Part shown: piece by piece, positions 1 through 64,000 of the stretch
Layout of the letters: each line of letters starts with the position of its first letter
How positions within the stretch are numbered: position 1 is the first letter of the stretch
From: Propylenella binzhouense
GTDB lineage: Bacteria; Pseudomonadota; Alphaproteobacteria; Rhizobiales; Afifellaceae
DNA: 64,000 nt
Reading direction: 5' to 3'
Assembly (NCBI RefSeq): GCF_009866965.1
Contig: NZ_SPKJ01000012.1
Coordinates: 1-64,000 of the forward strand
The notes under the pieces: model-generated
What the model was told of the DNA's origin: nothing
The model's input: the letters and a program-made list of their open reading frames with translations, nothing else
The model's database searches: none
Made by a program: the position numbers and the translations under genes

Positions 1-1576
1 AGCCGGGCTAGGCGGGCGCGGACGTCGGGCTCGCGGTCGAGCGCCGCTTCGAGCCGGCGCGGATCGCCGGCCGCCGGCGCCATGTCGCGGATCGTGGTCC
101 AGTCGGCCCGCTCGAGGCCGGCGCCGCGGTCCCATTCCGGATAGCGCGCGATCGCGATCCCGCGCTCGTCCGGCGGCGCGGCGCGGGCATGGCCGGCCTC
201 CGCTTCGTCCGGTTCGCCGTCCCTGCGGTCCGGCTCGGTCTCCTCGGGCCTCTCCTCCTCGATCCGCTTCGCCGCGTCGACGAAGATCTCGAGCTGCTCG
301 GGCGCGGCCTCGCCGTCCTCGCCGAAGTCCCAGATGCCGTAGCCGTCGTCGCGGTAGACCGGCTCGACGACATAGCTCTTGGCGTTGAACTGGATGCGCA
401 TCTGGCCGAGATCGTTGCCGAGCAGGCCGCCGATCCGCCGGCTGATCGATGCGTCCGCGAGGTTTTCCCGCTCCGCGTCGAAGAGCGCGCGGCCCTTCAC
501 CACGAAACCGTGGCCGTCGCCGTAATCGGGGTCGAAGAGCGCCCGGGCGAGCCGCGCGAGGAGCACCGGCGCCGTCGTCGCCCCGGACGGTCCGGCCGTG
601 TGGTAGGGCGCCCAGAGCGCGCGCAGCCCGGGGAAGCGACGCATCGCGAGCGCCTCCACCCGGGCGTCCTCGACGAGGGTGACGAGCGCGATCTGGAGCG
701 GCTTCAGGCTGCCGGCCGGGAAGCGCACGGCCCCGAACGCGAAATGCGCCGTGGCATGCGCGATCGCGGCGCGGAATAGCGGGCGCGCCGCCTCGGCCGC
801 GAAGCCGCGATAGACGGCAGGCACCCGCACGATTCCGCCGGCGATGCTTGTCCGGCGCGGCAGCGCGAGGCCCGTCCCCTCGAGCGCGCGGAGTGCCGGC
901 GCCTGGCCCCAGAGCGCGGTGGCGAACGCCTTCAATGAGCTCTCCACGTCGTCGAAGGAGACGGCGTCCCAGTCCCGCTCGAGGAGCTGGCGGGCGAGCG
1001 GTTCCTCCAGGGAGAAGAAGGCCTGGCGCCGCACCCGGTCGCGGCCGCCCGCCTTCAGGCCGGCATGGACGAAGGATTCGAAGCGCCGGCCGTCGCAGCG
1101 GGCGAGCACCGCCTCCATGCGCTCGGCAAGCGGCGCGACCGATTCCGGCGCGAGACGGGCGAGCAGGCGCAGCCCGCCCCACCAGCGGTCGATCTCCGCT
1201 CCGCTCTTCAGCCGGCGCGCGGCGACCAGGCCCGCTTCGAGGCAGCGCGCCGCCGGATGCGAGCCGCTCCGCCGGCAGATCTCCGCGGCGGCATGCGCGC
1301 TCCGGAGGGCGGACGGCAGGCCGTGCGCCGGCACCAGCTCCGTGCTGAGCCGCGCGAACGCGTCGAGGCAGGTCGGGCCGGCATTGACGTTGACGAGCGC
1401 GAGCGCCGCCTCGCACCAGGCGTCGAGCTCGTCGTCGGCGAGGCGCGGCGCGAGTTCCTGCCAATGCAGGCGGAAGCCGGCGCGCAGGCCCTCGCGCTGC
1501 CCGACATAGCGGTGGAGCGCCGCGACCGGCCCCCGCGGCTGCGAGCTGACCACGACGAGCGGAGGCGCCGACGGGG

Positions 1577-1580
<4 letters not shown>
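1..1580 (-). CDS. CbbO/NorD-type protein, N-terminal part (runs off window)
   Basis: The minus strand is open from the ATG at 1580 to the left edge (526 codons, no stop), so the gene is partial. Its start overlaps the TGA of the upstream AAA+ ATPase gene in an ATGA, which implies translational coupling. The stretch LVEDARVEALAMRRFPGLR (about residues 300-320) resembles a conserved segment of CbbO/NorD proteins, and a charged Glu/Asp/Arg-rich linker follows. In that family a von Willebrand A domain with a metal site forms the C-terminus; it would lie beyond the window and cannot be confirmed. CbbO/NorD proteins work with CbbQ/NorQ ATPases to remodel or activate a metalloenzyme (Rubisco, nitric oxide reductase). 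No such client gene is visible here. The family call rests on the pairing plus that motif. Confidence 0.7.
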
Positions 1581-2386
<806 letters not shown>

Positions 2387-2420
2387 GCCGCGCCGCTCTC
2401 CTCGAAACGGGCCCTGCCCG

Positions 2421-2467
2421 AAAACGAAAAAGGGACACCCGGCCGAGTGTCGGCCGAAGGCGTCCCT
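2421..2467 (-). terminator. Rho-independent terminator after the tartrate operon
   Basis: On the minus strand a stem with outer arms AGGGAC/GTCCCT (2431-2436, 2462-2467) and inner arms GGCCGA/TCGGCC (2441-2446, 2450-2455) is followed by a T-rich tract that reads TTTTTCGTTTT. It lies about 120 bases past the tarD stop and about 35 bases before the start of the AAA+ ATPase gene. It could therefore end the tartrate transcript or act as an attenuator in the ATPase leader. Confidence 0.75.
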
Positions 2468-2587
2468 GCCGTCACGGCGCCTCCCGGGCGCCGCCTTGAT
2501 GCTGCCGCGCTCATCGCGCGCGACGTCAATTGAGCACGATTTTGCGCCTGCTCACAAGTGCGAAGGCGCCGCCGCCGGGCGTGGGTC

Positions 2588-3757
2588 TCAGTCGAGAAGC
2601 TCGCGCCGGAAGAGCGCGTAGAGCTTCGACTTCGCCTCGAAGCCGACGCCCGGCACGTCCGGCAGCCCGACGCGGCTGTCCCTGACCTCCGTATCGTCCG
2701 CGAAGCCGCCGAAGGGCTGGAACACGTCCGGATAGGATTCGTTGCCGCCGAGATGGAGGCCGGCGGCGATGTTGAGCGACATCTGGTGCCCGCCATGCGG
2801 CACCACGCGGCGGCTCGACCAGCCGTTCTCGGCCATCATCCCGAGCGTCCGCATATATTCCACCAGCCCGTAGGAGAGGGCGCAGTCGAACTGCAGCACG
2901 TCGCGGTCGGGCCGCATGCCGCCGTAGCGGATGAGGTTTCTCGCATCCTGCATGGAGAACAGGTTCTCGCCCGTCGCCATCCGGCCGGAATAATGGTCGG
3001 CGAGCTCGGCCTGGAGCGCGAAGTCGAGCGGGTCGCCGGCCTCCTCGTACCAGTAGAGCCCGTAGGGCTCGAGCGCGCGGGCATAGGCGATCGCGGTCGC
3101 GAGATCGAAGCGGCCGTTGGCGTCGACGCAGAGATTGTGCGGCCCGCCGACCACGTCCGCGGCGGCCTCGATCCGCTTCAGGTCGTCGGCGAGCGGCACC
3201 AGCCCGATCTTCATCTTGCAGACCGTGTAGCCGCGGTCGCGGTAGGACTTCATCTCGTCGCGGAGCCCCTCGAGCTCCTTGCCGGGATAATAGTAGCCGC
3301 CGGCGGCGTAGACCCAGACGCTGTCGTCCGCCGCGCCGTCCCGGTAGCGGTCGGCGAGGAGCCGGTAGAGCGGCTTCTCCTCGATCTTGGCCACGGCGTC
3401 CCAGACCGCCATGTCGATCGTGCCGACGGCGACCGAGCGCTCGCCGTGGCCGCCCGGCTTCTCGTTCGTCATCATGGTCTTCCAGATGGCGAAGGGGTCA
3501 AGATTGCCGGCCGCCTCGTCGGCGAGCGTTGCCGGATCGGCCTCCATCAGGCGCGGGATGAAGCGCTCGCGCATCAGCGCGCCCTGGCCGTAGCGGCCGT
3601 TCGAGTTGAAGCCGAAGCCGATCACCGGCCGGCCATCCCGCACCACGTCGGTGACGACCGCGACGACCGAGCAGGTCATCTTCGAGAAGTCGATGAAGGC
3701 GTTCGCGATCGGGCTGGCGATCGAGACCGTCTTCTCCCTGATTTCGGTGATCCGCAT
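2588..3757 (-). CDS. tarD: D-tartrate dehydratase (enolase superfamily)
   Basis: 389 aa, the same length as the characterised Bradyrhizobium D(-)-tartrate dehydratase, and recognisably the same protein along its length. It dehydrates D-tartrate to oxaloacetate in the cytoplasm with Mg2+. Conserved catalytic elements are visible: the KMK motif with Lys183 (general base), metal ligands Asp212 (VDANGR), Glu238 (YWYEE) and Glu264 (TGEN), and His321 (PHGGH). Each is offset by one from the known enzyme numbering. The start at 3757 is supported by AGGAG six bases upstream; longer readings of the frame have no such support. It sits 35 bases downstream of the tartrate dehydrogenase gene and is probably the last gene of the operon before the terminator near 2430. 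Confidence is high for the family and good for the substrate. Confidence 0.93.
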   Translation of the reverse strand: MRITEIREKTVSIASPIANAFIDFSKMTCSVVAVVTDVVRDGRPVIGFGFNSNGRYGQGALMRERFIPRLMEADPATLADEAAGNLDPFAIWKTMMTNEKPGGHGERSVAVGTIDMAVWDAVAKIEEKPLYRLLADRYRDGAADDSVWVYAAGGYYYPGKELEGLRDEMKSYRDRGYTVCKMKIGLVPLADDLKRIEAAADVVGGPHNLCVDANGRFDLATAIAYARALEPYGLYWYEEAGDPLDFALQAELADHYSGRMATGENLFSMQDARNLIRYGGMRPDRDVLQFDCALSYGLVEYMRTLGMMAENGWSSRRVVPHGGHQMSLNIAAGLHLGGNESYPDVFQPFGGFADDTEVRDSRVGLPDVPGVGFEAKSKLYALFRRELLD

Positions 3758-3792
3758 CGTCTCCTGCCGCTGGTTCGGGGGGGAGGGGGCGC

Positions 3793-4866
3793 TCAGCCCG
3801 CCACGACCTCGGCGATCGCCCGGCCGCATTCCGCCGTGTTCGCCCGCCCGCCCATGTCGCGGGTGCGCGACGCCGGGTCGGCGATGACGGTCTCGATCGC
3901 CTCGATGATCCTGGCGGCGGCATCGCTGTGGCCGAGATGCTCGAGCATCATCGCGGCCGACCAGATCTGGCCGATCGGGTTGGCGATGCCCTTGCCCGCG
4001 ATGTCGGGCGCCGAGCCGTGCACGGGCTCGAACATCGAGGGGAAGGTCCGCTCGGGGTTGATGTTGCCGGACGGCGCGATCCCGATCGAGCCGGCGACGG
4101 CGGGGCCGAGGTCGGACAGGATGTCGCCGAAGAGGTTCGAGCCCACCACCACGTCGAACCAGTCCGGGTGCTGCACGAAATGCGCCGTCAGGATGTCGAT
4201 GTGGTACTGGCTGGTGGCGATGTCCGGGTACTCCGCCTTGATGGCGGCGAAGCGCTCGTCCCAGAACGGCATGGAATGGATGATGCCGTTCGATTTGGTC
4301 GCCGAGGTCACGTGCCTGCGCGGCCGGGTGCGGGCGAGCTCGAAGGCGTAGCGCAGGATGCGGTCGGTGCCGCGGCGCGTGAACACCGCCTCCTGGATGG
4401 CGACCTCGTCCTCGGTGCCGCGATAGACGCGCCCGCCGACCTCCGAATACTCGCCCTCGACGTTCTCGCGCACGACGTAGAAGTCGATGTCCTCGGGGCC
4501 GCGGCCGGCGAGCGGGCTCGTGATCCCCTTCAGCAGCCGGACGGGGCGGACATTGGCGTATTGCTGGTATTCGCGCCGGATCGGGATGAGCAGCCCCCAG
4601 AGCGAGACGTGGTCCGGAACTTCCGGCCAGCCGACCGCGCCGAGAAAGACGGCGTCGTGGTTGCGGAACTGCTCGAGCCCGTCCGCCGGCATCATGCTGC
4701 CGAGCTTCTTGTAGCGCTCGCAGCTCCAGTCGACCTCGTCGAACTGGAAGGCGATGTTGAACCGGCGGCCGGCGGCCTCCAGCACCCGCATGCCTTCCGG
4801 CACCACCTCGCGGCCGATGCCGTCGCCCGGAATGGTTGCGATCTTCAGTCTGTTGGTTGCTGCCAT
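3793..4866 (-). CDS. ttuC: Tartrate dehydrogenase/decarboxylase (TtuC type)
   Basis: 357 aa, in the isocitrate/isopropylmalate dehydrogenase fold. The N-terminus carries the nucleotide-site motif GDGIGREV (about residues 14-21). The C-terminal half carries NLFGDILSDLGP followed by GSIGIAPSGNI, which matches the family signature with the metal-binding aspartates. The overall sequence matches tartrate dehydrogenases better than LeuB: KKLGSMMP, LGAVGWP and SLWGLLIPIRR are typical. TtuC-type enzymes use NAD and a divalent metal to oxidise L- or meso-tartrate and can also decarboxylate D-malate. Adjacent to tarD, it gives the cell entry points for several tartrate stereoisomers. The start at 4866 is preceded by a modest GGAAA. 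Confidence 0.92.
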   Translation of the reverse strand: MAATNRLKIATIPGDGIGREVVPEGMRVLEAAGRRFNIAFQFDEVDWSCERYKKLGSMMPADGLEQFRNHDAVFLGAVGWPEVPDHVSLWGLLIPIRREYQQYANVRPVRLLKGITSPLAGRGPEDIDFYVVRENVEGEYSEVGGRVYRGTEDEVAIQEAVFTRRGTDRILRYAFELARTRPRRHVTSATKSNGIIHSMPFWDERFAAIKAEYPDIATSQYHIDILTAHFVQHPDWFDVVVGSNLFGDILSDLGPAVAGSIGIAPSGNINPERTFPSMFEPVHGSAPDIAGKGIANPIGQIWSAAMMLEHLGHSDAAARIIEAIETVIADPASRTRDMGGRANTAECGRAIAEVVAG

Positions 4867-4948
4867 CGTTGCGTTTCCCCGCGCGTTCAGGCGCCTTGTA
4901 GCGGCGATCCGGGCGGTCAGGGAAGCGTCGCGGCGGCCTTTCGCGAAA

Positions 4949-4982
4949 GCGGGCGGCGCGGGTCGGATGCCCGGCCGCCCGC
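4949..4982 (-). terminator. Stem-loop in the isomerase-ttuC gap
   Basis: Perfect 9-base arms GCGGGCGGC/GCCGCCCGC (4949-4957 and 4974-4982) with a 16-base loop lie just past the stop of the isomerase-like gene and about 80 bases before ttuC. A palindrome CTTTCGCGAAAG lies next to it. There is no T-run, so it may be a weak terminator, an mRNA-stability element or an attenuator between transporter and enzyme genes. Confidence 0.4.
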
Positions 4983-4989
4983 AAGGCCG

Positions 4990-5841
4990 TCAGGCGGCCG
5001 CCTGGAGGCGCCGGCCAAGGAGCTTCGTCAGGAAGGCGAGGCTCCGTTCCGCCTGGTCGATCGTTCCGCATTCGACGGAGAGCGTGAGCTCCCGGTCGAG
5101 CGGGTCGAGGATCGAGAGCACGCGGTCCCAGTCGACCACGCCCTCGCCGCAGGCGCAGCCGACCGCGGTGCCGGTGACCTTGCCGCGTTCCTTCTCCGCA
5201 TGCGCGAAGCTGATGTCCTTCGCATGGACGTGGCGGACATGGTCGCGGACATGGGAGAGACCCTCATAGGGGTCCTCCACGCCCGCGAGATAGGCGTTCC
5301 CCGTATCCCAGTTGACCGCGATCCAGGGCGAGGGGACGAGGTTCACGATCCGCATCAGGCCGCGGCTCTCCTTGGTGTAGATCCCGTGCGGCTCGATGCA
5401 CAGGAACACCTTGTGGCGCGCGAGCACGAAGCTCATGCGCTTCAAGGTATAGTGCATCACCTGATGGGCCTCCTCGTCGTCCATCCAGTCCGGCTTGATC
5501 ATCTCGTCGGAATTGATGAACCGCGTGCCGACATAGTCGGCGAGGACGGCCGCCCGCGTCAGGCGCGCCACCGCCGCCTCCGGCTTCATGAGCGGGCTGT
5601 GGGCGCTGAGGCTCGAGACCTGCAGCCCGTTCTGTTCGCAGATCTCCTTCATCAGGAGCGGGTCCTCCTCCATCGAGAAGGAGTGGAAGTAGCCCACCTC
5701 GCTGAGGAGCTCCCAGCCGGTGTGCACCATCGGCTCGACGAACTTGTATCCCAGCTTGGCGGCGATCTCGACGCCGTGGCGAAAGTCGAGATCGGCGCTG
5801 CGGACGAATTCCATGTTCACGGAGATTCGATACGTGGCCAT
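4990..5841 (-). CDS. Sugar phosphate isomerase/epimerase-like TIM barrel (AP endonuclease family 2)
   Basis: 283 aa. The sequence has the look of the xylose-isomerase-like TIM-barrel superfamily. Candidate metal-ligand segments are visible: CIEPHG (Glu about 155), VNWDTGN (Asp about 190), HVHAKDI (His and Asp about 215), and SVECG near the end (Glu about 260). Members isomerise or epimerise sugars, keto acids or polyols in the cytoplasm. It lies between the sugar-type ABC transporter and the tartrate genes, so it probably acts on the imported compound before or alongside tartrate metabolism. AAGGAG precedes the ATG. The exact substrate cannot be told. Hydroxypyruvate or tartronate-semialdehyde isomerase activity is possible but unproven. 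Confidence 0.8.
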   Translation of the reverse strand: MATYRISVNMEFVRSADLDFRHGVEIAAKLGYKFVEPMVHTGWELLSEVGYFHSFSMEEDPLLMKEICEQNGLQVSSLSAHSPLMKPEAAVARLTRAAVLADYVGTRFINSDEMIKPDWMDDEEAHQVMHYTLKRMSFVLARHKVFLCIEPHGIYTKESRGLMRIVNLVPSPWIAVNWDTGNAYLAGVEDPYEGLSHVRDHVRHVHAKDISFAHAEKERGKVTGTAVGCACGEGVVDWDRVLSILDPLDRELTLSVECGTIDQAERSLAFLTKLLGRRLQAAA

Positions 5842-5871
5842 CGGTCTGGCTCCTTGGCTCGGGTGGAACGG

Positions 5872-6873
5872 TCAGCCGGCGGGGGCGGGCTCGACCGGCT
5901 TCGGGAGCGGCAGCTTCAGCCATTCCTTGATCTGCTCGGCCGGCGCGTCCCAGCGGATCGCCTCCTCGACATTCGCCTTGTCGATGACCTGGGTCGGCGC
6001 CTCGTAGTACTTGCCGGGCTCGATCGTCTTGTCGATCACGCCGGCCAGCAGGCGGAGCGCCATCACCGAGGCGATCGAGGGCGGGTTGGCGTTCGTGAGC
6101 GCGAGCTTGCCGTCGCGGATGAGGTCGAGGCCGTAGGGCGCGCCGTTCATGGCGACCATGGTGACCTGATCGGTCTTGCGCGCCCGCTCGATCGCGATCG
6201 AGGCGCCGACGGCCATGTCCTCGTTCTGGACGAACATCGCGTCGAGATCGGGATGGGCGGTCAGGATCTGGGCGGCGGCGTCGAGCGCCATCTGCCGGTT
6301 CCAGTCGCCCGGCACCTCGGACACGATCTCGGCCTTGGAGCCGCTCGCCGCCAGCCCGTCCTTGAAGCCCTTGGTATAGGCCTCGGCGTCGCCGCGCCCG
6401 AGCTTGCCCGCGATGATGGCGATCTTGCCCTCCGGCAGCTTCTTGCCGAGCCATTCGCCGAGCGGCTTGCCGAACGTCCCGACGTCGATCTGCATGAAGC
6501 CGGCCGCGTCCTTGAGGAGCGCGGGGTCGTAGCCGTACTGGAAGAAGATCGGCACCCCGCCGCGCTTCGCCTGGGCGATCGCCGCCTTCTCCGAGGAGAG
6601 CGAGACCGCGTAGATCAGGATGCCGTCGACGCCGCGGGTGATCGCGTCCTGGACGTTGGCGAGCTCCTGGCTCGGATCGGTGTTGGCGCTGTAGGTGACG
6701 AGCTTGATCCCGAGCTCCTTGGCCGCGACCTCGGCGGCGTTCATGCCGTACTGGTAGTAGGGATCCGGGCCGGCGCGCATGAAGGCGATGGTCTTCTCCT
6801 GCGCCTGCGCGGCGATGGGAAAGAGGCTCGCGGCGATGACCGGCAGCAGCAGCTTCAACTTGAACCCTGACAT
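5872..6873 (-). CDS. Sugar ABC transporter periplasmic binding protein (RbsB-like)
   Basis: 333 aa. A signal peptide (KLKLLLPVIAASLFPIAAQAQ, cleavage near residue 25) is followed by a type-1 periplasmic binding fold with typical segments: ANTDPSQELANVQDAITRGVDGILI and QNEDMAVGASIAIE. It captures a sugar or polyol in the periplasm and delivers it to the permease encoded just upstream. The start at 6873 was chosen because AGGAGG precedes it; an ATG 33 bases further upstream in frame would add a charged stretch before the signal. A proline-rich C-terminal tail is unusual but harmless. The substrate is unknown; the downstream tartrate enzymes suggest a tartrate-related or sugar-acid ligand. Confidence 0.88.
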   Translation of the reverse strand: MSGFKLKLLLPVIAASLFPIAAQAQEKTIAFMRAGPDPYYQYGMNAAEVAAKELGIKLVTYSANTDPSQELANVQDAITRGVDGILIYAVSLSSEKAAIAQAKRGGVPIFFQYGYDPALLKDAAGFMQIDVGTFGKPLGEWLGKKLPEGKIAIIAGKLGRGDAEAYTKGFKDGLAASGSKAEIVSEVPGDWNRQMALDAAAQILTAHPDLDAMFVQNEDMAVGASIAIERARKTDQVTMVAMNGAPYGLDLIRDGKLALTNANPPSIASVMALRLLAGVIDKTIEPGKYYEAPTQVIDKANVEEAIRWDAPAEQIKEWLKLPLPKPVEPAPAG

Positions 6874-6942
6874 GGGCACCCTCCTGTGGTTTGTCCGGGC
6901 CGCCATCCGGTCCGGGATCCGGGCGCGTCCGGCGCCCGCTGG

Positions 6943-7896
6943 TCAGCCCCTCTTCTGAAGAAGAACGGCGGCTGTGATGATCAGCCCGAGCACGACGTTC
7001 TGGTAGTTCGCGCCGACGCCGAGCAGATTCATGCTGTTGGAGACGAGTCCGAGAAGAAGAACGCCGCCGAACGTGCCGACGACCGTGCCGCGGCCGCCGA
7101 AGAGCGGCGTGCCGCCGATCACGACGGCTGCGATGGTGCGCAGCTCGTAGCCGTTGCCCATGTTCGGCAGGGCGGAATCGAGGATTCCGGTGAGCACGAC
7201 GGCGCCGACGCCCACGATCAGCCCGTTCAGCGTGTAGAGCCCGATCTTGCGGCTGCGCACCGGAATGCCGGAGAGGCGCGCCGCCTCCTCGTTGCCGCCG
7301 ATCGCGAAGGCGGAGCGGCCGAGCACCGTCCGCCGCAGCACGAAGAAGACGACGACCAGCGTGGCGGCGAGGGCGTAGACCGGGTTCGGCACGCCGAAGA
7401 GATCGCCGAGCCCGAACACGTCGAAGAGCGCGCCCATGCCGTTGATCGGGCTGCCGCCGCTGATCACGATCGCGGCGCCCTGGAGGAGCGTCATCGTGCC
7501 GAGCGTGACGATGAAGGGCGTCGCCCGGTTGGTGGCGACGAGCAGGCCGTTCACGAAGCCGATCAGCGCGCCGGTGGCGAGCCCGGCCGCGATCCCGAGC
7601 GCGATCGACCCGGTCGACACGATGGTGAGCGCGGCGACGACGCCGGCGACGGAGAGCGCGGCGCCGACGGAGAGGTCGAGCCCGGCCGAGACGATCAGCA
7701 TGGTCTGCCCGGCGGCCAGGATCCCGAGCACCGAGATCTGCAGGAGGATGTTGAAGAGGTTGTTGATCGTGAAGAAGCGCGGATTTCCGATCGCGGTCAC
7801 CACCACGATGGCGACCAGCGTGATGAGCAGCGTATAGCGGCCGATGTCCCAGGACCGGCGGCGGGCGGCGGGCTTCTCGGCAATCGCCTCAGACAT
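6943..7896 (-). CDS. Sugar ABC transporter permease (RbsC-like)
   Basis: 317 aa, strongly hydrophobic with about nine to ten predicted membrane spans. It carries the ribose/xylose-type permease features: QTMLIVSAGLDLSVGA in the middle, and RTIAAVVIGGTPLFGGRGTVVGTFGGVLLLG near the C-terminus, the coupling region for the ATPase. It forms the inner-membrane channel of the importer. Its start overlaps the end of the ATPase gene by 8 bases, and the binding-protein gene follows after 69 bases. That gap holds a small stem (GGGCGC/GCGCCC at 6921-6937), which could set the usual excess of binding protein over permease. Confidence 0.9.
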   Translation of the reverse strand: MSEAIAEKPAARRRSWDIGRYTLLITLVAIVVVTAIGNPRFFTINNLFNILLQISVLGILAAGQTMLIVSAGLDLSVGAALSVAGVVAALTIVSTGSIALGIAAGLATGALIGFVNGLLVATNRATPFIVTLGTMTLLQGAAIVISGGSPINGMGALFDVFGLGDLFGVPNPVYALAATLVVVFFVLRRTVLGRSAFAIGGNEEAARLSGIPVRSRKIGLYTLNGLIVGVGAVVLTGILDSALPNMGNGYELRTIAAVVIGGTPLFGGRGTVVGTFGGVLLLGLVSNSMNLLGVGANYQNVVLGLIITAAVLLQKRG

Positions 7897-9466
7897 CGCT
7901 CGTTCCTTCCGTTTCCTGTGCGTGGCGCCGCTCGTGGTCGGACTGGATGGCGGCGAGAAGCCGCTCGGGCGTCAGGCCGGACGGCGCGAGTTCCCGGTCG
8001 ATGCGTCCGTTGCGGAGCACCAGGATGCGATCGGCGAGGTCGATCAGCTCCTCGAGGTCGGTCGAGACGAACACGACGGACGTGCCGCCATCGGCGAGGC
8101 TCCTGAGATAAGCGTGGATCTGCCGCCGCGCGTCGACGTCGACGCCCTCCGTCGGATCCTCCAGGACGAGCAGCCGGGCCCCCGCGAAGATGCCGCGCCC
8201 GAGCAGCGTCTTGCGCTGGTTGCCGCCGCTCAGGAGGCCCGCCTCGCGCGTCGTGTCGCGCGGCTGGATGTCGAGCTGCCCGACGAGCGCCTCGGCCCTT
8301 TCGCGCTCGGCGGCGAGGTTGAGCCAGTGGCGCGGCGCGATCGCCTTGAGCCGCGCCATGGTGAGGTTCTGGGCGACCGGCATCGGCATGACGAGGCCGC
8401 GCCCGCGCATGTCCTGCGGCACGAGCACGACGCCCTGTGCGATCGCCGCATGGATCGAGCGCGGCCGGAACGCCTCGCCCTCCAGGAGGAGGCTGCCGGA
8501 GCTCGGCGTCCTGATGCCGGCGAGGATCTCGGCGAGCACGCGGGCGCCGGCGCCGGTCAGGCCGGTGAGGCCCAGGATCTCGCCCTTCGCGATCGTCAGC
8601 GCGACATGGTCGAGGCGGCCCGGAACGGTGACGCCGTCGAGCGCCATGAGAGGAGCGCCGGGCGGGTGCGGGGCGCGGCGCGCGGCGGTCTCGCCCACCG
8701 TCTGCCCGACCATCATCGCGATCAGGTCGTCCTTGTCGACGTCGCCGCTCGCCACCACGCCGACGCAGCGTCCGTTGCGGAGCACCGTGACGCGGTCGGA
8801 GATCGCCAGGACCTCGTCGAGATGGTGGGAGATGTAGACGATCGCCATGCCGCCCTCCGCGAGGTCGCGGATGAGGCGGAAGAGGAAGTCGGCCTGCGCC
8901 TTGTTGAGCGCGGAGGTGGGCTCGTCGAGGAGGAGCACGGAGGCGCGCTCCCGCACCGCCTTGGCGATCGCGACCTGCTGCCGGAGCGCGATGTCGAGAT
9001 CGCCGAGCCGGGCCTCGGGCGGGAGCGAGAGGCCGAGCCGGCCGAGGAGCTCGCTTGTCCGCCGCGCCATTTCGGCGTCGTCGACGAGGCCGAGCCGCGT
9101 CCGCGGCTCCGCGCCGAGAAAGATGTTCTCGGCGACGCTGAGGTCGAGATGGAGTTCCGGATTCTGGTAGACGGCGGCGATGCCGGCCCGGCGCGCGGTG
9201 ATCGGGGTGAGCGCCGCGAAGCTCTGGTTGCCGACGACGATGCGGCCGGAATCGGGAGGCTGCGCGCCCGAGAGGATCTTGAGGAGCGTCGACTTGCCGG
9301 CGCCGTTCTTGCCCACGAGCCCGTGCACCTCGCCGCGGGCGACGATCAGGTCGACGTTCTCGAGCGCCACGGTACCGGGAAAGCGCTTGGAGATGCCGAG
9401 CGCGGAGATGGCCGGCCGCGCTTGCTCGGAACTGCGCGCTCCGGATGCCGCTCTGGCCGGTTCCAT
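7889..9466 (-). CDS. Sugar ABC transporter ATP-binding protein, two domains (RbsA-like)
   Basis: 525 aa with two ATPase domains, the RbsA/XylG architecture. The first domain has Walker A GKNGAGKST at residues 52-60 and Walker B LLLDEPTSALN. The second has the normal degenerate P-loop (GLTGAGARV, no lysine) and LLSGGNQRKTLLGRG. It powers import through the permease encoded downstream. An ATG at 9466 with AGAGGGGG upstream supports the start. It is the first gene of a probable six-gene minus-strand operon: ATPase, permease, binding protein, isomerase, ttuC, tarD. A perfect FNR-type box lies centred 86 bases upstream. Confidence 0.92.
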   Translation of the reverse strand: MEPARAASGARSSEQARPAISALGISKRFPGTVALENVDLIVARGEVHGLVGKNGAGKSTLLKILSGAQPPDSGRIVVGNQSFAALTPITARRAGIAAVYQNPELHLDLSVAENIFLGAEPRTRLGLVDDAEMARRTSELLGRLGLSLPPEARLGDLDIALRQQVAIAKAVRERASVLLLDEPTSALNKAQADFLFRLIRDLAEGGMAIVYISHHLDEVLAISDRVTVLRNGRCVGVVASGDVDKDDLIAMMVGQTVGETAARRAPHPPGAPLMALDGVTVPGRLDHVALTIAKGEILGLTGLTGAGARVLAEILAGIRTPSSGSLLLEGEAFRPRSIHAAIAQGVVLVPQDMRGRGLVMPMPVAQNLTMARLKAIAPRHWLNLAAERERAEALVGQLDIQPRDTTREAGLLSGGNQRKTLLGRGIFAGARLLVLEDPTEGVDVDARRQIHAYLRSLADGGTSVVFVSTDLEELIDLADRILVLRNGRIDRELAPSGLTPERLLAAIQSDHERRHAQETEGTSDV

Positions 9467-9545
9467 GGTGCCCCCTCTGCCGGCGGCCGCTTCGGCGGCG
9501 CGCTCGTCGTATCAGCGGGTTTAAGCTGGCATTCGGCGCCTGCTT

Positions 9546-9559
9546 TTGATCCTGATCAA
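9546..9559. promoter_or_regulatory. FNR/FixK-type box 1
   Basis: TTGATCCTGATCAA is a perfect match to TTGAT-N4-ATCAA, the binding consensus of FNR/Anr/FixK regulators. Its centre is 86 bases from the start of the sugar ABC operon. That would fit an activator at about -41 with a roughly 45-base leader. Binding is inferred from the match only. Confidence 0.6.
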
Positions 9560-9615
9560 GACTGCGCCACCTGCCCAGGCGGCGGGCGGTGCGGGCGCGC
9601 CGGCGCGGGGCGCGA

Positions 9616-9629
9616 TTGATTCCGATCAA
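9616..9629. promoter_or_regulatory. FNR/FixK-type box 2
   Basis: TTGATTCCGATCAA is a second perfect TTGAT-N4-ATCAA site, centred 70 bases from box 1 and 98 bases from the oxidoreductase ATG at 9721. One box per divergent promoter is the simplest reading. The rest of the 254-base gap (9467-9720) shows no further gene. Confidence 0.6.
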
Positions 9630-9720
9630 TGCGGCGCGGAGGCGGAAGGCGAGGCTGCCTCCGCCGCGCGGCTTCCGTCTGCAGCGGCCGACCTTTCTCA
9701 GCTTCCTCCGGAGAGCAGCG

Positions 9721-10953
9721 ATGACAACGACCCTCGAAACGCTCCGCGTCGGCCTGATCGGCAGCGGCTTCATCGCGAAGTTCCACGTCCAGGCCTTCCT
9801 GAACGTGCGTCACGTGCGGATCGCGGGCGTGACGAGCCGGACGGCCGCGCACTGCCAGGGTCTCGTCGAGCGGATCGAGGAGATGGGCCTCGGTCCGTGC
9901 AAGGCCTATCCGACGGTCGAGGCGCTCGCGATGTCCGGCGAGGTCGACGCGCTCTGGCTGCTCACCCCGAACTTTCTGCGGCTCGAGACCATGCGCGAGA
10001 TCCATCGCGCGGTGAAGGCGGGCGCGCCGGTCCGCGCGATCGCCTGCGAGAAGCCGCTCGCCCGCACGCTCCCCGAGGCGCGCGAAATGCTCCGGCTGGC
10101 CGAGGATGCCGGCCTCAACCACGGCTATCTCGAGAACCAGGTCTTCTCCAATGCGGTGGAGCGCGGCAAGGAGATCATCTGGCGGCGGGCGGTGCCCGCG
10201 GCCGGCCGGCCCTATCTGGCGCGCGCCGCCGAGGAGCACAGCGGGCCGCACGAGCCCTGGTTCTGGCAGGGGCTGGAGCAGGGCGGCGGCGTGCTCCTCG
10301 ACATGATGTGCCACAGCGCGGAGGTGGCGCGCTTCATGCTCACGAAGCCGGGCGCTGACCGCGGCGAGCTGAAGGTCGTGAGCGCGACGGCGACGGTCAG
10401 CAACCTCAAATGGACCCGCCCGGCCTATGTCGAGCGGCTCAAGGCGATCAGCGGCGGCGCGGTCGATTACGGCCGCCGTCCGGCCGAGGACTTCGCGCGC
10501 GGCACGATCGTGCTCGAGGACCCGGAGGGCCGGGAGGTCATCATCGAGGCGACCACCTCCTGGGCCTATGTCGGTCCGGGCCTGCGCATCCAGCTCGAGC
10601 TCCTCGGTCCGGAATATGCGATGGAGTTCAGCTCGCTCGGCGGCGGGCTCAAGGTCTTCATGTCGCGCGCGGTAACCGGCCGCGAGGGCGAGGATCTCGT
10701 CGAGAAGCAGAACGCCGAGCAGGGGCTGATGCCGGTGCTCGAGGACGAGGCCGGGACCTACGGCTATACCGGCGAGGACCGCCACATGGTCGAGGCCTTC
10801 CGGCACGGGCGGGCTCCGATCGAGACCTTTCGCGACGGCGTCGCCGTCACCGAGATCCTGATGGCGCTCTACCGGTCCGCCGAGACCGGCGCGCTCGTGA
10901 AGCTTCCGGCGCCGGAGCTCGAGGACTACGTGCCCGTTCCGGCCCGCCCGTGA
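9721..10953 (+). CDS. Gfo/Idh/MocA-family NAD(P)-dependent oxidoreductase
   Basis: 410 aa. The N-terminal Rossmann domain starts with GLIGSGFIAKFH (residues 11-22), and the family EKP motif is at Glu110-Lys111-Pro112. The C-terminal substrate domain contains GGGVLLDMMCHSAEV. Such cytoplasmic enzymes oxidise or reduce sugar, inositol or sugar-acid hydroxyls with NAD(P). The protein is at the long end of the family because of extra segments at about residues 140-180 and 215-260. The ATG at 9721 has GGAG about ten bases upstream. It is divergent from the sugar ABC/tartrate operon and shares its regulatory region, so it probably belongs to the same catabolic system. Confidence 0.85.
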   Translation: MTTTLETLRVGLIGSGFIAKFHVQAFLNVRHVRIAGVTSRTAAHCQGLVERIEEMGLGPCKAYPTVEALAMSGEVDALWLLTPNFLRLETMREIHRAVKAGAPVRAIACEKPLARTLPEAREMLRLAEDAGLNHGYLENQVFSNAVERGKEIIWRRAVPAAGRPYLARAAEEHSGPHEPWFWQGLEQGGGVLLDMMCHSAEVARFMLTKPGADRGELKVVSATATVSNLKWTRPAYVERLKAISGGAVDYGRRPAEDFARGTIVLEDPEGREVIIEATTSWAYVGPGLRIQLELLGPEYAMEFSSLGGGLKVFMSRAVTGREGEDLVEKQNAEQGLMPVLEDEAGTYGYTGEDRHMVEAFRHGRAPIETFRDGVAVTEILMALYRSAETGALVKLPAPELEDYVPVPARP

Positions 10954-10990
10954 GCGGACGGGCCGGCCGGTTCACGGGTCGGCGCGTGGA

Positions 10991-12079
10991 TCAGAGCGAG
11001 GCGGGGCGCTTCGGAAGGCCGAGCGCCTCCTGCGCCGCCCAGACATATTTCAGCTCCATGTGCTTGCGCCAGTCGATCCCCGCCGGGACCTCGCCGGATT
11101 CGCCGAGCTGGGTGAGGAAGGTGTCCATCACGGCCGCGCTCTCGAAGCCGCCGTCCGGGCTCAGCTGCTGGAGCTCGACCTCGTACTGGGCCTCGAAGGA
11201 CGGCGGGACGTCGTAGCCGAACTTCCGGACGATGGCATAGGCCTCGTCCTTGTGGGCGGGATCGAACAGCCATTGCCTCGCCCGCAGCTCCGCGAGCGCC
11301 CAGGCATAGGCGGTCTTCTCGTTCTTCTCGAGCCAGGCCCCCATCGCGCCGATCGCCTCCTGCGGGGCGGCGGTGAGCTGCTCGTAGATGAACTTGCCGC
11401 CGGCATCCTCGATCCCCGCCCGGTGACGCGGAAACACGCTCGCCGCGTCGAGCGTGCCGTTGATGAGCGCCGCCATCCGGTTGTCCGAGCCGCCCGAGCT
11501 CGGGACGAACTGGACGTCCTTCTCGGGGTCGAGGCCGAGCCGGCGCACGATCTCCTTCTGGACCCACGTGTTGCGGCCGTCGAGCGACCCGCCCGAGATC
11601 CTGGCGCCCTTCAGGTCCTCCGGCTTCTCGATGCCCTTGCGGACGCCCATGATCCACCATTCGCTCTGGCGCAGGATGCTGACGACCTTGATGGGGGTCC
11701 CGCTCTTCTCCGCGGCGCTCAGGAAGCTGCTCGTATCGCCGTGCGCGAGATCGAGGCTTCCGCCGATGAGCCCCGGTATGTAGCTGTCGGAGAGGATCAG
11801 CTCGACGTCGGCGAGGCCGACATTCTCGAAATAGCCCTTCGCCCGCGCGATCGTGAGCGGCCAGGCGGCGACGTAGTTCGGATTGAACTCGCCATATTTG
11901 AGCGCGCTCAGGTTGGCCTTGATGTTCGCGAGGCTTGGAACGGCGTCCTCGGCCGAGGCGCCGTTCCGCGTCGCGGCGGCGAGGACGAGGCCGAGCGCGC
12001 CGAAGCCGCCCGCCTTCAGCACCTCGCGGCGCGCCATCCAGCCGGGCCCGCCGACCCCGTTTCCACGTATCGTCTTCAT
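10991..12079 (-). CDS. ABC transporter substrate-binding protein (SsuA/NMT1-like), Tat-type signal
   Basis: 362 aa. The N-terminus has a twin-arginine-type motif, ARREVLKAGG (Arg17-Arg18), a hydrophobic stretch and an Ala-x-Ala cleavage region. The mature part resembles the SsuA/THI5/NMT1 fold of nitrate, sulfonate and taurine binding proteins: ALINGTLDAASVFP, and a PEDLKGARISGGSLDG segment. It should bind a small organic ligand in the periplasm. AGGGAGGGGG precedes the ATG. No permease or ATPase gene is adjacent, so it is an orphan that must share a transporter encoded elsewhere or act as a sensor. It is convergent with the oxidoreductase and divergent from the OsmC-rhodanese gene. Confidence 0.82.
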   Translation of the reverse strand: MKTIRGNGVGGPGWMARREVLKAGGFGALGLVLAAATRNGASAEDAVPSLANIKANLSALKYGEFNPNYVAAWPLTIARAKGYFENVGLADVELILSDSYIPGLIGGSLDLAHGDTSSFLSAAEKSGTPIKVVSILRQSEWWIMGVRKGIEKPEDLKGARISGGSLDGRNTWVQKEIVRRLGLDPEKDVQFVPSSGGSDNRMAALINGTLDAASVFPRHRAGIEDAGGKFIYEQLTAAPQEAIGAMGAWLEKNEKTAYAWALAELRARQWLFDPAHKDEAYAIVRKFGYDVPPSFEAQYEVELQQLSPDGGFESAAVMDTFLTQLGESGEVPAGIDWRKHMELKYVWAAQEALGLPKRPASL

Positions 12080-12202
12080 GCTTCCCCCTCCCTGCGGGCA
12101 GCCCGTCCGGCTGCCATCTCCTTCGGCGTGCGCCGGCCGAACTGCTTCACCGGTCCGGGTTCTTCTGGCCGCTTGCGGTCCCCGGTTAGATTGTACTATG
12201 GG

Positions 12203-12216
12203 CATATGGTAATATG
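12203..12216. promoter_or_regulatory. Inverted repeat in the divergent SBP/OsmC-rhodanese promoter
   Basis: CATAT-GGTA-ATATG is a perfect 5-base inverted repeat in an AT-rich patch of the 164-base gap between two divergent genes. It is a plausible operator or -10 region. No known family consensus was recognised. Confidence 0.3.
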
Positions 12217-12243
12217 TTGCGCAACGTGAAAACGAGGGAGGTG

Positions 12244-12282
12244 ATGCGCGCCTCCCCGCCGTCTCGCGAGCTTTCCCGATGA
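12244..12282 (+). CDS. 12-codon leader ORF coupled to the OsmC-rhodanese gene
   Basis: ATG at 12244 is preceded by a very strong ribosome site (GAGGGAGG). It opens a short frame, MRASPPSRELSR, whose TGA at 12280-12282 overlaps the ATG of the next gene as ATGA. The downstream start has no good ribosome site of its own, so translation probably depends on this leader. The peptide has no run of a single amino acid that would point to classic attenuation. It could equally be only a device for translational coupling. No database family is expected for so short a peptide. Confidence 0.5.
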   Translation: MRASPPSRELSR

Positions 12283-13568
12283 CCCGTGTCAGCGTCCGTC
12301 GGCTCGAAGGCAGGAAGCTGCTCTGCACCGCGGGCCGGCATTCCTTCTTCACCGATCGAAAGGTCGAGGATGGCGGCGCCGATTCCGGCTGCACGTCCGG
12401 AGAGCTCCTGCTTCTCGCCATCGGGTCGTGCGCCACCGGGTCGCTGCGGACCTTCCTGCACGGGCGCGGGCTCGGGAGCGACGGACTCGCCGTCGAGGTG
12501 AGCCTGCAGCCTTCGCCGACGGGACGGGACCGCGACATGATCCTGATCGAGGTGGCGCTGCCCGGGATCCGGTCCTGCGACCGCGCGGCGCTGGAAGCGG
12601 CCGCGATATCCGGCGGCGTGGTGAGCCGGGTGGCGCTCGGCTCGGAGATCGCCGTGCGCGTGCTGCCTGAGAGCGATGAAAGGGATGAAAGGATGGAGGG
12701 GGAGGACATGGCCGAAACCGGCGCGCAGGACGTCAGCTCGCTTGTGAGCCCGGCCTGGCTCGAGGCGCATCGCGGCGATCCGGATCTCCGCCTGATCGAG
12801 ATCGCCGGTCTCCGGCAGGACGACATGCAGGCCTACAAGGCCGGCCACGTGCCGAGCGCGATCTGCTGGCGGTGGAAGGAGATGCTCTGGGACAGCCGGA
12901 TGCGCGACTTCCCGACCCCGGAGGAGTTCGCCCGCCGGATGGGGGAGGCCGGCATCGGCAACGACAGCACCGTCGTCGTCTATGGCGAAGACGTCCAGTT
13001 CGGCATCTACGCCTGGTGGGTGCTGCGCTATTGCGGCCACCGGAACGTGAAGGTGCTCGACGGCGCCCGCTATCGCTGGGCGGCGGAGGGGCGGCCGCTC
13101 GAGACGGCGTTTCCGCCGCCTCCCGCCCCGGTGGCGTACAGGCCGGTGGAGCGCGTGCCCGGCATGCGCATCCTGCGCGACGAGGTGCTCGCCGCGCTCG
13201 CGGAGGGGACGAGCACGATCGTCGACGCCCGCTCGCCGGAGGAATATCGCGGCGAGCGCGTCGGCGGCCCCGGCGGGCCCGATACCGGGGCCGTGCGCCC
13301 CGGCCGGATCCCGGGCGCGCGGCATGTCTTCTACCAGAGCCTCCTCGACGGGAACAAAGCGTTCCGGCCGGCTTCCGAGCTGCGGGACCTGCTGGCCGGG
13401 GAGGGGGTCTCGCCGGACCGGCCCGTGATCGCCTATTGCCGGATGAGCCACCGGGCGACCGTCGCCTATTTCGCGCTGACGCAGCTCCTCGGGTTCGAGG
13501 ATGTCCGCGTCTATGACGGGTCCTGGACCGAGTGGGGCAATCTCGTCGGCGTCCCGATCGAACGGTGA
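12279..13568 (+). CDS. OsmC-like domain fused to tandem rhodanese (sulfurtransferase)
   Basis: 429 aa with three parts. Residues 1-135 resemble an OsmC/Ohr domain: GCTSGELLLLAIGSCATG supplies the first family cysteine at Cys51. The second cysteine position (around 110-115, ISGGVVSRV) carries glycine, so peroxidase activity is doubtful. Residues 150-280 form a first rhodanese domain lacking a catalytic cysteine (VVVYGEDVQFG). Residues 290-429 form a second with the active loop CRMSHR at 387-392, Cys387 being the sulfur-accepting residue. It should transfer sulfane sulfur, with the OsmC part perhaps binding a persulfide or acceptor. An in-frame ATG at 12708 (codon 144) is preceded by GGAGGGGGAGG, so a free sulfurtransferase may also be made. 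Confidence 0.82.
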   Translation: MTRVSVRRLEGRKLLCTAGRHSFFTDRKVEDGGADSGCTSGELLLLAIGSCATGSLRTFLHGRGLGSDGLAVEVSLQPSPTGRDRDMILIEVALPGIRSCDRAALEAAAISGGVVSRVALGSEIAVRVLPESDERDERMEGEDMAETGAQDVSSLVSPAWLEAHRGDPDLRLIEIAGLRQDDMQAYKAGHVPSAICWRWKEMLWDSRMRDFPTPEEFARRMGEAGIGNDSTVVVYGEDVQFGIYAWWVLRYCGHRNVKVLDGARYRWAAEGRPLETAFPPPPAPVAYRPVERVPGMRILRDEVLAALAEGTSTIVDARSPEEYRGERVGGPGGPDTGAVRPGRIPGARHVFYQSLLDGNKAFRPASELRDLLAGEGVSPDRPVIAYCRMSHRATVAYFALTQLLGFEDVRVYDGSWTEWGNLVGVPIER

Positions 13569-13582
13569 GGCCCGGCCGGTTG

Positions 13583-13602
13583 CTCCGCCCGCGGGGGCGG
13601 AG
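13583..13602. terminator. Bidirectional stem-loop between convergent genes
   Basis: Arms CTCCGCCC/GGGCGGAG around the loop GCGG are perfect, and GC-rich flanks can extend the stem. It lies between the stop of the rhodanese fusion and the stop of the TctC-like gene. No T-run follows on either strand. Confidence 0.45.
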
Positions 13603-13619
13603 CGGCCGGGGCCGGGCGG

Positions 13620-14639
13620 CTACTGGATGGCCGCGACGGCCTCCTTCAGGACCTTCGTCAGGTCGCCGCTCGCCTTCACCACCCTCGCCACCTTCTCCTG
13701 CTGCTCGGCGCCGGAAGCGAAGACGATGTCCATGTCGGCCTTCTTCGCCTCGGCGAGCAGTTCGGGGTCCTTCAGCGCCGCCTCGATCGCTGCCCGCATC
13801 TCCTTGGTCGCGGCCGGGTCCATGCCGGGCGGGCCGAAGAAGCCGCGGCTCATCGTGAGGATGGTGACGACCGCCTCCAGCACGTCCCGCTTCGCCGGGT
13901 CGCTCACCAGCTCCGTGACGAGGGGGACGTCGGGAAGGTCGGAGAGCCGCTTGTCGTAATAGACGGCGAGCACGCGCGCCTCGCCGTTGTCGACCATCGG
14001 CTTCACCGCGATCCAGCCGTTGGCGAAGCCGTCCACGTCGCCCTTGATGGCCGCGAGCGCGGTGTCGGCCTGGCCCTCGTAGCCCGTCACGGCCTGCATC
14101 TTGAAGCCCAGCGCATCGGCGAGCACCGAAGTGGCGTAGAAGTCCTCGTCGGTCCCCTGCACCGCGTATTTGAACGGCCGGCCGAGCCCCTTCACCTCGT
14201 CGATCGACTTCAGGTTGGAAACGGCGCCGACGGCGAGCACGCGCGGCTCGGCGGCGGCGCGCCCGAGATAGGTGAACTCGGTCGCCTTGAACTTGGCGCC
14301 CGGGCTGTCGGAGAGCTGCGCGAGGATGATGGCCGGGACGTTGGTGAAGGCGATCGTCATGCCGTCGGGATCTGCCGTCCAGATCGTGTTCGTCCCCTTC
14401 AGCCCGCCGGCTCCGGTGCGGTTCTCGACGCGCACCTGCTTGGCGCCGGAATGCTTCGCGATATAGGGCGCGATCATGCGCGCGTAGCGCGACATCAGCC
14501 CGGCCACCGAATTCGGCACGACGAGCACCACGTCCTTGCCGTCATACACCGGCCCGGCCGAGGCGCGCCCGGGCGCGAGCCCTGCGACACCCAGCGAAAG
14601 GGCCACAGCGAGCCCCGCCAAACCTTTCGTCCAACCCAT
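13620..14639 (-). CDS. TctC/Bug-type tricarboxylate transporter binding protein, orphan
   Basis: 339 aa. A signal peptide (cleavage after ASA, near residue 28) is followed by the Bug fold. Typical elements include a segment on an unusual GVAGLMSRYARMIAPYIAKH backbone and RVENRTGAGGLKGTNTIWTADPDG. It binds a carboxylated compound in the periplasm. AGGAGGAA upstream of the ATG supports the start. No TctA/TctB genes are next to it; the complete set at 27884-30899 has its own TctC. The gene is divergent from the GntR regulator, and the operator at 14783-14798 lies in the shared gap, so it may be co-regulated with the monooxygenase-amidase operon. Confidence 0.85.
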   Translation of the reverse strand: MGWTKGLAGLAVALSLGVAGLAPGRASAGPVYDGKDVVLVVPNSVAGLMSRYARMIAPYIAKHSGAKQVRVENRTGAGGLKGTNTIWTADPDGMTIAFTNVPAIILAQLSDSPGAKFKATEFTYLGRAAAEPRVLAVGAVSNLKSIDEVKGLGRPFKYAVQGTDEDFYATSVLADALGFKMQAVTGYEGQADTALAAIKGDVDGFANGWIAVKPMVDNGEARVLAVYYDKRLSDLPDVPLVTELVSDPAKRDVLEAVVTILTMSRGFFGPPGMDPAATKEMRAAIEAALKDPELLAEAKKADMDIVFASGAEQQEKVARVVKASGDLTKVLKEAVAAIQ

Positions 14640-14782
14640 CGATTCCTCCTGTTCCGCCGGCTCTCCGGCCGGTCGGTCGCACTGTCATCCCGTATGACAA
14701 TAAGTGCAAGCATCGCCCGGTTGTCCGGCAGATGGGACCGTCCCGCCGCTGTGCGAATGAACCCCCCGGCGTTGACAGACGC

Positions 14783-14798
14783 GTGTGAAATATCACAC
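14783..14798. promoter_or_regulatory. Probable GntR operator
   Basis: GTGTGAAATATCACAC is a perfect inverted repeat (GTGTGA-N4-TCACAC). It starts six bases downstream of a -35-like TTGACA (14772-14777). It sits in the 371-base gap between the TctC-like gene (minus) and the GntR gene (plus), where an autoregulatory site is expected. The AT centre flanked by GT/AC fits GntR-type operators loosely. A CRP site would need N6 spacing, so CRP is less likely. Nothing else was recognised in the gap. Confidence 0.5.
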
Positions 14799-15010
14799 TG
14801 TGGTCAGGCAGGGCCGGACCCCGTCCGCGAGTGGCGGGGGCCTGCCGGACCTGCGGCGGCGGGGCGGCGCGCGTGGCGGTCGCCTCGGCGCGACGGCCAC
14901 GCGGCGCGATTCCGAACAGGGCAGCATTCGATGTGCAGATCTTCGACGTCCCGTCCGGCCGCCTGCACCGCGCGCTTCCATGCTCCTTCCGCGATGCGGG
15001 GCGCGGCGCG

Positions 15011-15721
15011 GTGATCCAGGCCGCCTCCGCGGATTTGCGCCAGGGCGGGCCCGCCGAGCGGCCCGCTGCTGCTGGCGGCCGCGAGCGCGCCGCACGGTCC
15101 CTGCGCGACGTCGCCTACGAGGCCGTGCGCCACCGGATCGCGACGCTCGCCTTCAGGCCCGGGGAATATCTGAGCGAGGCCTATCTCTCCGCGATCCTCG
15201 GCATCGGGCGCACGCCGGTGCACCAGGCGCTCGACCGTCTGGCGCTCGAAGGCCTGGTCGATGTCATCCCCCGCAAGGGCGTGATGGTGCGACCCGTCGA
15301 CCTCCGCGAGGCGCGGCAGATCATCGAGGTCCGGCTCGTCAACGAGATCCATTGCGTCCGGCTCGCCGCAAGGCGCGCGAGCGAGGACGAGATCCGTCAT
15401 CTGAGCGACGTTCTCGCGCGCGCGGACCAGTGGATGGCGACGCGCAAGACCGAGCCGATGATGCTCTTAGACCGCGAGTTCCACGCCGTGCTCGCCGCCG
15501 CCTCGCGCAACGCCGTCCTCGCCGAGTGCCTCGGCAAGCTGCACGAGCGCTCGCTGCGGCTCTGGTTCATCTCGCTCGACACGGCGGGCCATCATGTCCG
15601 GGTGCAGGAGCAGCACCGGGCGATCCTGGAGGCGGTGCGAAGGCGCGACGCGGACGCCGCGGAGGCGGCGATGCGCTCTCACATCGAAGCGTTCCAGGCC
15701 AATGTCACGACCTATGTCTGA
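15011..15721 (+). CDS. GntR-family transcriptional regulator, FCD (FadR-like) type
   Basis: 236 aa from the GTG at 15011. A winged helix-turn-helix (AYEAVRHRIATLAFRPGEYL, then IGRTPVHQALDRLALEGLV) occupies about residues 30-95, and an alpha-helical FCD ligand domain follows (EVRLVNEIHCVRLAARRA; DREFHAVLAAASRN). FCD regulators usually repress a catabolic operon and release DNA on binding an organic acid. The frame is open further upstream to 14831, but the extra 60 codons look random and would push the DNA-binding domain far from the N-terminus. GTG at 14933 is another candidate, and no start has a convincing ribosome site. The gene is 46 bases before the monooxygenase gene, whose operon it probably controls. 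Confidence 0.85.
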   Translation: MIQAASADLRQGGPAERPAAAGGRERAARSLRDVAYEAVRHRIATLAFRPGEYLSEAYLSAILGIGRTPVHQALDRLALEGLVDVIPRKGVMVRPVDLREARQIIEVRLVNEIHCVRLAARRASEDEIRHLSDVLARADQWMATRKTEPMMLLDREFHAVLAAASRNAVLAECLGKLHERSLRLWFISLDTAGHHVRVQEQHRAILEAVRRRDADAAEAAMRSHIEAFQANVTTYV

Positions 15722-15766
15722 GCGGCAAAGGCAGCTGTCCGGCCGCAGGGGAGGCGGAGTATCGAA

Positions 15767-16990
15767 ATGGCAAATCCGGATGTCCTGATCGTCGGCGGCG
15801 GGCCGGTCGGTCTGTTCTCGGCCCTCCTTCTCGGCCGCGCCGGCATTCCCGTCCGTCTCTTCGACGTGAACGCGACCGTGCAGAAGGATCCGCGCGCCGC
15901 CACCACCCACCCGGCCACGCTCGAGGTGCTCGGCACGGCCGGTCTCGTCGAGGACATGGCGCGGGTCGGGCTGGTGGCGCCGATCTTCCAGTTCTGGGAC
16001 CGGCCGGGGGCGCGGCTCGTCGCGGAGTTCGACCACGCGCTGCTGAAGGACGATACGCCTTATCCGTTCGTCATCCAGTGCGAGCAGTTCAAGACCTCCG
16101 AGCTGATCCTGGAGCGCCTGCACGACCTGCCGAACGTCGAGCTCCTGTTCGAGCACGAGGCGATCGAGATCGGCCAGACGGAGGACGCGGTCAGCGTGAA
16201 GGCGCGCGGGCCGGACGGCGTCTCCGAGCATGCGGGACGCTATCTGATCGGCGCCGACGGCGGCCGGAGCCTGGTCCGCAAGCAGTGCGGCATCGAGTTC
16301 GAGGGCTTCACCTGGAACGAGCGCTTCATCGTGCTGACGACGCCCTTCGATTTCGAGGCGCATCGCGGCTATTGCTACCGCAGCTACTTCGCCGACCCGG
16401 AGGAGTGGTGCAACTGCTTCAAGGTGGCGGCCGACGGCCCGCCGGGCCTGTGGCGGACGGTGTTCCCGACCAATCCGGCGCTGAGCGAGGCCGAGCTCAT
16501 GAGCGATGAGGCGGTGCAGGCGCGCCTGCAGAAGTTCTTCCCGGCCGCCGAGCCCTATGAGGTCGTGCACCGCAACCTCTACGTCACCCATCAGCGCGTG
16601 GCGGCGCGCTTCCGGCACGGGCGGGTGCTCCTCGCCGGCGATTCCGCGCACGTCAACAACCCGATCGGCGGCATGGGCCTCAACGGCGGCATCCAGGACG
16701 CCGCGAATGCCTGCGAGAAGCTCGTGGAGATCATCCTCGGCGGCGCGCCCGAGGATTTGCTCGACCTCTATGCGCTGCAGCGGCGGACGGTCGCGACGGA
16801 ATTCGTCCAGGAGCAGTCGATCGCCAACAAGCGGCGGCTCGAGGCGAAGGATCCGGAGGTGCGCGCGCGCAACTTCGAGGAACTCGCCCGCACCGCGGCG
16901 GATCCCGTCAAGGCGCGCGACTTCCTGCTCCGCAGCTCGATGATCGCGAGCCAGCGCCGCGTCGCCGCCCTGACCCTCGAGGCGGCGTGA
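15767..16990 (+). CDS. FAD-dependent aromatic-type monooxygenase (PF01494 class)
   Basis: 407 aa, the single-component flavin hydroxylase fold. The FAD ADP-binding motif GGGPVG is at residues 10-15. The DG motif is IGADGGRS with Asp164. The GD motif is LLAGDSAHVNNPIGGMGLN with Asp292, which binds the FAD ribityl/pyrophosphate. Such enzymes use NAD(P)H and O2 to hydroxylate aromatic or heteroaromatic substrates in the cytoplasm. The gene is second in a plus-strand operon; its TGA overlaps the start of the amidase gene, so the two are translationally coupled. This implies hydroxylation and amide cleavage in one pathway. The substrate is not evident. Confidence 0.9.
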   Translation: MANPDVLIVGGGPVGLFSALLLGRAGIPVRLFDVNATVQKDPRAATTHPATLEVLGTAGLVEDMARVGLVAPIFQFWDRPGARLVAEFDHALLKDDTPYPFVIQCEQFKTSELILERLHDLPNVELLFEHEAIEIGQTEDAVSVKARGPDGVSEHAGRYLIGADGGRSLVRKQCGIEFEGFTWNERFIVLTTPFDFEAHRGYCYRSYFADPEEWCNCFKVAADGPPGLWRTVFPTNPALSEAELMSDEAVQARLQKFFPAAEPYEVVHRNLYVTHQRVAARFRHGRVLLAGDSAHVNNPIGGMGLNGGIQDAANACEKLVEIILGGAPEDLLDLYALQRRTVATEFVQEQSIANKRRLEAKDPEVRARNFEELARTAADPVKARDFLLRSSMIASQRRVAALTLEAA

Positions 16991-18354
16991 TGTCGCTCGT
17001 CCGCACGCGCCCGACGGCCCGGCCCTTCCTCGCCGCGACCCGCGCCTTTGCGGCGGGTGCGGATACGCCCCGCGCCTTTCTGGAGCGGTGCCTCGAGGCG
17101 GTGGCGGCGCTCGAGCCCGAAATCGGCGCCTTCGTGACGATGGACGCGGCCTCCGCCCGCGCCGCCGCCGATGCATCGGCCGCGCGCTGGGCGGCCGGCC
17201 GGCCGCTCTCCCCGATCGACGGCATGCCGCTCGGCATCAAGGACATCATAGAGACGGCGGACATGCCGACCGGCATGGGATCGCCGCTCTTCGAGGGCTG
17301 GCGTTCCGAGCGCGACGCGGCCGCCGTGAAGGCGCTGCGGGAGGCGGGCGGGGTCGTCCTCGGCAAGACGGTGACGACCGAGTTCGCGGCGGTGGTGCCG
17401 GGCGCGACCCGCAATCCCTGGGACACGAGCCGGACGCCCGGCGGCTCGAGCAGCGGCTCCGCGGCGGCCGTCGCCGCCGGCATGGTGAGCGCGGCGCTCG
17501 GCACCCAGGTCGTCGGTTCGACGATCCGTCCGGCGAGCTATTGCGGCTGCTTCGGATTCAAGCCGAGCGTGGGCGGGCTCAACCGCGGCGGCAGCCACGA
17601 TTATCTCAGCCAGAGCTGCACCGGCGTGCTGGCCGGCACGCTCGCCGACACCTGGCAGGTCGCGCGCGAGGTCGCGCGCCGCGCCGGCGGCGATCCCGGC
17701 TTCGCGGGGCTCATCGGCCCGGATGCGCTGCCCTCTCCGGTGCGGCCGCCAAGGCTCGCGCTTCTCGAGACGCCCGGCTGGGCGGAGGCGGGCGCCGAGG
17801 CGAAGCGGGCCCTGGAAGGCGCGGTCGCGCGGCTCGCGGCGGAAGGCGTCGAAATCCGGACCCGCGGCTCCGACAGCCGCATCGACGAGCTGGAGGAGGC
17901 GCTCGCCCAGGCCGTCGCGCTCACGCGGCGGATCAATGCCTGGGAATCGCGCTGGCCGCTCAACACCTATCGCGACCGCGATCCCGCCAAGCTCAGCCGG
18001 GTCATGCTCGATCGCCTGGTCGAGGCCGAGGCGATGACGCAGCAGGATTATGCCGAGGACATCGCCGAGCGTGCCCGCATCCGCGCGCTTCACGCCGCGC
18101 TGCGCCCGAGCTTCGACGCCTTCGTGACGCTCTCGGCGCCGGATTGCGCGCCCGTCGGGCTGCAGTCGACGGGCGACCCGTCCTTCGCGGTGCCGGCCTC
18201 GCTCCTCGGCACGCCGGCCGTGTCCCTGCCCGTCCTTTCGGCGGGCGGGCTGCCGCTCGGGCTGCAGCTCGTCGGATATGCGGATGCGGACGCGGAGCTC
18301 TTCGCCCATGCGGCCTGGGCGGCCGGGACGCTCGGAGGGGGCGATCCGGCCTGA
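16990..18354 (+). CDS. Amidase-signature family amidohydrolase
   Basis: 454 aa. The Ser-cisSer-Lys triad is recognisable: Lys84 in GIKDII, the GGSSSGS motif at residues 151-157, and nucleophile Ser177 in VVGSTIRPAS. It hydrolyses a carboxamide (or a related C-N bond) to carboxylate and ammonia in the cytoplasm. The start is ATG at 16990, overlapping the monooxygenase TGA; a GTG three bases earlier is an equal option. The next gene is an ABC binding-protein gene 100 bases downstream. The combination points to uptake and use of an amide-bearing aromatic or heterocyclic compound. GatA (tRNA amidotransferase) is unlikely because the context is catabolic and no GatB/C genes are present. Confidence 0.88.
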   Translation: MSLVRTRPTARPFLAATRAFAAGADTPRAFLERCLEAVAALEPEIGAFVTMDAASARAAADASAARWAAGRPLSPIDGMPLGIKDIIETADMPTGMGSPLFEGWRSERDAAAVKALREAGGVVLGKTVTTEFAAVVPGATRNPWDTSRTPGGSSSGSAAAVAAGMVSAALGTQVVGSTIRPASYCGCFGFKPSVGGLNRGGSHDYLSQSCTGVLAGTLADTWQVAREVARRAGGDPGFAGLIGPDALPSPVRPPRLALLETPGWAEAGAEAKRALEGAVARLAAEGVEIRTRGSDSRIDELEEALAQAVALTRRINAWESRWPLNTYRDRDPAKLSRVMLDRLVEAEAMTQQDYAEDIAERARIRALHAALRPSFDAFVTLSAPDCAPVGLQSTGDPSFAVPASLLGTPAVSLPVLSAGGLPLGLQLVGYADADAELFAHAAWAAGTLGGGDPA

Positions 18355-18454
18355 GGGCGCCGACGGTACCGGAATCGGCCGGCGCGCGCATCCGGCTTGG
18401 GAGATGCGCCGTCGGCCAGGGGGAAAGATCTGCTTCGAACCTTGGAGGGATAGA

Positions 18455-19462
18455 ATGGCAGTCTTCGAGAAAACCATGCGCGGGGCGCTCGGCCTCGGCG
18501 CGGCGGCGCTCGCCGCGACCATCCTCGCCGGAACCGCCGCCGCGGCGGAGCTCAAGACCTGGAAGCACGGCATGGTGCAGGCGAAGAGCGACGCCGGCAT
18601 CGTCACCATGGCGAACCACCAGAACTTCGACGAGAAGTTCGGGCTCGACCTCGAATATGTCCAGTTCAAGGGCGACGCGCTGGCGCTGAAGGCGCTGATC
18701 GCGGGCGAGCTCGACAGCTACGAGGGCAGCCCCGGCGGCCCGCTCCTCGCCGCCAGCAAGGGCGCCGACATCAAGATCGTCGGCTGCTACTGGCCGGGCC
18801 TCACCTACGGCATCTTCTCGCGGCCCGATATCGCCTCGCCGGCGGAGCTGAAGGGCAAGACGCTGGCGATCTCCTCGCCGGGCGCGCTGCCGGACCTCAT
18901 CGCCCGCGCGGTGCTCGAGAAGAACGGCATCGACCCCTCGGAGGTGAAGTTCGCCTCCATGGGCAGCGACAGCGACCGCTTCCGCGCCGTCTCCGCCGGC
19001 GTCGTCGATGCCGCGGCCGCTTCCACCGAGTTCGTCCGCTTCGCGGAAAGCCAGGGCCTGAAGCTCCTGGTCCACGCCCACGACGTCGCGCCGAACTACC
19101 TGCGGTTCTGCACCTACGTGACGAGCAAGACCCTCGCCGAGCGGGGCGACGAGGTGGCGGCCTATCTCGCCGCGCAGATGATGGGCGTGCGCTATGCGCT
19201 CGCGCATCCCGACGAGTCGATCGCGCTCTCGAAGGAGATGACGAAGGCGGCGGCCGACGATCCGCGCGCGGCCGACGTCTTCGCCGAGGTGAAGCAGTAC
19301 GACGCCGTCGATCCGGACATGCCGGTCCCGATGGAGAAGCTCGCATGGATGCAGGATCTCCTGACCGCTACCGGCAACCTCAAGCAGAAGGTCGATCTCG
19401 CCAAGCTCGTCGACGACAGCGCGCGCCAGAAGGCGCTCGAACTCGCCGCCAAGAGCAACTGA
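18455..19462 (+). CDS. ABC transporter substrate-binding protein (SsuA/NMT1-like)
   Basis: 335 aa. The signal peptide is long and alanine-rich, with cleavage near residue 29 (AAAA-E). The mature part follows the nitrate/sulfonate/THI5 binding-protein pattern: EGSPGGPLLAASKGADIKIVG and PAELKGKTLAISSPGALPD. It delivers its ligand to the ATPase and permease encoded directly downstream. TTGGAGGG lies six bases before the ATG. It probably belongs to the GntR-headed operon, so the ligand may be the monooxygenase or amidase substrate. Confidence 0.88.
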   Translation: MAVFEKTMRGALGLGAAALAATILAGTAAAAELKTWKHGMVQAKSDAGIVTMANHQNFDEKFGLDLEYVQFKGDALALKALIAGELDSYEGSPGGPLLAASKGADIKIVGCYWPGLTYGIFSRPDIASPAELKGKTLAISSPGALPDLIARAVLEKNGIDPSEVKFASMGSDSDRFRAVSAGVVDAAAASTEFVRFAESQGLKLLVHAHDVAPNYLRFCTYVTSKTLAERGDEVAAYLAAQMMGVRYALAHPDESIALSKEMTKAAADDPRAADVFAEVKQYDAVDPDMPVPMEKLAWMQDLLTATGNLKQKVDLAKLVDDSARQKALELAAKSN

Positions 19463-19487
19463 GGTCGGGCCAGGTCGGGAAATCGGA

Positions 19488-20267
19488 ATGGGACAGGTAA
19501 GCCTCGTCGACGTCTCCAAGCGCTTCGCCCTGCGGGTCGAAAAGGAGGTGCACGTCGTCAACGCGCTGAACGGCGTGAGCTTCGACGTGAAGGACGGCGA
19601 GATAGCCGTCCTCATCGGGCCGAGCGGCTGCGGCAAGACGACGGCGCTCAGGATCGCCATGGGCCTGGAGACCGCCACCCGCGGCCGGGTCATGGTGGAC
19701 GGGCGCACCGTCACGGGCTGCGGCTATGATCGCGGCCTCGTCTTCCAGCATGCCGAGCTCCTGCCCTGGCTCACCGCGTTCCAGAACGTGATGTTCGGGC
19801 TGGAGATGAAGGGCATGCGCGGCGCCGAGCTGAAGGATACCGCGATGCGGTACCTGAAGCTCGTCGGGCTTGAGCAGTCGGCGAACCGCCGTCCGCACCA
19901 GCTTTCCGGCGGCATGAAGCAGCGCGTGGGCATTGCCCGCGCGCTCGCGATCGATCCGGCGGTGCTGCTGATGGACGAGCCTTTCGGCGCGCTCGACGCG
20001 CAGACCCGCGAGGGGCTCCAGGCGGAGCTCCTCGACATCCAGGCGCGCACGGGCAAGACCATCCTGTTTGTGACGCACGATCTCGACGAGGCGGTGCTCC
20101 TCGCCGATCGCATCATCGTGCTGCGCGCGGGCAGCCTCCAGGAGATCATCGAGGTCGGTCTCCCGCGGCCGCGCGGAGATCTCGCCGCCGTGCGCGGCTC
20201 GGCCGAGTTCGCCGAGACGCGCTACCGCATCTGGAAGGCGCTGCATCAGGCGGAGACCACCCATTGA
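19488..20267 (+). CDS. ABC transporter ATP-binding protein (SsuB/TauB-like)
   Basis: 259 aa. Walker A is GPSGCGKTT at residues 44-52, the signature is LSGGMKQRVGIARA, and Walker B is VLLMDEPFGALD, all intact. The family is that of nitrate/sulfonate/taurine importers. The gene lies 25 bases after the binding-protein gene. Its TGA is 21 bases before the permease start, so the order is the usual binding protein, ATPase, permease of one operon. Confidence 0.92.
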   Translation: MGQVSLVDVSKRFALRVEKEVHVVNALNGVSFDVKDGEIAVLIGPSGCGKTTALRIAMGLETATRGRVMVDGRTVTGCGYDRGLVFQHAELLPWLTAFQNVMFGLEMKGMRGAELKDTAMRYLKLVGLEQSANRRPHQLSGGMKQRVGIARALAIDPAVLLMDEPFGALDAQTREGLQAELLDIQARTGKTILFVTHDLDEAVLLADRIIVLRAGSLQEIIEVGLPRPRGDLAAVRGSAEFAETRYRIWKALHQAETTH

Positions 20268-20290
20268 GCGCCGAGGCCGGAGGAATTCTC

Positions 20291-21124
20291 ATGACCGACA
20301 ATGCAACGGCCGGCCGTTCGGCCGGCGCGCCGCCGGTCCCCGACGTCGAGCCCCCCAAGGCGCGCCAGGTGCCGGGCTGGCTGATCACGCTGCTCTCGCT
20401 CGCCCTCGCCATCGGCATCTGGCAGTATTTCGGCCGCGACGTGAACCCCGTCTTCGGGTCCTATCCGTCGGCGATCGCGGCCGCGTTCTGGGAGATGCTC
20501 GTCTCCGGCGAGCTCCTCTCCGCGCTCTTCGAGAGCCTCCAGGCCTTCCTGGTCGGCTATGTTCTCGCGATCGTGGCCGGCGTCCCGCTCGGGCTCGTGA
20601 TCGGCCGCTCGCGCGTACTGGAGGCCGCGCTCGGCGTCTATGTGACCGCCGCCTACGCCATGCCGCTCGTCGCGCTCGTGCCGCTCCTCGTGCTCTGGCT
20701 CGGGCTCGGCTTCTGGGTCAAGGCCTGCGTGGTGTTCCTGATGGCGGTCTTCCCGGTCGTCATCAACACCTGGCTCGGCGTCAGGGCGGTGCCGAAGGCG
20801 CTGATCGAGGTCGGGAAGTCCTTCGTCGCCCCGAACCACGTGATCCTGCGGCGGATCGTGCTGCCGGCGACGCTTCCCTACATCATGGCCGGCATCAAGC
20901 TCGCCGTGGGCCGCGCGGTCGTCGCCATGGTGATCGCCGAGTTCTTCACCGCGATCTCGGGGCTCGGCGGCATCATCATCAACTCCGCCAACAATTTCGA
21001 GACGGCCCGCATGTTCGTGCCGATCGTCGTCCTGATGGTGCTCGCGATCGGCCTCAACTGGCTGGTCGGCTGGGTGGAGCGGCGGGTCGCGCCGTGGCAG
21101 TTCGAGATCGCGGGCCGCGAATAG
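20291..21124 (+). CDS. ABC transporter permease (SsuC/TauC-like)
   Basis: 277 aa with about six membrane spans after a polar proline-rich N-terminus. The EAA-type coupling motif is visible around ALIEVGKSFVAPNHVILRRIVLPATLPYIMAGIKLAVGRA. ATG 20291 was chosen because GGAGGAATTCTC directly precedes it; a TTG at 20264 would give nine more residues. It forms the channel with the ATPase encoded just upstream. Confidence 0.92.
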   Translation: MTDNATAGRSAGAPPVPDVEPPKARQVPGWLITLLSLALAIGIWQYFGRDVNPVFGSYPSAIAAAFWEMLVSGELLSALFESLQAFLVGYVLAIVAGVPLGLVIGRSRVLEAALGVYVTAAYAMPLVALVPLLVLWLGLGFWVKACVVFLMAVFPVVINTWLGVRAVPKALIEVGKSFVAPNHVILRRIVLPATLPYIMAGIKLAVGRAVVAMVIAEFFTAISGLGGIIINSANNFETARMFVPIVVLMVLAIGLNWLVGWVERRVAPWQFEIAGRE

Positions 21125-21191
21125 CGCCTTCCTTTCCCTGCAACAGTCCCGGCCGGCGCGCCGCCCGGGCCAGACCGGAAGATTCGACCAG

Positions 21192-22115
21192 ATGAAACTC
21201 GCCGTCCCGGACCTGATCTCCAATTCCTACTTCCCGGCCGCGGCGGCGGTGGAGCTCGGCTTCTTCGCGGAGGAGGGGCTCGACGTCTCGCTCGAGCTCG
21301 TCTTCCCCGTCGACAAGGCCTACGAAGCGCTCCGCGACGGATCGGTCGACTTCGTCGGCGGCTCCGCCCATTCCGCGCTCGCCGCGTTCCCGGAATGGCG
21401 GGGCGTGAAGCTCCTCTGCGCGCAGGGCCAGGGCATGTACTGGTTCCTCGTCATGCGCGCCGATCTCGGTGCGGCGCGCGGCGATCTCTCCGTCGTGAAG
21501 GGCAGGCGGATCGGCGCGGCGCCGTGGGTCGAGATGGGGCTCCGGCGCCTGCTCGCGGCAGGCGGGATCGACATCGCGAAGGACGATGTGACGATCGCGC
21601 CGGTGCCGGGCACGGCCGGCGCCGGCGTCAATTTCGGGCTCGCCGCCGCCAAGGCGCTCGAGGAGGGCAGGATCGACGGCTTCTGGGCGAACGGCATGGG
21701 GACCGAGGTCGCGGTCCGCCGCGGCGTCGGCACGGTCGTTCTCGACATCAGGCGCGGCGACGGGCCGAAGGAATGCTTCGACTACACGATGGCCTCGATC
21801 GCGGCGACCGACCGGCTCATCGCGGAGAAGCCCGCGGCGGCCGCGGCCGCGATCCGCGCGATCGTGCGGACGCATCGGGCGCTGAAGGCCGATCCCGGGC
21901 GCGCGACCGAAGTCGGGGAGAAGCTCTTTCCTCCGTTCGAGGCGAGCCTCATCGCCGATCTCGTCCGCCGCGACCTGCCCTATTACGACCCGGCCATCTC
22001 GCGCGGCTTCGTCGAGGGCATGAACGGCTTCGCCCGCGATCTCGGCATCCTGAAGGGCCACCCGGCCTACGAGGATGTCGTCGCCGTCGCGTTCAGCGAT
22101 CTCTGGACGGCGTGA
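21192..22115 (+). CDS. NMT1/THI5-like binding protein without signal peptide
   Basis: 307 aa. The sequence begins directly with the mature-type fold (MKLAVPDLISNSYFPAAAAVELGFF, EEGLDVSLEL, then DFVGGSAHSALAAFPEW), so no export signal is visible and none can be added by an upstream in-frame start. It is 67 bases after the permease and probably in the same operon. Members without a leader could be a cytoplasmic ligand-binding or enzyme-like protein (compare THI5/ThiY-related proteins), or could be exported in an unrecognised way. The function is open; only the fold is supported. Confidence 0.8.
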   Translation: MKLAVPDLISNSYFPAAAAVELGFFAEEGLDVSLELVFPVDKAYEALRDGSVDFVGGSAHSALAAFPEWRGVKLLCAQGQGMYWFLVMRADLGAARGDLSVVKGRRIGAAPWVEMGLRRLLAAGGIDIAKDDVTIAPVPGTAGAGVNFGLAAAKALEEGRIDGFWANGMGTEVAVRRGVGTVVLDIRRGDGPKECFDYTMASIAATDRLIAEKPAAAAAAIRAIVRTHRALKADPGRATEVGEKLFPPFEASLIADLVRRDLPYYDPAISRGFVEGMNGFARDLGILKGHPAYEDVVAVAFSDLWTA

Positions 22116-22121
22116 GGCCCC

Positions 22122-22141
22122 GGCCGGCCCGCGGGTCGGCC
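22122..22141. terminator. Stem-loop between convergent genes
   Basis: GGCCGGCCCGCGGGTCGGCC is a near-perfect 20-base palindrome filling most of the 27-base gap between two convergent stops (22115 and 22143). It probably ends transcription from both sides; there is no T-run. Confidence 0.45.
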
Positions 22142-22142
22142 G

Positions 22143-23519
22143 TCAGACGAGCGACATCGCCTCGGCGTCGTTCAGGATGTCGCTGACCGTCCGCAGCGCA
22201 TATTCGAGCTCGCTTTGGTTCTTGGGCGAACCGAGGCAGAGCCGCACGCCGTTGCTGAGCGGGTCGAAGGAGCGGAGCGCGACCGGCGGCGCGATCGTGA
22301 CGTTCGCCATCGCCGCCTGCGCCACCAGCGAGGTGGTGGTCCTGCCGGCCGGCATCGGCAGCCAGACATGGAAGGCCGGGTCGCCGGCGACCGGGGCGAT
22401 CCGGTCGCCCAGGATGCGGCGGGCGGCGGCATAACGCTGCGCCGCGATCTTGCGCTTGCGCGCGACCTGCTCCTCGAGCTGGCCGTTGGTGACGAGCCTC
22501 GCGACGACCTCCGCCATCAGCGCGTTGGCCGACCAGCCGGTCGCCCGTACGGCGTTGATGGCGCGGTCGCGGAACGGGGAGGGGGCGTACATGGCCCCGA
22601 TCCTGAGGCCCGGCGCCAGGCATTTCGCGAAGCTCACGACATAGAAGCTGCGCTCCGGAATCCGCGCCGAGATCGGGGCGAGCGGCGGATCGGCAAGGAA
22701 TCCGTAGGCGTCGTCCTCGATCAGATAGGCGTCGTGGCGGGCGATGATCTCGGCGATCGCGTCGCGCCGCTCGGCCGGCATCACGGCGCTCGTCGGCGTC
22801 TGCAGCGTGGGCATGGCGTAGAGCACGCGCGCTCCCGTCTGGCGGAACGCCCGCTCGAGGTCTTCCGGCACCAGCCCGCCGCCGTCCATCAGCACGCCGC
22901 GGAGCTCGTAGCCGGCCTGCGTCGCGAGCGCGAGCATGCCCGAATAGGTGAGGTTCTCAGCCAGCACCGGGTCACCGGAGCGGGCGAGGAGGCTCGTGGC
23001 GATCGAGATCGCGTGCTGCGCGCCATGCGTGATGAAGAGGCAGTCGGGCGTGGTCGGCATGCCCTGCCGCGTCAGCCTGTCCGCCATGATCGCGCGGTGC
23101 TCGGCGCAGCCCTGGTGCGGCAGGTAGCCGAGAAACGCGCCGAGGCGGTCGGAGGCGAGGATGTCGGAGAGCACGCCGCCGATCGCATCTTCCTCGCCGG
23201 TCGCCGGCGGCGCGTTGAGCGCGAGATTGATGCGGCGGAACCCGCTCGTCTCCTCCGTCTCCGCCTGCTGGCCCCGCCGGCGGAGCACGAACGTGCCGCG
23301 GCCGACCTCGCCGGAGATCAGCCCGCGCTTCTGGGCCTCCGCATAGGCGCGCGAGATCGTGCCGACGCTGATGCCCATGCGCTCCGCCATCTCGCGGTGC
23401 GGCAGCAGGCGCTGCCCGGGCAGGATGGCGCCGGTCTCGATGTCGGATTCCAGCGCGCGCACGATCTCCAGGTAGCGCGGACCGCCCTCTGCTGCGATCT
23501 TCGGAATCCAGTCGGCCAT
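22143..23519 (-). CDS. MocR-type regulator (GntR DNA-binding domain fused to PLP aminotransferase fold)
   Basis: 458 aa. Residues 15-80 form a GntR winged helix (LLPHREMAERMGISVGTISRAYAEAQ, GLISGEVGRGTFV). Residues 100-458 form a fold-type I aminotransferase domain with the PLP lysine at Lys299 (VSFAKCLAPGLRIG) and LIEDDAYGFL supplying the ring-nitrogen aspartate. MocR regulators sense PLP or amino compounds and usually control the gene next to them. It is divergent from the UbiD operon, which it may regulate. The start at 23519 has AGGTGAGA upstream; the frame stays open for 169 codons further, but those have no GntR homology. A plain aminotransferase is ruled out by the N-terminal domain. 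Confidence 0.9.
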   Translation of the reverse strand: MADWIPKIAAEGGPRYLEIVRALESDIETGAILPGQRLLPHREMAERMGISVGTISRAYAEAQKRGLISGEVGRGTFVLRRRGQQAETEETSGFRRINLALNAPPATGEEDAIGGVLSDILASDRLGAFLGYLPHQGCAEHRAIMADRLTRQGMPTTPDCLFITHGAQHAISIATSLLARSGDPVLAENLTYSGMLALATQAGYELRGVLMDGGGLVPEDLERAFRQTGARVLYAMPTLQTPTSAVMPAERRDAIAEIIARHDAYLIEDDAYGFLADPPLAPISARIPERSFYVVSFAKCLAPGLRIGAMYAPSPFRDRAINAVRATGWSANALMAEVVARLVTNGQLEEQVARKRKIAAQRYAAARRILGDRIAPVAGDPAFHVWLPMPAGRTTTSLVAQAAMANVTIAPPVALRSFDPLSNGVRLCLGSPKNQSELEYALRTVSDILNDAEAMSLV

Positions 23520-24009
23520 CGTCTCACCTGCTCGAATCCATTGAGTATAACAATTCGCGGATTGTCGCAACGCGGCACGGCGGACCCCGGCCCCGGAGCG
23601 CCCGGAAATGGCCATCCGGCGACTGCGGAAGGGCTCCCGATGCTTCGATTTCCGCGGCGGACCGGATTGCACCAGGATTGAAGCGTCCCTGCATTGACAC
23701 CGGGAAACTTGCCTCATTATTGTTTCCAGGAGCCGAGCCGAAGAGCCAGCAAGGAAAAGGGGAGGAATCCTGCGCATGAAGCGCATTCCGGCCATGCAGC
23801 GCGCGGAGCCCCGGATGGTGGCGCACAGATGTCTCCGTGCCCGGCCGATTCCCCTGCCGCCGGCCGGTTCCGCGCCGCGTGGGGTCGATTGTTCCCGATG
23901 AGGCGCGCTGCCGGGATGGGCGCGCGCCGTGCCGCGGCGGATGGACGTCGCCGGCGGACGCTGGCCGGCGCCGGGCGCCTGGTCGGCTGAAGGTCTCTGG
24001 AGGATTTGG
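23520..24009. other. 490-base intergenic region, divergent MocR/UbiD promoters
   Basis: No convincing gene is present. Near the MocR side is an inverted repeat ACAAT-N6-ATTGT (23550-23565). Near the UbiD side is TTGACA (23693-23698) with a weak CATTAT -10 at 15-base spacing, overlapped by GGAAAC-N14-GTTTCC arms (23702-23727). These are candidate regulator sites. Open frames within 23694-23990 have arginine/alanine-rich random-looking translations. Confidence 0.4.
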
Positions 24010-25689
24010 ATGGACGAGCACAGCATCGCGGCCGAGGCCGAACGCCCGACCGAGCGGTCGGAGGCGGCGGCCGGCAGGCGGCCTTATAACGACCTGCACG
24101 ATCACATCGCGGAATTGCGGCGGCGCGGCCTCCTCGTCGAGGTCGACCGGCCGATCGACAAGGACAGCGAGCTTCATCCGCTGGTGCGCTGGCAGTTCGT
24201 CGGCGGCATGAAGGAGGCCGACCGCAAGGCGTTCCTCTTCACGAACATCATGGACGGCAAGGGGCGGAAATACGACATTCCGGTCGTCGTCGGCGCGCTC
24301 GCCGCCAACCGCGCGGTCTACGCCACCGGCATGAACTGCTCGGTCGACGAGATCCAGGCGAAGTGGGACCGCGCCATCGCCGAGCCCGTTCCGCCGCGTC
24401 TCGTCGAGCAGGCGCCGTGCCAGGAGATCGTCGAGACCGGAGAGGCCCTGACGAAGGAAGGCGGCGGCCTCGACCGGCTGCCGATCCCCGTCTCCACGCC
24501 CGGCTTCGACAGCGCGCCGACGCTGAGCGCGACGAACGTGATCAGCAAGGACCCGGTCACCGGCGTCCAGAACATGGGCACCTATCGCTGCGCGCTGAAG
24601 GCCCCGGACCGCCTCGTCGTCCGGATGGCGACGCGCGTCGGCGGCGCCGGCGGCTACCAGCACTACCTCAAGCACCAGGCGCGCGGCGATCACGAGATGC
24701 CGGTCGCGATCGTGCTCGGCTGCCCGCCCTACGTCGCCTTCATGGGCCCGCAGAAGCTGCCGATCGATCTCGACGAGTTCAACGTCGCGGGCGGCCTCGC
24801 CGGCGCGCCGATCAATGTCGTCAAGGCGAAGACCGTCGATCTTCTCGTGCCGGCGGAGGCCGAGGTCGTGATCGAGGGCTATGTCGATACCCGCATGGTC
24901 GAGCCGGAAGGGCCGTTCGGGGAATCGCACGGCCACGTCGCGCTCGAAGAGTTCAACATGCCGATGCGCATCACCGCGGTGACGCGCCGGCGCGACGCCG
25001 TCATTCCCTCCTATATCAGCCAGGTCGCGCCGAGCGAATCGAGCGTCATCAAGCGCGTCGCCTACGAGCCGCTCTTCCTGACGCATCTGCGCGACACGAT
25101 GAGCATCAAGGGCGTGAAGCGCGTTTCGCTGCACGAGCCGCTCACGGGCCTGCTGCGCGTGACGGTGATCACGATTGCGGCCGGCACGCCGAAGACCGAG
25201 GTCTGGCGCGCGCTCTACGGGGCCGCCTTCTTCAAGGGCGATTGCGGCAAGATCTGCATCGCCGTCAGCGAGGACATCGACCCGGACAATCCGGATGCGA
25301 TCCTGTGGGCGATGGCCTACCGGTCGAACCCGGTCGCCGACGTCCTGACCCTGCCGCATCGAGGCCAGGGCCACGGCCCGAAGCGCGAGCATGCCGGCGA
25401 GGAGGATTCGACGCTTCTCGTCGACGCGACCATGAAGTCGCCGATGCCGCCGCTGGCGCTGCCGACCCAGCCCTTCATGGAGCGCGCCCGCGCCATCTGG
25501 GAGGAGATGGGCCTGCCTCCGCTGGTCCCGCAATCGCCGTGGTTCGGCTATTCTCTCGGCGAGTGGCACCCGGCATGGGACAAGGCGGCCGAGCGCGCCG
25601 CCCATGGCGAGTACCTTGAGAACGGCAGGATCAGCCTCGGACAGCAGCAACCGGGCCTGAAGCCCGAAACCCGCTTCGTGCCCGAGTAG
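24010..25689 (+). CDS. UbiD-family (prenylated-FMN) decarboxylase
   Basis: 559 aa, somewhat longer than ubiquinone UbiD. The conserved motif EGPFGESHGH is at residues 300-309; Glu305 corresponds to the second family glutamate, Glu300 precedes the motif, and Arg193 in MGTYR is the cofactor-site arginine. These define the prFMN decarboxylase active site. It should reversibly decarboxylate an aromatic or alpha,beta-unsaturated acid in the cytoplasm. No UbiX-type prenyltransferase gene is nearby, so the cofactor must come from elsewhere. CTGGAGG precedes the ATG. Neighbours (Rieske, amidohydrolase, TctCBA carboxylate transporter) point to a catabolic rather than ubiquinone role. Confidence 0.9.
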   Translation: MDEHSIAAEAERPTERSEAAAGRRPYNDLHDHIAELRRRGLLVEVDRPIDKDSELHPLVRWQFVGGMKEADRKAFLFTNIMDGKGRKYDIPVVVGALAANRAVYATGMNCSVDEIQAKWDRAIAEPVPPRLVEQAPCQEIVETGEALTKEGGGLDRLPIPVSTPGFDSAPTLSATNVISKDPVTGVQNMGTYRCALKAPDRLVVRMATRVGGAGGYQHYLKHQARGDHEMPVAIVLGCPPYVAFMGPQKLPIDLDEFNVAGGLAGAPINVVKAKTVDLLVPAEAEVVIEGYVDTRMVEPEGPFGESHGHVALEEFNMPMRITAVTRRRDAVIPSYISQVAPSESSVIKRVAYEPLFLTHLRDTMSIKGVKRVSLHEPLTGLLRVTVITIAAGTPKTEVWRALYGAAFFKGDCGKICIAVSEDIDPDNPDAILWAMAYRSNPVADVLTLPHRGQGHGPKREHAGEEDSTLLVDATMKSPMPPLALPTQPFMERARAIWEEMGLPPLVPQSPWFGYSLGEWHPAWDKAAERAAHGEYLENGRISLGQQQPGLKPETRFVPE

Positions 25690-25739
25690 GGAACGCGCGC
25701 CGGTCCCGGAGGTCCCGGGGCCGGGCGCTTTGCGGTAGA

Positions 25740-25759
25740 ATCGTATGTGCACATACGAT
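25740..25759. promoter_or_regulatory. Perfect 20-base palindrome upstream of the Rieske gene
   Basis: ATCGTATGTGCACATACGAT is a perfect inverted repeat in the 111-base gap between the UbiD and Rieske genes, centred about 50 bases before the Rieske ATG. The size and symmetry fit an operator for a dimeric regulator (GntR, LacI or TetR type). It suggests a second, separately controlled promoter inside this gene set. Confidence 0.6.
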
Positions 25760-25800
25760 ATGGCTTGCGACCGTCTCTGCACGGTTCGGGGAAACGGATC

Positions 25801-26166
25801 ATGAAAGAAGTCTACATCTGCAGGCAGGAGGAAATGGCCGACGGCAACGTGCGCATCCTGCGCGTCGATGGCCTCGAGATCGGCGTCATCCGTCACAAGA
25901 GCCGCTTCTACGCCTACCGCAATCTTTGCCTCCACCAGGGCGGGCCGGCCTGCGAGGGCGTGCGCATGCCGGGCGTCTTCGACGACGTGGACGAGGAGGG
26001 CCGCTTCCTCGGCCAGAAATACGACGAGGACGACGTCCACATCGTCTGCCCCTGGCACGGCTACGAGTACCACCTGAGCGACGGCACGAATGTCTGCGAC
26101 CCGCGCCTCAGGCTGCAGAAGTTCGAGGTCTCGGAACGCGGAGGGAACGTCTATGTCAGCGTGTGA
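25801..26166 (+). CDS. Rieske [2Fe-2S] ferredoxin-like protein
   Basis: 121 aa. The Rieske ligand sets are intact: Cys43-x-His45 (CLH) and Cys83-x-x-His86 (CPWH). The spacing between them (37 residues) is longer than in typical Rieske ferredoxins (about 16-20) because of an acidic insert at residues 58-80 (DDVDEEGRF, KYDEDD). It should carry single electrons in the cytoplasm for an oxygenase or reductase. No Rieske oxygenase large subunit or reductase is adjacent, so its partner is unknown. ATG 25801 was chosen; the earlier in-frame ATG at 25747 lies inside the palindrome. The next gene starts 14 bases before its stop. Confidence 0.88.
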   Translation: MKEVYICRQEEMADGNVRILRVDGLEIGVIRHKSRFYAYRNLCLHQGGPACEGVRMPGVFDDVDEEGRFLGQKYDEDDVHIVCPWHGYEYHLSDGTNVCDPRLRLQKFEVSERGGNVYVSV

Positions 26167-26524
26167 GGGCGCCTCCCCGGAACCCGCCGGGACCGAATTC
26201 GAGGCCGTGGCGAGCGAGGTCGCCGCGCTCTGCGACGAGGCGATCGCCTCCGGCCGCATCGACGCGCTCTCCGACGGCGCGCTCGGCCAGATCTTCGCGA
26301 GCGCCGTCCGCCTCTATGTCGCGAAGGCCGAAACGGGCGCCAAGCTCAGGCCCTTCGCGCGGAACGTCGCGGTCACGCCGACGGAAGTGGCGATCGCCGC
26401 CATGGCCATGCTCGACGCGGCCGGCATCGAGCTCTTCGAACTCGGGCTCTGGGAGACGATGACCAGCATCCGCCCCGCCCGCCAGTCGCTCGCCGAACAG
26501 GGAGTCGGCCACCATGAGCATTGA
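26153..26524 (+). CDS. Small protein of unknown function (123 aa)
   Basis: Not recognised. The start at 26153 has a strong GGAGG upstream and lies inside the end of the Rieske gene, and the stop lies inside the start of the amidohydrolase gene. All three are thus tightly coupled and the ORF is very likely real. The sequence is helical and soluble, with an acidic N-terminus, a middle VRLYVAKAETGAKLRPF segment and TPTEVAIAAMAMLDAAGIELFELGLW near the C-terminus. It has no signal peptide, membrane span or metal motif. The location suggests a small subunit or assembly partner of the Rieske protein or the hydrolase. Confidence 0.7.
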   Translation: MSACEGASPEPAGTEFEAVASEVAALCDEAIASGRIDALSDGALGQIFASAVRLYVAKAETGAKLRPFARNVAVTPTEVAIAAMAMLDAAGIELFELGLWETMTSIRPARQSLAEQGVGHHEH

Positions 26525-27767
26525 CATGATCGACGCCGCGACGGCGGATTTCCGCGATCTCGCCACGGAAGGCTTCGACACCGGCCGCCATCTCGCCCAT
26601 GCCACCGAGCAGGCGGATGCGCGCGGCTACGAGGACTTCCTGATCGTCGACATCGACTCGCACCATTACGAGAACGAGGCCTCCGCCGAGATCGCGGAAT
26701 TCATCGAGAACCCGATCATCCGGCACGAGGTGAAGTACCAGGGCATCTCGCGGAAGGGGATCACCACCGGCTTCGGCCAGTATCAGGAGCTCGGCGGCCG
26801 GATCACGCGCTACCCGCTGCGCAAGAGCGAGAAGGTGCCGCCGCATCCGCACCGCGACATCACGCTGATGCGCCGCTGGATGGACGCGATGGGCGTCGAC
26901 GTCGCCTGCATGTTCCCGACGCCGCTCCTCAATCTCGGTCTCGCCCCCCGCGTCGACCTCGAGGTGGAGCTCGCCTTCGCCTACAACCGCTGGCTCTGCG
27001 AGACCATCCTCCAGGAGGAGCCGCGCCTGAAGTCGATGCTCTACATGCCGTTCAACGACCCGGATGCGTGTCTGAAGACGGTCGAGCAGTTCGGCGACAA
27101 GCCCGGCGTGATCGGCTTCATGGTGACGTCGACGCGCTATCGCGGCGTCTACGACAACGTCTACGCCAGAACCTACCGGGCGCTCGAGGAGCGGGGGCTG
27201 CCGATCGGCTTCCACACCGGCCTCGGCGGACAGGAGCCGGGGCTTTCGCTCTGCAACCGCTTCCTGACGCTGCATGCCCTCGGCTTCGCCTGGCACAACA
27301 TGCTGCATCTGTCGAACTGGGTGATCAACGGCATCCCGGAGCGCTTCCCGAAGCTGAAGACGCTCTGGATCGAGGCCGGGCTCGCCTGGCTGCCCTTCCT
27401 CATGCAGCGGCTCGACAACGAGTACATGATGCGCCCGTCCGACGCCCCGCTCCTGAAGCAGAAGCCGAGCGATTACATCCGGCAGATGTACTTCACCTCG
27501 CAGCCCATGGAGATGGTCGACAACAAGCGGGCGCTCGAGCTCACCTTCGACATGATCAATGCCGAGACGCAGCTGCTCTATTCGTCCGACTACCCGCATT
27601 GGGACATGGACCTGCCGAGCACGATCTACGACCTGCCGTTCCTGAGCGAGCAGGCGAAGCGGAACATCCTCGGCGGCAACGCGCAGCGCGTCTTCAACCT
27701 CGAGCCGGTCTTCTCGGAGCGGAAGCTCAGGCGCCGGGCGGAGAAGGCGATGCGCGCGGCGGTCTGA
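26514..27767 (+). CDS. Amidohydrolase-family protein (ACMSD/COG2159-like TIM barrel)
   Basis: 417 aa. The N-terminal metal motif is DIDSHHYE (Asp48, His50, His51), followed by GFHTG in the middle (metal-binding His region) and SSDYPHWD near residue 360 with the catalytic Asp. This is the pattern of aminocarboxymuconate-semialdehyde decarboxylase-like enzymes, which hydrolyse or decarboxylate ring-derived acids using one metal ion. Its start overlaps the small-protein gene by 11 bases. It is probably co-transcribed with the Rieske gene and followed by a TctC gene 116 bases on. This is the second enzyme type after UbiD in what looks like one catabolic route. The substrate is unknown. Confidence 0.87.
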   Translation: MSIDMIDAATADFRDLATEGFDTGRHLAHATEQADARGYEDFLIVDIDSHHYENEASAEIAEFIENPIIRHEVKYQGISRKGITTGFGQYQELGGRITRYPLRKSEKVPPHPHRDITLMRRWMDAMGVDVACMFPTPLLNLGLAPRVDLEVELAFAYNRWLCETILQEEPRLKSMLYMPFNDPDACLKTVEQFGDKPGVIGFMVTSTRYRGVYDNVYARTYRALEERGLPIGFHTGLGGQEPGLSLCNRFLTLHALGFAWHNMLHLSNWVINGIPERFPKLKTLWIEAGLAWLPFLMQRLDNEYMMRPSDAPLLKQKPSDYIRQMYFTSQPMEMVDNKRALELTFDMINAETQLLYSSDYPHWDMDLPSTIYDLPFLSEQAKRNILGGNAQRVFNLEPVFSERKLRRRAEKAMRAAV

Positions 27768-27883
27768 GGACGCGGCCGGCGCGCGGATGCGCAGCTCGGG
27801 AGCGACGCCGGAGCAACCGGCGCCTCCCGGCGCGGAGCGGGAAGGGGATGCGGAGAGATCCCAGGTACCTACGGAGGAAGCAG

Positions 27884-28852
27884 ATGCACCTTTCGAAGAT
27901 CAGGAAAACGGTCTGCGCGTCGCTCGTCGCGCTCGCGGCGCTTGCCGGCCCGGCCGCGGCCGAGTTTCCGGAGAAGCCGATCAAGCTCGTCGTGCCGTTC
28001 GGCCAGGGCGGCGCGACCGATCAGATGGCGCGGCTCATCGCGCCGCTGATGGAGAAGGAGCTCGGCCAGCCGATCGTCCTCATCAACCAGCCGGGCGCCG
28101 GCGGTGCGGTCGGGCTCGCCAACCTCGCCCATGCCCGCCCCGACGGCTACACGATCGGGGTCGGCTCCGATTCGACCCTCGCGGCGCGGCCGCTGATGTC
28201 GAAGTCCGGCTATACGGCCGAAAGCTTCGCCACCATCGCGCGGGTGGTGGAGATCCCGTCCGGGGTCGCGGTCCGCTCGGACAGCCCCTACAAGTCGCTC
28301 GGCGATCTCGTCGCGGCGATGAAGACGAAGGACCTCACATGGTCTTCGTCGGGCATCGGGTCCGGCCCGCATCTCGCGATGGCGGTGTTCCTCGCGCAGA
28401 ACGGGCTGAAGGCGACCTACGTCAACAGCAACAGCGGCCAGGAGGCGATGGTCAAGCTGCTCTCCGGCGAGGTCGCCTTCCTCTCGGCCGGCGGCTCGAA
28501 CTTCCCGCCGATGCTCGAGGACGGCAAGGGCGACATCCGCGTGCTCGGGCTCGCCGCGGAGAAGCGCTGGACCTACCTGCCGGACGTTCCGACCTACAAG
28601 GAACAGGGCTTCGACTATCTCCGCTCGCAATGGTTCGGGCTCGTCGCTCCCGCCGGCACGCCGGACGAGGCCGTCGCGAAGATGTCGGCCGCGGTGAAGG
28701 GCGCGGTCGAGAATCCGGAATTCGAGAAGCGGCTCGGCACCTTCTACTTCAACGCCGCCTATCAGGACCCGAAGACGATGCGCGGCCAGATCGAGAAGGA
28801 GGCGGCGGAGCTGAAGCCCGTGCTCGAGCAGGCTGGACTCGTCCAGAACTGA
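27884..28852 (+). CDS. TctC/Bug-type periplasmic binding protein of a TTT transporter
   Basis: 322 aa. A signal peptide ends near residue 26 (AGPAAA-E). The mature protein has the hallmark KPIKLVVPFGQGGATDQMARL, and QPGAGGAVGLANLAHARPDGYT. It captures a di-, tri- or aromatic carboxylate. CGGAGGAAG precedes the ATG. TctB and TctA genes follow, so this is the binding protein of a complete transporter. A small stem (GTGCC/GGCAC, 28863-28878) lies between this gene and the tctB-like gene and may help keep the binding protein in excess. Confidence 0.9.
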   Translation: MHLSKIRKTVCASLVALAALAGPAAAEFPEKPIKLVVPFGQGGATDQMARLIAPLMEKELGQPIVLINQPGAGGAVGLANLAHARPDGYTIGVGSDSTLAARPLMSKSGYTAESFATIARVVEIPSGVAVRSDSPYKSLGDLVAAMKTKDLTWSSSGIGSGPHLAMAVFLAQNGLKATYVNSNSGQEAMVKLLSGEVAFLSAGGSNFPPMLEDGKGDIRVLGLAAEKRWTYLPDVPTYKEQGFDYLRSQWFGLVAPAGTPDEAVAKMSAAVKGAVENPEFEKRLGTFYFNAAYQDPKTMRGQIEKEAAELKPVLEQAGLVQN

Positions 28853-28935
28853 GGCACCCGCCGTGCCGGCGCGGGCACTCTGGCCAGGGCGGCGCCGGCC
28901 TTTCAACACGGATGGCAAGTCGGAGGCCTGAGACG

Positions 28936-29376
28936 ATGGCGTTGCGACACGAAGACACGGTCGGCGGAGGCGCGCTGATCGCGGTGGGCGGGGTCGTGAC
29001 CCTCCTCTCCCTCGACATGGGAACGGGGGCGGCCGGGGCCACGCTCCCGCCGAATTTCTTCCCGCTCCTCTGCTCCGCGGGGCTGATGATCTGCGGGGCG
29101 GTGCTGCTGGTCCGCGGCTTGCTCTCCGCGGCGAAGCCGCTCCCCGCGCTGCTCGACGCCCGGGTCGGCGCGGTCCTCGTCGCGCTCGTCGCCTATTTCT
29201 GGTGGTTCGAGGCGATCGATTTCCGCGTCGGGACCTGGCTCTTCGCCCTCGTCGCGCTGTTCGCCTTCGGTCTCAGGCGTCCGCGGCAGCTGATCTTCGT
29301 GCCGATCGTGCTGAGCGCGGCGCTCTATCTCGCCTTCACCTACGGCTTCGACGTGGTGCTGCCGTCATGGACCTGA
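28936..29376 (+). CDS. TctB-type small membrane subunit of TTT transporter
   Basis: 146 aa with four predicted membrane helices (about 13-30, 40-60, 80-100, 118-140), the standard TctB size and topology. It pairs with TctA in the inner membrane. GGAGG lies 12 bases before the ATG at 28936. The last 10 bases overlap the tctA start. Confidence 0.88.
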   Translation: MALRHEDTVGGGALIAVGGVVTLLSLDMGTGAAGATLPPNFFPLLCSAGLMICGAVLLVRGLLSAAKPLPALLDARVGAVLVALVAYFWWFEAIDFRVGTWLFALVALFAFGLRRPRQLIFVPIVLSAALYLAFTYGFDVVLPSWT

Positions 29377-30899
29377 TCTCGTTCGCCGACGTGGCGGCGG
29401 CGCTCTCCGCCGTCGCCGATCCGACCGTCGTCTTCTTCGTCTTCGCGGGCGCCGTCATCGGCATGATCTTCGGCGCCGCGCCGGGCCTCACCGCCGCATC
29501 GGCGATCGCGCTGTTCCTGCCGATGACCTATGCGATGGGGCTCACCACCTCGATGGCGCTGCTCCTCGGCATCTATTGCAGCGGCTATTTCGCGGGCTCG
29601 ATCCCGGCGATCCTCATCAACACGCCGGGAACCCCGGGCTCCGCGGCGACCGCCCTCGACGGCCACCAGATGGCGCTGAAGGGGGAGAGCGACCGCGCCA
29701 TCACCACGGCCCTGGTCAGCTCCTTCCTCGGCGGCCTCTTCTCGCTGCTTCTCCTCACCACGATCGCGCCGAGCCTCGCCAAGGTCGCGCTGACCTTCAC
29801 GTCCGTGGAATATTTCTCCTTCGCGCTGGTCGGCATCGTCTGCGTCGCAGGGATCTCGCGCGGGTCGATGGTGAAGGGGCTCGCCTCCGCCTGCATCGGC
29901 ATCCTGGTCAGCACGGTCGGCCTCGATCCGGTGAGCGGCGTCGGCCGCTTCATCTTCGACGAGCCGAATCTCATGGGCGGAATTTCGAGCACCGCCGCCT
30001 TGATCGGGCTCTTCGCGATCGGCCAGATGCTGCTCCTCGCCAAGAAGAACAACGTGGCGGCCGAGTTCCTGCCGGTCCAGGCGAGGTCCTCGGTGCTCTC
30101 GGTGATCGGGGATCACTGGAGGAACCGCTGGATCGCGCTCCGTTCCGCGATCATCGGGACGATGATCGGCGTGCTGCCGGGCACCGGGCCGGCGATCGCC
30201 TCCTGGGTGAGCTACAGCGACGCGCTGAGGACGGCCCGGCGCGGCGACAGGTTCGGGCAGGGCGAGGTGAAGGGCGTCATCGCCTGCGAGGTCTCGAACA
30301 ACGCCGTCACGGGCGGTGCCCTCGTTCCCCTCCTGACGCTCGGCATCCCCGGCGACCCGGTGACGGCGATCCTCATCGGCGCGCTGCTGATCCAGGGCAT
30401 CGAGGCGGGGCCGTTCCTGATCAAGCACAACCCGTCTTTGTTCGTCTCGATCCTCATCCTCCTCTTCATGTCGAACTGCTTCATGGTGGCGCTCGGTCTG
30501 TGCTGCCGCAGGCTCGCGGCGAAGGTGCTCGAGATCCCCGCCGGAATCATGGTGGCGACGATCTGCACGGCCGCCGCCGCGGGTTCCTTCTCGCTTCAGA
30601 GCAATGCTTTCGACGTGAAGCTCGTCATGGCCTTCGGCCTGCTCGGCTATCTGATGATCCGGTACCGCTTTCCGACCGCGCCGGCCGTGCTCGGCATCGT
30701 GCTCGGGCCGATTCTCGAGCAGAATCTCCGCAATGCGCTCACCGGTAACGGGATGGACTTCACCGTCTTCTTCACCCGGCCGATCAGCGCCGGGGCGCTG
30801 CTCGTGATGTGCTTCCTCCTCTATGTCTGGCTGAAGCCCGCGGGCGGCCGGGGCGGCGCGAAAGCGGATGCGCGCGCGGAGGAGACCGTCAACCCCTGA
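29367..30899 (+). CDS. TctA-type large permease subunit of TTT transporter
   Basis: 510 aa, about twelve membrane spans, normal TctA length. Diagnostic segments include GMIFGAAPGLTAASAIALFLP near the N-terminus, IPAILINTPGTPGSAAT at about residue 75-90, and GTMIGVLPGTGPAIASWVSY at about 265-285. It is the Na+- or H+-driven carboxylate channel. The start at 29367 overlaps tctB by 10 bases. The acidic C-terminal tail (residues 495-510) is not conserved in the family. The likely cargo is the acid handled by the UbiD/amidohydrolase enzymes upstream. Confidence 0.92.
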   Translation: MDLISFADVAAALSAVADPTVVFFVFAGAVIGMIFGAAPGLTAASAIALFLPMTYAMGLTTSMALLLGIYCSGYFAGSIPAILINTPGTPGSAATALDGHQMALKGESDRAITTALVSSFLGGLFSLLLLTTIAPSLAKVALTFTSVEYFSFALVGIVCVAGISRGSMVKGLASACIGILVSTVGLDPVSGVGRFIFDEPNLMGGISSTAALIGLFAIGQMLLLAKKNNVAAEFLPVQARSSVLSVIGDHWRNRWIALRSAIIGTMIGVLPGTGPAIASWVSYSDALRTARRGDRFGQGEVKGVIACEVSNNAVTGGALVPLLTLGIPGDPVTAILIGALLIQGIEAGPFLIKHNPSLFVSILILLFMSNCFMVALGLCCRRLAAKVLEIPAGIMVATICTAAAAGSFSLQSNAFDVKLVMAFGLLGYLMIRYRFPTAPAVLGIVLGPILEQNLRNALTGNGMDFTVFFTRPISAGALLVMCFLLYVWLKPAGGRGGAKADARAEETVNP

Positions 30900-31114
30900 G
30901 GAAGCGGCCGGCTCTGCTCCCTCCGGGCCGCGTCGCCCGCACGTCTCCGCCGTCCGGCCCGGTCCCGGCCCGGGCGGAATTCGTCCGAGATTGCAGTGCG
31001 CTCGGGAGGAGACGGCTCCGGTCAGGTCCCATATAGTCGGCCGGCAGGCGGCGCCCGTGCCGGGCGCTGCGGGGCGCCGCTTGCTTCTGCGGCGGCTTGG
31101 ACGGAGAGGGGACA

Positions 31115-31630
31115 TTGGAGCTGCGGGCGACGGATCGGGAGGAGGCGCGGGAGAACGTGCCGGAGATCGGGCTCGGCCTGCTCCTGCGCAGTGCCAACCA
31201 GGCGTTCGGCGATGCGATCAACGCCAATCTCGCTGCCTTCGGCGTGACGCGCGGGCAGTTCAACCATCTGAGGCGCCTGTGGGAACGCGACGGCATGAGC
31301 TCCAGCGAGCTCTCCGCGCTCGTCGGCGTGAAGAAGGCGACCTCGACGAGCATTCTCGATTCGCTGGAGAGCAAGAAGCTCATCCGCCGCGTCCGCAACG
31401 ATCCGGACCGGCGCAAGGTGAACGTCTTCCTGACCGAGGCGGGGCGGGCGCTCGAGCAGGATCTGACCGAATGCGCCAAGCAGGCGAACCGCCAGGCGGC
31501 GCGGCATTTTTCCGAGGCCGAGATGCTCGCGCTCTACAGCCTGTTGCGGCGGCTCGTGAAGTCGCTGCGCGAATCCGGACCGGAGCCGTCGGCCGCCGCC
31601 GAGGCGGAGCGGTCCGGGCACGTGGCGTGA
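31115..31630 (+). CDS. MarR-family transcriptional regulator
   Basis: 171 aa from a TTG at 31115 preceded by GGAGAGGGG; another TTG at 31097 is possible. The winged helix is clear: GVTRGQFNHLRRLWERDGMSS, LSALVGVKKATSTSILDSLESK, then the wing RRVRNDPDRRKVNVFLTEAG. It probably represses or activates the adjacent hydroxylase operon (31947 on) in response to a phenolic or aromatic ligand, as is common for the family. The C-terminal tail after residue 150 is low-complexity. Confidence 0.85.
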   Translation: MELRATDREEARENVPEIGLGLLLRSANQAFGDAINANLAAFGVTRGQFNHLRRLWERDGMSSSELSALVGVKKATSTSILDSLESKKLIRRVRNDPDRRKVNVFLTEAGRALEQDLTECAKQANRQAARHFSEAEMLALYSLLRRLVKSLRESGPEPSAAAEAERSGHVA

Positions 31631-31946
31631 TCCCGCGCCGGTAGGCCGCGTGGACTAGCACAATTTGGATTGTCCTATACCAACTTGTCGCAGGGCGCGC
31701 TCCGGCCCCGTGTGGACCTGGGCGTAAACCTCTTGATCTCACGATTTTCGGCCCGTCCGGGGCGTCCGCCCGCGCATGAGCGGCGTTCGACCGCGGCCGG
31801 AGGCTTGCTTCCTGTCGAAATGACCTATAACAATGCCCCCGCTTGTCGGAATGTCATCAAACGATCCGCCGCGCGGCGGCCGGTTCGTTGGCGTCTGAAG
31901 AAGAGCCTGGCCCAGCGAGGGACCTCGCCCGAGAACCGGAGGAGGC
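31631..31946. other. 316-base intergenic region before the hydroxylase operon
   Basis: No gene seen. It contains an inverted repeat ACAAT-TTGG-ATTGT (31660-31673), a plausible MarR operator. It also has two direct copies of a GTCGAAATG/GTCGGAATG motif (31814-31822 and 31844-31852), about 30 bases apart, and a weak TTGCTT/TATAAC promoter pair (31805-31831, 15-base spacing). The patch is AT-richer than its surroundings, as expected for a promoter. Confidence 0.4.
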
Positions 31947-32819
31947 ATGAAGCCCGCCCCATTCGAGTACGTCCGCCCGGCCTCTTTGGCCGAGGCTTGT
32001 GAGCTGCTGGCGGCCAACGGCGATGCCCGCCTGATCGCGGGGGGCCAGACGCTGGTCCCGATGCTCGCGATGCGCCTGGCGCGCCCGTCGATGCTGATCG
32101 ACATCGCCCGCCTCGAGGAGCTCCGCGGCATCCGGGCCGAGGACGGCGCGATCGTCGTCGGCGCGGTCACGCGGCAGGCGGTCGCCGAGCGCGATCCGCT
32201 CGTCGCCCGCGAGGTGCCGCTCCTCGCCAAGGCGCTGCCCTGGGTCGGGCATCCGCCGACCCGCGCGCGCGGCACCGTCGGCGGCTCGATCGCGAATGCC
32301 GACCCCTCCGCCGAGATCGCCCTCGTCGCCGCCACGCTCGGGGCCGAGGTGGTGGTGCGCACCGGCGCGGACACCGAGACGATCTCCGCCACCGAGTTCT
32401 TCATCGGTCCGATGATCACCCAGGTCCCGCCGGACGGCTGCGTCACGGCGGTGCGCTTCCCCCGCCGGCCGGCCGGCCGGGTCGGGACCGGCTTCGGCGA
32501 GATCAGCGTCCGGCGGAGCGATTTCGCGCTCGTCTCCGCCGCCGCGCAGGTGGTGCTGGAGGCGGATGGCCGCTGCGCCGAATGCTTCGTCGCCGTCGGC
32601 GGCGCCGCCGACATCCCGCTGCGGCTCGAGGGCGCTTCCGCTCTCGCCGGCACCAGGCTCGCCGATTCCGACATAGCGGAGGCCATCGCCGACGACATAG
32701 CGGGCCTCGACACGATGTCCGATCTCCATGCCTCCGGCGCCTATCGCCGGCGGGTCGCGCGCACGCTCGCCATGAGGGCGGTCGCCGAGGCGCGCGAGGA
32801 AGCGAGCAGGGTTCACTGA
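31947..32819 (+). CDS. FAD-binding medium subunit of a molybdenum hydroxylase (CoxM/CutM-like)
   Basis: 290 aa, the standard length. The two FAD-pyrophosphate motifs are present: AGGQTLVPM (about residues 31-39) and the TVGGSIANADPSAE segment (about 110-123). It passes electrons from the 2Fe-2S subunit to its FAD and on to an acceptor. First of three subunit genes; its TGA overlaps the next ATG (TGATG). GGAGG precedes the ATG at 31947. Confidence 0.92.
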   Translation: MKPAPFEYVRPASLAEACELLAANGDARLIAGGQTLVPMLAMRLARPSMLIDIARLEELRGIRAEDGAIVVGAVTRQAVAERDPLVAREVPLLAKALPWVGHPPTRARGTVGGSIANADPSAEIALVAATLGAEVVVRTGADTETISATEFFIGPMITQVPPDGCVTAVRFPRRPAGRVGTGFGEISVRRSDFALVSAAAQVVLEADGRCAECFVAVGGAADIPLRLEGASALAGTRLADSDIAEAIADDIAGLDTMSDLHASGAYRRRVARTLAMRAVAEAREEASRVH

Positions 32820-33316
32820 TGAAGGTCGATCTCAACATCAACGGCGTCGAGCGGACGGTGGACGTCGAGCCGCGCACCTCGCTCCTTGACTGCCTGCGCG
32901 GCGAGCTGGCGCTCACCGGCACGCGCGCCGGCTGCGAGCACGGCGTCTGCGGCGCCTGCACCATCCTCCTCGACGGCGAGCCGGTCCGCTCCTGCCTGAT
33001 GTTCGCGGTCCAGGCCGACGGCTACGAGATCACCACGATCGAGGGCATCGCGCCGGCGCCGGGCGAGCTCAGCGTCGTCCAGGATGCCTTCGTCGAGAAG
33101 CACGGCATGCAGTGCGGCTATTGCACGTCGGGCATGGTGCTGGCGGCCCATGCGCTGCTGATGCGCAACGCCAACCCGACCGACGAGGAGATCCGCGACG
33201 CGATCTCCGCCAATCTCTGCCGCTGCACCGGCTACGGCCAGATCGTCGAGGCGATCCGGCTCGCCGCCGACAATCTCGCCCAGTCCAACGTCTTTCCCGC
33301 GGAGCGTGTGCGATGA
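32819..33316 (+). CDS. 2Fe-2S small subunit of a molybdenum hydroxylase (CoxS/CutS-like)
   Basis: 165 aa. The plant-type ferredoxin cluster ligands are Cys39, Cys44, Cys47 and Cys59 (CEHGVCGAC...C). The C-terminal cluster ligands are Cys99, Cys102, Cys134 and Cys136 (CGYC...CRC). All eight cysteines are in place. It links the Mo centre to the FAD subunit. The start overlaps the previous stop and the stop overlaps the large-subunit start (ATGA), so the three subunits are translationally coupled. Confidence 0.94.
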   Translation: MKVDLNINGVERTVDVEPRTSLLDCLRGELALTGTRAGCEHGVCGACTILLDGEPVRSCLMFAVQADGYEITTIEGIAPAPGELSVVQDAFVEKHGMQCGYCTSGMVLAAHALLMRNANPTDEEIRDAISANLCRCTGYGQIVEAIRLAADNLAQSNVFPAERVR

Positions 33317-35706
33317 CCGAGCAGGGCTTCCGCTATATTTCCAAGCCGCGGCGCGTCGCCGAGGACCGCCGCTTCGTGGTCGGGCGGGGGCGCTACGCCG
33401 CCGATATCCGCCGACCGGGCGAGCTCGCGGTGGCGCTCGTTCCCTCCCAGCACCCCTGCGCGCGCATCGTCTCGATCGATGCGAGCGCCGCGCTCGCCAT
33501 GAAGGGCGTGCGCTACGTCCTCACCGGCGAGGAGCTCGCCGCCGCGACCGACCCGCTGATGGTCGGCGTCGACGCGCCGCTCGTGAAGCGCTATCCGCTC
33601 GCCGTCGGTCGCACCCGCTATGCCGGCGAGTGGGTCGCCGCCGTCGTCGCCGAGACGCGCGCGCTCGCCGAGGACGCCACCGAGAAGGTGGTGGTGAAGT
33701 ACGAGCCGATCGAATACGTCATCGACGGCGAGGCTGCCATCGCGCCGGACGCGCCGCTCGTCCATCCCGACCACGGCTCCAACATCGTGCTGGAGAAGCG
33801 CTTCGTCTGGGGCGAGGTCGACGAGGACTTCGCGAAGGCGCCGCACAGCCTCTCCTACCGGGTGAAATGGGGCCGCAGCTCGACGGTCCCGATCGAGACC
33901 TTCAACCTCGTCGCCGAGTGGAATCCCTGGCAGGAGATCCTCGACGTCTGGGCCTCGATCCAGATGCCGAAATATCCCGATCAGATCGCGCGGGCGCTGC
34001 GGATCCCCTATACCTCGGTCCGCGTCCACCACGATGTCGACGTCGGCGGCAGCTACGGCGTCAAGCGCGGCATCAAGCACACCGTGCTCGCCGGCTATCT
34101 CGCCCGCACGCTCGGGGCGCCGATCCGGCTCATCGAGGACCGGCTGGAGAACATGCGGGCCGGCGACGCCCACGGGCCGGAACGCCTCTTCGACGTCGAG
34201 ATGGCCTATGACGATGACGGCCGCATCCTCTCCATGCGGATGCGCGCGCTCGACAATGTCGGCGCCTATATCGGCCGCTCGCCGCTCCAGCTCGGCAAGC
34301 CGGTCGGCGCGATCGTCGGCCCCTACAAGATCGGCAGCGTCGCCTACCATGCGATGGCGGTGCTCTCGAACAAGACGCCGCAGGAGGCCGTGCGCGGCTT
34401 CGGGCAGTCGCCGACCAACTACGCCATCGAGACGGGGGTGGAGAAGGTCGCCGAGGCGCTCGGGCTCGACCGGCTGGAAGTGCGGCGGCGCAACTTCGTC
34501 AAGAAGGACGAGTTCCCGTACCTGATCCCGAGCGGCACCAGCTATGACAGCGGCGACTACGATGCCGTCGCCGACAAGGTGATGGCGCAGATCGACTGGG
34601 ATGCGCTCGTCGCCGAGCGCGACCGGCTCCGCGGCGAAGGCATGCTCGCCGGCATCGGCCTTTCGGCCTGCCTGGAGCCGGGCGGCGGCAATTCCGCCTT
34701 CGAGCCGCTCCTGAACGAGAAGAACCTGACCACCACGTGGATGGAATCGGTCCGCATCAATGTCGACGCGCTCGGCGGGGTGACGGTCGCGATCCACACG
34801 ACCTCGTCGGGCCAGGGCCACGAGACGCTGGTGTCGAGCTGCGTCGGCGAGGTGCTGGAGATCGACCCGGACACGATCCGCGTCGTGCGGCCGGATTCGC
34901 TTGCGAGCCTGCCGAGCAATTCGCCCGTTGGGAGCCGCATGGCGATCATGATGGGCGGCGCGGCCTATCGCGCGGCCCACAAGGTCAAGGCGAAGCTGAT
35001 CGCGGTCGCGGCGAAGAACCTCGACGTGGCGATCGACGCGGTGTCCTACCACGACGGCAATGCCAGCGCCGGGGGCAGGACGCTCTCCTGGATGGAGCTC
35101 GTCACCATCTGCCACCGCGGCTACCACAAGCTGCCGGCCGGCATGGATCCGGGCCTCGAGGCGACCGACGTGATGCAGGTTCCGGGCGGCGAGCGCCTGC
35201 CGGAGCAGGGCCGGACCCAGATGTATCCGTGCTACTCCTTCGAGTTCCACGCCATCCTGGTGGTGATCGACCCCGCGCTCGGCAAGCCGGACATCCGGCG
35301 CTACGTGATCGGTCACGATTGCGGCACGGTCATCAACCCGCACATCGTCAAGGGCATGACGCTCGGCGGCATCGCGCACGGCATCGGCGCCTCGCTGTTC
35401 GAGGAGTTCGCCTATGACGAGGAGGGCCAGCTCCTCACCCAGAGCTTCATGGACTACCTCCTGCCGTCGTCGCACGAGGTGCCCGCCGTCGAGATCGTCC
35501 ATCACGTCAGCCCGTCGCCGCATACCGTGTTCGGGCAGAAGGGCTCGGGCGAGTCCGGCTATCTCGGCAGCCCGGCCGCCATCTCCAGCGCGGTCAACGA
35601 CGCCGTGCGTCCGCTCGGCATCCGCTTCGACGCGCTGCCCATCCGCATCTCGGCGATCGGCGATGCTGTCGCCGAGGCCCTCGAGAAGACCGAAGGACTG
35701 CAATGA
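33313..35706 (+). CDS. Molybdopterin-binding large subunit, xanthine dehydrogenase/CoxL family (not form I CODH)
   Basis: 797 aa. The N-terminal aldehyde-oxidase-like hammerhead starts KPRRVAEDRRFVVGRGRYAADI. The Mo-pyranopterin site includes GQGHETLVSSC and the catalytic glutamate Glu747 in GQKGSGESG. At the position of the form I CO dehydrogenase loop AYxCSFR, and of form II AYRGAGR, this protein reads AVRGFGQ (359-365). It therefore lacks the Cys that holds the Cu-Mo centre and should not oxidise CO. It more likely hydroxylates a carbon next to a ring nitrogen or an aldehyde/aromatic substrate. The MSL gene order is CODH-like, but the CoxDEF maturation genes are absent nearby. An amidohydrolase gene overlaps its end. 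Confidence 0.92.
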   Translation: MTEQGFRYISKPRRVAEDRRFVVGRGRYAADIRRPGELAVALVPSQHPCARIVSIDASAALAMKGVRYVLTGEELAAATDPLMVGVDAPLVKRYPLAVGRTRYAGEWVAAVVAETRALAEDATEKVVVKYEPIEYVIDGEAAIAPDAPLVHPDHGSNIVLEKRFVWGEVDEDFAKAPHSLSYRVKWGRSSTVPIETFNLVAEWNPWQEILDVWASIQMPKYPDQIARALRIPYTSVRVHHDVDVGGSYGVKRGIKHTVLAGYLARTLGAPIRLIEDRLENMRAGDAHGPERLFDVEMAYDDDGRILSMRMRALDNVGAYIGRSPLQLGKPVGAIVGPYKIGSVAYHAMAVLSNKTPQEAVRGFGQSPTNYAIETGVEKVAEALGLDRLEVRRRNFVKKDEFPYLIPSGTSYDSGDYDAVADKVMAQIDWDALVAERDRLRGEGMLAGIGLSACLEPGGGNSAFEPLLNEKNLTTTWMESVRINVDALGGVTVAIHTTSSGQGHETLVSSCVGEVLEIDPDTIRVVRPDSLASLPSNSPVGSRMAIMMGGAAYRAAHKVKAKLIAVAAKNLDVAIDAVSYHDGNASAGGRTLSWMELVTICHRGYHKLPAGMDPGLEATDVMQVPGGERLPEQGRTQMYPCYSFEFHAILVVIDPALGKPDIRRYVIGHDCGTVINPHIVKGMTLGGIAHGIGASLFEEFAYDEEGQLLTQSFMDYLLPSSHEVPAVEIVHHVSPSPHTVFGQKGSGESGYLGSPAAISSAVNDAVRPLGIRFDALPIRISAIGDAVAEALEKTEGLQ

Positions 35707-36680
35707 TCATCGACGCCCACGCGCATCTCTTCCCGCCGACCCTCCTCGACAAGATCCGCAAGGAGAAGGGGCGCTTCCCGTCGGTCGCGGCGGTCGAGGC
35801 GGGCGACAGCCTCTCGCTCGGCTTCGCCGGCGGCAAGCTCTCGCGTCCGGTGGCGAAGGGCCTGACCGACATTGCCGGCCGGAAGGCCTGGATGGCGAAG
35901 AACGGCATCGACCGCCAGATTGTCGGCGGCTGGGTCGACAGCTTCGGCTATGAGCTGCCGCCCAAGGAGGGCGCGGCCTGGGCGAGCCTCATCAACGAGG
36001 ACCTGATGGAGACGGCGAAGGCCGAGCCGGCCTTCGTGCCGCTCGCCGACGTGCCGCTCCAGAGCGGCGCCGAGGCGGCCGCGATCCTCAGGGAGGCGCA
36101 TTCGGCCGGCTTCCGGGGCGCCATGATCGGCACGCAGCCGAACGGCAAGGGCTCGGTGCTCGATGCGCCGGAGCTCGACCCGTTCTGGCAGGAGGCCGAC
36201 CGCCTCGGCTCCGTCCTCTTCATTCATCCCGTCTTCGACAGCGGCGACGACCGCAATCTCGATTACGGCATGCCGAATGCCGTCGGGCGCATCACGGATA
36301 CGATGATCGCGGTGAGCCGGCTTCTCTATTCCGGCCACGTGCTGCGCTATTCCGGCGCCAAGATCGTGATCGGGATCGGCGGCGCGGGCCTGCCGATCAT
36401 CCTCGGCCGGCTGCGGCGCAATCATTCCCTCGACCCGGAGAAGCTCGCCGATCCGGTCAAGGGCATCGCGTCCATGTATTACGACACGCTCATCCACGAT
36501 GCGAACGCGCTGAAGTTCGTCGCGAGCGTGGTCGGGACCGACCGCATGATGCTCGGCTCCGACATGCCGTTCCCGATCGGCGACATGGAGCCGAAGAAGG
36601 TGGTCGAGGAGGCGGGCTTCGACGAGGCCGCGCGCGCCTCGATCTATGGCGGTCTCGCCGAGAAGCTGCTGGCCGGCTGA
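35703..36680 (+). CDS. Amidohydrolase-family protein (ACMSD-like)
   Basis: 325 aa. The N-terminal metal motif is DAHAHLFPP (His6, His8), a VLFIHPVFD segment supplies a middle histidine, and GSDMPFP near residue 287 carries the catalytic aspartate. This is the aminocarboxymuconate-semialdehyde decarboxylase/gamma-resorcylate decarboxylase group of metal-dependent enzymes. Its ATG overlaps the large-subunit stop by 4 bases, so it is made together with the hydroxylase. A plausible route is ring hydroxylation followed by hydrolysis or decarboxylation. The substrate is unknown. Confidence 0.88.
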   Translation: MIIDAHAHLFPPTLLDKIRKEKGRFPSVAAVEAGDSLSLGFAGGKLSRPVAKGLTDIAGRKAWMAKNGIDRQIVGGWVDSFGYELPPKEGAAWASLINEDLMETAKAEPAFVPLADVPLQSGAEAAAILREAHSAGFRGAMIGTQPNGKGSVLDAPELDPFWQEADRLGSVLFIHPVFDSGDDRNLDYGMPNAVGRITDTMIAVSRLLYSGHVLRYSGAKIVIGIGGAGLPIILGRLRRNHSLDPEKLADPVKGIASMYYDTLIHDANALKFVASVVGTDRMMLGSDMPFPIGDMEPKKVVEEAGFDEAARASIYGGLAEKLLAG

Positions 36681-36699
36681 GGCCCTGGAGAGACACGAC

Positions 36700-37170
36700 A
36701 TGAAGGTCGAACTCAAAGGCAACGAGACGATCGCGGCGCCGCGCGACGCGGTCTGGACGGCGCTCAACGATCCGGCGTTCCTCGCCGAATGCATCCCGGG
36801 CTGCAGCGGCATGCGCGAGGTCGGCCCGGACGCCTACAAGGTCGATATGAACCTCAAGGTCGCCTCGGTCGGCGGCACCTTCGAAGGCGATATCGCGCTC
36901 TCCGACAAGGAGCCGCCGCGGGCCTGCCGGATCACCGTCTCCGGCGCCGGCACGCTCGGCCACGGCAACGGCGAGGCGCGTTTCGAGATCGAGGACAACG
37001 GCGACGGCACCTCCGCGCTCTCCTACCAGGGCAAGGGCGAGGTCGGCGGGCTCGTCGCCGGCGTCGGCCAGCGCATCCTCGGCAGCGTCGCGAAGCACCT
37101 CACGGGCCGCTTCTTCAAGGCCGCCAAGCAGAAGCTCGAGGCGCCAGAAAAGGCGGCCGCGGGCGCCTGA
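36700..37170 (+). CDS. CoxG-like SRPBCC-domain protein
   Basis: 156 aa. It has the CoxG pattern (KGNETIAAPRDAVWTALNDP at the start, ECIPGC at residues 30-36, GSVAKHLTGRFF near the end). In CO dehydrogenase systems CoxG helps anchor the enzyme to the membrane; in other molybdenum-hydroxylase operons it has a similar presumed role. GGAGAGA precedes the ATG. The presence of CoxG without the other accessory genes (CoxDEF) is worth noting. Confidence 0.9.
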   Translation: MKVELKGNETIAAPRDAVWTALNDPAFLAECIPGCSGMREVGPDAYKVDMNLKVASVGGTFEGDIALSDKEPPRACRITVSGAGTLGHGNGEARFEIEDNGDGTSALSYQGKGEVGGLVAGVGQRILGSVAKHLTGRFFKAAKQKLEAPEKAAAGA

Positions 37171-37275
37171 ACATGCTGCGGCGGTCCCGGGCCGCCGCTG
37201 TCGCTCACTTGCGGATCGTCCCTGCGCGCCGCTCAGGGCGGCGGACGGGCCGTGACAATCATAGGGAGAAGTCGA

Positions 37276-37599
37276 ATGATCTACGAGTTGCGGACCTACG
37301 AGGCGCACGAAGGGCGCGGCGAGCCGATGCGCCGCCGCTTCAAGGAGCATGTCGTGCCGCGGCTGCCGAAGCACGGCATCGAGCTTCTCGGCGTCTTCGA
37401 GCCGCAGGATGATGAGGGCCGCCTGGTCTATGTCACCCGGTTCGCCGACGAGGGCGCGCGGCAGAAGGGCTGGGCCGCGTTCGGAGCGGATCCGGAATGG
37501 AAGGCGATCAAGGCGGAATCCGAGAAGGACGGGCCGCTGCTCCGCAATCAGACCGTCGTGGTCATGAACCCTGCGGTCGAAGGACTTCTCATGGGGTGA
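37276..37599 (+). CDS. NIPSNAP-family protein
   Basis: 107 aa. The typical start MIYELRTYEAHEGRGEPM, then LLGVFEP and a Trp-containing middle (KGWAAFGADPEWKAI), match the NIPSNAP dimeric alpha-beta barrel family. These small cytoplasmic proteins often sit in aromatic-catabolism operons with an unproven enzymatic or scaffolding role. GGGAGAAG precedes the ATG. It lies between the CoxG-like gene and an ABC transporter, probably in the same transcript. Confidence 0.88.
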   Translation: MIYELRTYEAHEGRGEPMRRRFKEHVVPRLPKHGIELLGVFEPQDDEGRLVYVTRFADEGARQKGWAAFGADPEWKAIKAESEKDGPLLRNQTVVVMNPAVEGLLMG

Positions 37600-37651
37600 G
37601 CCCGTTCCGACGGGCTGCCCCTCTCCGCTGCGAGAAGAGGGAGGACGTATC

Positions 37652-38629
37652 GTGAAAGCTCATTTGACCGCTTCGCTTCTGGCGCTCGTCGCCGGGATCG
37701 GGCTCGCCGGCACGCCGGCTTTCGCCCAGGACCTCGAGAAGGTGTCCGTCGTTGTCTTCGGCCCGCCCTCGCTCGGCGCGTTCCTGCCGCCGGTCATCGA
37801 GGCGCAGAAGTTCGACGAGAAGAACGGCCTGCAGGTCACCTTCGAAGAGCGGCCGCCCGACGCCTATGCGGCGCAGTTCAATTCCGGCGAGTTCCAGGTC
37901 GGCGGCAGCGCGGCGCTGCTGACGGTCGGCCTCGCCGACATCCGCGGCGTCGACGTCACCTATCTCTTCAACCTGTTCGACTATTGGGGCGCGGTCGTCA
38001 CCTCGCGGCCCGAGGTCAAGACCCTGAAGGACCTCGAGGGCAAGGATCTCGCCGCCGCTTCCGGCACGACGAACTACGTCATGTTCAACTGGCTCGCGAA
38101 GCAGCAGGGCGTCGACACCTCCAAGATTTCGGTGGTGAACACGGCGACGCCGGGCCTCATCGGCTATGCGGTCGCCGACCGCGCCGCGGCGGTCCAGCTC
38201 TGGGAGCCCGCCTATACCTCGCTGGTGACGAAGCACCCGGACATCCGGACGCTCGATCTCGGCATCGCCGAGAACTGGGAGAAGTTCGCCGGCAGCCGCA
38301 ACCTGCCCTATCTCGGCGTCGCCGCGCACACCTCCTGGGTCAAGGAGCATCCCGAGGCGGCGGAGAAGCTCTTCACGGTCTACCAGCAGGCCGCCGACTG
38401 GGTCTCCAAGAATCCCGACGAGGCGGCGAAGCTGATCGTCCCGAAGGGCACTGCCGACGACCAGGCGGCGATCGCCGCTCTCATCCGCAACAATGACCGG
38501 CTCGGGATGAACGTCCGCAAGGCCGGCGAGATCGGCGAAGAGATCAAGAAGGTCTACCAGGCCGGCAAGGAGGTCGGCTGGCTGCCCGGCGATCCGAAGG
38601 ATTCAACCATCTACCAGGCCGGCAAGTAG
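37652..38629 (+). CDS. ABC transporter substrate-binding protein (SsuA/TauA-like)
   Basis: 325 aa from a GTG at 37652 with GAGGGAGGAC upstream. A signal peptide ends near residue 25 (TPAFAQ). The mature part has the sulfonate/taurine-type pattern: GEFQVGGSAALLTVGLADIRGVDV, TLKDLEGKDLAAASGTTNY. It is the periplasmic receptor for the permease and ATPase encoded next. Position directly after the hydroxylase set suggests that it imports that enzyme's substrate. Confidence 0.9.
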   Translation: MKAHLTASLLALVAGIGLAGTPAFAQDLEKVSVVVFGPPSLGAFLPPVIEAQKFDEKNGLQVTFEERPPDAYAAQFNSGEFQVGGSAALLTVGLADIRGVDVTYLFNLFDYWGAVVTSRPEVKTLKDLEGKDLAAASGTTNYVMFNWLAKQQGVDTSKISVVNTATPGLIGYAVADRAAAVQLWEPAYTSLVTKHPDIRTLDLGIAENWEKFAGSRNLPYLGVAAHTSWVKEHPEAAEKLFTVYQQAADWVSKNPDEAAKLIVPKGTADDQAAIAALIRNNDRLGMNVRKAGEIGEEIKKVYQAGKEVGWLPGDPKDSTIYQAGK

Positions 38630-38660
38630 CCCGGCCTGCAGCGCACGAAGGCATTCGAGA

Positions 38661-39434
38661 ATGGGATCCACAATCATCCTGTCGCGGATCTTCTGGTCCG
38701 TGGCACCGTTCCTCCTGCTGGCGGCACTCTGGCAGTTCGCCTCGCTGTGGTTCCCGCCGTTCCTGTTCCCCTCGCTCGTCGACGTCTTCCGGCGCGTCTT
38801 CCAGATCCTGGTCGATCTCGGACAGTTCGTGGACGTGCTGGCGACGGTCGGGCGCATCCTCGCCGGTCTCTTCGGCGCCTTCGTGCTGGGCGGCCTCCTC
38901 GCCGTCCTGATGAACCGGTCGCCCGGGGTCGACCGGTTCATCTCGCCGATCCTCACCTTCTTCCAGGGCATCCCGGCGCTGTCCTGGGTGGTGTTCGCGA
39001 TCATCTGGTTCCACGGCATCGAGTTCCGCATCTTCTTCATCATGGTGATGACGACGCTGCCCGCCTTCACCTTCCAGATGATCGGCGCGCTGCAGGCCAT
39101 GTCGAAGGATCTCTTCGAGATGGTGCTGTCGTTCCGGCCGACCCGGCTGCAGATGTTCCGCACCATGGTCCTGCCGGCCGTGCTGCCGGAGATCCTCACC
39201 GCGTGGAAGGTCAATCTCGGCAATGCGGCGCGCGTGGTCGTGGTGGCCGAGCTCGTCGGCGCCACCGGCGGCGTCGGCTACCAGCTCCTGCAGCAGCAGC
39301 AGCTCTTCGACATGGCCGGCGCGCTCGCCTGGACCTTCCAGCTCGTCTTCTTCGTCCTCATCACGCAGCAGATCATCACGATGATCGAGCGCTATGCCTT
39401 CCGCTACCGCGCTGTCTCGGAGCGTTCGCTATGA
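38661..39434 (+). CDS. ABC transporter permease (SsuC/TauC-like)
   Basis: 257 aa, about six membrane spans. The coupling motif lies in MSKDLFEMVLSFRPTRLQ followed by RTMVLPAVLPEILTAWKVNL. It lies 31 bases downstream of the binding-protein gene, and its TGA overlaps the ATPase ATG by 4 bases. It forms the channel of the importer. Confidence 0.92.
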   Translation: MGSTIILSRIFWSVAPFLLLAALWQFASLWFPPFLFPSLVDVFRRVFQILVDLGQFVDVLATVGRILAGLFGAFVLGGLLAVLMNRSPGVDRFISPILTFFQGIPALSWVVFAIIWFHGIEFRIFFIMVMTTLPAFTFQMIGALQAMSKDLFEMVLSFRPTRLQMFRTMVLPAVLPEILTAWKVNLGNAARVVVVAELVGATGGVGYQLLQQQQLFDMAGALAWTFQLVFFVLITQQIITMIERYAFRYRAVSERSL

Positions 39435-40204
39435 GTGTCGCCGCCGCCGCCGATCCCGCGATGGGGATCACGCTCGACAAGGTCACGAAGCGCTTCCCGA
39501 AGCGCGGCTCGGACGAGGGCTTCGTGGCGGTGGACAGGGTCGATCTCCACATCGATCCGGGCGACATGGTGGCGCTGCTCGGCAAGACGGGCTGCGGCAA
39601 GTCGACCATCTTCAACATGGTCTCGGGCCTGCTCGAGCCGTCGGAGGGCAAGGTCAGCGTCGCCGGCCACGATCCCTTCCACGAGTTCGACTGGTTCCGC
39701 GGCAAGGTCGCGATCGTCTTCCAGAACGACCGGCTCCTGCCCTGGCGCACCGCGCTCCAGAACGTCGAGCTCGGCCTCGAGCTGCTCGGCGTCCCGCATG
39801 AGGAGCGGCGCAAGCAGGCGATGGACTGGCTCTCGCGGCTCGGCCTGAAGGGCCACGAGCACGATTATCCGCACGCGCTCTCCGGCGGCATGCGCCAGCG
39901 CGTCAGCATCGCGCGCGCCTTCGCGACGAATGCGGGCCTGCTGCTCTGCGACGAGCCGTTCTCCGCGCTCGACGAGATGACCGCGAACCGCCTCCGCGAG
40001 GAGTTTTCGGCGCTGGTGCGGGAGAACAGGAAGACGGCCGTCTTCATCACCCATTCGATCAACGAGGCGCTCCAGATCGGGGACCGGATCATCGTGCTCG
40101 AGCGGCCGGCGAAGATCGCCTACGACGTGCGCCTCGACCGCGCCACGGGGGAGGCCGAGAAGGAGGCGATCCGCGACCGCATCAAGGAGGTGCTGGCGCT
40201 CTGA
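39431..40204 (+). CDS. ABC transporter ATP-binding protein (SsuB/TauB-like)
   Basis: 257 aa. Walker A is GKTGCGKST at residues 51-59 (Lys at the second position instead of the more common Pro-Ser), the signature is LSGGMRQRVSIARA, and Walker B is LLLCDEPFSALDE. All motifs are intact. It is the last gene of the binding protein-permease-ATPase set, with the ATGA overlap from the permease gene. Confidence 0.92.
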   Translation: MSVAAAADPAMGITLDKVTKRFPKRGSDEGFVAVDRVDLHIDPGDMVALLGKTGCGKSTIFNMVSGLLEPSEGKVSVAGHDPFHEFDWFRGKVAIVFQNDRLLPWRTALQNVELGLELLGVPHEERRKQAMDWLSRLGLKGHEHDYPHALSGGMRQRVSIARAFATNAGLLLCDEPFSALDEMTANRLREEFSALVRENRKTAVFITHSINEALQIGDRIIVLERPAKIAYDVRLDRATGEAEKEAIRDRIKEVLAL

Positions 40205-40205
40205 G

Positions 40206-40235
40206 CCGGCGGCTCGGCCGGCCGGCGCCCGCCGG
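40206..40235. terminator. Stem-loop between two convergent ABC operons
   Basis: Arms CCGGCGG/CCGCCGG (40206-40212, 40229-40235) enclose a 16-base GC-rich loop in the 34-base gap between convergent stop codons. It probably terminates both transcripts; no T-run is present. Confidence 0.4.
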
Positions 40236-40238
40236 ATC

Positions 40239-41111
40239 TCAGAAATCCCGGCTGCGGCCGAAGAAATCCGAGTTCTCGTCCGAGAGGACGAGCTCCCGGA
40301 TGCGGTTCCAGAGATAGGCGCGGAGCTCGATGAAGCGCGGCTCCGCGCGGACGTCGTAGCGCCAGCGCGGCCGCGGCAGCTCGACCTCGATCGCCTCCAG
40401 GATGCGGCCCGGCCGCGGTCCCATCAGCACCACCCGGTCGGCGAGGAGGATGGCCTCGTCGACGCTGTGGGTCACGAACAGCACGACCGAGCGGCGGAGC
40501 GCCCACAGCCGCATCAGCTCCGCCTGCATCAGTTCGCGCGTCTGCGCGTCGATGCTGGCGAACGGCTCGTCCATGAGCAGGATCTCCGGCTCCGGCGCGA
40601 GCGCGCGGGCGAGCGCGGCGCGCTGCTTCATGCCGCCGGAGAGCTCGCCGGGATAGGCGGACGCGAAGCGCGCGAGCCCGACCAGCTCGAGATAGTGCTC
40701 CGCCCGCTCGCGGCGGGCGGCGCGGTCGAGCCCCGTGCCGGCGAGCGCGAATTCCACGTTGCCGCGGACCGTCGACCACGGCACGAGCCGGAACGACTGG
40801 AACACGAAGCCCATGCCCGGGCCCGGAACGGGTGCGCGGCCGAAGACGCGGACGCTTCCGGAATCGGGCGGCAGCAGCCCGTCCACGAGGCGCAGCAGCG
40901 TGGTCTTGCCGCAGCCGGAGGGGCCGAGCAGCACGACGAAGCTGCCTTGGTCGATCGAGAGCGTGACGTCGCGGAGCGCGTCCACGGCCGGCGCCCCGCG
41001 CGGCGGCTCGAAGCGCTTCGAGACGCCGGCGAGCTCGATTATCGGCATCGGCTTCTCGGCCGGCGGCGCCGCGGGAAACGCCCCGGACGGGGCCGGCTCC
41101 GGCCGGTTCAT
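40239..41111 (-). CDS. ABC transporter ATP-binding protein (SsuB/TauB-like)
   Basis: 290 aa from the ATG at 41111, which overlaps the stop of the upstream binding-protein gene (ATGA). A proline-rich leader of about 22 residues precedes the ATPase fold; an internal Met22 could be an alternative start. Walker A is GPSGCGKTT at 63-71, the signature is LSGGMKQRAALARA, and Walker B is ILLMDEPFASID. It is the last gene of a minus-strand set with the order permease, binding protein, ATPase. Confidence 0.9.
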   Translation of the reverse strand: MNRPEPAPSGAFPAAPPAEKPMPIIELAGVSKRFEPPRGAPAVDALRDVTLSIDQGSFVVLLGPSGCGKTTLLRLVDGLLPPDSGSVRVFGRAPVPGPGMGFVFQSFRLVPWSTVRGNVEFALAGTGLDRAARRERAEHYLELVGLARFASAYPGELSGGMKQRAALARALAPEPEILLMDEPFASIDAQTRELMQAELMRLWALRRSVVLFVTHSVDEAILLADRVVLMGPRPGRILEAIEVELPRPRWRYDVRAEPRFIELRAYLWNRIRELVLSDENSDFFGRSRDF

Positions 41112-42130
41112 CGCACCGGTCTGTCCCGGCCCGGCGCGGTGCCGAGCCGGGCGAGCACGGCGTCGAGCGGCCCGAACTCCGTCCAGGCCGCGAGCGGCAC
41201 TTCGGGCAGGCCGGCGAAATCCGGGGTTTCGTAGAGCCAGGCTTCGGTCGCCGCCAGCTCGTCCCGGGCGAGCCCGCCGTTCACGCTCCAGCTTCCTGCG
41301 AAGCTTTTGGCGAGCGTCTCGAGCGTCGCGCGCGAGACGTCGGGCCGCTCGGCGGCCATCGCCGCGACCCACTTCTCCGGATCGGCGGCGAAGTCGCGCG
41401 AGGCCTTCACCAGCGCGGCGATCACCGCTTCGACGTCCTTCCTGCGGCTTTCGAGGGCGGCCGGCGCGACCACGTTCACCTTGTTCACGACGGGCGCGGC
41501 CGCGTAATAGGCGTCCTGGTCCACCAGCACGTGCAGCCCGGCCTTGTCGGGCAGGTCGGTCCAGACGCCGATCGACATCGTGGTGGCGTCGATCTGGCCG
41601 GCGGCGAGCGCCCGCGCGCGCACGGCCGGCTGGCCGAGCGCGACGAAGCGCACCGCGTCGGGAGCGAGGCCGTCCGCGGCGAGCACCTTGGCGCTCAGCG
41701 AATGGTCGAGGCTGCCGAGCCGGCCGATCCCGAAACTTCGCCCCGCGAGCTCGGCCGGGCGGGCGATCGAATCCTTCGCCGCGATCAGGAAGGGCAGGGA
41801 CTTGTTGGGCGACATCACCGCCTTGAGCCCGGGATCGCCGCGCGCGGCGAGCTGCAGCACGGCGTCGACGGAGACGTTCGCCATCTCGCCTTCGCCGGCC
41901 TTCAGCGCGGCGAGCGCCGAGGGTGTCTGCTGCACGCGGACGATCTCGACGTCCACGCCCTCGCGCTCGAAATAGCCGAGCTTCTCGGCGAGCGGCATCA
42001 CGGAATTCGGCACGAGCGGCACGTCGAGCTCGGTGACGATGAGCCGGAACGGCGCCGCCGCGGCCGGCGCGAGCGCGGCGGCGAGGAGCGCTGCGGCGGC
42101 GATGACGGATCGTAGGGCGTTCGCCCGCAT
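41108..42130 (-). CDS. ABC transporter substrate-binding protein (SsuA/NMT1-like)
   Basis: 340 aa. The alanine-rich signal peptide is cleaved near residue 26. The mature part shows GYFEREGVDVEIVRVQQTPSA and PAELAGRSFGIGRLGS, the pattern of nitrate/sulfonate-type receptors. CGGGAGGAAAG precedes the ATG at 42130. It lies between permease and ATPase genes, an order different from the transporter it converges with, so the two systems are not recent duplicates. Confidence 0.88.
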   Translation of the reverse strand: MRANALRSVIAAAALLAAALAPAAAAPFRLIVTELDVPLVPNSVMPLAEKLGYFEREGVDVEIVRVQQTPSALAALKAGEGEMANVSVDAVLQLAARGDPGLKAVMSPNKSLPFLIAAKDSIARPAELAGRSFGIGRLGSLDHSLSAKVLAADGLAPDAVRFVALGQPAVRARALAAGQIDATTMSIGVWTDLPDKAGLHVLVDQDAYYAAAPVVNKVNVVAPAALESRRKDVEAVIAALVKASRDFAADPEKWVAAMAAERPDVSRATLETLAKSFAGSWSVNGGLARDELAATEAWLYETPDFAGLPEVPLAAWTEFGPLDAVLARLGTAPGRDRPVR

Positions 42131-42189
42131 TCTTTCCTCCCGGTTGAACCTGCCGTCGGAGCGGCCGCCGCCCAACCGGGGCGGCGGTC

Positions 42190-42930
42190 TCAACGGGTCC
42201 GCCACCGTGCGAAGCGCTGCTCGACGAGGCGCAGGCCTTCCGTAACGGCTACCCCGGCGAAGGCAAGCGTGATGACGATCGCGAAGTATTCCGCCATGCG
42301 GAACGTGTTGCCGTAGAGCGCGAGCAGCCCGCCGAGGCCCTGCACCGCCGTATAAAGCTCGGCCACGACGGTGTTGATGAGGCCGATCGTGGCGCCGAGC
42401 CGGAGGCCGGCGACGACGAAGGGAAGCGCCCCCGGCAGCACGATGTGGAGAAAGATGCGCAGCTTGCCGGCGCCGGTGGAGCGCGCCATCTCGACGAGCT
42501 CGTCGTCGGCGGCGAGCACGCCGGCATAGGTGTTCACCAGGATCGGCATGATGGCGCCGAGAAAGACGATGAAGACCTTCGCCTCGACCCCGAGGCCGAG
42601 AAGCACGATGACGAGCGGGACGAAGGCGACGCGCGGCGTCGCGGCAAGCGCGTAGACATAGGGCTCGAACGCCTTGCCGAGCCGGCCGGCGGCGCCCATC
42701 GCGAGTCCGAGCGGAACCGCGGCGGCCGCGGCAGCGAGATAGCCCGAGAGATAGACGAGCGCGCTGTCGCCGAGCGCGGCGAGGAGCGTGCCGTCGGCGG
42801 CGAGCCGTCGCCCGGCCGCGAGCGTCGCCGGCGGATCCGGCACCACCGTCGGCCCGTAATGGAAGGCCGCGGCCCACCAGACGGCGAGGATGCCGGCGAG
42901 GATGAGGAGGCGCTCGATGGCGATCGTCAC
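42190..42930 (-). CDS. ABC transporter permease (SsuC/TauC-like)
   Basis: 246 aa from a GTG at 42930 with AGGA about ten bases upstream. The frame stays open a further 53 codons, but that part is arginine/proline-rich and not permease-like. It has about six membrane spans. The coupling region is ELVEMARSTGAGKLRIFLHIVLPGALPFVVAGLRLG. It is the first gene of the minus-strand permease-binding protein-ATPase operon. Confidence 0.88.
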   Translation of the reverse strand: MTIAIERLLILAGILAVWWAAAFHYGPTVVPDPPATLAAGRRLAADGTLLAALGDSALVYLSGYLAAAAAAVPLGLAMGAAGRLGKAFEPYVYALAATPRVAFVPLVIVLLGLGVEAKVFIVFLGAIMPILVNTYAGVLAADDELVEMARSTGAGKLRIFLHIVLPGALPFVVAGLRLGATIGLINTVVAELYTAVQGLGGLLALYGNTFRMAEYFAIVITLAFAGVAVTEGLRLVEQRFARWRTR

Positions 42931-43118
42931 GCCGGAGCGTCCTGCCGGGCGCCGGACGGACGGCAGGACCGGGCAGCCGCTGCGGGGCGCGTTCCTGCGC
43001 GGCCGGAGGGGCGATCGGCCGGGTCGGGTCCGTTCGTCGGAAGAGGGATCATGCACCGCGACAATAGACCAGCCCGCTTGGCCGGCCAAACCGGAAGCGA
43101 GGCTCCGCGCCGGCCGCG

Positions 43119-43364
43119 TCAGACTTCCCGTCGGTGCGGCACGTCCGCGGCGTCGTCATGGTTCAGGCAGACGGTATCGGTCAGCCGCAGAAGCTCGTCC
43201 GGCACCTCTGCGATCCGCTCGACCGCCATCACGCGCCCGCACTCCGCGAGAAGCACGATCGAGCCCGGCCTGACGCCGCCGCTCACGAACACCCGCTTGC
43301 CGGCGAGGCGGTGCGCAAGGTCCGCATGCGCTGCCGCGCCGGGCAGCTGCTGCATCGCGCTCAT
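43119..43364 (-). CDS. Small protein of unknown function (81 aa)
   Basis: Not recognised. The ATG at 43364 overlaps the TGA of the upstream DUF2249 gene (ATGA), which supports it being real. The sequence contains HRLAGKRVFVSGGVRPGSIVLLAECGRVMAVERI, a compact basic beta-rich stretch, and ends with a His/Asp-rich tail (NHDDAADVPHR) holding possible metal ligands. No signal peptide or membrane span. It is translationally coupled to the DUF2249 protein and probably works with it. Confidence 0.6.
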   Translation of the reverse strand: MSAMQQLPGAAAHADLAHRLAGKRVFVSGGVRPGSIVLLAECGRVMAVERIAEVPDELLRLTDTVCLNHDDAADVPHRREV

Positions 43365-43621
43365 TGGGCCGTCCTCCTGCCGATCCTCCGGAGCCGCACC
43401 CGCCAGGTCTCCGGGCCGGATTCGAGATAGGTCCATGCGAAGTCGCCTTCGAAGTTGAATTCGAGCTGGTTCCGGAGGAGCGTCGGATCGTGGTCGTGCA
43501 CGATCTGCAGGCTCTGTTCCGGTGCGAGCGCCGCCAGCAGCTGGAAGATCACCGTGTGCCGGATCCGCGACGGAATCTCCCGCACGTCGAGGATGCGCTC
43601 GCCCGCTTCCGTTTCGATCAT
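43361..43621 (-). CDS. DUF2249-domain protein
   Basis: 86 aa, almost entirely one DUF2249 domain. It starts DVREIPSRIRHTVIFQLLAAL, then SLQIVHDHDPTLLRNQLEF and WTYLESGPETWRVRLRRIG, the conserved core with the HDHDP motif. The family is a SirA/TusA-like small fold often found near hemerythrins, nitrogen-oxide metabolism and FNR-type regulation genes. Its biochemical role is not established. It is the first gene of a two-gene minus-strand cassette. Confidence 0.85.
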   Translation of the reverse strand: MIETEAGERILDVREIPSRIRHTVIFQLLAALAPEQSLQIVHDHDPTLLRNQLEFNFEGDFAWTYLESGPETWRVRLRRIGRRTAQ

Positions 43622-43923
43622 GCCGCTGCCCTCTCTTCCCGCACATTCTCCATCATGCGGGCGCCGCGCGGCCCGCGCCTTGATCAGGCGCAAGGACAGG
43701 CGGAACCGTCCGGCGCCCGGGACGGAGCTCTTGCCGCGGGCGGGAGATCGGCGGGGCAGGCTGGACCCGGTTTCGTCGCGGTGCAATATGGACCGGCCTG
43801 GCGCTGGTGCGTCGCAACACGGGGCGGGACCTTGTTCGGGACGACTGAGCGCGCGGCAGCGAGAGAAGCTCTTCCGGCCGGCTGGCCGGTGCCTCGGGCG
43901 ACGCCTCTTTGAACACGGCGCAC
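43622..43923. other. 302-base divergent gap before the SLC13 gene
   Basis: No gene recognised. It contains a perfect inverted repeat GCGCCT-TGATC-AGGCGC (43675-43691), a candidate operator. No clear promoter pair was seen. Confidence 0.35.
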
Positions 43924-45714
43924 ATGCTCGCGGGCCTTGCACCCTACGCGCCGTTCCTCGCGCTCGCCGTGATAGCGGCCCTTTTCGTCGCCTTCGCCAG
44001 CGAGCGCATGCCGCCGGAGGTGGTCGCGATCGCCGGCATGGCGTTCCTTCTCGTCACCGGCCTCATCGATACCGGCGACATGCTCGGCGTCATGTCGAAC
44101 AGCGCGCCCTGGACCATCGTGGCGATGTTCATCATGAGCGCGGCGCTGGTGCGCACCGGCGTGCTCGACGGCGTGATGAGCCGCCTCCATCTCCTCTCGC
44201 GCTACGGGCCCGGCGTGGCGCTCGCCGCCTTCCTGTTCCTCACCATGGCGGCCTCGGCCTTCGTCAACAACACGCCGATCGTCGTGATGCTCATCCCGGT
44301 CGCGACCGCGCTTGCGCGGAAGGCCGACATCCCGGCCTCGAAGATCCTGATGCCGCTCTCCTTCGCGGCCATTCTCGGCGGCACCGGAACGCTCATCGGG
44401 ACCTCGACGAACATCCTCGTCGACGGCGTCGCGCGCGGCCTCGGGCTCGCGCCCTTCACGCTCTTCGAGATCGCGCCGCTCGGGGTGATCGTCGCGCTCG
44501 TCGGCGGCCTCTACATGATGACGCTCGGCCGGCGGCTCCTGCCGGAGCGGACGATCGTCTCCGATCTCCTTGCCGGGCGCGGGCGGTCGCAGTTCCTCGT
44601 CGAGGTGCTGGTGCCGCACGATTCGCCCATGATCGGGCAGAACCCGGGCAAGGTAGCGCTCTTCAACGGGCCCGACCGGCGCGTCGTCGACGTCGTGCGC
44701 GGCGATCTCTCGCTCCGCCGCGACATGGGCTCCGTGGTCCTCGCCCCCGGCGACATCGTGGTGCTGAAGTCGCCGGTCGCCGACGTGCTCGCCATGCGCG
44801 ACGGCAAGGAGCTCTCGCTCGGCGGGGAGGATCTCGTGGAGCCGGTCGCGGCGCGCTCGACGGTGGTCGTCGAGGCGCTGCTCGGGCCCTCGGCGCGGCT
44901 CCTCGGGACGACGCTGCGCTCCATGCGCCTGCGCCGCCGCTACGGCCTCTATCCGCTCGCGGTCCACCGCCACGGCGAGAACCTCGCCGCGCGGCTCGAG
45001 GAGATGCCGCTCGAGGTCGGCGATACGCTGCTTCTCGAAGGCTCGCCCGAGGACCTTCGCCGCTTCGCCGACGACATGGACCTCGTCAGCCTTGCCGAGC
45101 CGCGCGAGCGCGGGCTCCGCCGGGAGAAGGCGCCGCTCGCCGCCCTCGCGCTCGCCGGCGTGGTGATCGCCGCCTCGACCGGCGTCATGCCGATCGTCGG
45201 CCTCGCCTGGATCGGCGTCGCCTTCGTCCTCCTGACGCGCTGCATCGACGCGGAGGAGGCGTTCGGGGCGGTCGACTGGCGCATCATCGTGCTGATCTAC
45301 ACCATGCTCGCGGTCGGCCGGTCGCTGGAGAATACGGGCGCCGTCGGGCTCATCGTGGCAGGCGTCGAGCCGTGGGCGCGCGGCCTGCCGCCGATCGCGG
45401 TCCTCGCCATCGTCTATTTCCTCACCTCCGCGCTCACCGAGCTCGTCACCAACAACGCGGTGGCGGTCGTCGTCACGCCGGTCGCCGTCGGCCTCGCGCT
45501 CGAGCTCGGCATCGATCCGCGCCCCTTCGTCGTCGCCGTCATGTTCGGGGCGAGCGCGAGCTTCGCGACGCCGATCGGCTACCAGACGAACACGCTCGTC
45601 TATTCCGCGGGCGGCTACCGCTTCATGGATTTCGTGCGCGTCGGCCTGCCGCTCAACGTCATCGTCGGCATCGTGACCGTGCTCGTCATCCCGCTGGTCT
45701 GGCCGTTCCGTTGA
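43924..45714 (+). CDS. SLC13/DASS-family ion-transporter-like permease with central TrkA-C (RCK_C) domains
   Basis: 596 aa from ATG 43924 (a TTG at 43909 is possible). The N-terminal membrane half contains SAFVNNTPIVVMLIPVA at about residues 110-126. The C-terminal membrane half repeats it as TELVTNNAVAVVVTPVA, the inverted-repeat hallmark of the family. Between them (about 205-400) is a hydrophilic region with two RCK_C-type domains (FLVEVLVPHDSPMIGQNPGKV; VVVEALLGPSARLLGTTLRSM). It should move dicarboxylates, sulfate or a related anion with Na+ or H+, gated by a ligand at the RCK_C part. No ribosome site is obvious. A decayed paralogue fragment lies at about 50406-50710. Confidence 0.88.
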   Translation: MLAGLAPYAPFLALAVIAALFVAFASERMPPEVVAIAGMAFLLVTGLIDTGDMLGVMSNSAPWTIVAMFIMSAALVRTGVLDGVMSRLHLLSRYGPGVALAAFLFLTMAASAFVNNTPIVVMLIPVATALARKADIPASKILMPLSFAAILGGTGTLIGTSTNILVDGVARGLGLAPFTLFEIAPLGVIVALVGGLYMMTLGRRLLPERTIVSDLLAGRGRSQFLVEVLVPHDSPMIGQNPGKVALFNGPDRRVVDVVRGDLSLRRDMGSVVLAPGDIVVLKSPVADVLAMRDGKELSLGGEDLVEPVAARSTVVVEALLGPSARLLGTTLRSMRLRRRYGLYPLAVHRHGENLAARLEEMPLEVGDTLLLEGSPEDLRRFADDMDLVSLAEPRERGLRREKAPLAALALAGVVIAASTGVMPIVGLAWIGVAFVLLTRCIDAEEAFGAVDWRIIVLIYTMLAVGRSLENTGAVGLIVAGVEPWARGLPPIAVLAIVYFLTSALTELVTNNAVAVVVTPVAVGLALELGIDPRPFVVAVMFGASASFATPIGYQTNTLVYSAGGYRFMDFVRVGLPLNVIVGIVTVLVIPLVWPFR

Positions 45715-45750
45715 GCGGGCGAGGTCGATCCGCCCGGACGCGCCCGCTCA
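45712..45750 (+). terminator. Long stem-loop at the end of the SLC13 gene
   Basis: Perfect 10-base arms TGAGCGGGCG/CGCCCGCTCA (45712-45721, 45741-45750) with a 19-base loop begin at the SLC13 stop codon itself. There is no T-run on either strand, so the terminator call is tentative. Confidence 0.45.
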
Positions 45751-45870
45751 GCGGACGAGGATCGCCCGCGCCGGTCGGACGAGCTCGACCCCTCCACGCG
45801 GATGACGATCGCCCGCCGCCGGTCAGATGAGCTCGATCGCCTGCACGCGGACGACGATCGCCTGCTGCGC
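45751..45870. repeat. Tandem duplication of the 3' end of the 101-aa gene
   Basis: Units of about 47-49 bases start with GCGGA(C/T)GA(G/C)GATCGCC at 45751, 45798 and 45847. The third, partial unit is the real C-terminal coding sequence of the gene at 45823-46128. The second spans its stop and the first lies beyond it with small deletions. This is a local slippage-type duplication that left decayed copies downstream of the stop. Confidence 0.6.
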
Positions 45871-46128
45871 GAAGCGCGCCTCGAGGTCCCGGCGGTAGCC
45901 CGCCCACCAGGCCCGGTCGAGCGTCTCCGTCATCACCTCGAAGACGGCGATGTCGTCGGCCTCGGTGCCGCCGCCGCCCTTCCAGAGCCCTTCGGCCGGC
46001 GCGCGCGTGAAGGCCGTCAGCCCGCCGAAGCGCTCCGTGAGCTCGCTCCTGACGCGGTCGAACGCCGCGGCGTCGAAGCGCCGGCCGCGCGGGTCGCGGA
46101 CGGGCAGGAGGATCTGGGCGAGATGCAT
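45823..46128 (-). CDS. Conserved small protein of unknown function (101 aa)
   Basis: Not assigned to a named family with certainty. It begins MHLAQILLPVRDPRGRRF and continues with VRSELTERFGGLTAFTRAPAEGLW and DDIAVFEVMTETLDRAWW. This looks like a small single-domain soluble alpha-beta protein. Its start and upstream 55 bases form the left copy of the 110-bp direct repeat that brackets the island (46074-46183). A second copy of the first 18 codons lies at 60609-60663, truncated by a transposase remnant. The 3' end is also duplicated. The gene is intact here. Confidence 0.7.
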   Translation of the reverse strand: MHLAQILLPVRDPRGRRFDAAAFDRVRSELTERFGGLTAFTRAPAEGLWKGGGGTEADDIAVFEVMTETLDRAWWAGYRRDLEARFAQQAIVVRVQAIELI

Positions 46129-46183
46129 CGGGGCGGCTCCAGGGGCGGCAGGACCTCCGAATTCTACCCAGAATCTCCGGACC
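46074..46183. repeat. Island-flanking direct repeat, left copy
   Basis: 110 bases matching 60609-60719 in the same orientation with seven mismatches and a one-base indel. It covers the first 18 codons of the 101-aa gene and the 55 bases upstream. It ends two bases before the stop codon of the monooxygenase gene, the first island gene. Confidence 0.9.
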
Positions 46184-46185
46184 GA

Positions 46186-47853
46186 CTACTCAGCGGCGAG
46201 GGCTTTCACAGGGGCCCTGACGAAGCCGCGATAATCATCATTGGCTATTCCTTCGCAAATCTCGCGATAGGTGCCAACTCCGCCGATGTAGGGCATGAAA
46301 ACCCGCGGCTTGCCGGGGATGTTGGCCCCCAGGTACCACGAGTTCGCCTTCACATGCAGCGTCTTGCTCGCGACGTCATTCACCGTCTGGACCCATTTGT
46401 CCTGTTCTTCCAGGGTCGGCTCGATGCGGTCCTGACCGGCCGCCTCCATCCGGCCGATGATGTCGCAGGTCATTTCGACATGCTGCTCGATCGAGACGGT
46501 CATGTTCGACAGCACCGAGGGGCTGCCCGGCCCGGTGATGAGGAACATGTTGGGGAAGCTGTGGGTCATCAGCCCGAGATAGGTGCGCGGCCCCGCTGCC
46601 CACGCATCGCGGATCGACAGCCCGTCGGTGCCGCGGATGTCGACGTTGAGGATTGAACCCGTCATTGCGTCGAACCCGGTAGCATAGACGATGGCGTCAA
46701 GCTCGTATTCCAAGCCGGACTTCAGCCGCACACCGGTTTCGGTGATGCGGTCGATGGTATCCTCCGACACGTCGACGAGGCTCACATTCGGGCGGTTGTA
46801 GGTCTCGAAATAGTCGGTGTCGACGCAGATACGCTTTGAGCCGATCGGGTAGCCCTTGGGGCAGAGCTTTTCGGCAGTGACCGGATCCTTCACCGTCTCG
46901 CGGATACGCTGACGCACGAATTCGGCGGCCAGGTCGTTGGCCTTCTGGTCGATGCCCAGCTCCTGCCACTGGAAGATGAAGCCGAAACCGCCCGATTGCC
47001 AGCCCTTCCAGAACGCCGCCTCGCGATCCTCGTCGGACATTTCCAGCATCGGCACCGGAATGGTGTCGACGGGAAGGCCGCTGGGCGAATATCGCGCGGC
47101 ATGGCGCAGGGCCGGATAGTTCGCCTTGACCTCTTTCTCACGTTCCTTGGGCAGGGGGCCGTTGTAGGCGGGGATCGAGAATTGCGCCGTGCGCTGGAAC
47201 ACGGTCAGGTGCTTCGCCTCCTGGGCAATGACCGGGATGGCCTGAAGCGCTGACGATCCCGTGCCGATCACAGCCACACGCTTGCCTTCGAAGCTGACGC
47301 GCTCGTGCGGCCACCGGCCGGTGTGGTAGGTGTCGCCCTTGAAGGCCTCCATGCCCGCGAACTTCGGCAGATTGGTCGAGGACAGACAGCCGGTCGCCAT
47401 GATGAAGTAGCGCGTGGTCACCTCGTCGCCAGCCTCGGTCGTCACGGTCCAGGTGCGGGTCTCCTCCGACCAGACGGCCTTCTTGACACGCGCGTCGAAC
47501 TTGATCGAGCGGCGCATGTCGAAGCGGTCGGCCACGTGGTTCAGATAGGCGAGGATTTCGGGTTGCGGCGAGAATTTCTCGCTCCAGCTCCATTCCTGCT
47601 CGAGATCGCGGTCGAAGGAGAAAGAGTAGTGCACGCTGTCGGAATCGCAGCGCGCGCCAGGATAGCGGTTCCAGTACCAGGTGCCACCGACATTCGTGCC
47701 TGCCTCGAAGACCTGGATGGACAGGCCCATCTCGCGACATTTGTGGATGAGGTAGAGGCCCGAGAATCCGGCGCCCACCACCACGACATCGGTCTCGGCG
47801 CGGATGGGCTGGGTTTGGGTCGTCTGTTCAGCTTTCATTGTCCTAGCGGTCAT
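46186..47853 (-). CDS. Baeyer-Villiger monooxygenase (flavin, class B)
   Basis: 555 aa. The FAD Rossmann motif GAGFSG is at residues 27-32. The BVMO fingerprint FxGxxxHxxxWP is present as FKGDTYHTGRWP (171-182), and the NADPH Rossmann motif GTGSSA is at 197-202. Length and sequence fit cyclohexanone/phenylacetone-type enzymes. It inserts an oxygen atom next to a ketone carbonyl with NADPH and O2, giving an ester or lactone in the cytoplasm. AAGGTGG precedes the ATG at 47853. The stop lies three bases beyond the left island repeat. An AraC regulator is divergent, and an esterase gene close by could cleave the ester product. Confidence 0.92.
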   Translation of the reverse strand: MTARTMKAEQTTQTQPIRAETDVVVVGAGFSGLYLIHKCREMGLSIQVFEAGTNVGGTWYWNRYPGARCDSDSVHYSFSFDRDLEQEWSWSEKFSPQPEILAYLNHVADRFDMRRSIKFDARVKKAVWSEETRTWTVTTEAGDEVTTRYFIMATGCLSSTNLPKFAGMEAFKGDTYHTGRWPHERVSFEGKRVAVIGTGSSALQAIPVIAQEAKHLTVFQRTAQFSIPAYNGPLPKEREKEVKANYPALRHAARYSPSGLPVDTIPVPMLEMSDEDREAAFWKGWQSGGFGFIFQWQELGIDQKANDLAAEFVRQRIRETVKDPVTAEKLCPKGYPIGSKRICVDTDYFETYNRPNVSLVDVSEDTIDRITETGVRLKSGLEYELDAIVYATGFDAMTGSILNVDIRGTDGLSIRDAWAAGPRTYLGLMTHSFPNMFLITGPGSPSVLSNMTVSIEQHVEMTCDIIGRMEAAGQDRIEPTLEEQDKWVQTVNDVASKTLHVKANSWYLGANIPGKPRVFMPYIGGVGTYREICEGIANDDYRGFVRAPVKALAAE

Positions 47854-48225
47854 TGTCCACCTTTCGCGCGGCGCGGACGTTCCCGACGCCACGGGAATTG
47901 CGGCGCCAATTCGCGTTTCGGGATATTTGCTGACGCCGGCCATTCGCTGCAGGCGCGGGCGCGCGCTTGTGACAGACGCCGGTCCGCCACATGGTTGCGC
48001 TCCGATCTGCTCGGAGGGCGGCGCTTCCGCCGGATGGCGCTACGGTATCGTATTCTTCATGGTTTCCTCTCTTGGGCGGCTGCCACTATTCTGCGGTAGG
48101 CTGGCCGTTCGGAATCGAATTACGATTCGGCTTGATAAGCGTAGTCATAGAGTGACTGCCTAGAAGAGGAGACGCCGCCAGATACCTGGTAGAAGGTGCC
48201 AATGTGAGAGAGGAGGAGGCCTGGG
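47854..48225. other. 372-base divergent promoter region, BVMO/AraC
   Basis: No gene supported. It contains a perfect inverted repeat GAATCG-AATTA-CGATTC (48112-48128) about 100 bases before the regulator start, a candidate operator. The segment is noticeably less GC-rich near 48030-48160. Confidence 0.4.
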
Positions 48226-49230
48226 TTGAGGATCGACCTGTTGCAGACGACCGTGATGCTGGCGACCAGTATCAGGATCATGGCCGACATTCTCAGGGAA
48301 GAGGGGCATGATGTGGCCGCCGCGGCGGCCGAGGCGGGGTTGCCGTCGTCAGCCCTGACCGATCCTTTGGCGCGTGTGAGCGGGATCGGTGAACTGGCTT
48401 TCCAGCGGATTGCGTGCGCACTGACGCCAGCTCGCCAGGACCTGTGGTTCGCCCTCGGCCAGCGCTATCGCGCCATGGCCTACAGCGCCGGCGGGCTGGC
48501 AATGATGACGGCGCCTAACCTGTCGGAGATGATCGTCAACGCGCATGTCTGGCAGCCGCTGACCTATTCCCTCACCCAGACCCTGCCGATCATGGAGAGC
48601 GGCATCGCCATCGGCGTCGAGCACGACCTGACCGAGGTGCCCGAACCGCTGCGCGAATTCACCATCTTCCGCGACGTCGGTGCGATGATGACCGCGTTCG
48701 ACGAGGTCGTGCCGAATTTCCGCTGCCGGATCGAGATTTGCTTTCCGCGGCCCGCGGTGGCGCTTCCCGAACCGATGGCCGAGGCGGTCTATGATGCGCC
48801 GCGTTCGGCCGTTATCTGGGGGCCGGAGCTTGCGGTGGTGCCGTTCCGCCACGCCGATCCGGTGCTGCACGCCACCTTCATGCAGCAGAGCCTGGCGACG
48901 GTGAGCGACATGCAGCAGACTTCGAGCTTTCTGCGCACCGTGCTCGAGGTGCTGTCGGACACGACGAAGCGACACAGCATCGACGAGATGGCGCGGGACC
49001 TCGGCATGTCCAAGCGCACGTTCCAGCGACGGCTGCGCGACCATTCCATGTCGTTCCGCGACGTCATCGGCACCGTCCGCGCCCGCAGTGCCAAGGATCT
49101 GTTGCGCCAGCCGGGCATGACCATCTCGGAGGTCGCGTGGCGGATGGGCTATGCCGATGCAACCGGCTTTTCCCATGCGTTCCACCGCTGGACAGGCCTG
49201 TCTCCGCGCGCCTTCCGCGAAAGGGGATGA
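48226..49230 (+). CDS. AraC-family transcriptional regulator
   Basis: 334 aa from a TTG at 48226 preceded by GGAGGAGG; no ATG is better placed. The N-terminal 200 residues match the AraC-type arabinose-binding-like domain of the OruR/ArgR-like group. The C-terminal double helix-turn-helix (about 250-334) is clear: IDEMARDLGMSKRTFQRRLRD and ISEVAWRMGYADATGFSHAFHRWTGLSPRAFR. It probably activates the divergent BVMO gene and perhaps the esterase gene in response to a ketone or alcohol, by analogy with other BVMO clusters. Confidence 0.9.
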   Translation: MRIDLLQTTVMLATSIRIMADILREEGHDVAAAAAEAGLPSSALTDPLARVSGIGELAFQRIACALTPARQDLWFALGQRYRAMAYSAGGLAMMTAPNLSEMIVNAHVWQPLTYSLTQTLPIMESGIAIGVEHDLTEVPEPLREFTIFRDVGAMMTAFDEVVPNFRCRIEICFPRPAVALPEPMAEAVYDAPRSAVIWGPELAVVPFRHADPVLHATFMQQSLATVSDMQQTSSFLRTVLEVLSDTTKRHSIDEMARDLGMSKRTFQRRLRDHSMSFRDVIGTVRARSAKDLLRQPGMTISEVAWRMGYADATGFSHAFHRWTGLSPRAFRERG

Positions 49231-49273
49231 CGACGGACGCCGGACCGTGATGGATGGTCCGGCGTCCCGACAA

Positions 49274-50206
49274 TCAGGCGGTTTCGCGGATGAGGCGGCC
49301 CAGATCGTCGATGGCGCGTTCAACGTGCGTCATGCTGGACGGCAGGGCGGCGCGCATGTTCATGATGCCGTGGATCAGCCCGTGGGCTTCGCTGAACAGC
49401 AGGCGGACGCCGCTTTCGGCCAGCCGCGCGGCATAGGCCCGGCCCTCGTCGCGCAGCACGTCCAGCCCTGCGGTCATGATCACCGTGGGGGGCAGGTGGG
49501 CCACGCTTTCGGCCAGAAGCGGCGAGACGCGGGGATCGGTCCAGTCGGCCTCGGTCGGCAGATAGTGGTCGCGGAACCAGTCCATCCCCGCTTCCTCAAG
49601 GAAATACCCGGACGCAAATTCAGAATAGGAAGCGTGCTTCTTCGAGATGTCGGTCACCGGATAGAACAGCAGCTGCGCCCGCACCTTCACCTTGTCCGAT
49701 GCCGAGACCACCGTGGCGAGATTACCCCCGGCGCTGTCGCCGCCAGTCAGCACGCCGCCCGCCTTGCCTCCCAGCTCGGCCGGTGATCCGGCGACCCAGA
49801 CCGCTGCGGCGATGCTGTCGTCGACCGCTGCCGGAAATACATGTTCCGGCGCCATGCGGTAGTCCACCGAAACGACGCGGATGCCCAGCCGGTTGGCGAT
49901 CTGGCTGCACAGGCCGGCGCAGCCGTCGAGGCTGCCAACCACCCAGCCGCCGCCGTGGTAATAGACCAGGACCGGCCCTTCGGGCTCGCCGTGGTCGGGC
50001 ACGAACAGCCGCGCGGGGATCGGCCCGGCGGGACCGGGTATGGTGATGTCTCGCATCTCCTTCAGCGGCTCGACCGGCAGGTCGAGTTCCAGCATCATCG
50101 GCCCCATGACTTCGCGCGCGGTCACGGGATCCATCTCGTGCAGCTTCGGCCCCGGCGCCTGCGCAGCGGCGTCGAGCAATGCTTTGGTCTCCGGCAGAAT
50201 CGTCAT
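49274..50206 (-). CDS. Alpha/beta hydrolase, hormone-sensitive-lipase-type esterase
   Basis: 310 aa. The oxyanion motif HGGGW begins at His84, and the nucleophile elbow is GDSAGG with Ser158. DVLRDEG near residue 249 and the GLIHG histidine near 279 complete the triad. No signal peptide, so it acts in the cytoplasm. It hydrolyses short-chain esters. Next to a BVMO this suggests ketone to ester to alcohol plus acid. GGGAGGGAGGA precedes the ATG at 50206. It is convergent with the AraC gene. Confidence 0.92.
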   Translation of the reverse strand: MTILPETKALLDAAAQAPGPKLHEMDPVTAREVMGPMMLELDLPVEPLKEMRDITIPGPAGPIPARLFVPDHGEPEGPVLVYYHGGGWVVGSLDGCAGLCSQIANRLGIRVVSVDYRMAPEHVFPAAVDDSIAAAVWVAGSPAELGGKAGGVLTGGDSAGGNLATVVSASDKVKVRAQLLFYPVTDISKKHASYSEFASGYFLEEAGMDWFRDHYLPTEADWTDPRVSPLLAESVAHLPPTVIMTAGLDVLRDEGRAYAARLAESGVRLLFSEAHGLIHGIMNMRAALPSSMTHVERAIDDLGRLIRETA

Positions 50207-50405
50207 TCCTCCCTCCCTTGTTCTTCCGTGATCTCATCAAGACCGGAGACTACCGAGCCCGGGCAGTCAGCAGGAACCGGAGCGGGCGCCAATTACATGA
50301 GACACCGCGCCAGTTCGCGGTCCGCGTCGCGAACCCGTCGCCGAGGGGCCATCGACCGCGAGGAGCGCCGCTACGGCGGATCCTTGCCGCGCGCCCGCTT
50401 TCGCT
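50207..50405. other. Gap between the esterase start and the SLC13 remnant
   Basis: About 200 bases with no recognised gene or site. The sequence is GC-rich, unlike the AT-rich patch that follows at 50700, and may include further decayed permease sequence. Confidence 0.3.
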
Positions 50406-50710
50406 TTGCCAGCCTGGCCGTCCTTTGTCGCATTCGTCCTCGAAAGGTATCCGCCTGAGGTCGTAGCAGCCGGGGGTGTGGCCCTGTTCATCGTCCTGCG
50501 TCTGATACGCGCAGACGAGGTCATGGCCTCGTTCTCCAACCCTGCTCCGATCACCATCGCGCCATGTTCGTGGTCTCGGGCGCGTTGGTCCGCACCGGGG
50601 TTTATCGACGGCATCAGCCAGATGCAGCTTTCGAGCGCAGCTGCGCCATCCGCTGGTGCCCATCTTTGCCGGCTTGCTTAGGCGCGACCCTGGCGCTGGT
50701 TGTATAAATG
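50406..50710 (+). pseudogene. Decayed SLC13-type permease fragment
   Basis: Translation gives FVAFVLERYPPEVVAAGGVA and SNPAPITIA, then after a frame change MFVVSGALVRTGV. This runs parallel to residues about 25-85 of the intact permease at 43924-45714 (FVAFASERMPPEVVAIAGMA, SNSAPWTIVAMFIMSAALVRTGV). The rest of the protein is missing and the end runs into stops. It is a remnant of a paralogue, not a copy of the local gene, because the DNA has diverged widely. Confidence 0.75.
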
Positions 50711-50745
50711 CGGTTTATGAGTACCGCACGACTAATTAATTGACA
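50709..50745 (+). promoter_or_regulatory. Inverted repeat and -35-like hexamer before the ABC binding-protein gene
   Basis: TGCGGT-N8-ACCGCA (50709-50728) is a perfect inverted repeat, followed by a TTGACA (50740-50745) in an AT-rich patch about 50 bases before the start at 50796. It is a likely promoter/operator region; no good -10 was seen. Confidence 0.4.
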
Positions 50746-50795
50746 GTGATGAGAACTGCGTGTGAATCTCCGGCCGGTTCCCGGGAGGACTTCGT

Positions 50796-51791
50796 ATGAA
50801 AAACAAACTAATTATCGCTCTATCGTCTGTAATTGTACTTTCAGCCGCAAATATATCATTTGCAGAAACGAAGCATACATCGATTGCTGTTCAGTTCGGG
50901 GTAACCTATCTGCCGCTGGCAGTCATGAAGCATGAGAAGTTGATTGAGAAGCGGGCCAAAGAGGCTGGCCTGGATTTGGTGGTTAACTGGACCCAGGTTG
51001 CTGGCGGAAATGTCTCCAACGATGCGTTGATCGCCGGGAATCTCGACATTTCCGCGACCGGCTTCCCGTCATTCCTGACATTGTGGTCGCGCGGCGCCGG
51101 AAAGATCGATGTGAAAGGCATTTCCGCATACGGCTCGACGCCGCTATTGCTGGTAACGCGCGACCCCGACGTTAACTCGATCGCAGACTTTTCGGACAGC
51201 AACCGCATTGCAGTGCCGGCCGTAAAGAGCTCCACGCAGGCCATGCTGCTGCAGATGGCCGCAGAGACGCAGCTAGGGCAGCTCGACAAGCTCGACAACA
51301 TCACCGTCTCGCGCTCGCACCCGGACGCCCAGGCCGAACTCCTGTCAGGCATCGGGCAGATCGATAGCCATTTCAGCGCCCCGCCGTATCAGTACAATGA
51401 GCTCGAGGCGGACGGCGTCCATCTGGTCATCACCTCAACGGAAATTCTGGACGGGGATGTGTCCAACGGCGTGCTGTTCGCGAAGCAGAAATATATCGAC
51501 GCCAACCCTGCTGTCATCGAGGCGGTCTATCTGGCAGTCGGCGATGCGATGGCGCTGATCAACCAGGACAAGCCGGCCGTGGCCCAGATGTATCTGGATG
51601 AATCGGGTGACAAGATGTCCGTGGACCAGATTCTGCAGACGATCGAGGCGCCCGGCGTCATCTTCGACCAGACGCCCAGGGGGCTCATGAAATTCGCCGA
51701 CTTCATGAAAAGGACGGGCGCGATCGAGAATGCGCCGGCCGACTGGAAGGATGTCTTTTCGGGCGAAGTGATCAATCTGCCGGGCAATTGA
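50796..51791 (+). CDS. ABC transporter substrate-binding protein (SsuA/TauA-like)
   Basis: 331 aa. The signal peptide (KNKLIIALSSVIVLSAANISFA, cleavage near residue 23) is encoded by AT-rich codons (aaa, cta, att, gta) unlike any gene outside the island. The mature part has the nitrate/sulfonate-type pattern: LIAGNLDISATGFPSFLTLWSRGAG, and ELLSGIGQIDSHFSAPPYQYNE. CGGGAGGAC precedes the ATG. No permease or ATPase is adjacent; the island permease and ATPase at 55397-57033 are the likely partners. Confidence 0.88.
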   Translation: MKNKLIIALSSVIVLSAANISFAETKHTSIAVQFGVTYLPLAVMKHEKLIEKRAKEAGLDLVVNWTQVAGGNVSNDALIAGNLDISATGFPSFLTLWSRGAGKIDVKGISAYGSTPLLLVTRDPDVNSIADFSDSNRIAVPAVKSSTQAMLLQMAAETQLGQLDKLDNITVSRSHPDAQAELLSGIGQIDSHFSAPPYQYNELEADGVHLVITSTEILDGDVSNGVLFAKQKYIDANPAVIEAVYLAVGDAMALINQDKPAVAQMYLDESGDKMSVDQILQTIEAPGVIFDQTPRGLMKFADFMKRTGAIENAPADWKDVFSGEVINLPGN

Positions 51792-51896
51792 GGAACCGCG
51801 CCATCGGCTGACGGCCGGACGTTTCTGCGTGGCTGGCGCCCCGGCCGTCATCATTGCTCCAAGCGTCATTGCTCCAAACCAGCCAGGAAGAGATAC

Positions 51897-53345
51897 GTGT
51901 CCAACGTTTCGATCAATCCTGCCACCGGGGAGGAAATCTTCCGCTTTGCCTTTCACTCCGACGTAGATGTCGATGCGGTCATTGATGTCGCCCAGGCGGC
52001 GCAGCTGTCCTGGAAGACGCGCGGAATAGGCGAGCGAACCGCGCTGCTGAGCCGCTCGGGGCAGGTGCTTCGCGCCAACGCCGAGCGCTATGCCCGCCTG
52101 ATAACTCTGGAGATGGGCAAGCCGCGAGCCGAAGCGCTGGCGGAAATTGAGAAATGTGCGTGGAACTGCGATTTCTACGCCCAGCATGCAGCGGATTTCC
52201 TCGCGGACGAGCCGGTGGAAACGGGCGCACAGGCAAGTTCGGTCGTGTTCGACCCGCTTGGCGTCGTGCTTTCCATCATGCCGTGGAATTTCCCCTTCTG
52301 GCAGTTTTTCCGGTTTGCCGCACCCGCGCTGGCAGCCGGCAACGGAATTGTCCTCAAGCACGCCAAGAATGTGCCGCAGAGCGCCCTGGCCTGCGTCGAC
52401 GTGCTTCGGCAGGCCGGGATGCCGGGTGGCCTCGCCGGCGCGATCTTCGTCGAAAACAAGGATGTTGCCCGGATCATCGCCGACAGCCGGATTGCCGGTC
52501 TGACGCTGACCGGATCGACCGGAGCCGGGGCCATCGTCGCCTCGCAGGCGGGACAGGCACTCAAGCGGCAGGTGCTCGAGTTGGGTGGATCGGACCCGTT
52601 CATCGTACTGGCGGACGCCGATGTCGAGCGTGCCGCCAGGGTCGCGGTCAAGGCCCGCTTCCTCAACGCCGGCCAGAGTTGCGTGAACGCCAAGCGCTTC
52701 ATCATCGAGGAGGCGGTCGCGGACAGGTTCACCGAAGCGTTCTGTCGATCCGTCGCTGCGCTGCGGATCGGGGATCCCTGGGCGCCGGAGACGGATGTCG
52801 GTCCCCTGGCCCGGGCGGATTTGCGCGATGCCCTGCACAGCCAGGTGGTGCGGTCGGTTGCTGCCGGCGCCAAGCTGAGGATTGGCGGAGAGGCCGTCGA
52901 GGGCCCGGGATTCTTTTATCGCCCCACCGTCCTGGACGGCGTGACGGAAGCCATGCCCTGCTTCGTGGAAGAGACGTTCGGGCCGCTGGCGGCGATCTCG
53001 CGCGCCAAGGATGCCGATGATGCCGTCCGTCTTGCCAACAGCACCGAATTCGGGCTGGGCGCGTCGCTGTGGACCGCAAGCGCCGAGCGGGCACGCCGCA
53101 TCATGCACCAGCTGGAATCGGGCGCGGTGTTCGTGAACGCCATGGTTGCGTCCGACCCACGCCTGCCATTCGGCGGTATCAAGCGGTCCGGTTATGGCCG
53201 CGAGCTGGGTCGCTATGGCATCCGGGAGTTCACCAACATCAAGTCGGTCTGGATCGAAGCCACCGACTTGCTCCCGGCACCGACCGATCGGAGGAAGAGC
53301 GATGCAAGCTGTCATATTGCGCCCGAACACGATCAAGCCGCATGA
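51897..53345 (+). CDS. NAD(P)-dependent aldehyde dehydrogenase (succinate-semialdehyde type)
   Basis: 482 aa from a GTG at 51897. Catalytic residues are in place: Asn131 (MPWNFPFW), Glu228 (LELGGSDPF) and nucleophile Cys262 (NAGQSCVNAKRF). It oxidises an aldehyde to a carboxylic acid in the cytoplasm. The sequence is closest in style to succinate-semialdehyde/glutarate-semialdehyde dehydrogenases, but the substrate is not fixed. The cupin gene starts inside its last 44 bases. It follows the binding-protein gene by 105 bases, so the three probably form one transcript. Confidence 0.9.
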   Translation: MSNVSINPATGEEIFRFAFHSDVDVDAVIDVAQAAQLSWKTRGIGERTALLSRSGQVLRANAERYARLITLEMGKPRAEALAEIEKCAWNCDFYAQHAADFLADEPVETGAQASSVVFDPLGVVLSIMPWNFPFWQFFRFAAPALAAGNGIVLKHAKNVPQSALACVDVLRQAGMPGGLAGAIFVENKDVARIIADSRIAGLTLTGSTGAGAIVASQAGQALKRQVLELGGSDPFIVLADADVERAARVAVKARFLNAGQSCVNAKRFIIEEAVADRFTEAFCRSVAALRIGDPWAPETDVGPLARADLRDALHSQVVRSVAAGAKLRIGGEAVEGPGFFYRPTVLDGVTEAMPCFVEETFGPLAAISRAKDADDAVRLANSTEFGLGASLWTASAERARRIMHQLESGAVFVNAMVASDPRLPFGGIKRSGYGRELGRYGIREFTNIKSVWIEATDLLPAPTDRRKSDASCHIAPEHDQAA

Positions 53346-53697
53346 CCGCGGCGGTGGCGCCCGCACATATGCCCTGGTGACCAGTGAAATAGGCTCCAGG
53401 TCACTGCTCAACGGCATAACGGAGTTTGCGCCCCGCGCGTCGATCCCGCTGCACAAGCACAATTGCGAGGAAAGCGTCATCGTCCTCGATGGCGAAGCGA
53501 TCGTGGAAATCGACGGCGTGCTGACACCGATGCGGGCCAACGACACCACCTGGGTGCCGGCGGACATCCCCCACCGCTTCATCAACGCCTCTAGCGAACA
53601 TCCCATGCGGATATTCTGGACCTATGCATCGATTCAGGCGACGCGGACCCTGATGGCCACCGGTGAGGTGAGACCAGTGGATTCCGAGCGCTCGTGA
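53302..53697 (+). CDS. Single-domain cupin protein
   Basis: 131 aa. Cupin motif 1 is PLHKHNCEESVIVLDGEA, with His/His/Glu metal ligands, and motif 2 is WVPADIPHRF with the last histidine. GGAGGAAGAG precedes the ATG at 53302, which overlaps the dehydrogenase gene by 44 bases in another frame. Small cupins of this kind act as isomerases, dioxygenases or ligand-binding proteins in sugar and aromatic catabolism; this one cannot be narrowed. Its last 107 bases overlap the convergent pseudogene at 53591. Confidence 0.82.
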   Translation: MQAVILRPNTIKPHDRGGGARTYALVTSEIGSRSLLNGITEFAPRASIPLHKHNCEESVIVLDGEAIVEIDGVLTPMRANDTTWVPADIPHRFINASSEHPMRIFWTYASIQATRTLMATGEVRPVDSERS

Positions 53698-54275
53698 ATG
53701 CGGACATGACCATACGGTCCGCTCGGGTCGAGGCAGGGACCGGGTAGTCGATGTCCGCGGCGGACATGAAGATGGCCAGTACCTGGTCGTAGCCCGCAAT
53801 CGCGCCCACCTTGCTCGCTGCGTCGCGGTCGACCATCTCGACCAGCAGCCTGAGGTTGGCCTGCGAGACGCGATGATCGCGGACGGCCCTGCCGCACAGC
53901 CGGATTGCCGCCGCATGCAGCGGGGTTACGCCCGGGCCGGCCACGCCGCTCAGCGCCGCCGCCAGGGTCTGTCCGTCGAGCCCGATCCGTTCTCCCACGG
54001 CGGCGTGGTAGTCCCATTCATATCCCGATCCAAAGGGCCGCGGCCGTCGCCGGTATCGCTATCTCCCGCAGGTCTGCCGGCAGGTTGTCCAAGAACCTCA
54101 ACTGCGCCCCAATGACCTGGATCGAGCGGGTGATGTCGGGGATGTCCAACATTGCCAGGAAGGGGCGCGGGACCTCCCCGCGCGGACCGGCGGAGATCTC
54201 GTGGTAGACTCGTTTCTGCTCGACGTTCCTCGCTTCGTCGGTGGCAACCCCGATCAGCATTTTCTGCCGGTTCAT
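53591..54275 (-). pseudogene. Carboxymuconolactone decarboxylase-like gene with a frameshift
   Basis: Reading from ATG 54275 (GGAGGAAACG upstream) gives a CMD/AhpD-like protein: RPFLAMLDIPDITRSIQVIG, then LPADLREIAIPATAAALWIG. The frame then hits TGA at 54018. In the next frame the same protein continues without a break as YEWDYHAAVGERIGLDGQTL ... HRVSQANLRLLVEMVDRD and ends at 53591. A single extra base near 54023-54026 explains this. The last 40 residues look non-native, so a second lesion is possible. No CxxC is present. A sequencing error could also give this pattern. Confidence 0.75.
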
Positions 54276-54318
54276 CGTTTCCTCCGATGCGATGCGAATA
54301 AGTCGGCCGAAGCTGCAG

Positions 54319-54333
54319 ACCAGCAATTCTGGT
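54319..54333. promoter_or_regulatory. Candidate LysR-type site
   Basis: ACCAG-CAATT-CTGGT is a perfect inverted repeat in the 179-base gap between the divergent CMD-like pseudogene and the LysR gene, where LysR regulators normally bind. The exact T-N11-A form is not met. Confidence 0.35.
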
Positions 54334-54454
54334 TGTGTCCGATCCAGGGACAATCGACGTTGGGGTGTCGCCACATGGCGCCGTGGCGGAGCATGCCCGC
54401 GCGGCGATGCGAGCCAAAGGCGTGTTCCCCGCAGCAAGCTGTACGAGTGAGCCC

Positions 54455-55342
54455 ATGAATCTGAGACAGATGGAAGTTTTCAACGCCATTATGAAGGTTG
54501 GTTCCGTCACGGAAGCTGCCCGGCTGCTCAATGTCACGCAGCCGGCGATCAGCGCCGTGCTGCGCCATTGCGAGACGACGCTGAAGTTCAAGCTTTTCGA
54601 CCGGGTCCGCGGTCGGCTCGTGCCGACACCCGAGGCCGAGGAAATCTATCCGTACATATCGAGCGTGTTCGAGCGTATCGAGGCCATCGATCACATGACG
54701 CGGGACCTGTCCGGGGCCAAGCGGGGCGTGCTCTCCGTCGCCGCGACCTTTGCCATTGCGAACGGACCTCTGGCCAATGCAGCGGCGCAGCTGGTGCGGC
54801 TGCATCCCGACATCCGCATAACGATCAACTCGCTGCCCACCGCGCAGGTGGTGAGCAGGGTGGCGCGGCGCGAGGCCAATTTCGGCATCGGCTTCGGGCC
54901 CATCCTCGATTCGTCGGTGGAGAGCCAGAGCCTCGCCGCGTCGGAAGTCGCCTGCATCATGCCCAAGGACCACCGGCTTGCGGGTGAAGCCGCCATCTCT
55001 CCCAACATGCTTCGGCACGAGAACATCATCACCTACGCGCCGTATTCGCTGATCGGCGCGCTCGTCGAGACTGCCTTCAAGGCAGAGGGAGTCGATATTC
55101 GAAGGACGGTCCAGATCAATTACTCCAGTACCGCCTACTCTCTGGTCGAACAGGGTGTCGGACTCGCTTTGGTCGAACCCTTCCTGCTGCGATCGCAGCC
55201 CTCGCCGCTGCTGGTCGCGCGGCGTCTGGTGCCGGCCATCCCGATCGAAACGCACCTGATTCAATCGATCGGGAGTTCCCAATCCGCGTCCGGGAACCTG
55301 CTGCTACGTTTGCTCACCGACGAAATCCTGGCGATATTCTGA
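54455..55342 (+). CDS. LysR-family transcriptional regulator
   Basis: 295 aa, standard length. The N-terminal helix-turn-helix is MNLRQMEVFNAIMKVGSVTE-AARLLNVTQPAISAVLRHCE. The C-terminal domain (about 90-290) is a periplasmic-binding-like effector domain. ATG 54455 starts directly with the family N-terminus; the frame is open 40 codons further upstream without homology. It is divergent from the CMD-like pseudogene and probably controls the island transport and degradation genes. Confidence 0.9.
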   Translation: MNLRQMEVFNAIMKVGSVTEAARLLNVTQPAISAVLRHCETTLKFKLFDRVRGRLVPTPEAEEIYPYISSVFERIEAIDHMTRDLSGAKRGVLSVAATFAIANGPLANAAAQLVRLHPDIRITINSLPTAQVVSRVARREANFGIGFGPILDSSVESQSLAASEVACIMPKDHRLAGEAAISPNMLRHENIITYAPYSLIGALVETAFKAEGVDIRRTVQINYSSTAYSLVEQGVGLALVEPFLLRSQPSPLLVARRLVPAIPIETHLIQSIGSSQSASGNLLLRLLTDEILAIF

Positions 55343-55396
55343 CGACACGACGCAGCCTCTGCCGGCATCGCGCAGGAACGTCGCTGCCGCGATTCA

Positions 55397-56263
55397 TCAG
55401 GCCAGCATTCCCCATTTCCTGATCGTCCTGGCTTCAACGACCTTGAAGAAGACGTTCTCGATGATCAGTCCGATGATGATGATGGTCAGCAGGCCGGCAA
55501 AGACCGAGGCGATGTCGAGGCGGTTCTTGCTCTCGAAGATGAACCAGCCCAATCCGCCACTGCTCGAGGACACGCCGAACACCAGCTCTGCGGCAATCAG
55601 GGTTCGCCAGGAAAAGGCCCAGGCGATCTTCAGGCCCGCCAGGATGCTGGGAAAGGCGGCCGGGATCAGAATCTGGCGGAAGAAGGCAAAGCCGCGGAGC
55701 TCATAGTTGCGGCCGACCATTTTCAGCGTGTTCGACACGCTGTTGAAGCCGGAATGGGCATTCAGGGAAACGGCCCAGATGACCGAGTGCACAAGAACGA
55801 ACACCACGCCCCCCACACCCAGCCCGAACCAGATAAGCGCGAGCGGCAGCAGCGCGATCGCCGGCAGCGGGTTGAACATGGCCGTCAGCGTTTCAAGCAG
55901 GTCGGTGCCTATGCGGGTCCTGAACGCGATAGCCGTCAGCAGGGTGGCAAGCACGATGCCGACCCCCAGCCCCATGAACAGCACCTTCAGGGAAACCACG
56001 ACACGCGCAGGAATGACCCCGCTGACGACGCCGTCCACCAGCGCCTCTATCGTGGCGCTGAACGTAGGAAAGAGCAGGTCGTTGTCCAGCCACGTCGCAT
56101 AGATCTGCCAGATGGCGGCAAGCACGATCAGCAGCACCGTCTTGCGCAGCCAGGAAAGATTGTAGGCGGCCGCCAGCAGAGACGGCTTCTGTGCCACGAC
56201 CAGAAGTCGATCCGTCGCCTGGGGTTCGCAGAAGACTTCCGGTCTACCGAATGTCTGGGTCAT
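55397..56263 (-). CDS. ABC transporter permease (SsuC/TauC-like)
   Basis: 288 aa from ATG 56263, which overlaps the ATPase stop (ATGA). About six membrane spans follow a polar N-terminus of some 40 residues. The coupling region is NTLKMVGRNYELRGFAFFRQILIPAAFPSILAGLKIAWAF. It is the last gene of the minus-strand set that starts at 59790. The binding protein is probably the product of 50796-51791 on the other strand. Confidence 0.9.
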   Translation of the reverse strand: MTQTFGRPEVFCEPQATDRLLVVAQKPSLLAAAYNLSWLRKTVLLIVLAAIWQIYATWLDNDLLFPTFSATIEALVDGVVSGVIPARVVVSLKVLFMGLGVGIVLATLLTAIAFRTRIGTDLLETLTAMFNPLPAIALLPLALIWFGLGVGGVVFVLVHSVIWAVSLNAHSGFNSVSNTLKMVGRNYELRGFAFFRQILIPAAFPSILAGLKIAWAFSWRTLIAAELVFGVSSSSGGLGWFIFESKNRLDIASVFAGLLTIIIIGLIIENVFFKVVEARTIRKWGMLA

Positions 56264-57033
56264 GATTGGGCCGTTTCCTCCCCCGGAAACAGAAGCTGGT
56301 GTATCTTGTCCTGCAGGGCCACGGAGGCGACCGGATCCTGCGGCCGGGGCAGGCTGTTGAGTTCCGCTCTGACCTGCCCCGGATGCGGGCTGAGCAGCAG
56401 GATGCGGCTGCCGATCTTGACGGCCTCCGAAATCGAATGCGTCACGAACAGGACGGTGAAGCGACTGGCGTCCCAAAGGGCCAGCAGTTCGTCCTGCATC
56501 CGCTGGCGCGTCAACGCGTCGAGAGCGGCAAACGGCTCGTCCATCAGCAGGATCTCGGGCTCCATCGCCATCCCCCGCACGATCGCCACGCGCTGCTTCT
56601 GCCCTCCCGACAGCATGTGCGGATACGATTCCGCGACGCGCTCCAAGCCGGCCAGGTTTATGTAGTGCATGGCCTTGTCGTCGGCCTCGCGGGCATTGAG
56701 CTTGCGCGTCGCCAGCAACGGGAAGACGATGTTCTGGCGGACCGTTTTCCAAGGCAGGAGCTGGTCGAATTCCTGGAACACCATCATGCGGTCGGCGCCT
56801 GGGTGGTTGATTGCCCGTCCGCCGATCTTTATGGAGCCTTCGGTCGGCTTCAGGTAACCGCCAACCGCCTTCAGCAGGCTAGATTTTCCGCAGCCCGATG
56901 CGCCCAGAATGACGAAGCGATCCGACTGTTCGACGTTGAAGTCGACACGGTAGGTTGCCGTGACTGCGACATTGCCGACTCGGTACTGGAGCGTGACTCC
57001 CTTGACCTCGAGAAGTGGGGCAGCTGCACTCAA
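56260..57033 (-). CDS. ABC transporter ATP-binding protein (SsuB/TauB-like)
   Basis: 257 aa. Walker A is GASGCGKSS at residues 44-52, the signature is LSGGQKQRVAIVRG, and Walker B is ILLMDEPFAALDA. Motifs are intact. It is coupled to the permease gene by a 4-base overlap and separated from the AtuA-like genes by a 98-base gap holding a stem-loop. Confidence 0.9.
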   Translation of the reverse strand: MSAAAPLLEVKGVTLQYRVGNVAVTATYRVDFNVEQSDRFVILGASGCGKSSLLKAVGGYLKPTEGSIKIGGRAINHPGADRMMVFQEFDQLLPWKTVRQNIVFPLLATRKLNAREADDKAMHYINLAGLERVAESYPHMLSGGQKQRVAIVRGMAMEPEILLMDEPFAALDALTRQRMQDELLALWDASRFTVLFVTHSISEAVKIGSRILLLSPHPGQVRAELNSLPRPQDPVASVALQDKIHQLLFPGEETAQS

Positions 57034-57076
57034 GGGTTCGGCCTACTCACTGTTATTGCGTCCGGGTTTCGCGGTA

Positions 57077-57128
57077 GTCCGCAGAACGAGGGGAGCGAGG
57101 CATCGCTTCGCCCGCCCTCCCTTCGGAC
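57077..57128 (-). terminator. Stem-loop between the AtuA-like and ABC genes
   Basis: Interrupted arms GTCCG/CGGAC, GAGGG/CCCTC and AGCGA/TCGCT nest in the gap between the stop at 57132 and the ATPase start at 57033. It may reduce read-through from the enzyme genes into the transporter genes. There is no T-run. Confidence 0.35.
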
Positions 57129-57131
57129 TGC

Positions 57132-57455
57132 CTATGTAGTCTGGCTGGAATCCAGCTCGATGCCCAGCATGACGCTCGATAGGGTCTTGCCGTGGGCATC
57201 CTGCGCCAGCGAGATGGTCACCCCCCCGCCCAATGCGCCTTCGATCACGAAGTTGAAGGCCTTCAGGTTGGGCAGTTCATAGCGGGTGACCGGACCGGAG
57301 GCGATGTGGGCGAATTCCTGCATGACGCGGTCTGCCGTCAGATGCGTGGCCAGGAACTGCCAGTCTTTCTTGTCGTAGCAGACAACGGAGATATTGGAGG
57401 TGTTGCCCTTGTCGCCGGCGCGGCTCGAGGCGATGTCGTATACTCGGATCGGCAT
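57132..57455 (-). CDS. AtuA-related C-terminal-type small protein
   Basis: 107 aa. The sequence (VYDIASSRAGDKGNTSNISV near the start, then NLKAFNFVIEGALGGGVTISL) matches the small ferredoxin-like domain found as the C-terminal part of AtuA-type proteins or as a separate subunit beside them. It follows the large AtuA-like gene with a 2-base gap, so the two are a split version of the AtuA architecture and probably form one enzyme. It has no cofactor motif. Confidence 0.82.
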   Translation of the reverse strand: MPIRVYDIASSRAGDKGNTSNISVVCYDKKDWQFLATHLTADRVMQEFAHIASGPVTRYELPNLKAFNFVIEGALGGGVTISLAQDAHGKTLSSVMLGIELDSSQTT

Positions 57456-57457
57456 GA

Positions 57458-58804
57458 TCAGTTCTCCAACACCACCTGAGTGCGGACGAGGTGCTTTGGA
57501 ATAAGCACCGACTTTACCGCCAGGACGTCGCGGACCTTGGGATCGGAACCCCCGCCACCGCCGCCCGGGCCGTGGATGTGCATGGCACGCGTTTCGAAGC
57601 CGACAGCTTGCGCCGCACGCCGATTCTGCGTCCGTCCGGCCAGGCGAAGGCGTACTTCGTATGGCTCCACCCGCTCGTCAAGCTTGCCATGAAGGCTCGA
57701 CATGCCGATAAAGTCGACGCGGAAATCGTCATAGACGAAATTCTGCTTCCGCAAGCGTTCCTTGACGATCTCGGCCGCCCAACGGGCCCGATCCAGGGCG
57801 CCGATGCCGCCGTAGCTGACCTCTCCCTCGCCTATATAGCCGTCTGTATAGCCGACCGTGACCTTGTAGGAATCCGTCGCCGGCTTGCCGATCGCGCCCC
57901 TCGCCTGCACGCGGTTTTCGCCGGCCTGGATCAGGTCGACGCCGGTAATATCCATCACGCAATCGGGCGTTATGTAGTTCTGCGGATCGTGAACTTCATA
58001 GATGAGCTGCTCGCTGCAGGTCTGGACGCTGACCAGGCCGCCGGTACCCGGCGTCTTGCTGATGAACAGGCTGCCATCTCGGCCGACATCCGCATAGGGG
58101 AAGGCGCTGTCGGCAAGGTTGGGCACATCCTTCTTGCCGGGCCAGCCGAAATAGCCACCGGCGACGGAGACGCTGCATTCGAGCAGGTGCCCGGCCATTG
58201 TGCCTTGCCCCATCAAGGTCTGGTTGTCGCTCGTCCAGCCGAACTCATGCATCAGAGGGGCCAGAAACAGCGACGGATCCGCCACCCGCCCGGTGATCAC
58301 GATCGGCGCCCGCGTGCGCAGCGCTTCGCAGATGACGTCCGCTCCGAGATAGGCGTTGGCGGAAACGATCCTGTCCATCAGCGACTCGACCGGCAGATGG
58401 TCCTCGAGCAGCTCCAGCCCTGGATTGCTGCGGACCAGCTCGGTGACATCGTCGCCCAGCACCACGGCGACCGGAACGCTGCCCAGGCCGAGATTGGTCG
58501 CTTCGTCACGGGCAGCCCGGGCGGCCCCCAGCGGATTTGCCGCCCCCATGTTGGTGACGATCCGGATGTTTTTTTCCATGCAGGTCGGCAGGAGCATCTG
58601 CAGCCGTTCATGCAGCGAGGGCGTATATCCCTTGTCCGGATCTTTCGCCCGCGACAGGTTTTCCCGCGCAATCGTCCTTTCCGCGAGGCATTCCAGCACC
58701 AGGTAGTCGAGGTCCACCCTGCTCACAAGGTCGAGCGCCGGCGTCAGGCGGTCATCGGAGAATCCGGCGCCTACGCCGATGCGCACGGCATCGATAGATT
58801 TCAT
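57458..58804 (-). CDS. AtuA-like (DUF1446) acyclic terpene utilisation family protein
   Basis: 448 aa. It has the DUF1446/AtuA pattern: IGVGAGFSDDRLTPALDLV, DYLVLECLAERTIA, NMGAANPLGAARAA, TGRVADPSLFLAPL, and a glycine-rich HGPGGGGGGSDPKVRD near the C-terminus. AtuA was found in Pseudomonas acyclic-terpene (citronellol/geraniol) degradation, but the wider family occurs in many catabolic clusters and its reaction is not settled. CTAGGAGACG lies upstream of ATG 58804. Neighbours are a LigI-like hydrolase (56 bases upstream) and its small partner. Confidence 0.87.
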   Translation of the reverse strand: MKSIDAVRIGVGAGFSDDRLTPALDLVSRVDLDYLVLECLAERTIARENLSRAKDPDKGYTPSLHERLQMLLPTCMEKNIRIVTNMGAANPLGAARAARDEATNLGLGSVPVAVVLGDDVTELVRSNPGLELLEDHLPVESLMDRIVSANAYLGADVICEALRTRAPIVITGRVADPSLFLAPLMHEFGWTSDNQTLMGQGTMAGHLLECSVSVAGGYFGWPGKKDVPNLADSAFPYADVGRDGSLFISKTPGTGGLVSVQTCSEQLIYEVHDPQNYITPDCVMDITGVDLIQAGENRVQARGAIGKPATDSYKVTVGYTDGYIGEGEVSYGGIGALDRARWAAEIVKERLRKQNFVYDDFRVDFIGMSSLHGKLDERVEPYEVRLRLAGRTQNRRAAQAVGFETRAMHIHGPGGGGGGSDPKVRDVLAVKSVLIPKHLVRTQVVLEN

Positions 58805-58860
58805 TGCATCGTCTCCTAGTGGTTTGCAGGCACGCAGGAAAACCGCCGGTGAGCTGGGCT

Positions 58861-59790
58861 CTATGCGGCCGGGAAGCCGTAGAGGCGGGCGGGGTTCTCG
58901 GCGAGAATGAGAGCCATGGTCCGGGGGCTTGCCACCCATCTGTTGAGCCGGTTCAAGGCGGCGCCATCGTCTTCGCGCCGCAGCGGTTCGATATCGAACG
59001 GTGTCAGTTTCGAGTTCCTGGGCTTTTCCCGGTGGGGCCAGTCCGAGCCCCATACGAGCCGCTCGGGATTGGCATCGACCAGCGCATGCACGATATCGCC
59101 GACATCGGCATAGTCCGGAGCGTTCGAGATCCGGTGCGGCGCCGAAACCTTCACGTAGACCCTACCGTCGCGAACCAGTTCGAGCAGGTCCCGGAAGCCC
59201 GGCTGCTCGCGCCACCGGCTGGCGTCGCAGCGGCCGAAGTGATCGAACACAAATGTGGTGTGCGGGTTCTTCTCGATGGTGGGCCGAAGCTTGGCGATGA
59301 CATCGACATTGGTCCATATCTGGACATGCCAGCCGAACGGGCCGACGCGATCGGCCATGAGCTGGAGCCGCTCGCGCGCGGCGACCGCATCATTGTCGCC
59401 GTGTGCCTCGAGGTTGAGCCGAACGCCGCGCACGCCGGCGGCGTCGAGTCTGACGAGTTCGTCGTTCGTCGTTTCGGCATTGAAGCCCGCAATCCCGCGA
59501 GCCCGGTCTCCCAGACGTCCAAGCATGTCGATGAGGGACCGGTTGTCCGCACCGTAGACGCTGGGCTGCACGATGACGGCGCGCTCCAGCCCAAGTACAT
59601 GCTGCAGCCTGAGCAGATCCTCCAACGAAGCATCCGGCGGAGTGAAGGTACGATCTTCGGAGTAAGGATAGCGATCCTGCGGGCCAAACACATGGCAGTG
59701 GCAATCGCAGGCATACTTGGGCATCACAAAATCGATATCCGAATGAACGACATCGATTATGCTATTGATGTTCGTATGCTGTGTGGCCAC
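58861..59790 (-). CDS. LigI-like amidohydrolase (2-pyrone-4,6-dicarboxylate lactonase type)
   Basis: 309 aa from a GTG at 59790 with GGAAG upstream; an ATG at 59724 (MPKYACDCHCHVFGP) is a good alternative. The metal motif CDCHCHVFGP (His31, His33), a VFDHFGR segment, and WGSDWPH near residue 250 with the catalytic aspartate fit the amidohydrolase group that hydrolyses lactones such as 2-pyrone-4,6-dicarboxylate. It is the first gene of the minus-strand set and would open a lactone or hydrolyse an ester made by an earlier step. The exact substrate is unknown. Confidence 0.87.
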   Translation of the reverse strand: MATQHTNINSIIDVVHSDIDFVMPKYACDCHCHVFGPQDRYPYSEDRTFTPPDASLEDLLRLQHVLGLERAVIVQPSVYGADNRSLIDMLGRLGDRARGIAGFNAETTNDELVRLDAAGVRGVRLNLEAHGDNDAVAARERLQLMADRVGPFGWHVQIWTNVDVIAKLRPTIEKNPHTTFVFDHFGRCDASRWREQPGFRDLLELVRDGRVYVKVSAPHRISNAPDYADVGDIVHALVDANPERLVWGSDWPHREKPRNSKLTPFDIEPLRREDDGAALNRLNRWVASPRTMALILAENPARLYGFPAA

Positions 59791-60141
59791 GTCTGATTAC
59801 TTCCGGTGATTATCATTGTTCACGCCCGTTGGTTTTGTCAAAAAGTGCGGTGAGCAGTCAAATCATTTTCATGGCGCGCGATATAATGTCGGTTTATGGG
59901 ATGCGCGTAACCTCGCCGCTTGCGGTGCGAGCCTGGACGCAGGCGTCACGGCCATGGCCGTGCGCGCTCGGAGAAGCCGGAGTTGGAACGCCTGGCGCTT
60001 ATCGGCTCAGCGTCGGGATATTTCGAGAGTTCGCCAGGCTCTCCGGGTTGGCGAGCGCGGTGTCGTTGGCAGTCGGCCGCCCGTGAATTGCTGCGCGCAC
60101 CGTCTCCGAGATGTTTCCCGGTCGGGTGCGCGGAATGTCAC
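59791..60141. other. Promoter region of the LigI-like operon and unassigned sequence
   Basis: On the minus strand TTGACA (59836-59841) with a weak CAATGA 17 bases on could be the promoter for the gene starting at 59790. The segment around 59800-59910 is AT-rich. From about 59990 a minus-strand frame of some 45 codons ending near 59999 reads like a protein tail, but no family was recognised. No gene is called. Confidence 0.3.
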
Positions 60142-60379
60142 CTCCGGCGCGCCGATTTTCAGCCGCAGGCCATGCGAGGTTCGGCGGCAAGGACGGTGAA
60201 CAGGACGGGTTCAGCGGGTCGGTCGCCGGTGCCCGAGCGGGGAGGGGCCTGGGGCATGCGCGATCTTGCAGCCCCGGTCCTGAGCGGTCGCTTCGGCGAC
60301 GTGCCGCCCTCTCCCTCGTCATCGCCGGCCTCTCGCTCTGCCCGCTCGTCGTGATCGCCGGACGTGATCCGGCGATCCA
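60142..60379. repeat. Dispersed repeat, copy A
   Basis: About 85 percent identical by eye to 62310-62526 in direct orientation, with one gap of about 20 bases. It ends in a perfect palindrome GATCGCCGGA-N5-TCCGGCGATC (60353-60377). The two copies bracket the IS remnant, the tandem repeats and the PIN-domain gene. Confidence 0.8.
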
Positions 60380-60419
60380 TGCCGCGTTCCCCCGCCCCTG
60401 TCGTCGTCGCCGGATCAGG

Positions 60420-60608
60420 CCCACTGCTGTCCGGTTTAATTTCTGGACTGGGTGCACGGTGTTGATTCTACTCGTGTTCAGACGTTGGCGCGTCTTCCGG
60501 ACACGACAGGGGGCAACACCGTGCGGCATCACAATAGCGTTTTCCACGATGTCCTGAAGCAGGTTCCGTGGGGCGTGTTCGAGCGGCTGGTGGAAGAACA
60601 CGCGGCGG
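60420..60608 (+). mobile_element. Truncated IS transposase (IS4-type, DUF4372 N-terminus)
   Basis: From GTG 60521 the reading RHHNSVFHDVLKQVPWGVF-ERLVEEH matches the N-terminal start of IS4-family transposases with a DUF4372-like domain. After 29 codons it stops matching, exactly where the right copy of the 110-bp repeat begins (60609). The preceding 100 bases (from CTGTCCGGTTTAA near 60428) probably include the left end of the element. The rest of the transposase is missing. Confidence 0.7.
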
Positions 60609-60719
60609 CGAAGCGCCCCCCGCGCGCGTCGCGGACCGGCAGGAGGATCTGGACGAGATGCATCGGGGCGGCTCCGGGGGGCGGCAGGACCTCCGAATTC
60701 TACCCAGAATCTGCGGACC
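60609..60719. repeat. Island-flanking direct repeat, right copy
   Basis: Matches 46074-46183 with seven mismatches and one extra G. On the minus strand it contains the first 18 codons of a variant of the 101-aa gene (MHLVQILLPVRDARGGRF from ATG 60663), cut off by the transposase remnant. It marks the right edge of the island. Confidence 0.9.
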
Positions 60720-60720
60720 C

Positions 60721-60854
60721 TGTCTCGGATATCCGCATCCTGGCTCGCTCCTGTCCCGCTTATCCGCATCCTGGCTCGATCCCCTCTCGGATATCCGGAT
60801 GCTGTCTCGATCCTGTCTCGGATATTCTGGGATCCTGTCTGGGCTTTCGCATCC
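60721..60854. repeat. Imperfect tandem repeat, unit about 31 bases
   Basis: Units start at 60721 (partial), 60741, 60772, 60803 and 60836 (partial). They have the pattern TGGCTCGATCCTGTCTCGG followed by ATATCCGCATCC; lengths are 31, 31 and 33 for the full units. The array lies directly right of the right island repeat. There is no conserved spacer/repeat split, so it is not CRISPR. Confidence 0.7.
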
Positions 60855-61167
60855 CGCCTCGGGCTTCGGTCCGCGCTCCGAACCGGCGACCCACCGCCCG
60901 GTTGCCTCCGCCTGATCCGAAGCGCCGCATGCCAGCCGGTTCGAGTCCTGTCGGGTTGCGCCAAAATTCCGCCAGATAGGATGAAACTGGGCCCTCCCTC
61001 GCTCGGTACGTCGCCATTGCGCGGCAAGCGGTCGTTCGCCGAACAACGGAATCGGGTAGGATCGCAGGCGCGCGAAAGCTGCCAGGGAAGGCTCAGTATT
61101 CCCGAAAGCGCACCTCTCTGCGCCACACCATGACATCCTCGTCTAGGCTGAGGTTGGATAGCAAAGC
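60855..61167. other. 313-base region without a gene
   Basis: No gene is recognised. It contains GGTTCGAGTCC (60937-60947), which resembles a tRNA T-arm, but no tRNA body precedes it. The last 60 bases, before the PIN gene, are less GC-rich and probably hold its promoter. Confidence 0.3.
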
Positions 61168-62265
61168 ATGGAGCAATCCCAGTCCTCAAAGTATCGTCCC
61201 GCCGAGCCACTTGAGTCCCGCCATGTCTTCTTGGACACTCAGGTCTATCGAGCGCTCGGTTACAATCCCGAAAACCCGGCTCTAAAGACACTCAAGGACC
61301 ATATCCAAGCTCATCGCGTGGTGCTGCACGTAACCGACATTACCCTGCTCGAGGTGAAACGGCAGCTTGTGGAGGCAGCGCATACGAGAGCCAGGGAACT
61401 TATCGCAATAGAGAGGGATCTGCGACGCTGGCGCAAACAGGCGCCCGATGCAACGCCGAAGCGGGTGCTGGAGATTGACGCGGCCGGAATCGGCGAAGAG
61501 CTCTTCCAGCGGTTTTATTCGTTCATTGCTCATGAGTGTCGTGCAAAGGTGCATAATTCCCTCGCTGTAGTGAGCGCAGAAGAGGTGTTCCAGAGCTATT
61601 TTGCGCGGAAAGCGCCGTTCGACCGAGAGGGGTCGAAAGAATTCCCAGACGCTTTTGCCCTTGCAGGGCTCTCGAAGGCGGCCGCGAGCTCTGGCGACAA
61701 GATCTACATTGTCACCGGCGACGGCGCTATGGGAAGAGCCGCGAAGGGCGATCCAAACTTGCTGTCGTTGAGAACTATCCAGGAGGTTCTATCTCGCGCA
61801 GCGGCCAAGATGGGATCTGAAGCGGAAGGTATCGCCGAAGCACTGCTGAACGAGGCCGCCTTTGACGCAAGCTTCGAACGGCTGCTGGAAACTGGAGTGA
61901 AGGACGTCGCCTTCATTTACGCCGGCGATCTCGCCGAGGGAGAGGCTTACGAAGGCGAACTAACCGAAATTGAGCAGGTCGGCGACTGGTCCATCGTGGG
62001 TCTGAGCGAGAAGCGCGTCAGCCTCATCCTGGATACGACGATCAAGGTGTCGGTAGAGGTCCAGTATGAGGATCGAGACTCTGCATTCTACGACCGCGAG
62101 GACGGCGTGTGGATCGGAGCCGAGGACGCCGCGATGGAGGTAGAGGATAAGGCTGAAGTCGCGGTTCTGGTGGAGATCGACCGCGCTTCGGGGGAGGTAG
62201 TCGGGGGCGAACTGCTCACAAGCGAGATTAGAGTCTCCGGCTCGTACGACGATCTCTATTCATGA
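61168..62265 (+). CDS. PIN-domain protein, DUF4935-like
   Basis: 365 aa. The N-terminal 200 residues form a PIN-like nuclease domain with the four acidic residues in canonical order: Asp23 (VFLDTQVY), Glu62 (LEVKRQL), Asp161 (KEFPDAFAL) and Asp185 (VTGDGAM). A C-terminal domain of about 165 residues is acidic and beta-rich (VSVEVQYEDRDSAFYDRE), with no recognised family. PIN domains cleave RNA or DNA; DUF4935-type proteins occur in accessory islands, sometimes with defence roles. No antitoxin-like small gene is adjacent. Base use is less GC-rich than the flanks. It is bracketed by direct repeats and by the IS remnant. The ribosome site is weak. Confidence 0.78.
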   Translation: MEQSQSSKYRPAEPLESRHVFLDTQVYRALGYNPENPALKTLKDHIQAHRVVLHVTDITLLEVKRQLVEAAHTRARELIAIERDLRRWRKQAPDATPKRVLEIDAAGIGEELFQRFYSFIAHECRAKVHNSLAVVSAEEVFQSYFARKAPFDREGSKEFPDAFALAGLSKAAASSGDKIYIVTGDGAMGRAAKGDPNLLSLRTIQEVLSRAAAKMGSEAEGIAEALLNEAAFDASFERLLETGVKDVAFIYAGDLAEGEAYEGELTEIEQVGDWSIVGLSEKRVSLILDTTIKVSVEVQYEDRDSAFYDREDGVWIGAEDAAMEVEDKAEVAVLVEIDRASGEVVGGELLTSEIRVSGSYDDLYS

Positions 62266-62309
62266 TTTTATAAGGATAACAGCGCCGTAGCAGTTCCCCG
62301 TTTCATCCT

Positions 62310-62526
62310 CTCCGGCGCGCCGATTTCCAGCCGCAGGCCATGCGGGGTTCGGTCGCAAGGATGGTGCACAGGTCCGGTTCAGCAGGTCGGCGGCCGGTGC
62401 CTGAGCGGGGGGAGGGGCCTGGGACATGCGCGACCTTGCAGTCCCGGTCCTGAGCGGCCGCTCCTCGTCATCGCCGGCCTCGCTCCGCCGCTCCGTCGTC
62501 ATCGCCGGACTTGATCCGGCGATCCA
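62310..62526. repeat. Dispersed repeat, copy B
   Basis: Direct copy of 60142-60379, ending in the palindrome ATCGCCGGA-N5-TCCGGCGAT (62501-62523). It begins 45 bases past the PIN-domain gene stop. Confidence 0.8.
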
Positions 62527-62665
62527 GGGGCGTGCCGGCCTCGCTCCGCCCTCTCCGCCGTCGGCGCCGGACTTGATCCGGCGATCCAGGGGCGTGCCGG
62601 CCTTGCTCCGCCCGCTTCGTCGGCATCGCCGGCCCTGATCCGGCGATCCAGGGGCGGGCGACACG
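62501..62665. repeat. REP-like palindrome cluster
   Basis: Three consecutive units of roughly 62-66 bases each carry a GCCGGA-N5-TCCGGC hairpin (near 62501, 62566 and a variant near 62627), each followed by GGGGCGTGCCGGCCT- or similar sequence. This looks like a REP/RIME-type dispersed intergenic element of alphaproteobacterial genomes. The rest of the gap up to the cupin gene at 62895 holds the operator at 62787. Confidence 0.6.
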
Positions 62666-62786
62666 ACACCGAAGCCGGCTGGATGCCCCGGTCAAGCCCG
62701 GGCACGACGACAATGCAGGCGGGAGCGGTCGCGACGGCGTCGCCGATCCGTGCTTGACGCCGGAAGGCAAGCGCGTAAGCTGCGAT

Positions 62787-62802
62787 TAGACCGATCGGTC
62801 TA
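62787..62802. promoter_or_regulatory. NemR-type operator
   Basis: TAGACCGATCGGTCTA is a perfect palindrome and matches exactly TAGACC-N4-GGTCTA, the site known for E. coli NemR (TetR family). It lies about 93 bases before the cupin gene. The TetR gene next to that gene encodes the likely binding protein. Confidence 0.7.
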
Positions 62803-62894
62803 GCGCTCGGGCGATCATCGTTCCCGGCGCGAAGACCGTGGATCGGGCAAGCGCACCGGCAGAACGCCGGGCCAAGGAAAGGGGAGGCATCATC

Positions 62895-63281
62895 ATGCGG
62901 GTCGCCAAGGAAGACGTCGACGTCAGGATGGCAATCCCGGGCGCGGTCGTGCGCCAGCGTCTCGGGTTCGGAAATGTCGGCGGCTACGACGAGATCAGCG
63001 GCGAATATTTCACGCTTTCGGCAGGCGTCGACACCACCCCGCTTTTCGAGGGGCTCGATGGCGGCGTCTGCAACTGTCCCCATTGGGGCTTCGTGCTGCG
63101 CGGCAGGATCACGACGACCGACAGGGATGGCAGGCAGGAGACGGTCGGGACCGACGATCTGTTCTACTGGCCGCCCGGTCACAACGTGAAGGTCGAGGAC
63201 GACGCGGAGATCATCATGTTCAGCCCTCAGCGCGAGCACAGCCACGTCATCGATCACATGATCAGGAAGACGGCGGGCTAG
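62895..63281 (+). CDS. Cupin-domain protein under TetR/NemR-type control
   Basis: 128 aa from ATG 62895 with GGGGAGG about ten bases upstream. A cupin barrel is suggested by CPHWGFVLRGRITTTDRDGR (with Cys-Pro-His in place of the usual His-x-His) and by FYWPPGHNVKVEDDAEI. The weak metal site makes a binding or sensing role as likely as an enzyme role. It lies between the NemR-type operator and the TetR gene and is probably controlled by it. The function is unknown. Confidence 0.75.
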   Translation: MRVAKEDVDVRMAIPGAVVRQRLGFGNVGGYDEISGEYFTLSAGVDTTPLFEGLDGGVCNCPHWGFVLRGRITTTDRDGRQETVGTDDLFYWPPGHNVKVEDDAEIIMFSPQREHSHVIDHMIRKTAG

Positions 63282-63365
63282 GTCGCCTCCGGCGCCCGGG
63301 ACCGCATCATTGTTTCCGTGCGCCCCGGGCGGGTGGCATCCCGGCACCAGGCCGACGATCCGATT

Positions 63366-63977
63366 GTGACGCATTCCACCAAGCAACGCCTGATCGATGC
63401 CGGTCTTCGGCTGCTCCTGGAGCACGGCTACAACGATCTCGGCCTGCAGGCCCTGCTCGCGGAGACGCGCCTGCCGAAGGGCTCGTTCTATCACCACTTC
63501 AAGGACAAGGAGGATTTCGCGCTGCAGGTCGTCGACGCCTACATGGCTGAGGTCCATGCGGCGCTCGACGAATGTCTGCGGGACCTGGACCTGCCTCCGG
63601 TCGCCCGGCTCGAACGCTTCTTCGAGATGACGGCACGGAAGTACCGCGAAGAAGGCTACATGGGCTGCCTGATGGGCGGCCTGGGTCAGGAACTCTCCGG
63701 TGTGAGCGAGGTTTTCCGCCGGAAGATCGAAGCGTGCTTCTCGACGATCGCCGAACGTATCTCGGTGTGCCTGGAAGAGGCGAGGACAAGCGGATCCATT
63801 CCCGGCGACGTCGATGTGCTTCAGATGGCGAATCTCATCGTCGACTGCTGGGAAGGTGCGGCGTTGCGAAGCCGCCTCAGGCGGAATCCGGCATCGCTGA
63901 ACGCGATGCTCGATTTCTGCCTGCGTTCGGTCCGCGAGCCGAAGAGGAGCGACGCGGCGCTCCGCTCATCGGCCTGA
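63366..63977 (+). CDS. TetR/AcrR-family regulator (AcuR/NemR-like)
   Basis: 203 aa from a GTG at 63366; the frame is open earlier to 63318. The helix-turn-helix is LGLQALLAETRLPKGSFYHHFKDKEDF (residues about 25-51). The ligand domain has YMGCLMGGLGQELS with Cys101, in a GCL position near the redox cysteine of NemR. NemR senses electrophiles and hypochlorite through cysteine; AcuR senses acrylate. The exact NemR-type palindrome upstream of the neighbouring cupin gene supports assignment to this group. It is probably autoregulated with the cupin gene. Confidence 0.88.
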   Translation: MTHSTKQRLIDAGLRLLLEHGYNDLGLQALLAETRLPKGSFYHHFKDKEDFALQVVDAYMAEVHAALDECLRDLDLPPVARLERFFEMTARKYREEGYMGCLMGGLGQELSGVSEVFRRKIEACFSTIAERISVCLEEARTSGSIPGDVDVLQMANLIVDCWEGAALRSRLRRNPASLNAMLDFCLRSVREPKRSDAALRSSA

Positions 63978-64000
63978 TGCAGCAGGCGACGCCCCTCTGG

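Follow-up and report, generated by a model that had tools for sequence, protein, structure and literature searches.

The locus analysed here raises the question of which enzyme is served by a Rieske protein whose gene follows that of a UbiD-family decarboxylase and precedes those of a 123-aa protein, an amidohydrolase-fold protein and a carboxylate transporter. It lies in the window, the 64,000-nucleotide stretch of Propylenella binzhouense DNA (contig NZ_SPKJ01000012.1) to which all coordinates refer. The original prediction had read these genes as a candidate acid-degradation system in which a Rieske protein without an oxygenase partner accompanied an ACMSD-like hydrolase. Pfam searches and gene coordinates confirmed the UbiD, Rieske, 123-aa, amidohydrolase and TctCBA genes in this arrangement (Table 1), with the receptor and the small and large membrane proteins of TctCBA all present side by side. 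Coupling of the small protein to its neighbours was borne out by gene overlaps of 14 nt with the Rieske gene and 11 nt with the amidohydrolase gene.

Table 1 Genes of the P. binzhouense locus and the matches on which their assignments are based
Feature	Coordinates	Strand	Basis
MocR-type regulator (GntR + aminotransferase I/II)	22143..23519 (stop 22143, start about 23519)	-	PF00392, PF00155
UbiD-family prFMN decarboxylase	24010..25689	+	PF01977 (E 1e-48), PF20695, PF20696
Rieske [2Fe-2S] ferredoxin, 121 aa	25801..26166	+	PF00355, E 2e-11
123-aa helical protein	26153..26524	+	no Pfam or NCBIfam match
Predicted amidohydrolase-related dinuclear oxygenase (ARO), 417 aa	26514..27767	+	PF04909, E 6e-22
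TctC solute receptor	27884..28852	+	PF03401, E 4e-53
TctB	about 28936..29376	+	PF07331, E 1e-14; start read from sequence
TctA	29367..30899	+	PF01970, E 2e-135
MarR-family regulator, between the two blocks	31097..31630 (start uncertain)	+	PF01047, E 7e-13
Molybdenum hydroxylase, FAD subunit	31947..32819	+	PF00941, PF03450
Molybdenum hydroxylase, 2x[2Fe-2S] subunit	32816..33316	+	PF01799, PF00111
Molybdenum hydroxylase, molybdopterin subunit	33319..35706 (start approximate)	+	PF20256, PF02738
ACMSD-like amidohydrolase, HxH motif	35703..36680	+	best PDB matches all ACMSD, E 2e-37
CoxG-like protein	36646..37170	+	PF06240, E 4e-28

Comparison of the amidohydrolase-fold protein with PDB sequences gave 8sm7, 8sm9, 8sm6 and 6m1w_B as top matches. 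Four AROs, members of a class described in 2021–2024 (PMC7782822, PMC10401708, PMC10811679), were matched with E values of 1e-40 to 7e-23 and AibH2 with 2e-30, whereas mononuclear decarboxylases reached 2e-14 or worse. The PF04909 TIM-barrel fold was confirmed both by Pfam and by comparison of a structural model with PDB structures, among which the nearest were again AROs (Z 35.7–38.8), non-AROs scoring 31.9 or lower. PtmU3 of platensimycin biosynthesis has the ARO fold in common but is biosynthetic and more distant (E 4e-14; Z 32.5). SfbO, 8SM7, 8SM8 and 8SM9, which were found via Rieske linkage (PMC10811679), are nearest to it among solved structures, both in sequence and by the model, at 22–30% identity over the fold. 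Six dinuclear ligands could be assigned by alignment, namely D48, H50, H234, E287, D359 and H362 (D25, H27, H211, E265, D337 and H340 in AibH2). The last four coincide exactly with the published AibH2 ligands, D48xH50 lines up with the DxH of 8SM7 and SfbO, and all six are kept in 79 of 80 relatives. Given that AROs are its best relatives of known structure and that none of the six ligands is lost, the protein is very probably an ARO of the AibH2/SfbO class, and hence an O2-using oxygenase; its dinuclear centre would be redox-active and would support O2-dependent C–H oxidation.

ACMSD and related decarboxylases share the fold and family PF04909, which gives some ground for reading this protein as a mononuclear ACMSD-type hydrolase or decarboxylase, with the Rieske protein serving another enzyme. 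However, the mononuclear HxH site of ACMSD type was not found in its sequence, where DxH and a Glu stand instead, AROs were ahead of ACMSD in both sequence and structure, and the Rieske gene remains associated with the clade of the ARO. The ACMSD-like identity was ruled out by the metal ligands and these rankings, and the reading as a whole is highly improbable. The label fits another gene of the window, the ACMSD-like gene of Table 1, whose product carries DAHAH at its N terminus and is the true ACMSD-like enzyme, probably a non-oxidative decarboxylase or a hydrolase.

Since the amidohydrolase-fold protein is a predicted ARO, the Rieske protein would have an oxygenase partner after all; the earlier suggestion that its partner is the hydrolase, or an enzyme that includes the small protein, is very probably correct. 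The Rieske protein carries CxH (CLH) and CPWH motifs, and the Cys and His residues are invariant across the alignment. In 67 of the 78 related loci found with the ARO, the Rieske gene adjoins that of the oxygenase; a small adjoining Rieske gene is the published hallmark by which AROs were found (PMC10811679). The P. binzhouense genome also contains another, separate Rieske–small–ARO set, which holds a 52% copy of the ARO. No ferredoxin reductase was recognised by Pfam beside the oxygenase among the cluster and window genes scanned. An FAD protein at related locus L013 was considered for this role and dropped, as its sequence and relatives resemble aromatic FAD hydroxylases.

The 2-aminoisobutyrate monooxygenase of Rhodococcus wratislaviensis (AibH1H2–AibG–AibF) has in common with this system the amidohydrolase-fold oxygenase with six dinuclear ligands, the adjacent small Rieske ferredoxin and a catabolic operon with a transporter (PMC7782822, PMC10401708). 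The two differ in that their catalytic subunits are only about 25% identical, that an AibF-type reductase was not recognised beside the window ARO, and that the Aib system has an amino-acid permease where the window has a TTT transporter, plus UbiD and a molybdenum hydroxylase. Moreover, a second, mononuclear subunit like the degenerate amidohydrolase AibH1 was not found beside the ARO at this locus, and the set includes the 123-aa helical protein instead.

The 123-aa protein was without a match in Pfam, NCBIfam or the PDB. When 64 relatives were compared with Pfam and NCBIfam, only scattered weak matches were obtained, in one to three members, and a PDB profile search with the family returned one designed helical protein (E 0.11). 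As judged from these searches, the family is absent from all three resources and undescribed in the family databases used. The model of the protein (pLDDT 84) shows four main helices; Foldseek gave a single, meaningless match, and VIA comparison gave Z 2.3 against four chains only, which does not make the fold new. A literature search that reached few subscription journals and preprints returned no publication on a small ARO partner, a word search of two Rittle ARO papers found no mention of a small third component, and the main text describing SfbO and 8SM7–8SM9 does not mention one either (PMC10811679); no such protein is reported for the characterised AROs of this comparison.

When loci were sought with only the small protein as query, the Rieske gene adjoined in 22 of 22 and the ARO gene in 21 of 22, and both the Rieske and small genes were present in 57 of the 78 loci found with the ARO. 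Four gene orders occur: Rieske–small–ARO, Rieske–ARO–small, ARO–small–Rieske and ARO–Rieske–small. There was no small gene beside the ARO in 19 of the 78 loci, ten of which have an adjacent Rieske gene; being missing in about a quarter of the sampled clade loci, the small protein would not be strictly needed for every such ARO. A tblastn search of plasmids recovered one record only, which we attribute to fast divergence of the sequence, and whole-genome counts of the family are lower bounds, few candidates having been scored per genome.

From this linkage, we propose that the small protein may be a third oxygenase component. It could be a redox-neutral effector or docking subunit that, by analogy with MmoB or TmoD, couples Rieske electron transfer to substrate binding. 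Survival of the three-gene linkage through changes in gene order points this way, as does the second amidohydrolase-like gene carried instead by other AROs that the searches returned (L127–L129), but no fold or sequence match to known effectors was found, and we hold this role tentatively. Rather doubtful, in our assessment, is that the small protein acts ahead of catalysis as a factor for assembly or metal loading (for instance Mn/Fe insertion) without belonging to the active enzyme, in which case the ARO and Rieske assignments would stand. Such a factor would be consistent with a linkage that is constant despite rapid divergence (mean pairwise distances of 0.67 for the small protein, 0.52 for the Rieske protein and 0.39 for the ARO), with repeated absence of the small gene within the ARO clade and with the finding that four or five AROs in tandem have only one small gene among them. 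Nevertheless, characterised AROs take up metal without a small protein, and translational overlap with both partner genes fits a stoichiometric subunit better. Mirror-tree partial correlations were equal for small–ARO and small–Rieske (r of 0.35 and 0.37) and so do not tell apart which of the two is its binding partner.

The best solved relatives of the UbiD protein are 6h6x and 6h6v (E 4e-36), which we take to be HmfF, a furandicarboxylate decarboxylase. They are too distant for their substrate to be transferred, although the catalytic Arg/Glu/Glu residues align: Arg193 and both Glu of EGPFGE (300 and 305) are kept in this three-domain protein. A single UbiX gene is present in the P. binzhouense genome, away from the cluster. 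The seven-gene order UbiD–Rieske–small–ARO–TctCBA recurs in five other alphaproteobacterial genomes (L017–L021), which have UbiD orthologues of 76–83% identity and TctC orthologues, and the set is therefore more than a chance grouping; the conserved co-occurrence that the original prediction proposed to look for is thus present, and a conserved set for acid catabolism is supported. Genes for UbiX, a ThDP enzyme and CoxG occur in all five genomes, and those for a molybdenum hydroxylase, an ACMSD-like enzyme and a PcaD-like hydrolase in four of the five. Specifically, L017, L018, L020 and L021 hold orthologues of the ACMSD-like gene and, upstream of UbiX–UbiD, molybdopterin-subunit orthologues of 66–71% identity. 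Cultured strains with the whole cluster include Arsenicitalea aurantiaca 42-50 and Agaricicola taiwanensis, L017 being a locus of Arsenicitalea. The set proved to be larger than originally described: the 31947–37170 genes (molybdenum hydroxylase, ACMSD-like, CoxG-like) belong to it, as do UbiX, the PcaD-like hydrolase and the ThDP enzyme in the relatives. The MocR-type regulator, whose top NCBIfam match was EhuR (399 bits, under the cut-off of 480), was indeed divergent, but UbiX, and not MocR, lies 5' of UbiD in L017–L021, which places MocR outside the conserved set. Among relatives of the ARO, only the nearest have UbiD and TctCBA alongside, so that the ARO module would serve several pathways and the substrate is not readable from the genes.

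The pic cluster of Alcaligenes and Bordetella shares with this locus a molybdenum hydroxylase, a multicomponent monooxygenase, an amidohydrolase-family decarboxylase and a MarR regulator, a likeness that is drawn from descriptions of pic (PMC10142695). The cluster might accordingly encode a pic-like picolinate (pyridine-carboxylate) pathway, with the molybdenum hydroxylase as PicA, Rieske–small–ARO as part of PicB1–B4, the ACMSD-like enzyme as PicC and MarR as PicR. The published account has four PicB genes, of which PicB2 is the least conserved, an amidohydrolase-family decarboxylase as PicC and a MarR repressor as PicR (PMC10142695), and the window does hold molybdenum hydroxylase, ACMSD-like and MarR genes. 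However, UbiD, ThDP and PcaD-like genes are not named in that account, and lower-pathway genes were not identified in the window, nor was a pic-type lower pathway seen at the betaproteobacterial loci L092 and L134 on gene inspection alone. Moreover, pic is reported throughout Bordetella (PMC10142695), and of 349 genomes from a single Burkholderiales family, a sample that may not include Bordetella, only 2 showed AROs of this clade. Overall we consider a pic-like pathway improbable.

We instead propose, as the quite likely reading, that the cluster serves to import an organic acid, probably a (hetero)aromatic one, and to break it down oxidatively by means of UbiD, a Rieske-fed ARO and a small third component. 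TctCBA would import the acid, and UbiD would take off its carboxylate using prFMN from the UbiX encoded elsewhere in the genome. The ARO would bind two metals (Fe/Fe or Mn/Fe), activate O2 and hydroxylate a pathway intermediate, with single electrons supplied in turn by the neighbouring Rieske ferredoxin. A reductase whose gene lies elsewhere would recharge the ferredoxin. The 123-aa protein would act on the oxygenase and/or the ferredoxin as a dedicated component for docking, gating or assembly, filling the place held in AibH1H2 by the second, degenerate amidohydrolase, and the molybdenum hydroxylase and ACMSD-like enzyme may work in the same pathway. It is possible, though we would not yet favour it, that the 123-aa family constitutes a new regulatory or docking oxygenase subunit restricted to a large clade of dinuclear AROs in proteobacteria, giving three-protein enzymes unlike those characterised, and that the cluster encodes an undescribed aerobic pathway joining prFMN decarboxylation with an ARO.

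AROs are recently recognised Fe/Fe or Mn/Fe oxygenases for which hardly any substrates are known and redox partners are largely predicted. Here the context of UbiD/UbiX, molybdenum hydroxylase, ACMSD-like, PcaD-like and ThDP enzymes and a TTT transporter restricts the substrate to an acid that is taken up. The 123-aa protein would provide a concrete missing part for reconstituting such AROs, and as a conserved, unnamed partner it may serve as a marker with which hundreds more could be found. The annotation is corrected as well: entries of this kind named ‘amidohydrolase family protein’ are probably oxygenases.

All the genes named in the original prediction, from UbiD to TctA, were found where it had placed them. 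The small 123-aa ORF shares 14 nt with the Rieske gene before it and 11 nt with the amidohydrolase gene after it. The identical seven-gene order recurs in five further genomes or MAGs (Arsenicitalea, Roseitranquillus, Agaricicola, a Roseicyclus MAG and an Oricola MAG; loci L017-L021), so the set is a genuine, conserved one. The MocR gene is likewise present on the other strand but is not a member of the conserved set.

Features of the UbiD-TctCBA gene set and the related downstream genes
Feature	Position	Remark
UbiD	24010-25689	
Rieske protein	25801-26166	
Small 123-aa ORF	26153-26524	
Amidohydrolase (ARO-type)	26514-27767	
TctC, TctB, TctA	end at 30899	
MocR-type regulator		strand opposite to UbiD-TctCBA
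Molybdenum hydroxylase, ACMSD-like, CoxG genes	31947-37170	downstream of TctA, after a MarR gene
ACMSD-like enzyme	35703-36680	

A PDB sequence search returned 8SM7, 8SM9, 8SM6 (SfbO) and AibH2 as the closest solved relatives of the amidohydrolase. In this class of amidohydrolase-related dinuclear oxygenases (AROs), small Rieske proteins adjoin and the centres are Fe/Fe or Mn/Fe (PMC7782822, PMC10401708, PMC10811679). The published AibH2 metal ligands are D25, H27, H211, E265, D337 and H340 (PMC7782822, PMC10401708); the window protein's H234, E287, D359 and H362 align exactly with the last four, and its D48-x-H50 with the DxH of 8SM7 and SfbO. All six ligands are kept in 79 of the 80 relatives collected in this analysis. 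Compared with solved structures, the predicted model (pLDDT 88) lay nearest to AROs (Z 35.7-38.8), against 32.5 for PtmU3 and at most 31.9 for mononuclear decarboxylases. By its relatives, ligands and model, the amidohydrolase is thus an oxygenase-type protein. The ACMSD-like label first given to it belongs to a separate gene, the product of which has an HxH motif and ACMSD as its top PDB match (2e-37). Contrary to the initial claim, the Rieske protein thus most likely does have an oxygenase partner. Elsewhere, the second of two tandem AROs (L089:9275-10456; ligands DHHENN) has lost two ligands of its second metal site, D and H, which is reminiscent of AibH1.

Small-gene loci were gathered by two independent routes, from the ARO and, across whole genomes, from a profile of only the small protein. 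By the first, Rieske and small genes both lay beside the ARO in 57 of 78 loci, Rieske without the small gene in 10, the small gene without Rieske in two (the ARO being close to a contig end in both) and neither in nine, several of these being later copies within tandem ARO arrays. By the second, a Rieske gene was adjacent in 22/22 distinct loci, two of them in the own genome, and an ARO likewise in 21. Since gene order varies (Rieske-small-ARO, Rieske-ARO-small, ARO-small-Rieske, ARO-Rieske-small), the linkage cannot be put down to a frozen operon.

A second, diverged Rieske-small-ARO set in the own genome (small protein 29%, ARO 52% identical to the window copies; L008:8596-10530, contig C112) is preceded by an aldehyde dehydrogenase-like gene and followed by TRAP-type transporter-like genes; it is another family member, and its substrate probably differs. 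In two Rhodospirillales MAGs, a single Rieske gene and a single small gene precede head-to-tail arrays of five (L040:2272-9209) or four (L041:6044-11773) ARO genes. At L097:858-1815, Rieske and small genes have no ARO within 1.5 kb; the downstream genes, judged by eye, are seemingly unrelated, perhaps CRISPR-type. Small proteins and AROs are identical between a 'Gammaproteobacteria' MAG (L070) and Marinibacterium (L071), probably through contamination behind the MAG label or very recent transfer.

When 94 amidohydrolase-fold proteins were placed in a tree, the small gene was restricted to one well supported clade, within which it was probably lost several times. It changed 10 times on the tree against a shuffled mean of 28, the deep branches being long and weakly placed. 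AibH2, SfbO, 8SM7 and one haloarchaeal ARO fall outside, absence of the small gene in the first three being assumed from the silence of their papers rather than from genomes. On a haloarchaeal plasmid (L012:8034-9520) the ARO gene is followed directly by the Rieske gene, with no small gene and an adjacent TRAP transporter; the ARO-Rieske pair thus crosses domains. Three other ARO loci (L127-L129) lack the small gene and have a second, degenerate AibH1-like amidohydrolase gene adjoining the Rieske gene; by analogy, the small protein may take the partner role held elsewhere by AibH1.

The small protein and 64 relatives (consensus ..VRLYAAKAE..VTATDV...L.A....FELGMWQ) gave no convincing match in Pfam, NCBIfam or PDB sequences. 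Four main helices were predicted for it in a model with pLDDT 84, and no solved fold resembling it was found, a second look comparing only four chains. We propose that a reductase encoded elsewhere would pass electrons through the Rieske protein to the ARO dinuclear centre, where O2 would be activated for hydroxylation of a pathway intermediate at a C-H bond, the small protein binding ARO, Rieske or both. Such hydroxylation has been demonstrated for AibH1H2 (PMC7782822, PMC10401708) and, with surrogate substrates, for SfbO (PMC10811679). We hold this oxygenase-plus-component reading, taken whole, to be quite probable; the small protein could tentatively be an effector or docking component or, a little less probably, an assembly or metal-loading factor.

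Directly upstream of UbiD in L017, L018, L020 and L021 lie genes for a molybdenum hydroxylase, an ACMSD-like amidohydrolase, a CoxG-like protein, a PcaD-like alpha/beta hydrolase and UbiX, with a ThDP enzyme gene 3' of TctA; L019 retains CoxG, UbiX and ThDP genes. UbiX lies away from the cluster in the own genome. The window UbiD retains the aligned Arg and both Glu, which we take to be catalytic as in Fdc1. In the diverged betaproteobacterial locus L092, molybdenum hydroxylase, PcaD-like and ThDP genes surround Rieske-small-ARO, together with CoxG-like and aldehyde dehydrogenase-like genes identified by their sequences; no UbiD adjoins. This conserved gene content makes acid import by the tripartite tricarboxylate transporter (TTT, TctCBA), decarboxylation and hydroxylation, in either order, likely steps, and a (hetero)aromatic acid would, from the families, best fit UbiD plus molybdenum hydroxylase. 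A further catabolic-looking block (15767-22115) holds an FAD hydroxylase, an amidase, NMT1/THI5-like receptors and an ABC transporter. G+C drops from ~0.70 to ~0.62 at 46000-64000, which may mark a different genome segment.

The oxygenase class itself is already known. In the literature searched, which covered few subscription papers, no description was found of an ARO clade with a constant extra protein or of the UbiD-containing pathway. In the picolinate (pic) cluster of Alcaligenes and Bordetella, PicB is a four-component 6-hydroxypicolinate monooxygenase, with PicB2 its least conserved part, and PicC a decarboxylase of the amidohydrolase family (PMC10142695). PicB could prove to be of the same kind as the Rieske-small-ARO module; if so, the module would already have a reaction, leaving as new only the gene cluster and the recognition from structure.

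Follow-up and report, generated by a model that had tools for sequence, protein, structure and literature searches.

A catabolic gene block of Propylenella binzhouense as a proposed layer of an acquired tract beside a tRNA-Ser(GCT) gene

The 14.4-kb catabolic block described here is, on balance, best explained as one layer of a ~24-kb acquired tract that reaches from a host gene's 5' end (46183) to the 3' terminus of a tRNA-Ser(GCT) gene, constituting a degenerate, layered island at the side of this tRNA, joined by recombination of diverged 5' ends. The window, the stretch of DNA that was analysed, comprises the first 64,000 nucleotides of contig NZ_SPKJ01000012.1 (C24). The features of the tract and its borders are listed in Table 1.

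Table 1 Features of the catabolic block, its borders and the adjoining DNA
Feature	Position	Strand	Remarks
Host gene, 101-aa protein, intact	45823..46128	-	5' end inside left repeat; start at 46128
Left repeat copy	46074..46183	+	18 codons and 55 upstream bases of 101-aa gene; right end is composition edge of tract
Flavin monooxygenase, Baeyer-Villiger type	46186..47943	-	FxGxxxHxxxW; stop codon 3 bp from repeat
AraC-family regulator	48226..49230	+	domain match
Alpha/beta hydrolase, hormone-sensitive-lipase group	49274..50206	-	HGGG, GDSAGG
Truncated CitMHS-type transporter fragment (pseudogene)	50406..50681	+	91-aa ORF
Substrate-binding protein, NMT1/SsuA-type ABC transporter	50796..51791	+	domain match
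Aldehyde dehydrogenase	51897..53345	+	nearest curated models succinate-semialdehyde dehydrogenase, below cut-off
Cupin-domain protein	53350..53697	+	domain match
LysR-family regulator	54335..55342	+	domain match
ABC transporter permease	55397..56245	-	domain called on longer ORF 55397-56752
ABC transporter ATPase	56260..57033	-	domain match
AtuA ferredoxin-like domain protein	57132..57455	-	domain match
AtuA-family protein	57458..59053	-	family match spans ORF residues 90-528
Amidohydrolase (PF04909)	58861..59790	-	nearest curated model 4-sulfomuconolactone hydrolase, well below cut-off
REP-like repeat block	60142..60379		81% identical to 62310-62526
Truncated 5' end of multicopy IS (DUF4372 + DDE_Tnp_1 transposase)	60407..60608	+	adjoins right repeat copy
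Right repeat copy	60609..60719	+	18 codons and upstream bases of 101-aa gene, then cut off by IS
31-bp tandem array, 3.5 copies	60719..60825	+	starts where right repeat ends
PIN_12 domain gene	61168..62265	+	GC3 0.66; low-GC DNA right of repeat
Cupin	62838..63281	+	low-GC DNA right of repeat
TetR regulator	63318..63977	+	low-GC DNA right of repeat
tRNA-Ser(GCT)	C24 70127-70219	-	~6 kb beyond window; 3' end faces tract

The direct repeat and the genes between its copies

The two repeat copies (110 bp and 111 bp) have the same orientation and differ by seven substitutions and one single-base indel. Their match reaches 171 bits; when the window was shuffled 20 times with its dinucleotides preserved, no non-trivial self-match scored above 48.2 bits. 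An own-genome search (E <= 0.001), in which 40 of the 113 first-look candidates were scored, finds the repeat sequence at exactly two places. Both copies contain the 5' end of the gene for the 101-aa protein, which is intact at the left and reduced to 18 codons at the right, where the truncated IS abuts the repeat. The earlier note had described the repeats with their mismatches, the intact and the truncated gene and the IS remnant at the right end, and all of these are confirmed.

The 101-aa protein has no match in Pfam. Its relatives, 46-63% identical, occur in scattered genomes, with one match of 86% over 22 residues, and the GC3 of the gene is 0.97. At codon 4 the right copy encodes Val, and all 19 homologues read have V/I at this position, whereas the intact left gene has Ala; simple decay of today's left gene therefore does not account for the right copy. 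The repeat divergence of 7/110 is a small sample, coming from two 110-bp copies. The best explanation, towards which we incline jointly with the layered tract, is that the repeats represent the 5' end of the 101-aa gene in two diverged versions and did not serve a mobile element as attachment sites. They look like the record of an old recombination, not like the two ends of an island. Recombination between two paralogous 5' ends, which the earlier note had named as one possible route of entry, is supported.

The monooxygenase carries FxGxxxHxxxW, which we take to be the motif of Baeyer-Villiger-type monooxygenases. The family membership of the block genes suggests uptake and oxidation of an organic substrate, and on the same basis the monooxygenase and the esterase may act on a ketone, while the ABC transporter, the AtuA pair and the dehydrogenase may act on an acid. 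One of two pseudogenes proposed previously is recovered, since the 91-aa ORF matches residues 26-102 of a 601-aa CitMHS transporter with 40% identity. The second is not; the sole other candidate tested, the ORF at 53591-53998 (- strand), has no match in Pfam (0.001), NCBIfam (0.01) or plasmid records (0.001).

Extent and composition of the foreign tract

The best single low-GC segment of the contig spans ~46158-70182 (GC 0.629; rest 0.698), and its left change point lies within 25 bp of the repeat end, while the right one (70182) falls inside the tRNA-Ser(GCT) gene. The low GC runs ~9.5 kb past the right repeat, with values of 0.697 in the left flank, 0.630 between the repeats, 0.630 at 60720-64000 and 0.640 onward to the contig end. 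Between the end of the window and the tRNA, the low-GC tract has genes for a PIN protein, a PG_binding_1 protein and an Mrr nuclease. Right of the tRNA host-like composition resumes, the next two genes having GC3 of 0.87 and 0.90; contig C212 has a GC of 0.705.

In tetranucleotide composition, 46184-60130 is at a distance of 0.175 from the host and 60826-70100 at 0.142; 200 host pieces reach at most 0.027 (14 kb) and 0.088 (9 kb). The DNA between the repeats is foreign-like, in agreement with its earlier reading as an acquired segment. Layers A and B differ by 0.13, about as much as two parts of B (0.135), and composition is therefore no proof of two sources. Outside C24, 20 of the 23 own-genome pieces with readable sequence (L110, L111, L112 and L129, N throughout, were dropped) have a GC of 0.680-0.719, the exceptions being L105 (0.619), L119 (0.659) and L121 (0.666). 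Since the genome contains these other low-GC stretches, low GC alone does not prove acquisition.

These data bear directly on the view that the block is a discrete 14.4-kb island, which has the 110-bp repeats as its edges and was inserted into native DNA by an IS or by inter-repeat recombination. Direct repeats at both ends, the sharp left composition edge and the IS remnant at the right end all speak for such an island. However, beyond the right repeat the DNA is no less atypical than inside (GC 0.630 for both; left 0.697), the segment 46184-60719 is worse than the longer one by a log-likelihood of 91.9, the left end lacks an IS, and the IS interior appears younger than the repeats. We consider a discrete island unlikely. 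The difference in base use noted earlier is borne out by comparison with the left flank, but the DNA beyond the right repeat shows no such difference. Of the two clear edges claimed, the left one (46183/46184) stands, whereas the right one is lost as low GC continues past 60719.

The tRNA-Ser(GCT) gene and the loci of relatives

The 3' ends of tRNA genes are classical integration sites of genomic islands. Several features of our tract resemble those of tRNA-associated islands, including the atypical DNA on the 3' side of tRNA-Ser(GCT), a cargo of catabolic and nuclease/PIN genes, and an integrase-like gene or remnant at the same tRNA in two relatives. One of them, G007, has an ORF that starts 79 bp from the tRNA 3' end and matches DUF6538 (2.2e-13) and, below threshold, Phage_integrase (1.9e-4); in the other, G004, a 41-aa remnant matching this ORF lies 48 bp from that end. 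In contrast, C24 contains none of the nine matches to PF00589 (tyrosine integrase) in the genome, which bears out the earlier statement that no integrase is present, and the G007 integrase as a query finds no convincing match on it (best E 2.1). Moreover, a search of C24 for the tRNA 3' end (20, 28 and 35 bases; up to 3, 4 and 5 edits) yields no duplicate, and at its far end our tract meets the 5' end of a gene in a recombination junction. Because both an integrase and a duplicated tRNA 3' end are missing from C24, the tract lacks what defines an integrative island. With neither an integrase nor a recognisable attachment repeat, it is best interpreted as a degenerate island.

Elements of the SXT type, located at prfC, supply a replacement 5' end and displace the host's own. 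A site-specific element of comparable geometry could have targeted the 101-aa gene, bringing a replacement 5' end, displacing the host's to the right and losing its recombinase in the deletion marked by the IS. The intact gene indeed adjoins the putative element, whose far end bears the displaced and diverged 5' end; the right copy retains the V/I of the family at codon 4; and the right-end deletion could have taken a recombinase. Yet Pfam scans find no recombinase in the interval, PF00589 is missing from the contig, and a second example is not seen, as the neighbours of the gene in 21 relatives share with the window proteins just generic ABC ATPases and one AraC hit. Such an element is very improbable. 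It is highly improbable that the window is a decayed copy, without recombinase, of an undescribed site-specific element at the 101-aa gene that supplies a replacement promoter and the first 18 codons.

The 60 relatives returned include none of the same genus, and in the family genomes examined gene order differs from ours both in the left flank and across the tRNA. Among eight tRNA-Ser(GCT) loci, an RsmB-like gene is near the tRNA in four (G003, G004, G005 and G007), accompanied in all but G003 by IMP dehydrogenase (3/8), which marks the 5' side of the tRNA as the conserved side; in our genome both genes are on contig C212. None of the eight loci contains the left-flank genes, and no empty site is seen there. 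A search of the ten other family genomes for the enoyl-CoA hydratase encoded right of the tRNA gives no match at E <= 1e-40. The transporter left of the repeat is present in genus g5 without the 101-aa gene (18-kb stretches, two genomes), and in relative G001 (Faunimonas pinastri by 1-kb sequence identity) the 101-aa gene has other neighbours.

For AtuA, identity peaks at 50% among 397 genomes of the order, at 51% among 398 of the phylum and at 52.8% among plasmids, and in all 14 AtuA loci from the order the sole clearly linked partner is the AtuA ferredoxin-like protein. The monooxygenase reaches 57% in 297 genomes and stays below 60% in 901 of 902 plasmid records, the amidohydrolase reaches 48% in 297 genomes, and the PIN_12 protein is 48.8% identical to proteins on Agrobacterium vitis plasmids. 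These searches of order, phylum and plasmid records name no donor.

The right-hand junction and the proposed history

The IS is joined to the right repeat copy at a 7-bp microhomology, CGCGGCG, and this truncated copy is the only one on the contig. Its interior has 0/188 substitutions against each of five sibling copies, compared with 7/110 between the repeats (Fisher p = 0.0008); adding the outermost 14 IS bases, where the siblings differ, gives p = 0.01 (two copies), 0.04 and 0.12. Because the IS interior is undiverged while the repeats differ, the IS is probably not the creator of the repeat. A recent transposition burst could also mask the age of an IS. With the reservation about the outermost 14 bases, a target-site duplication or a recent duplication by the IS is rejected. 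Short repeats resembling the REP-like block adjoin IS copies elsewhere in the genome, and the 31-bp array has no other match in it.

The block is like an IS-bounded composite transposon in having an IS at one end. Unlike such a transposon, it has a single truncated IS, internal to the join, and none at the left, and its repeats are 110 bp long and diverged by seven substitutions and one indel, not short identical target-site duplications. Entry by an IS, the other route in the earlier note, is disfavoured by this one truncated, one-sided and undiverged copy.

The junction could also result from a local duplication or rearrangement within the genome, or from an assembly chimera, in which case the repeats would mark no transfer event. 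The assembly consists of 229 contigs, several of which end inside or close to a copy of this IS, and the block holds another truncated gene fragment. Against this, the copies differ at 7/110 and are therefore not a single sequence counted twice, and the composition of the tract is unlike that of host pieces. We regard an origin of this kind as quite unlikely.

In homology-facilitated illegitimate recombination, as the process is defined in PMC3240628, homology at one end is combined with a short-microhomology join at the other. Our block, with a homologous stretch and a microhomology join, resembles products of this process and of a single crossover. It differs in that its microhomology join involves an apparently younger IS and may be a later deletion, not part of the entry. 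In addition, a donor that joins the 101-aa gene to the monooxygenase is absent among 21 loci of relatives, the DNA stretches examined having no monooxygenase beside the gene.

Under recombination of diverged 5' ends, the reading that we prefer, the catabolic DNA most likely arrived carrying its own version of the 101-aa gene region. This region would have recombined with the resident one by a single crossover of a circle or, alternatively, a linear piece may have entered, pairing by homology at one end while its other end was joined illegitimately. The IS would have entered the right side later, and a deletion at CGCGGCG would have fused its interior to codon 19 of the right copy. Whereas the repeats, the reach of the atypical composition, the tRNA gene, the truncation of the IS and its undiverged interior are observed, the sequence of these steps, a foreign source for one of the two copies and a tRNA-linked entry of the right-hand layer are inferred.

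The repeats and the IS remnant resembled the ends of an island, but beyond the window the foreign tract reaches a tRNA gene. Our analysis places the catabolic and nuclease/PIN genes at a variable site, beside a tRNA that has integrase genes alongside in relatives, and the locus looks like an ordinary kind of bacterial genomic island.

Extent and cargo of the low-GC tract

The GC content is 0.697 left of the left repeat and 0.630 between the two repeats; it is 0.630 for 60720–64000 and 0.640 when the interval starting at 60720 is extended over the remainder of the contig. The analysis was extended past the window to the rest of its contig (C24, ending at 72070) and to contig C212 of the same genome, whose end overlaps exactly with that of C24 over 64 bp. 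A two-change-point fit places the low-GC segment at about 46158–70182 (GC 0.629 vs. 0.698 outside), and the repeat-bounded island proposed in the earlier note fits 91.9 log-likelihood units worse. The left change point is located at most 25 bp from the repeat end, and the right one falls inside the tRNA-Ser(GCT) gene, beyond which the sequence is host-like again (GC3 of 0.87 and 0.90 in the next two genes, GC of 0.705 in C212). The interior differs from the left flank, but low GC continues past the right repeat to the tRNA, and the tract is longer than previously described.

Both parts of the tract also stand out in tetranucleotide use, with distances to the host of 0.175 for the catabolic block between the repeats (maximum 0.027 among 200 host pieces of 14 kb) and 0.142 for 60826–70100 (maximum 0.088 among 200 host pieces of 9 kb). 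Other low-GC stretches in the genome weaken this compositional argument: of 23 pieces sampled on other contigs, 3 fall below 0.67, including positions 1–20000 of contig C1 (L105, 0.619). Contig C1 also carries a PF00589 match at 102300.

Features of the tract and its borders (C24 positions; L036 is a piece of the same genome's sequence)
Feature	Position	Strand	Remark
101-aa gene	45823–46128	minus	relatives in scattered bacteria
Baeyer-Villiger-type monooxygenase, AraC regulator, esterase	46186–50206
CitMHS transporter	50406–50681		truncated
ABC transporter, aldehyde dehydrogenase, cupin, LysR regulator, AtuA pair, amidohydrolase	50796–59790
IS 5' end	60407–60608		full IS transposase: 405 aa, DUF4372 and DDE_Tnp_1
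PIN_12, cupin, TetR, then PIN, peptidoglycan-binding protein, Mrr nuclease			tract order, right of repeat
Mrr-type nuclease	68962–69876 (L036 5406–6377)		near tRNA
tRNA-Ser(GCT)	70127–70219	minus	3' end faces tract

Matches of the cargo proteins to curated models are under the cut-offs, and the substrate is therefore left unnamed. Judged by sequence identity, their relatives are distant, with best values of 52.8% for AtuA, 57% for the monooxygenase (among the genomes searched) and 48% for the amidohydrolase. Two further monooxygenases, 52 and 56% identical to that of the block, are encoded on contig C197. The Mrr-type nuclease and the two PIN genes elsewhere in the tract may represent defence cargo.

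tRNA-Ser(GCT) as a possible entry site

Among eight loci of the same tRNA read in related genomes, an RsmB-like gene is kept nearby in four, accompanied by IMP dehydrogenase in three. The corresponding two genes of P. binzhouense are on C212, which is the 5' side of the tRNA if the contig overlap is right. In one relative (G007), a DUF6538 ORF begins at a distance of 79 bp from the 3' end of this tRNA and weakly matches Phage_integrase (21.7 bits, under the 27.1 cut-off). A search of the loci of five other relatives found a matching 41-aa remnant 48 bp from the tRNA in G004. The same ORF used as query on C24 gave no such match (best E 2.1), and none of the genome's nine PF00589 matches lies on C24, in agreement with the earlier remark that no integrase is present. 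The tract is located at the kind of place used by integrative islands for entry, but two defining features, an integrase and a duplicate of the 3' end of the tRNA, were both looked for on C24 and not found, and it is therefore classed only as a probable degenerate island.

In addition, GC dips around and after the 3' end of tRNA-Ser(TGA) on contig C200 (L114; 11218–11307, plus strand), with 2-kb bins of 0.62 and 0.57 at 10–14 kb, possibly marking a second tRNA-Ser island.

Repeat copies and the truncated IS

The direct repeat reported earlier is genuine. The left (46074–46183) and right (60609–60719) copies differ by seven substitutions and one indel, and their match scores 171 bits, whereas the highest score among 20 dinucleotide-shuffled sequences was 48.2 bits. 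In the genome (4.7 Mb, 229 contigs), a 131-base repeat query hits only these two places at E ≤ 0.001, with scores computed for 40 of 113 candidates. The repeat comprises 18 codons of the 101-aa gene, for which a Pfam search gave no match, and 55 upstream bases. On the opposite side of this gene, a 49-bp tandem repeat (2.3 copies, 45751–45862) overlaps the gene end and the gap before it.

The IS fragment recurs at five places over at least 189 bases and at a sixth over about 100. It is cut within the transposase gene and fused to the right repeat copy, with CGCGGCG at the join common to the IS and the left copy. A 31-bp tandem array (3.5 copies) starts at the right repeat's end (60719) and has no second match anywhere in the genome. 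REP-like GC-rich repeats at 60142–60379, 62310–62526 and 62473–62659 are kin to repeats adjoining IS copies elsewhere, as if the IS favoured such repeats.

The IS interior (60421–60608) shows 0/188 substitutions and one single-base indel against each of five other genomic copies, while the repeat copies show 7/110 substitutions (Fisher p = 0.0008). When the outer 14 IS bases, where these copies differ from the fragment, are included, the four copies that cover them give p = 0.01, 0.01, 0.04 and 0.12. Since the join lies within the IS and postdates its insertion, the repeat copies probably diverged before the join. Codon 4 is Val in the right copy, Ala in the intact left gene, and Val or Ile in all 19 homologues read (of 21 loci), so that the right copy is not just a degraded form of the left gene as it now stands. 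Of the five differences in the coding part of the alignment, four are non-synonymous, which is what one would expect were at least one of the copies not under constraint.

Proposed origin as a layered island

We consider most likely, with moderate confidence, a layered island at the tRNA, to which the catabolic layer was added when its version of the 101-aa gene region recombined with the resident one. The layer would have arrived with its own copy, and either a single crossover of a circle or homology-facilitated illegitimate recombination (as defined in PMC3240628) would result in an intact copy and a displaced one, either of which could be the resident copy. The right copy would have been truncated afterwards, when an IS inserted and a deletion followed; this order of events is what we infer. 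The repeats described in the earlier note are confirmed and its interpretation is supported in part; the edges are corrected, as the tract goes on past the right repeat to tRNA-Ser(GCT). As a genomic island it would be of an ordinary kind.
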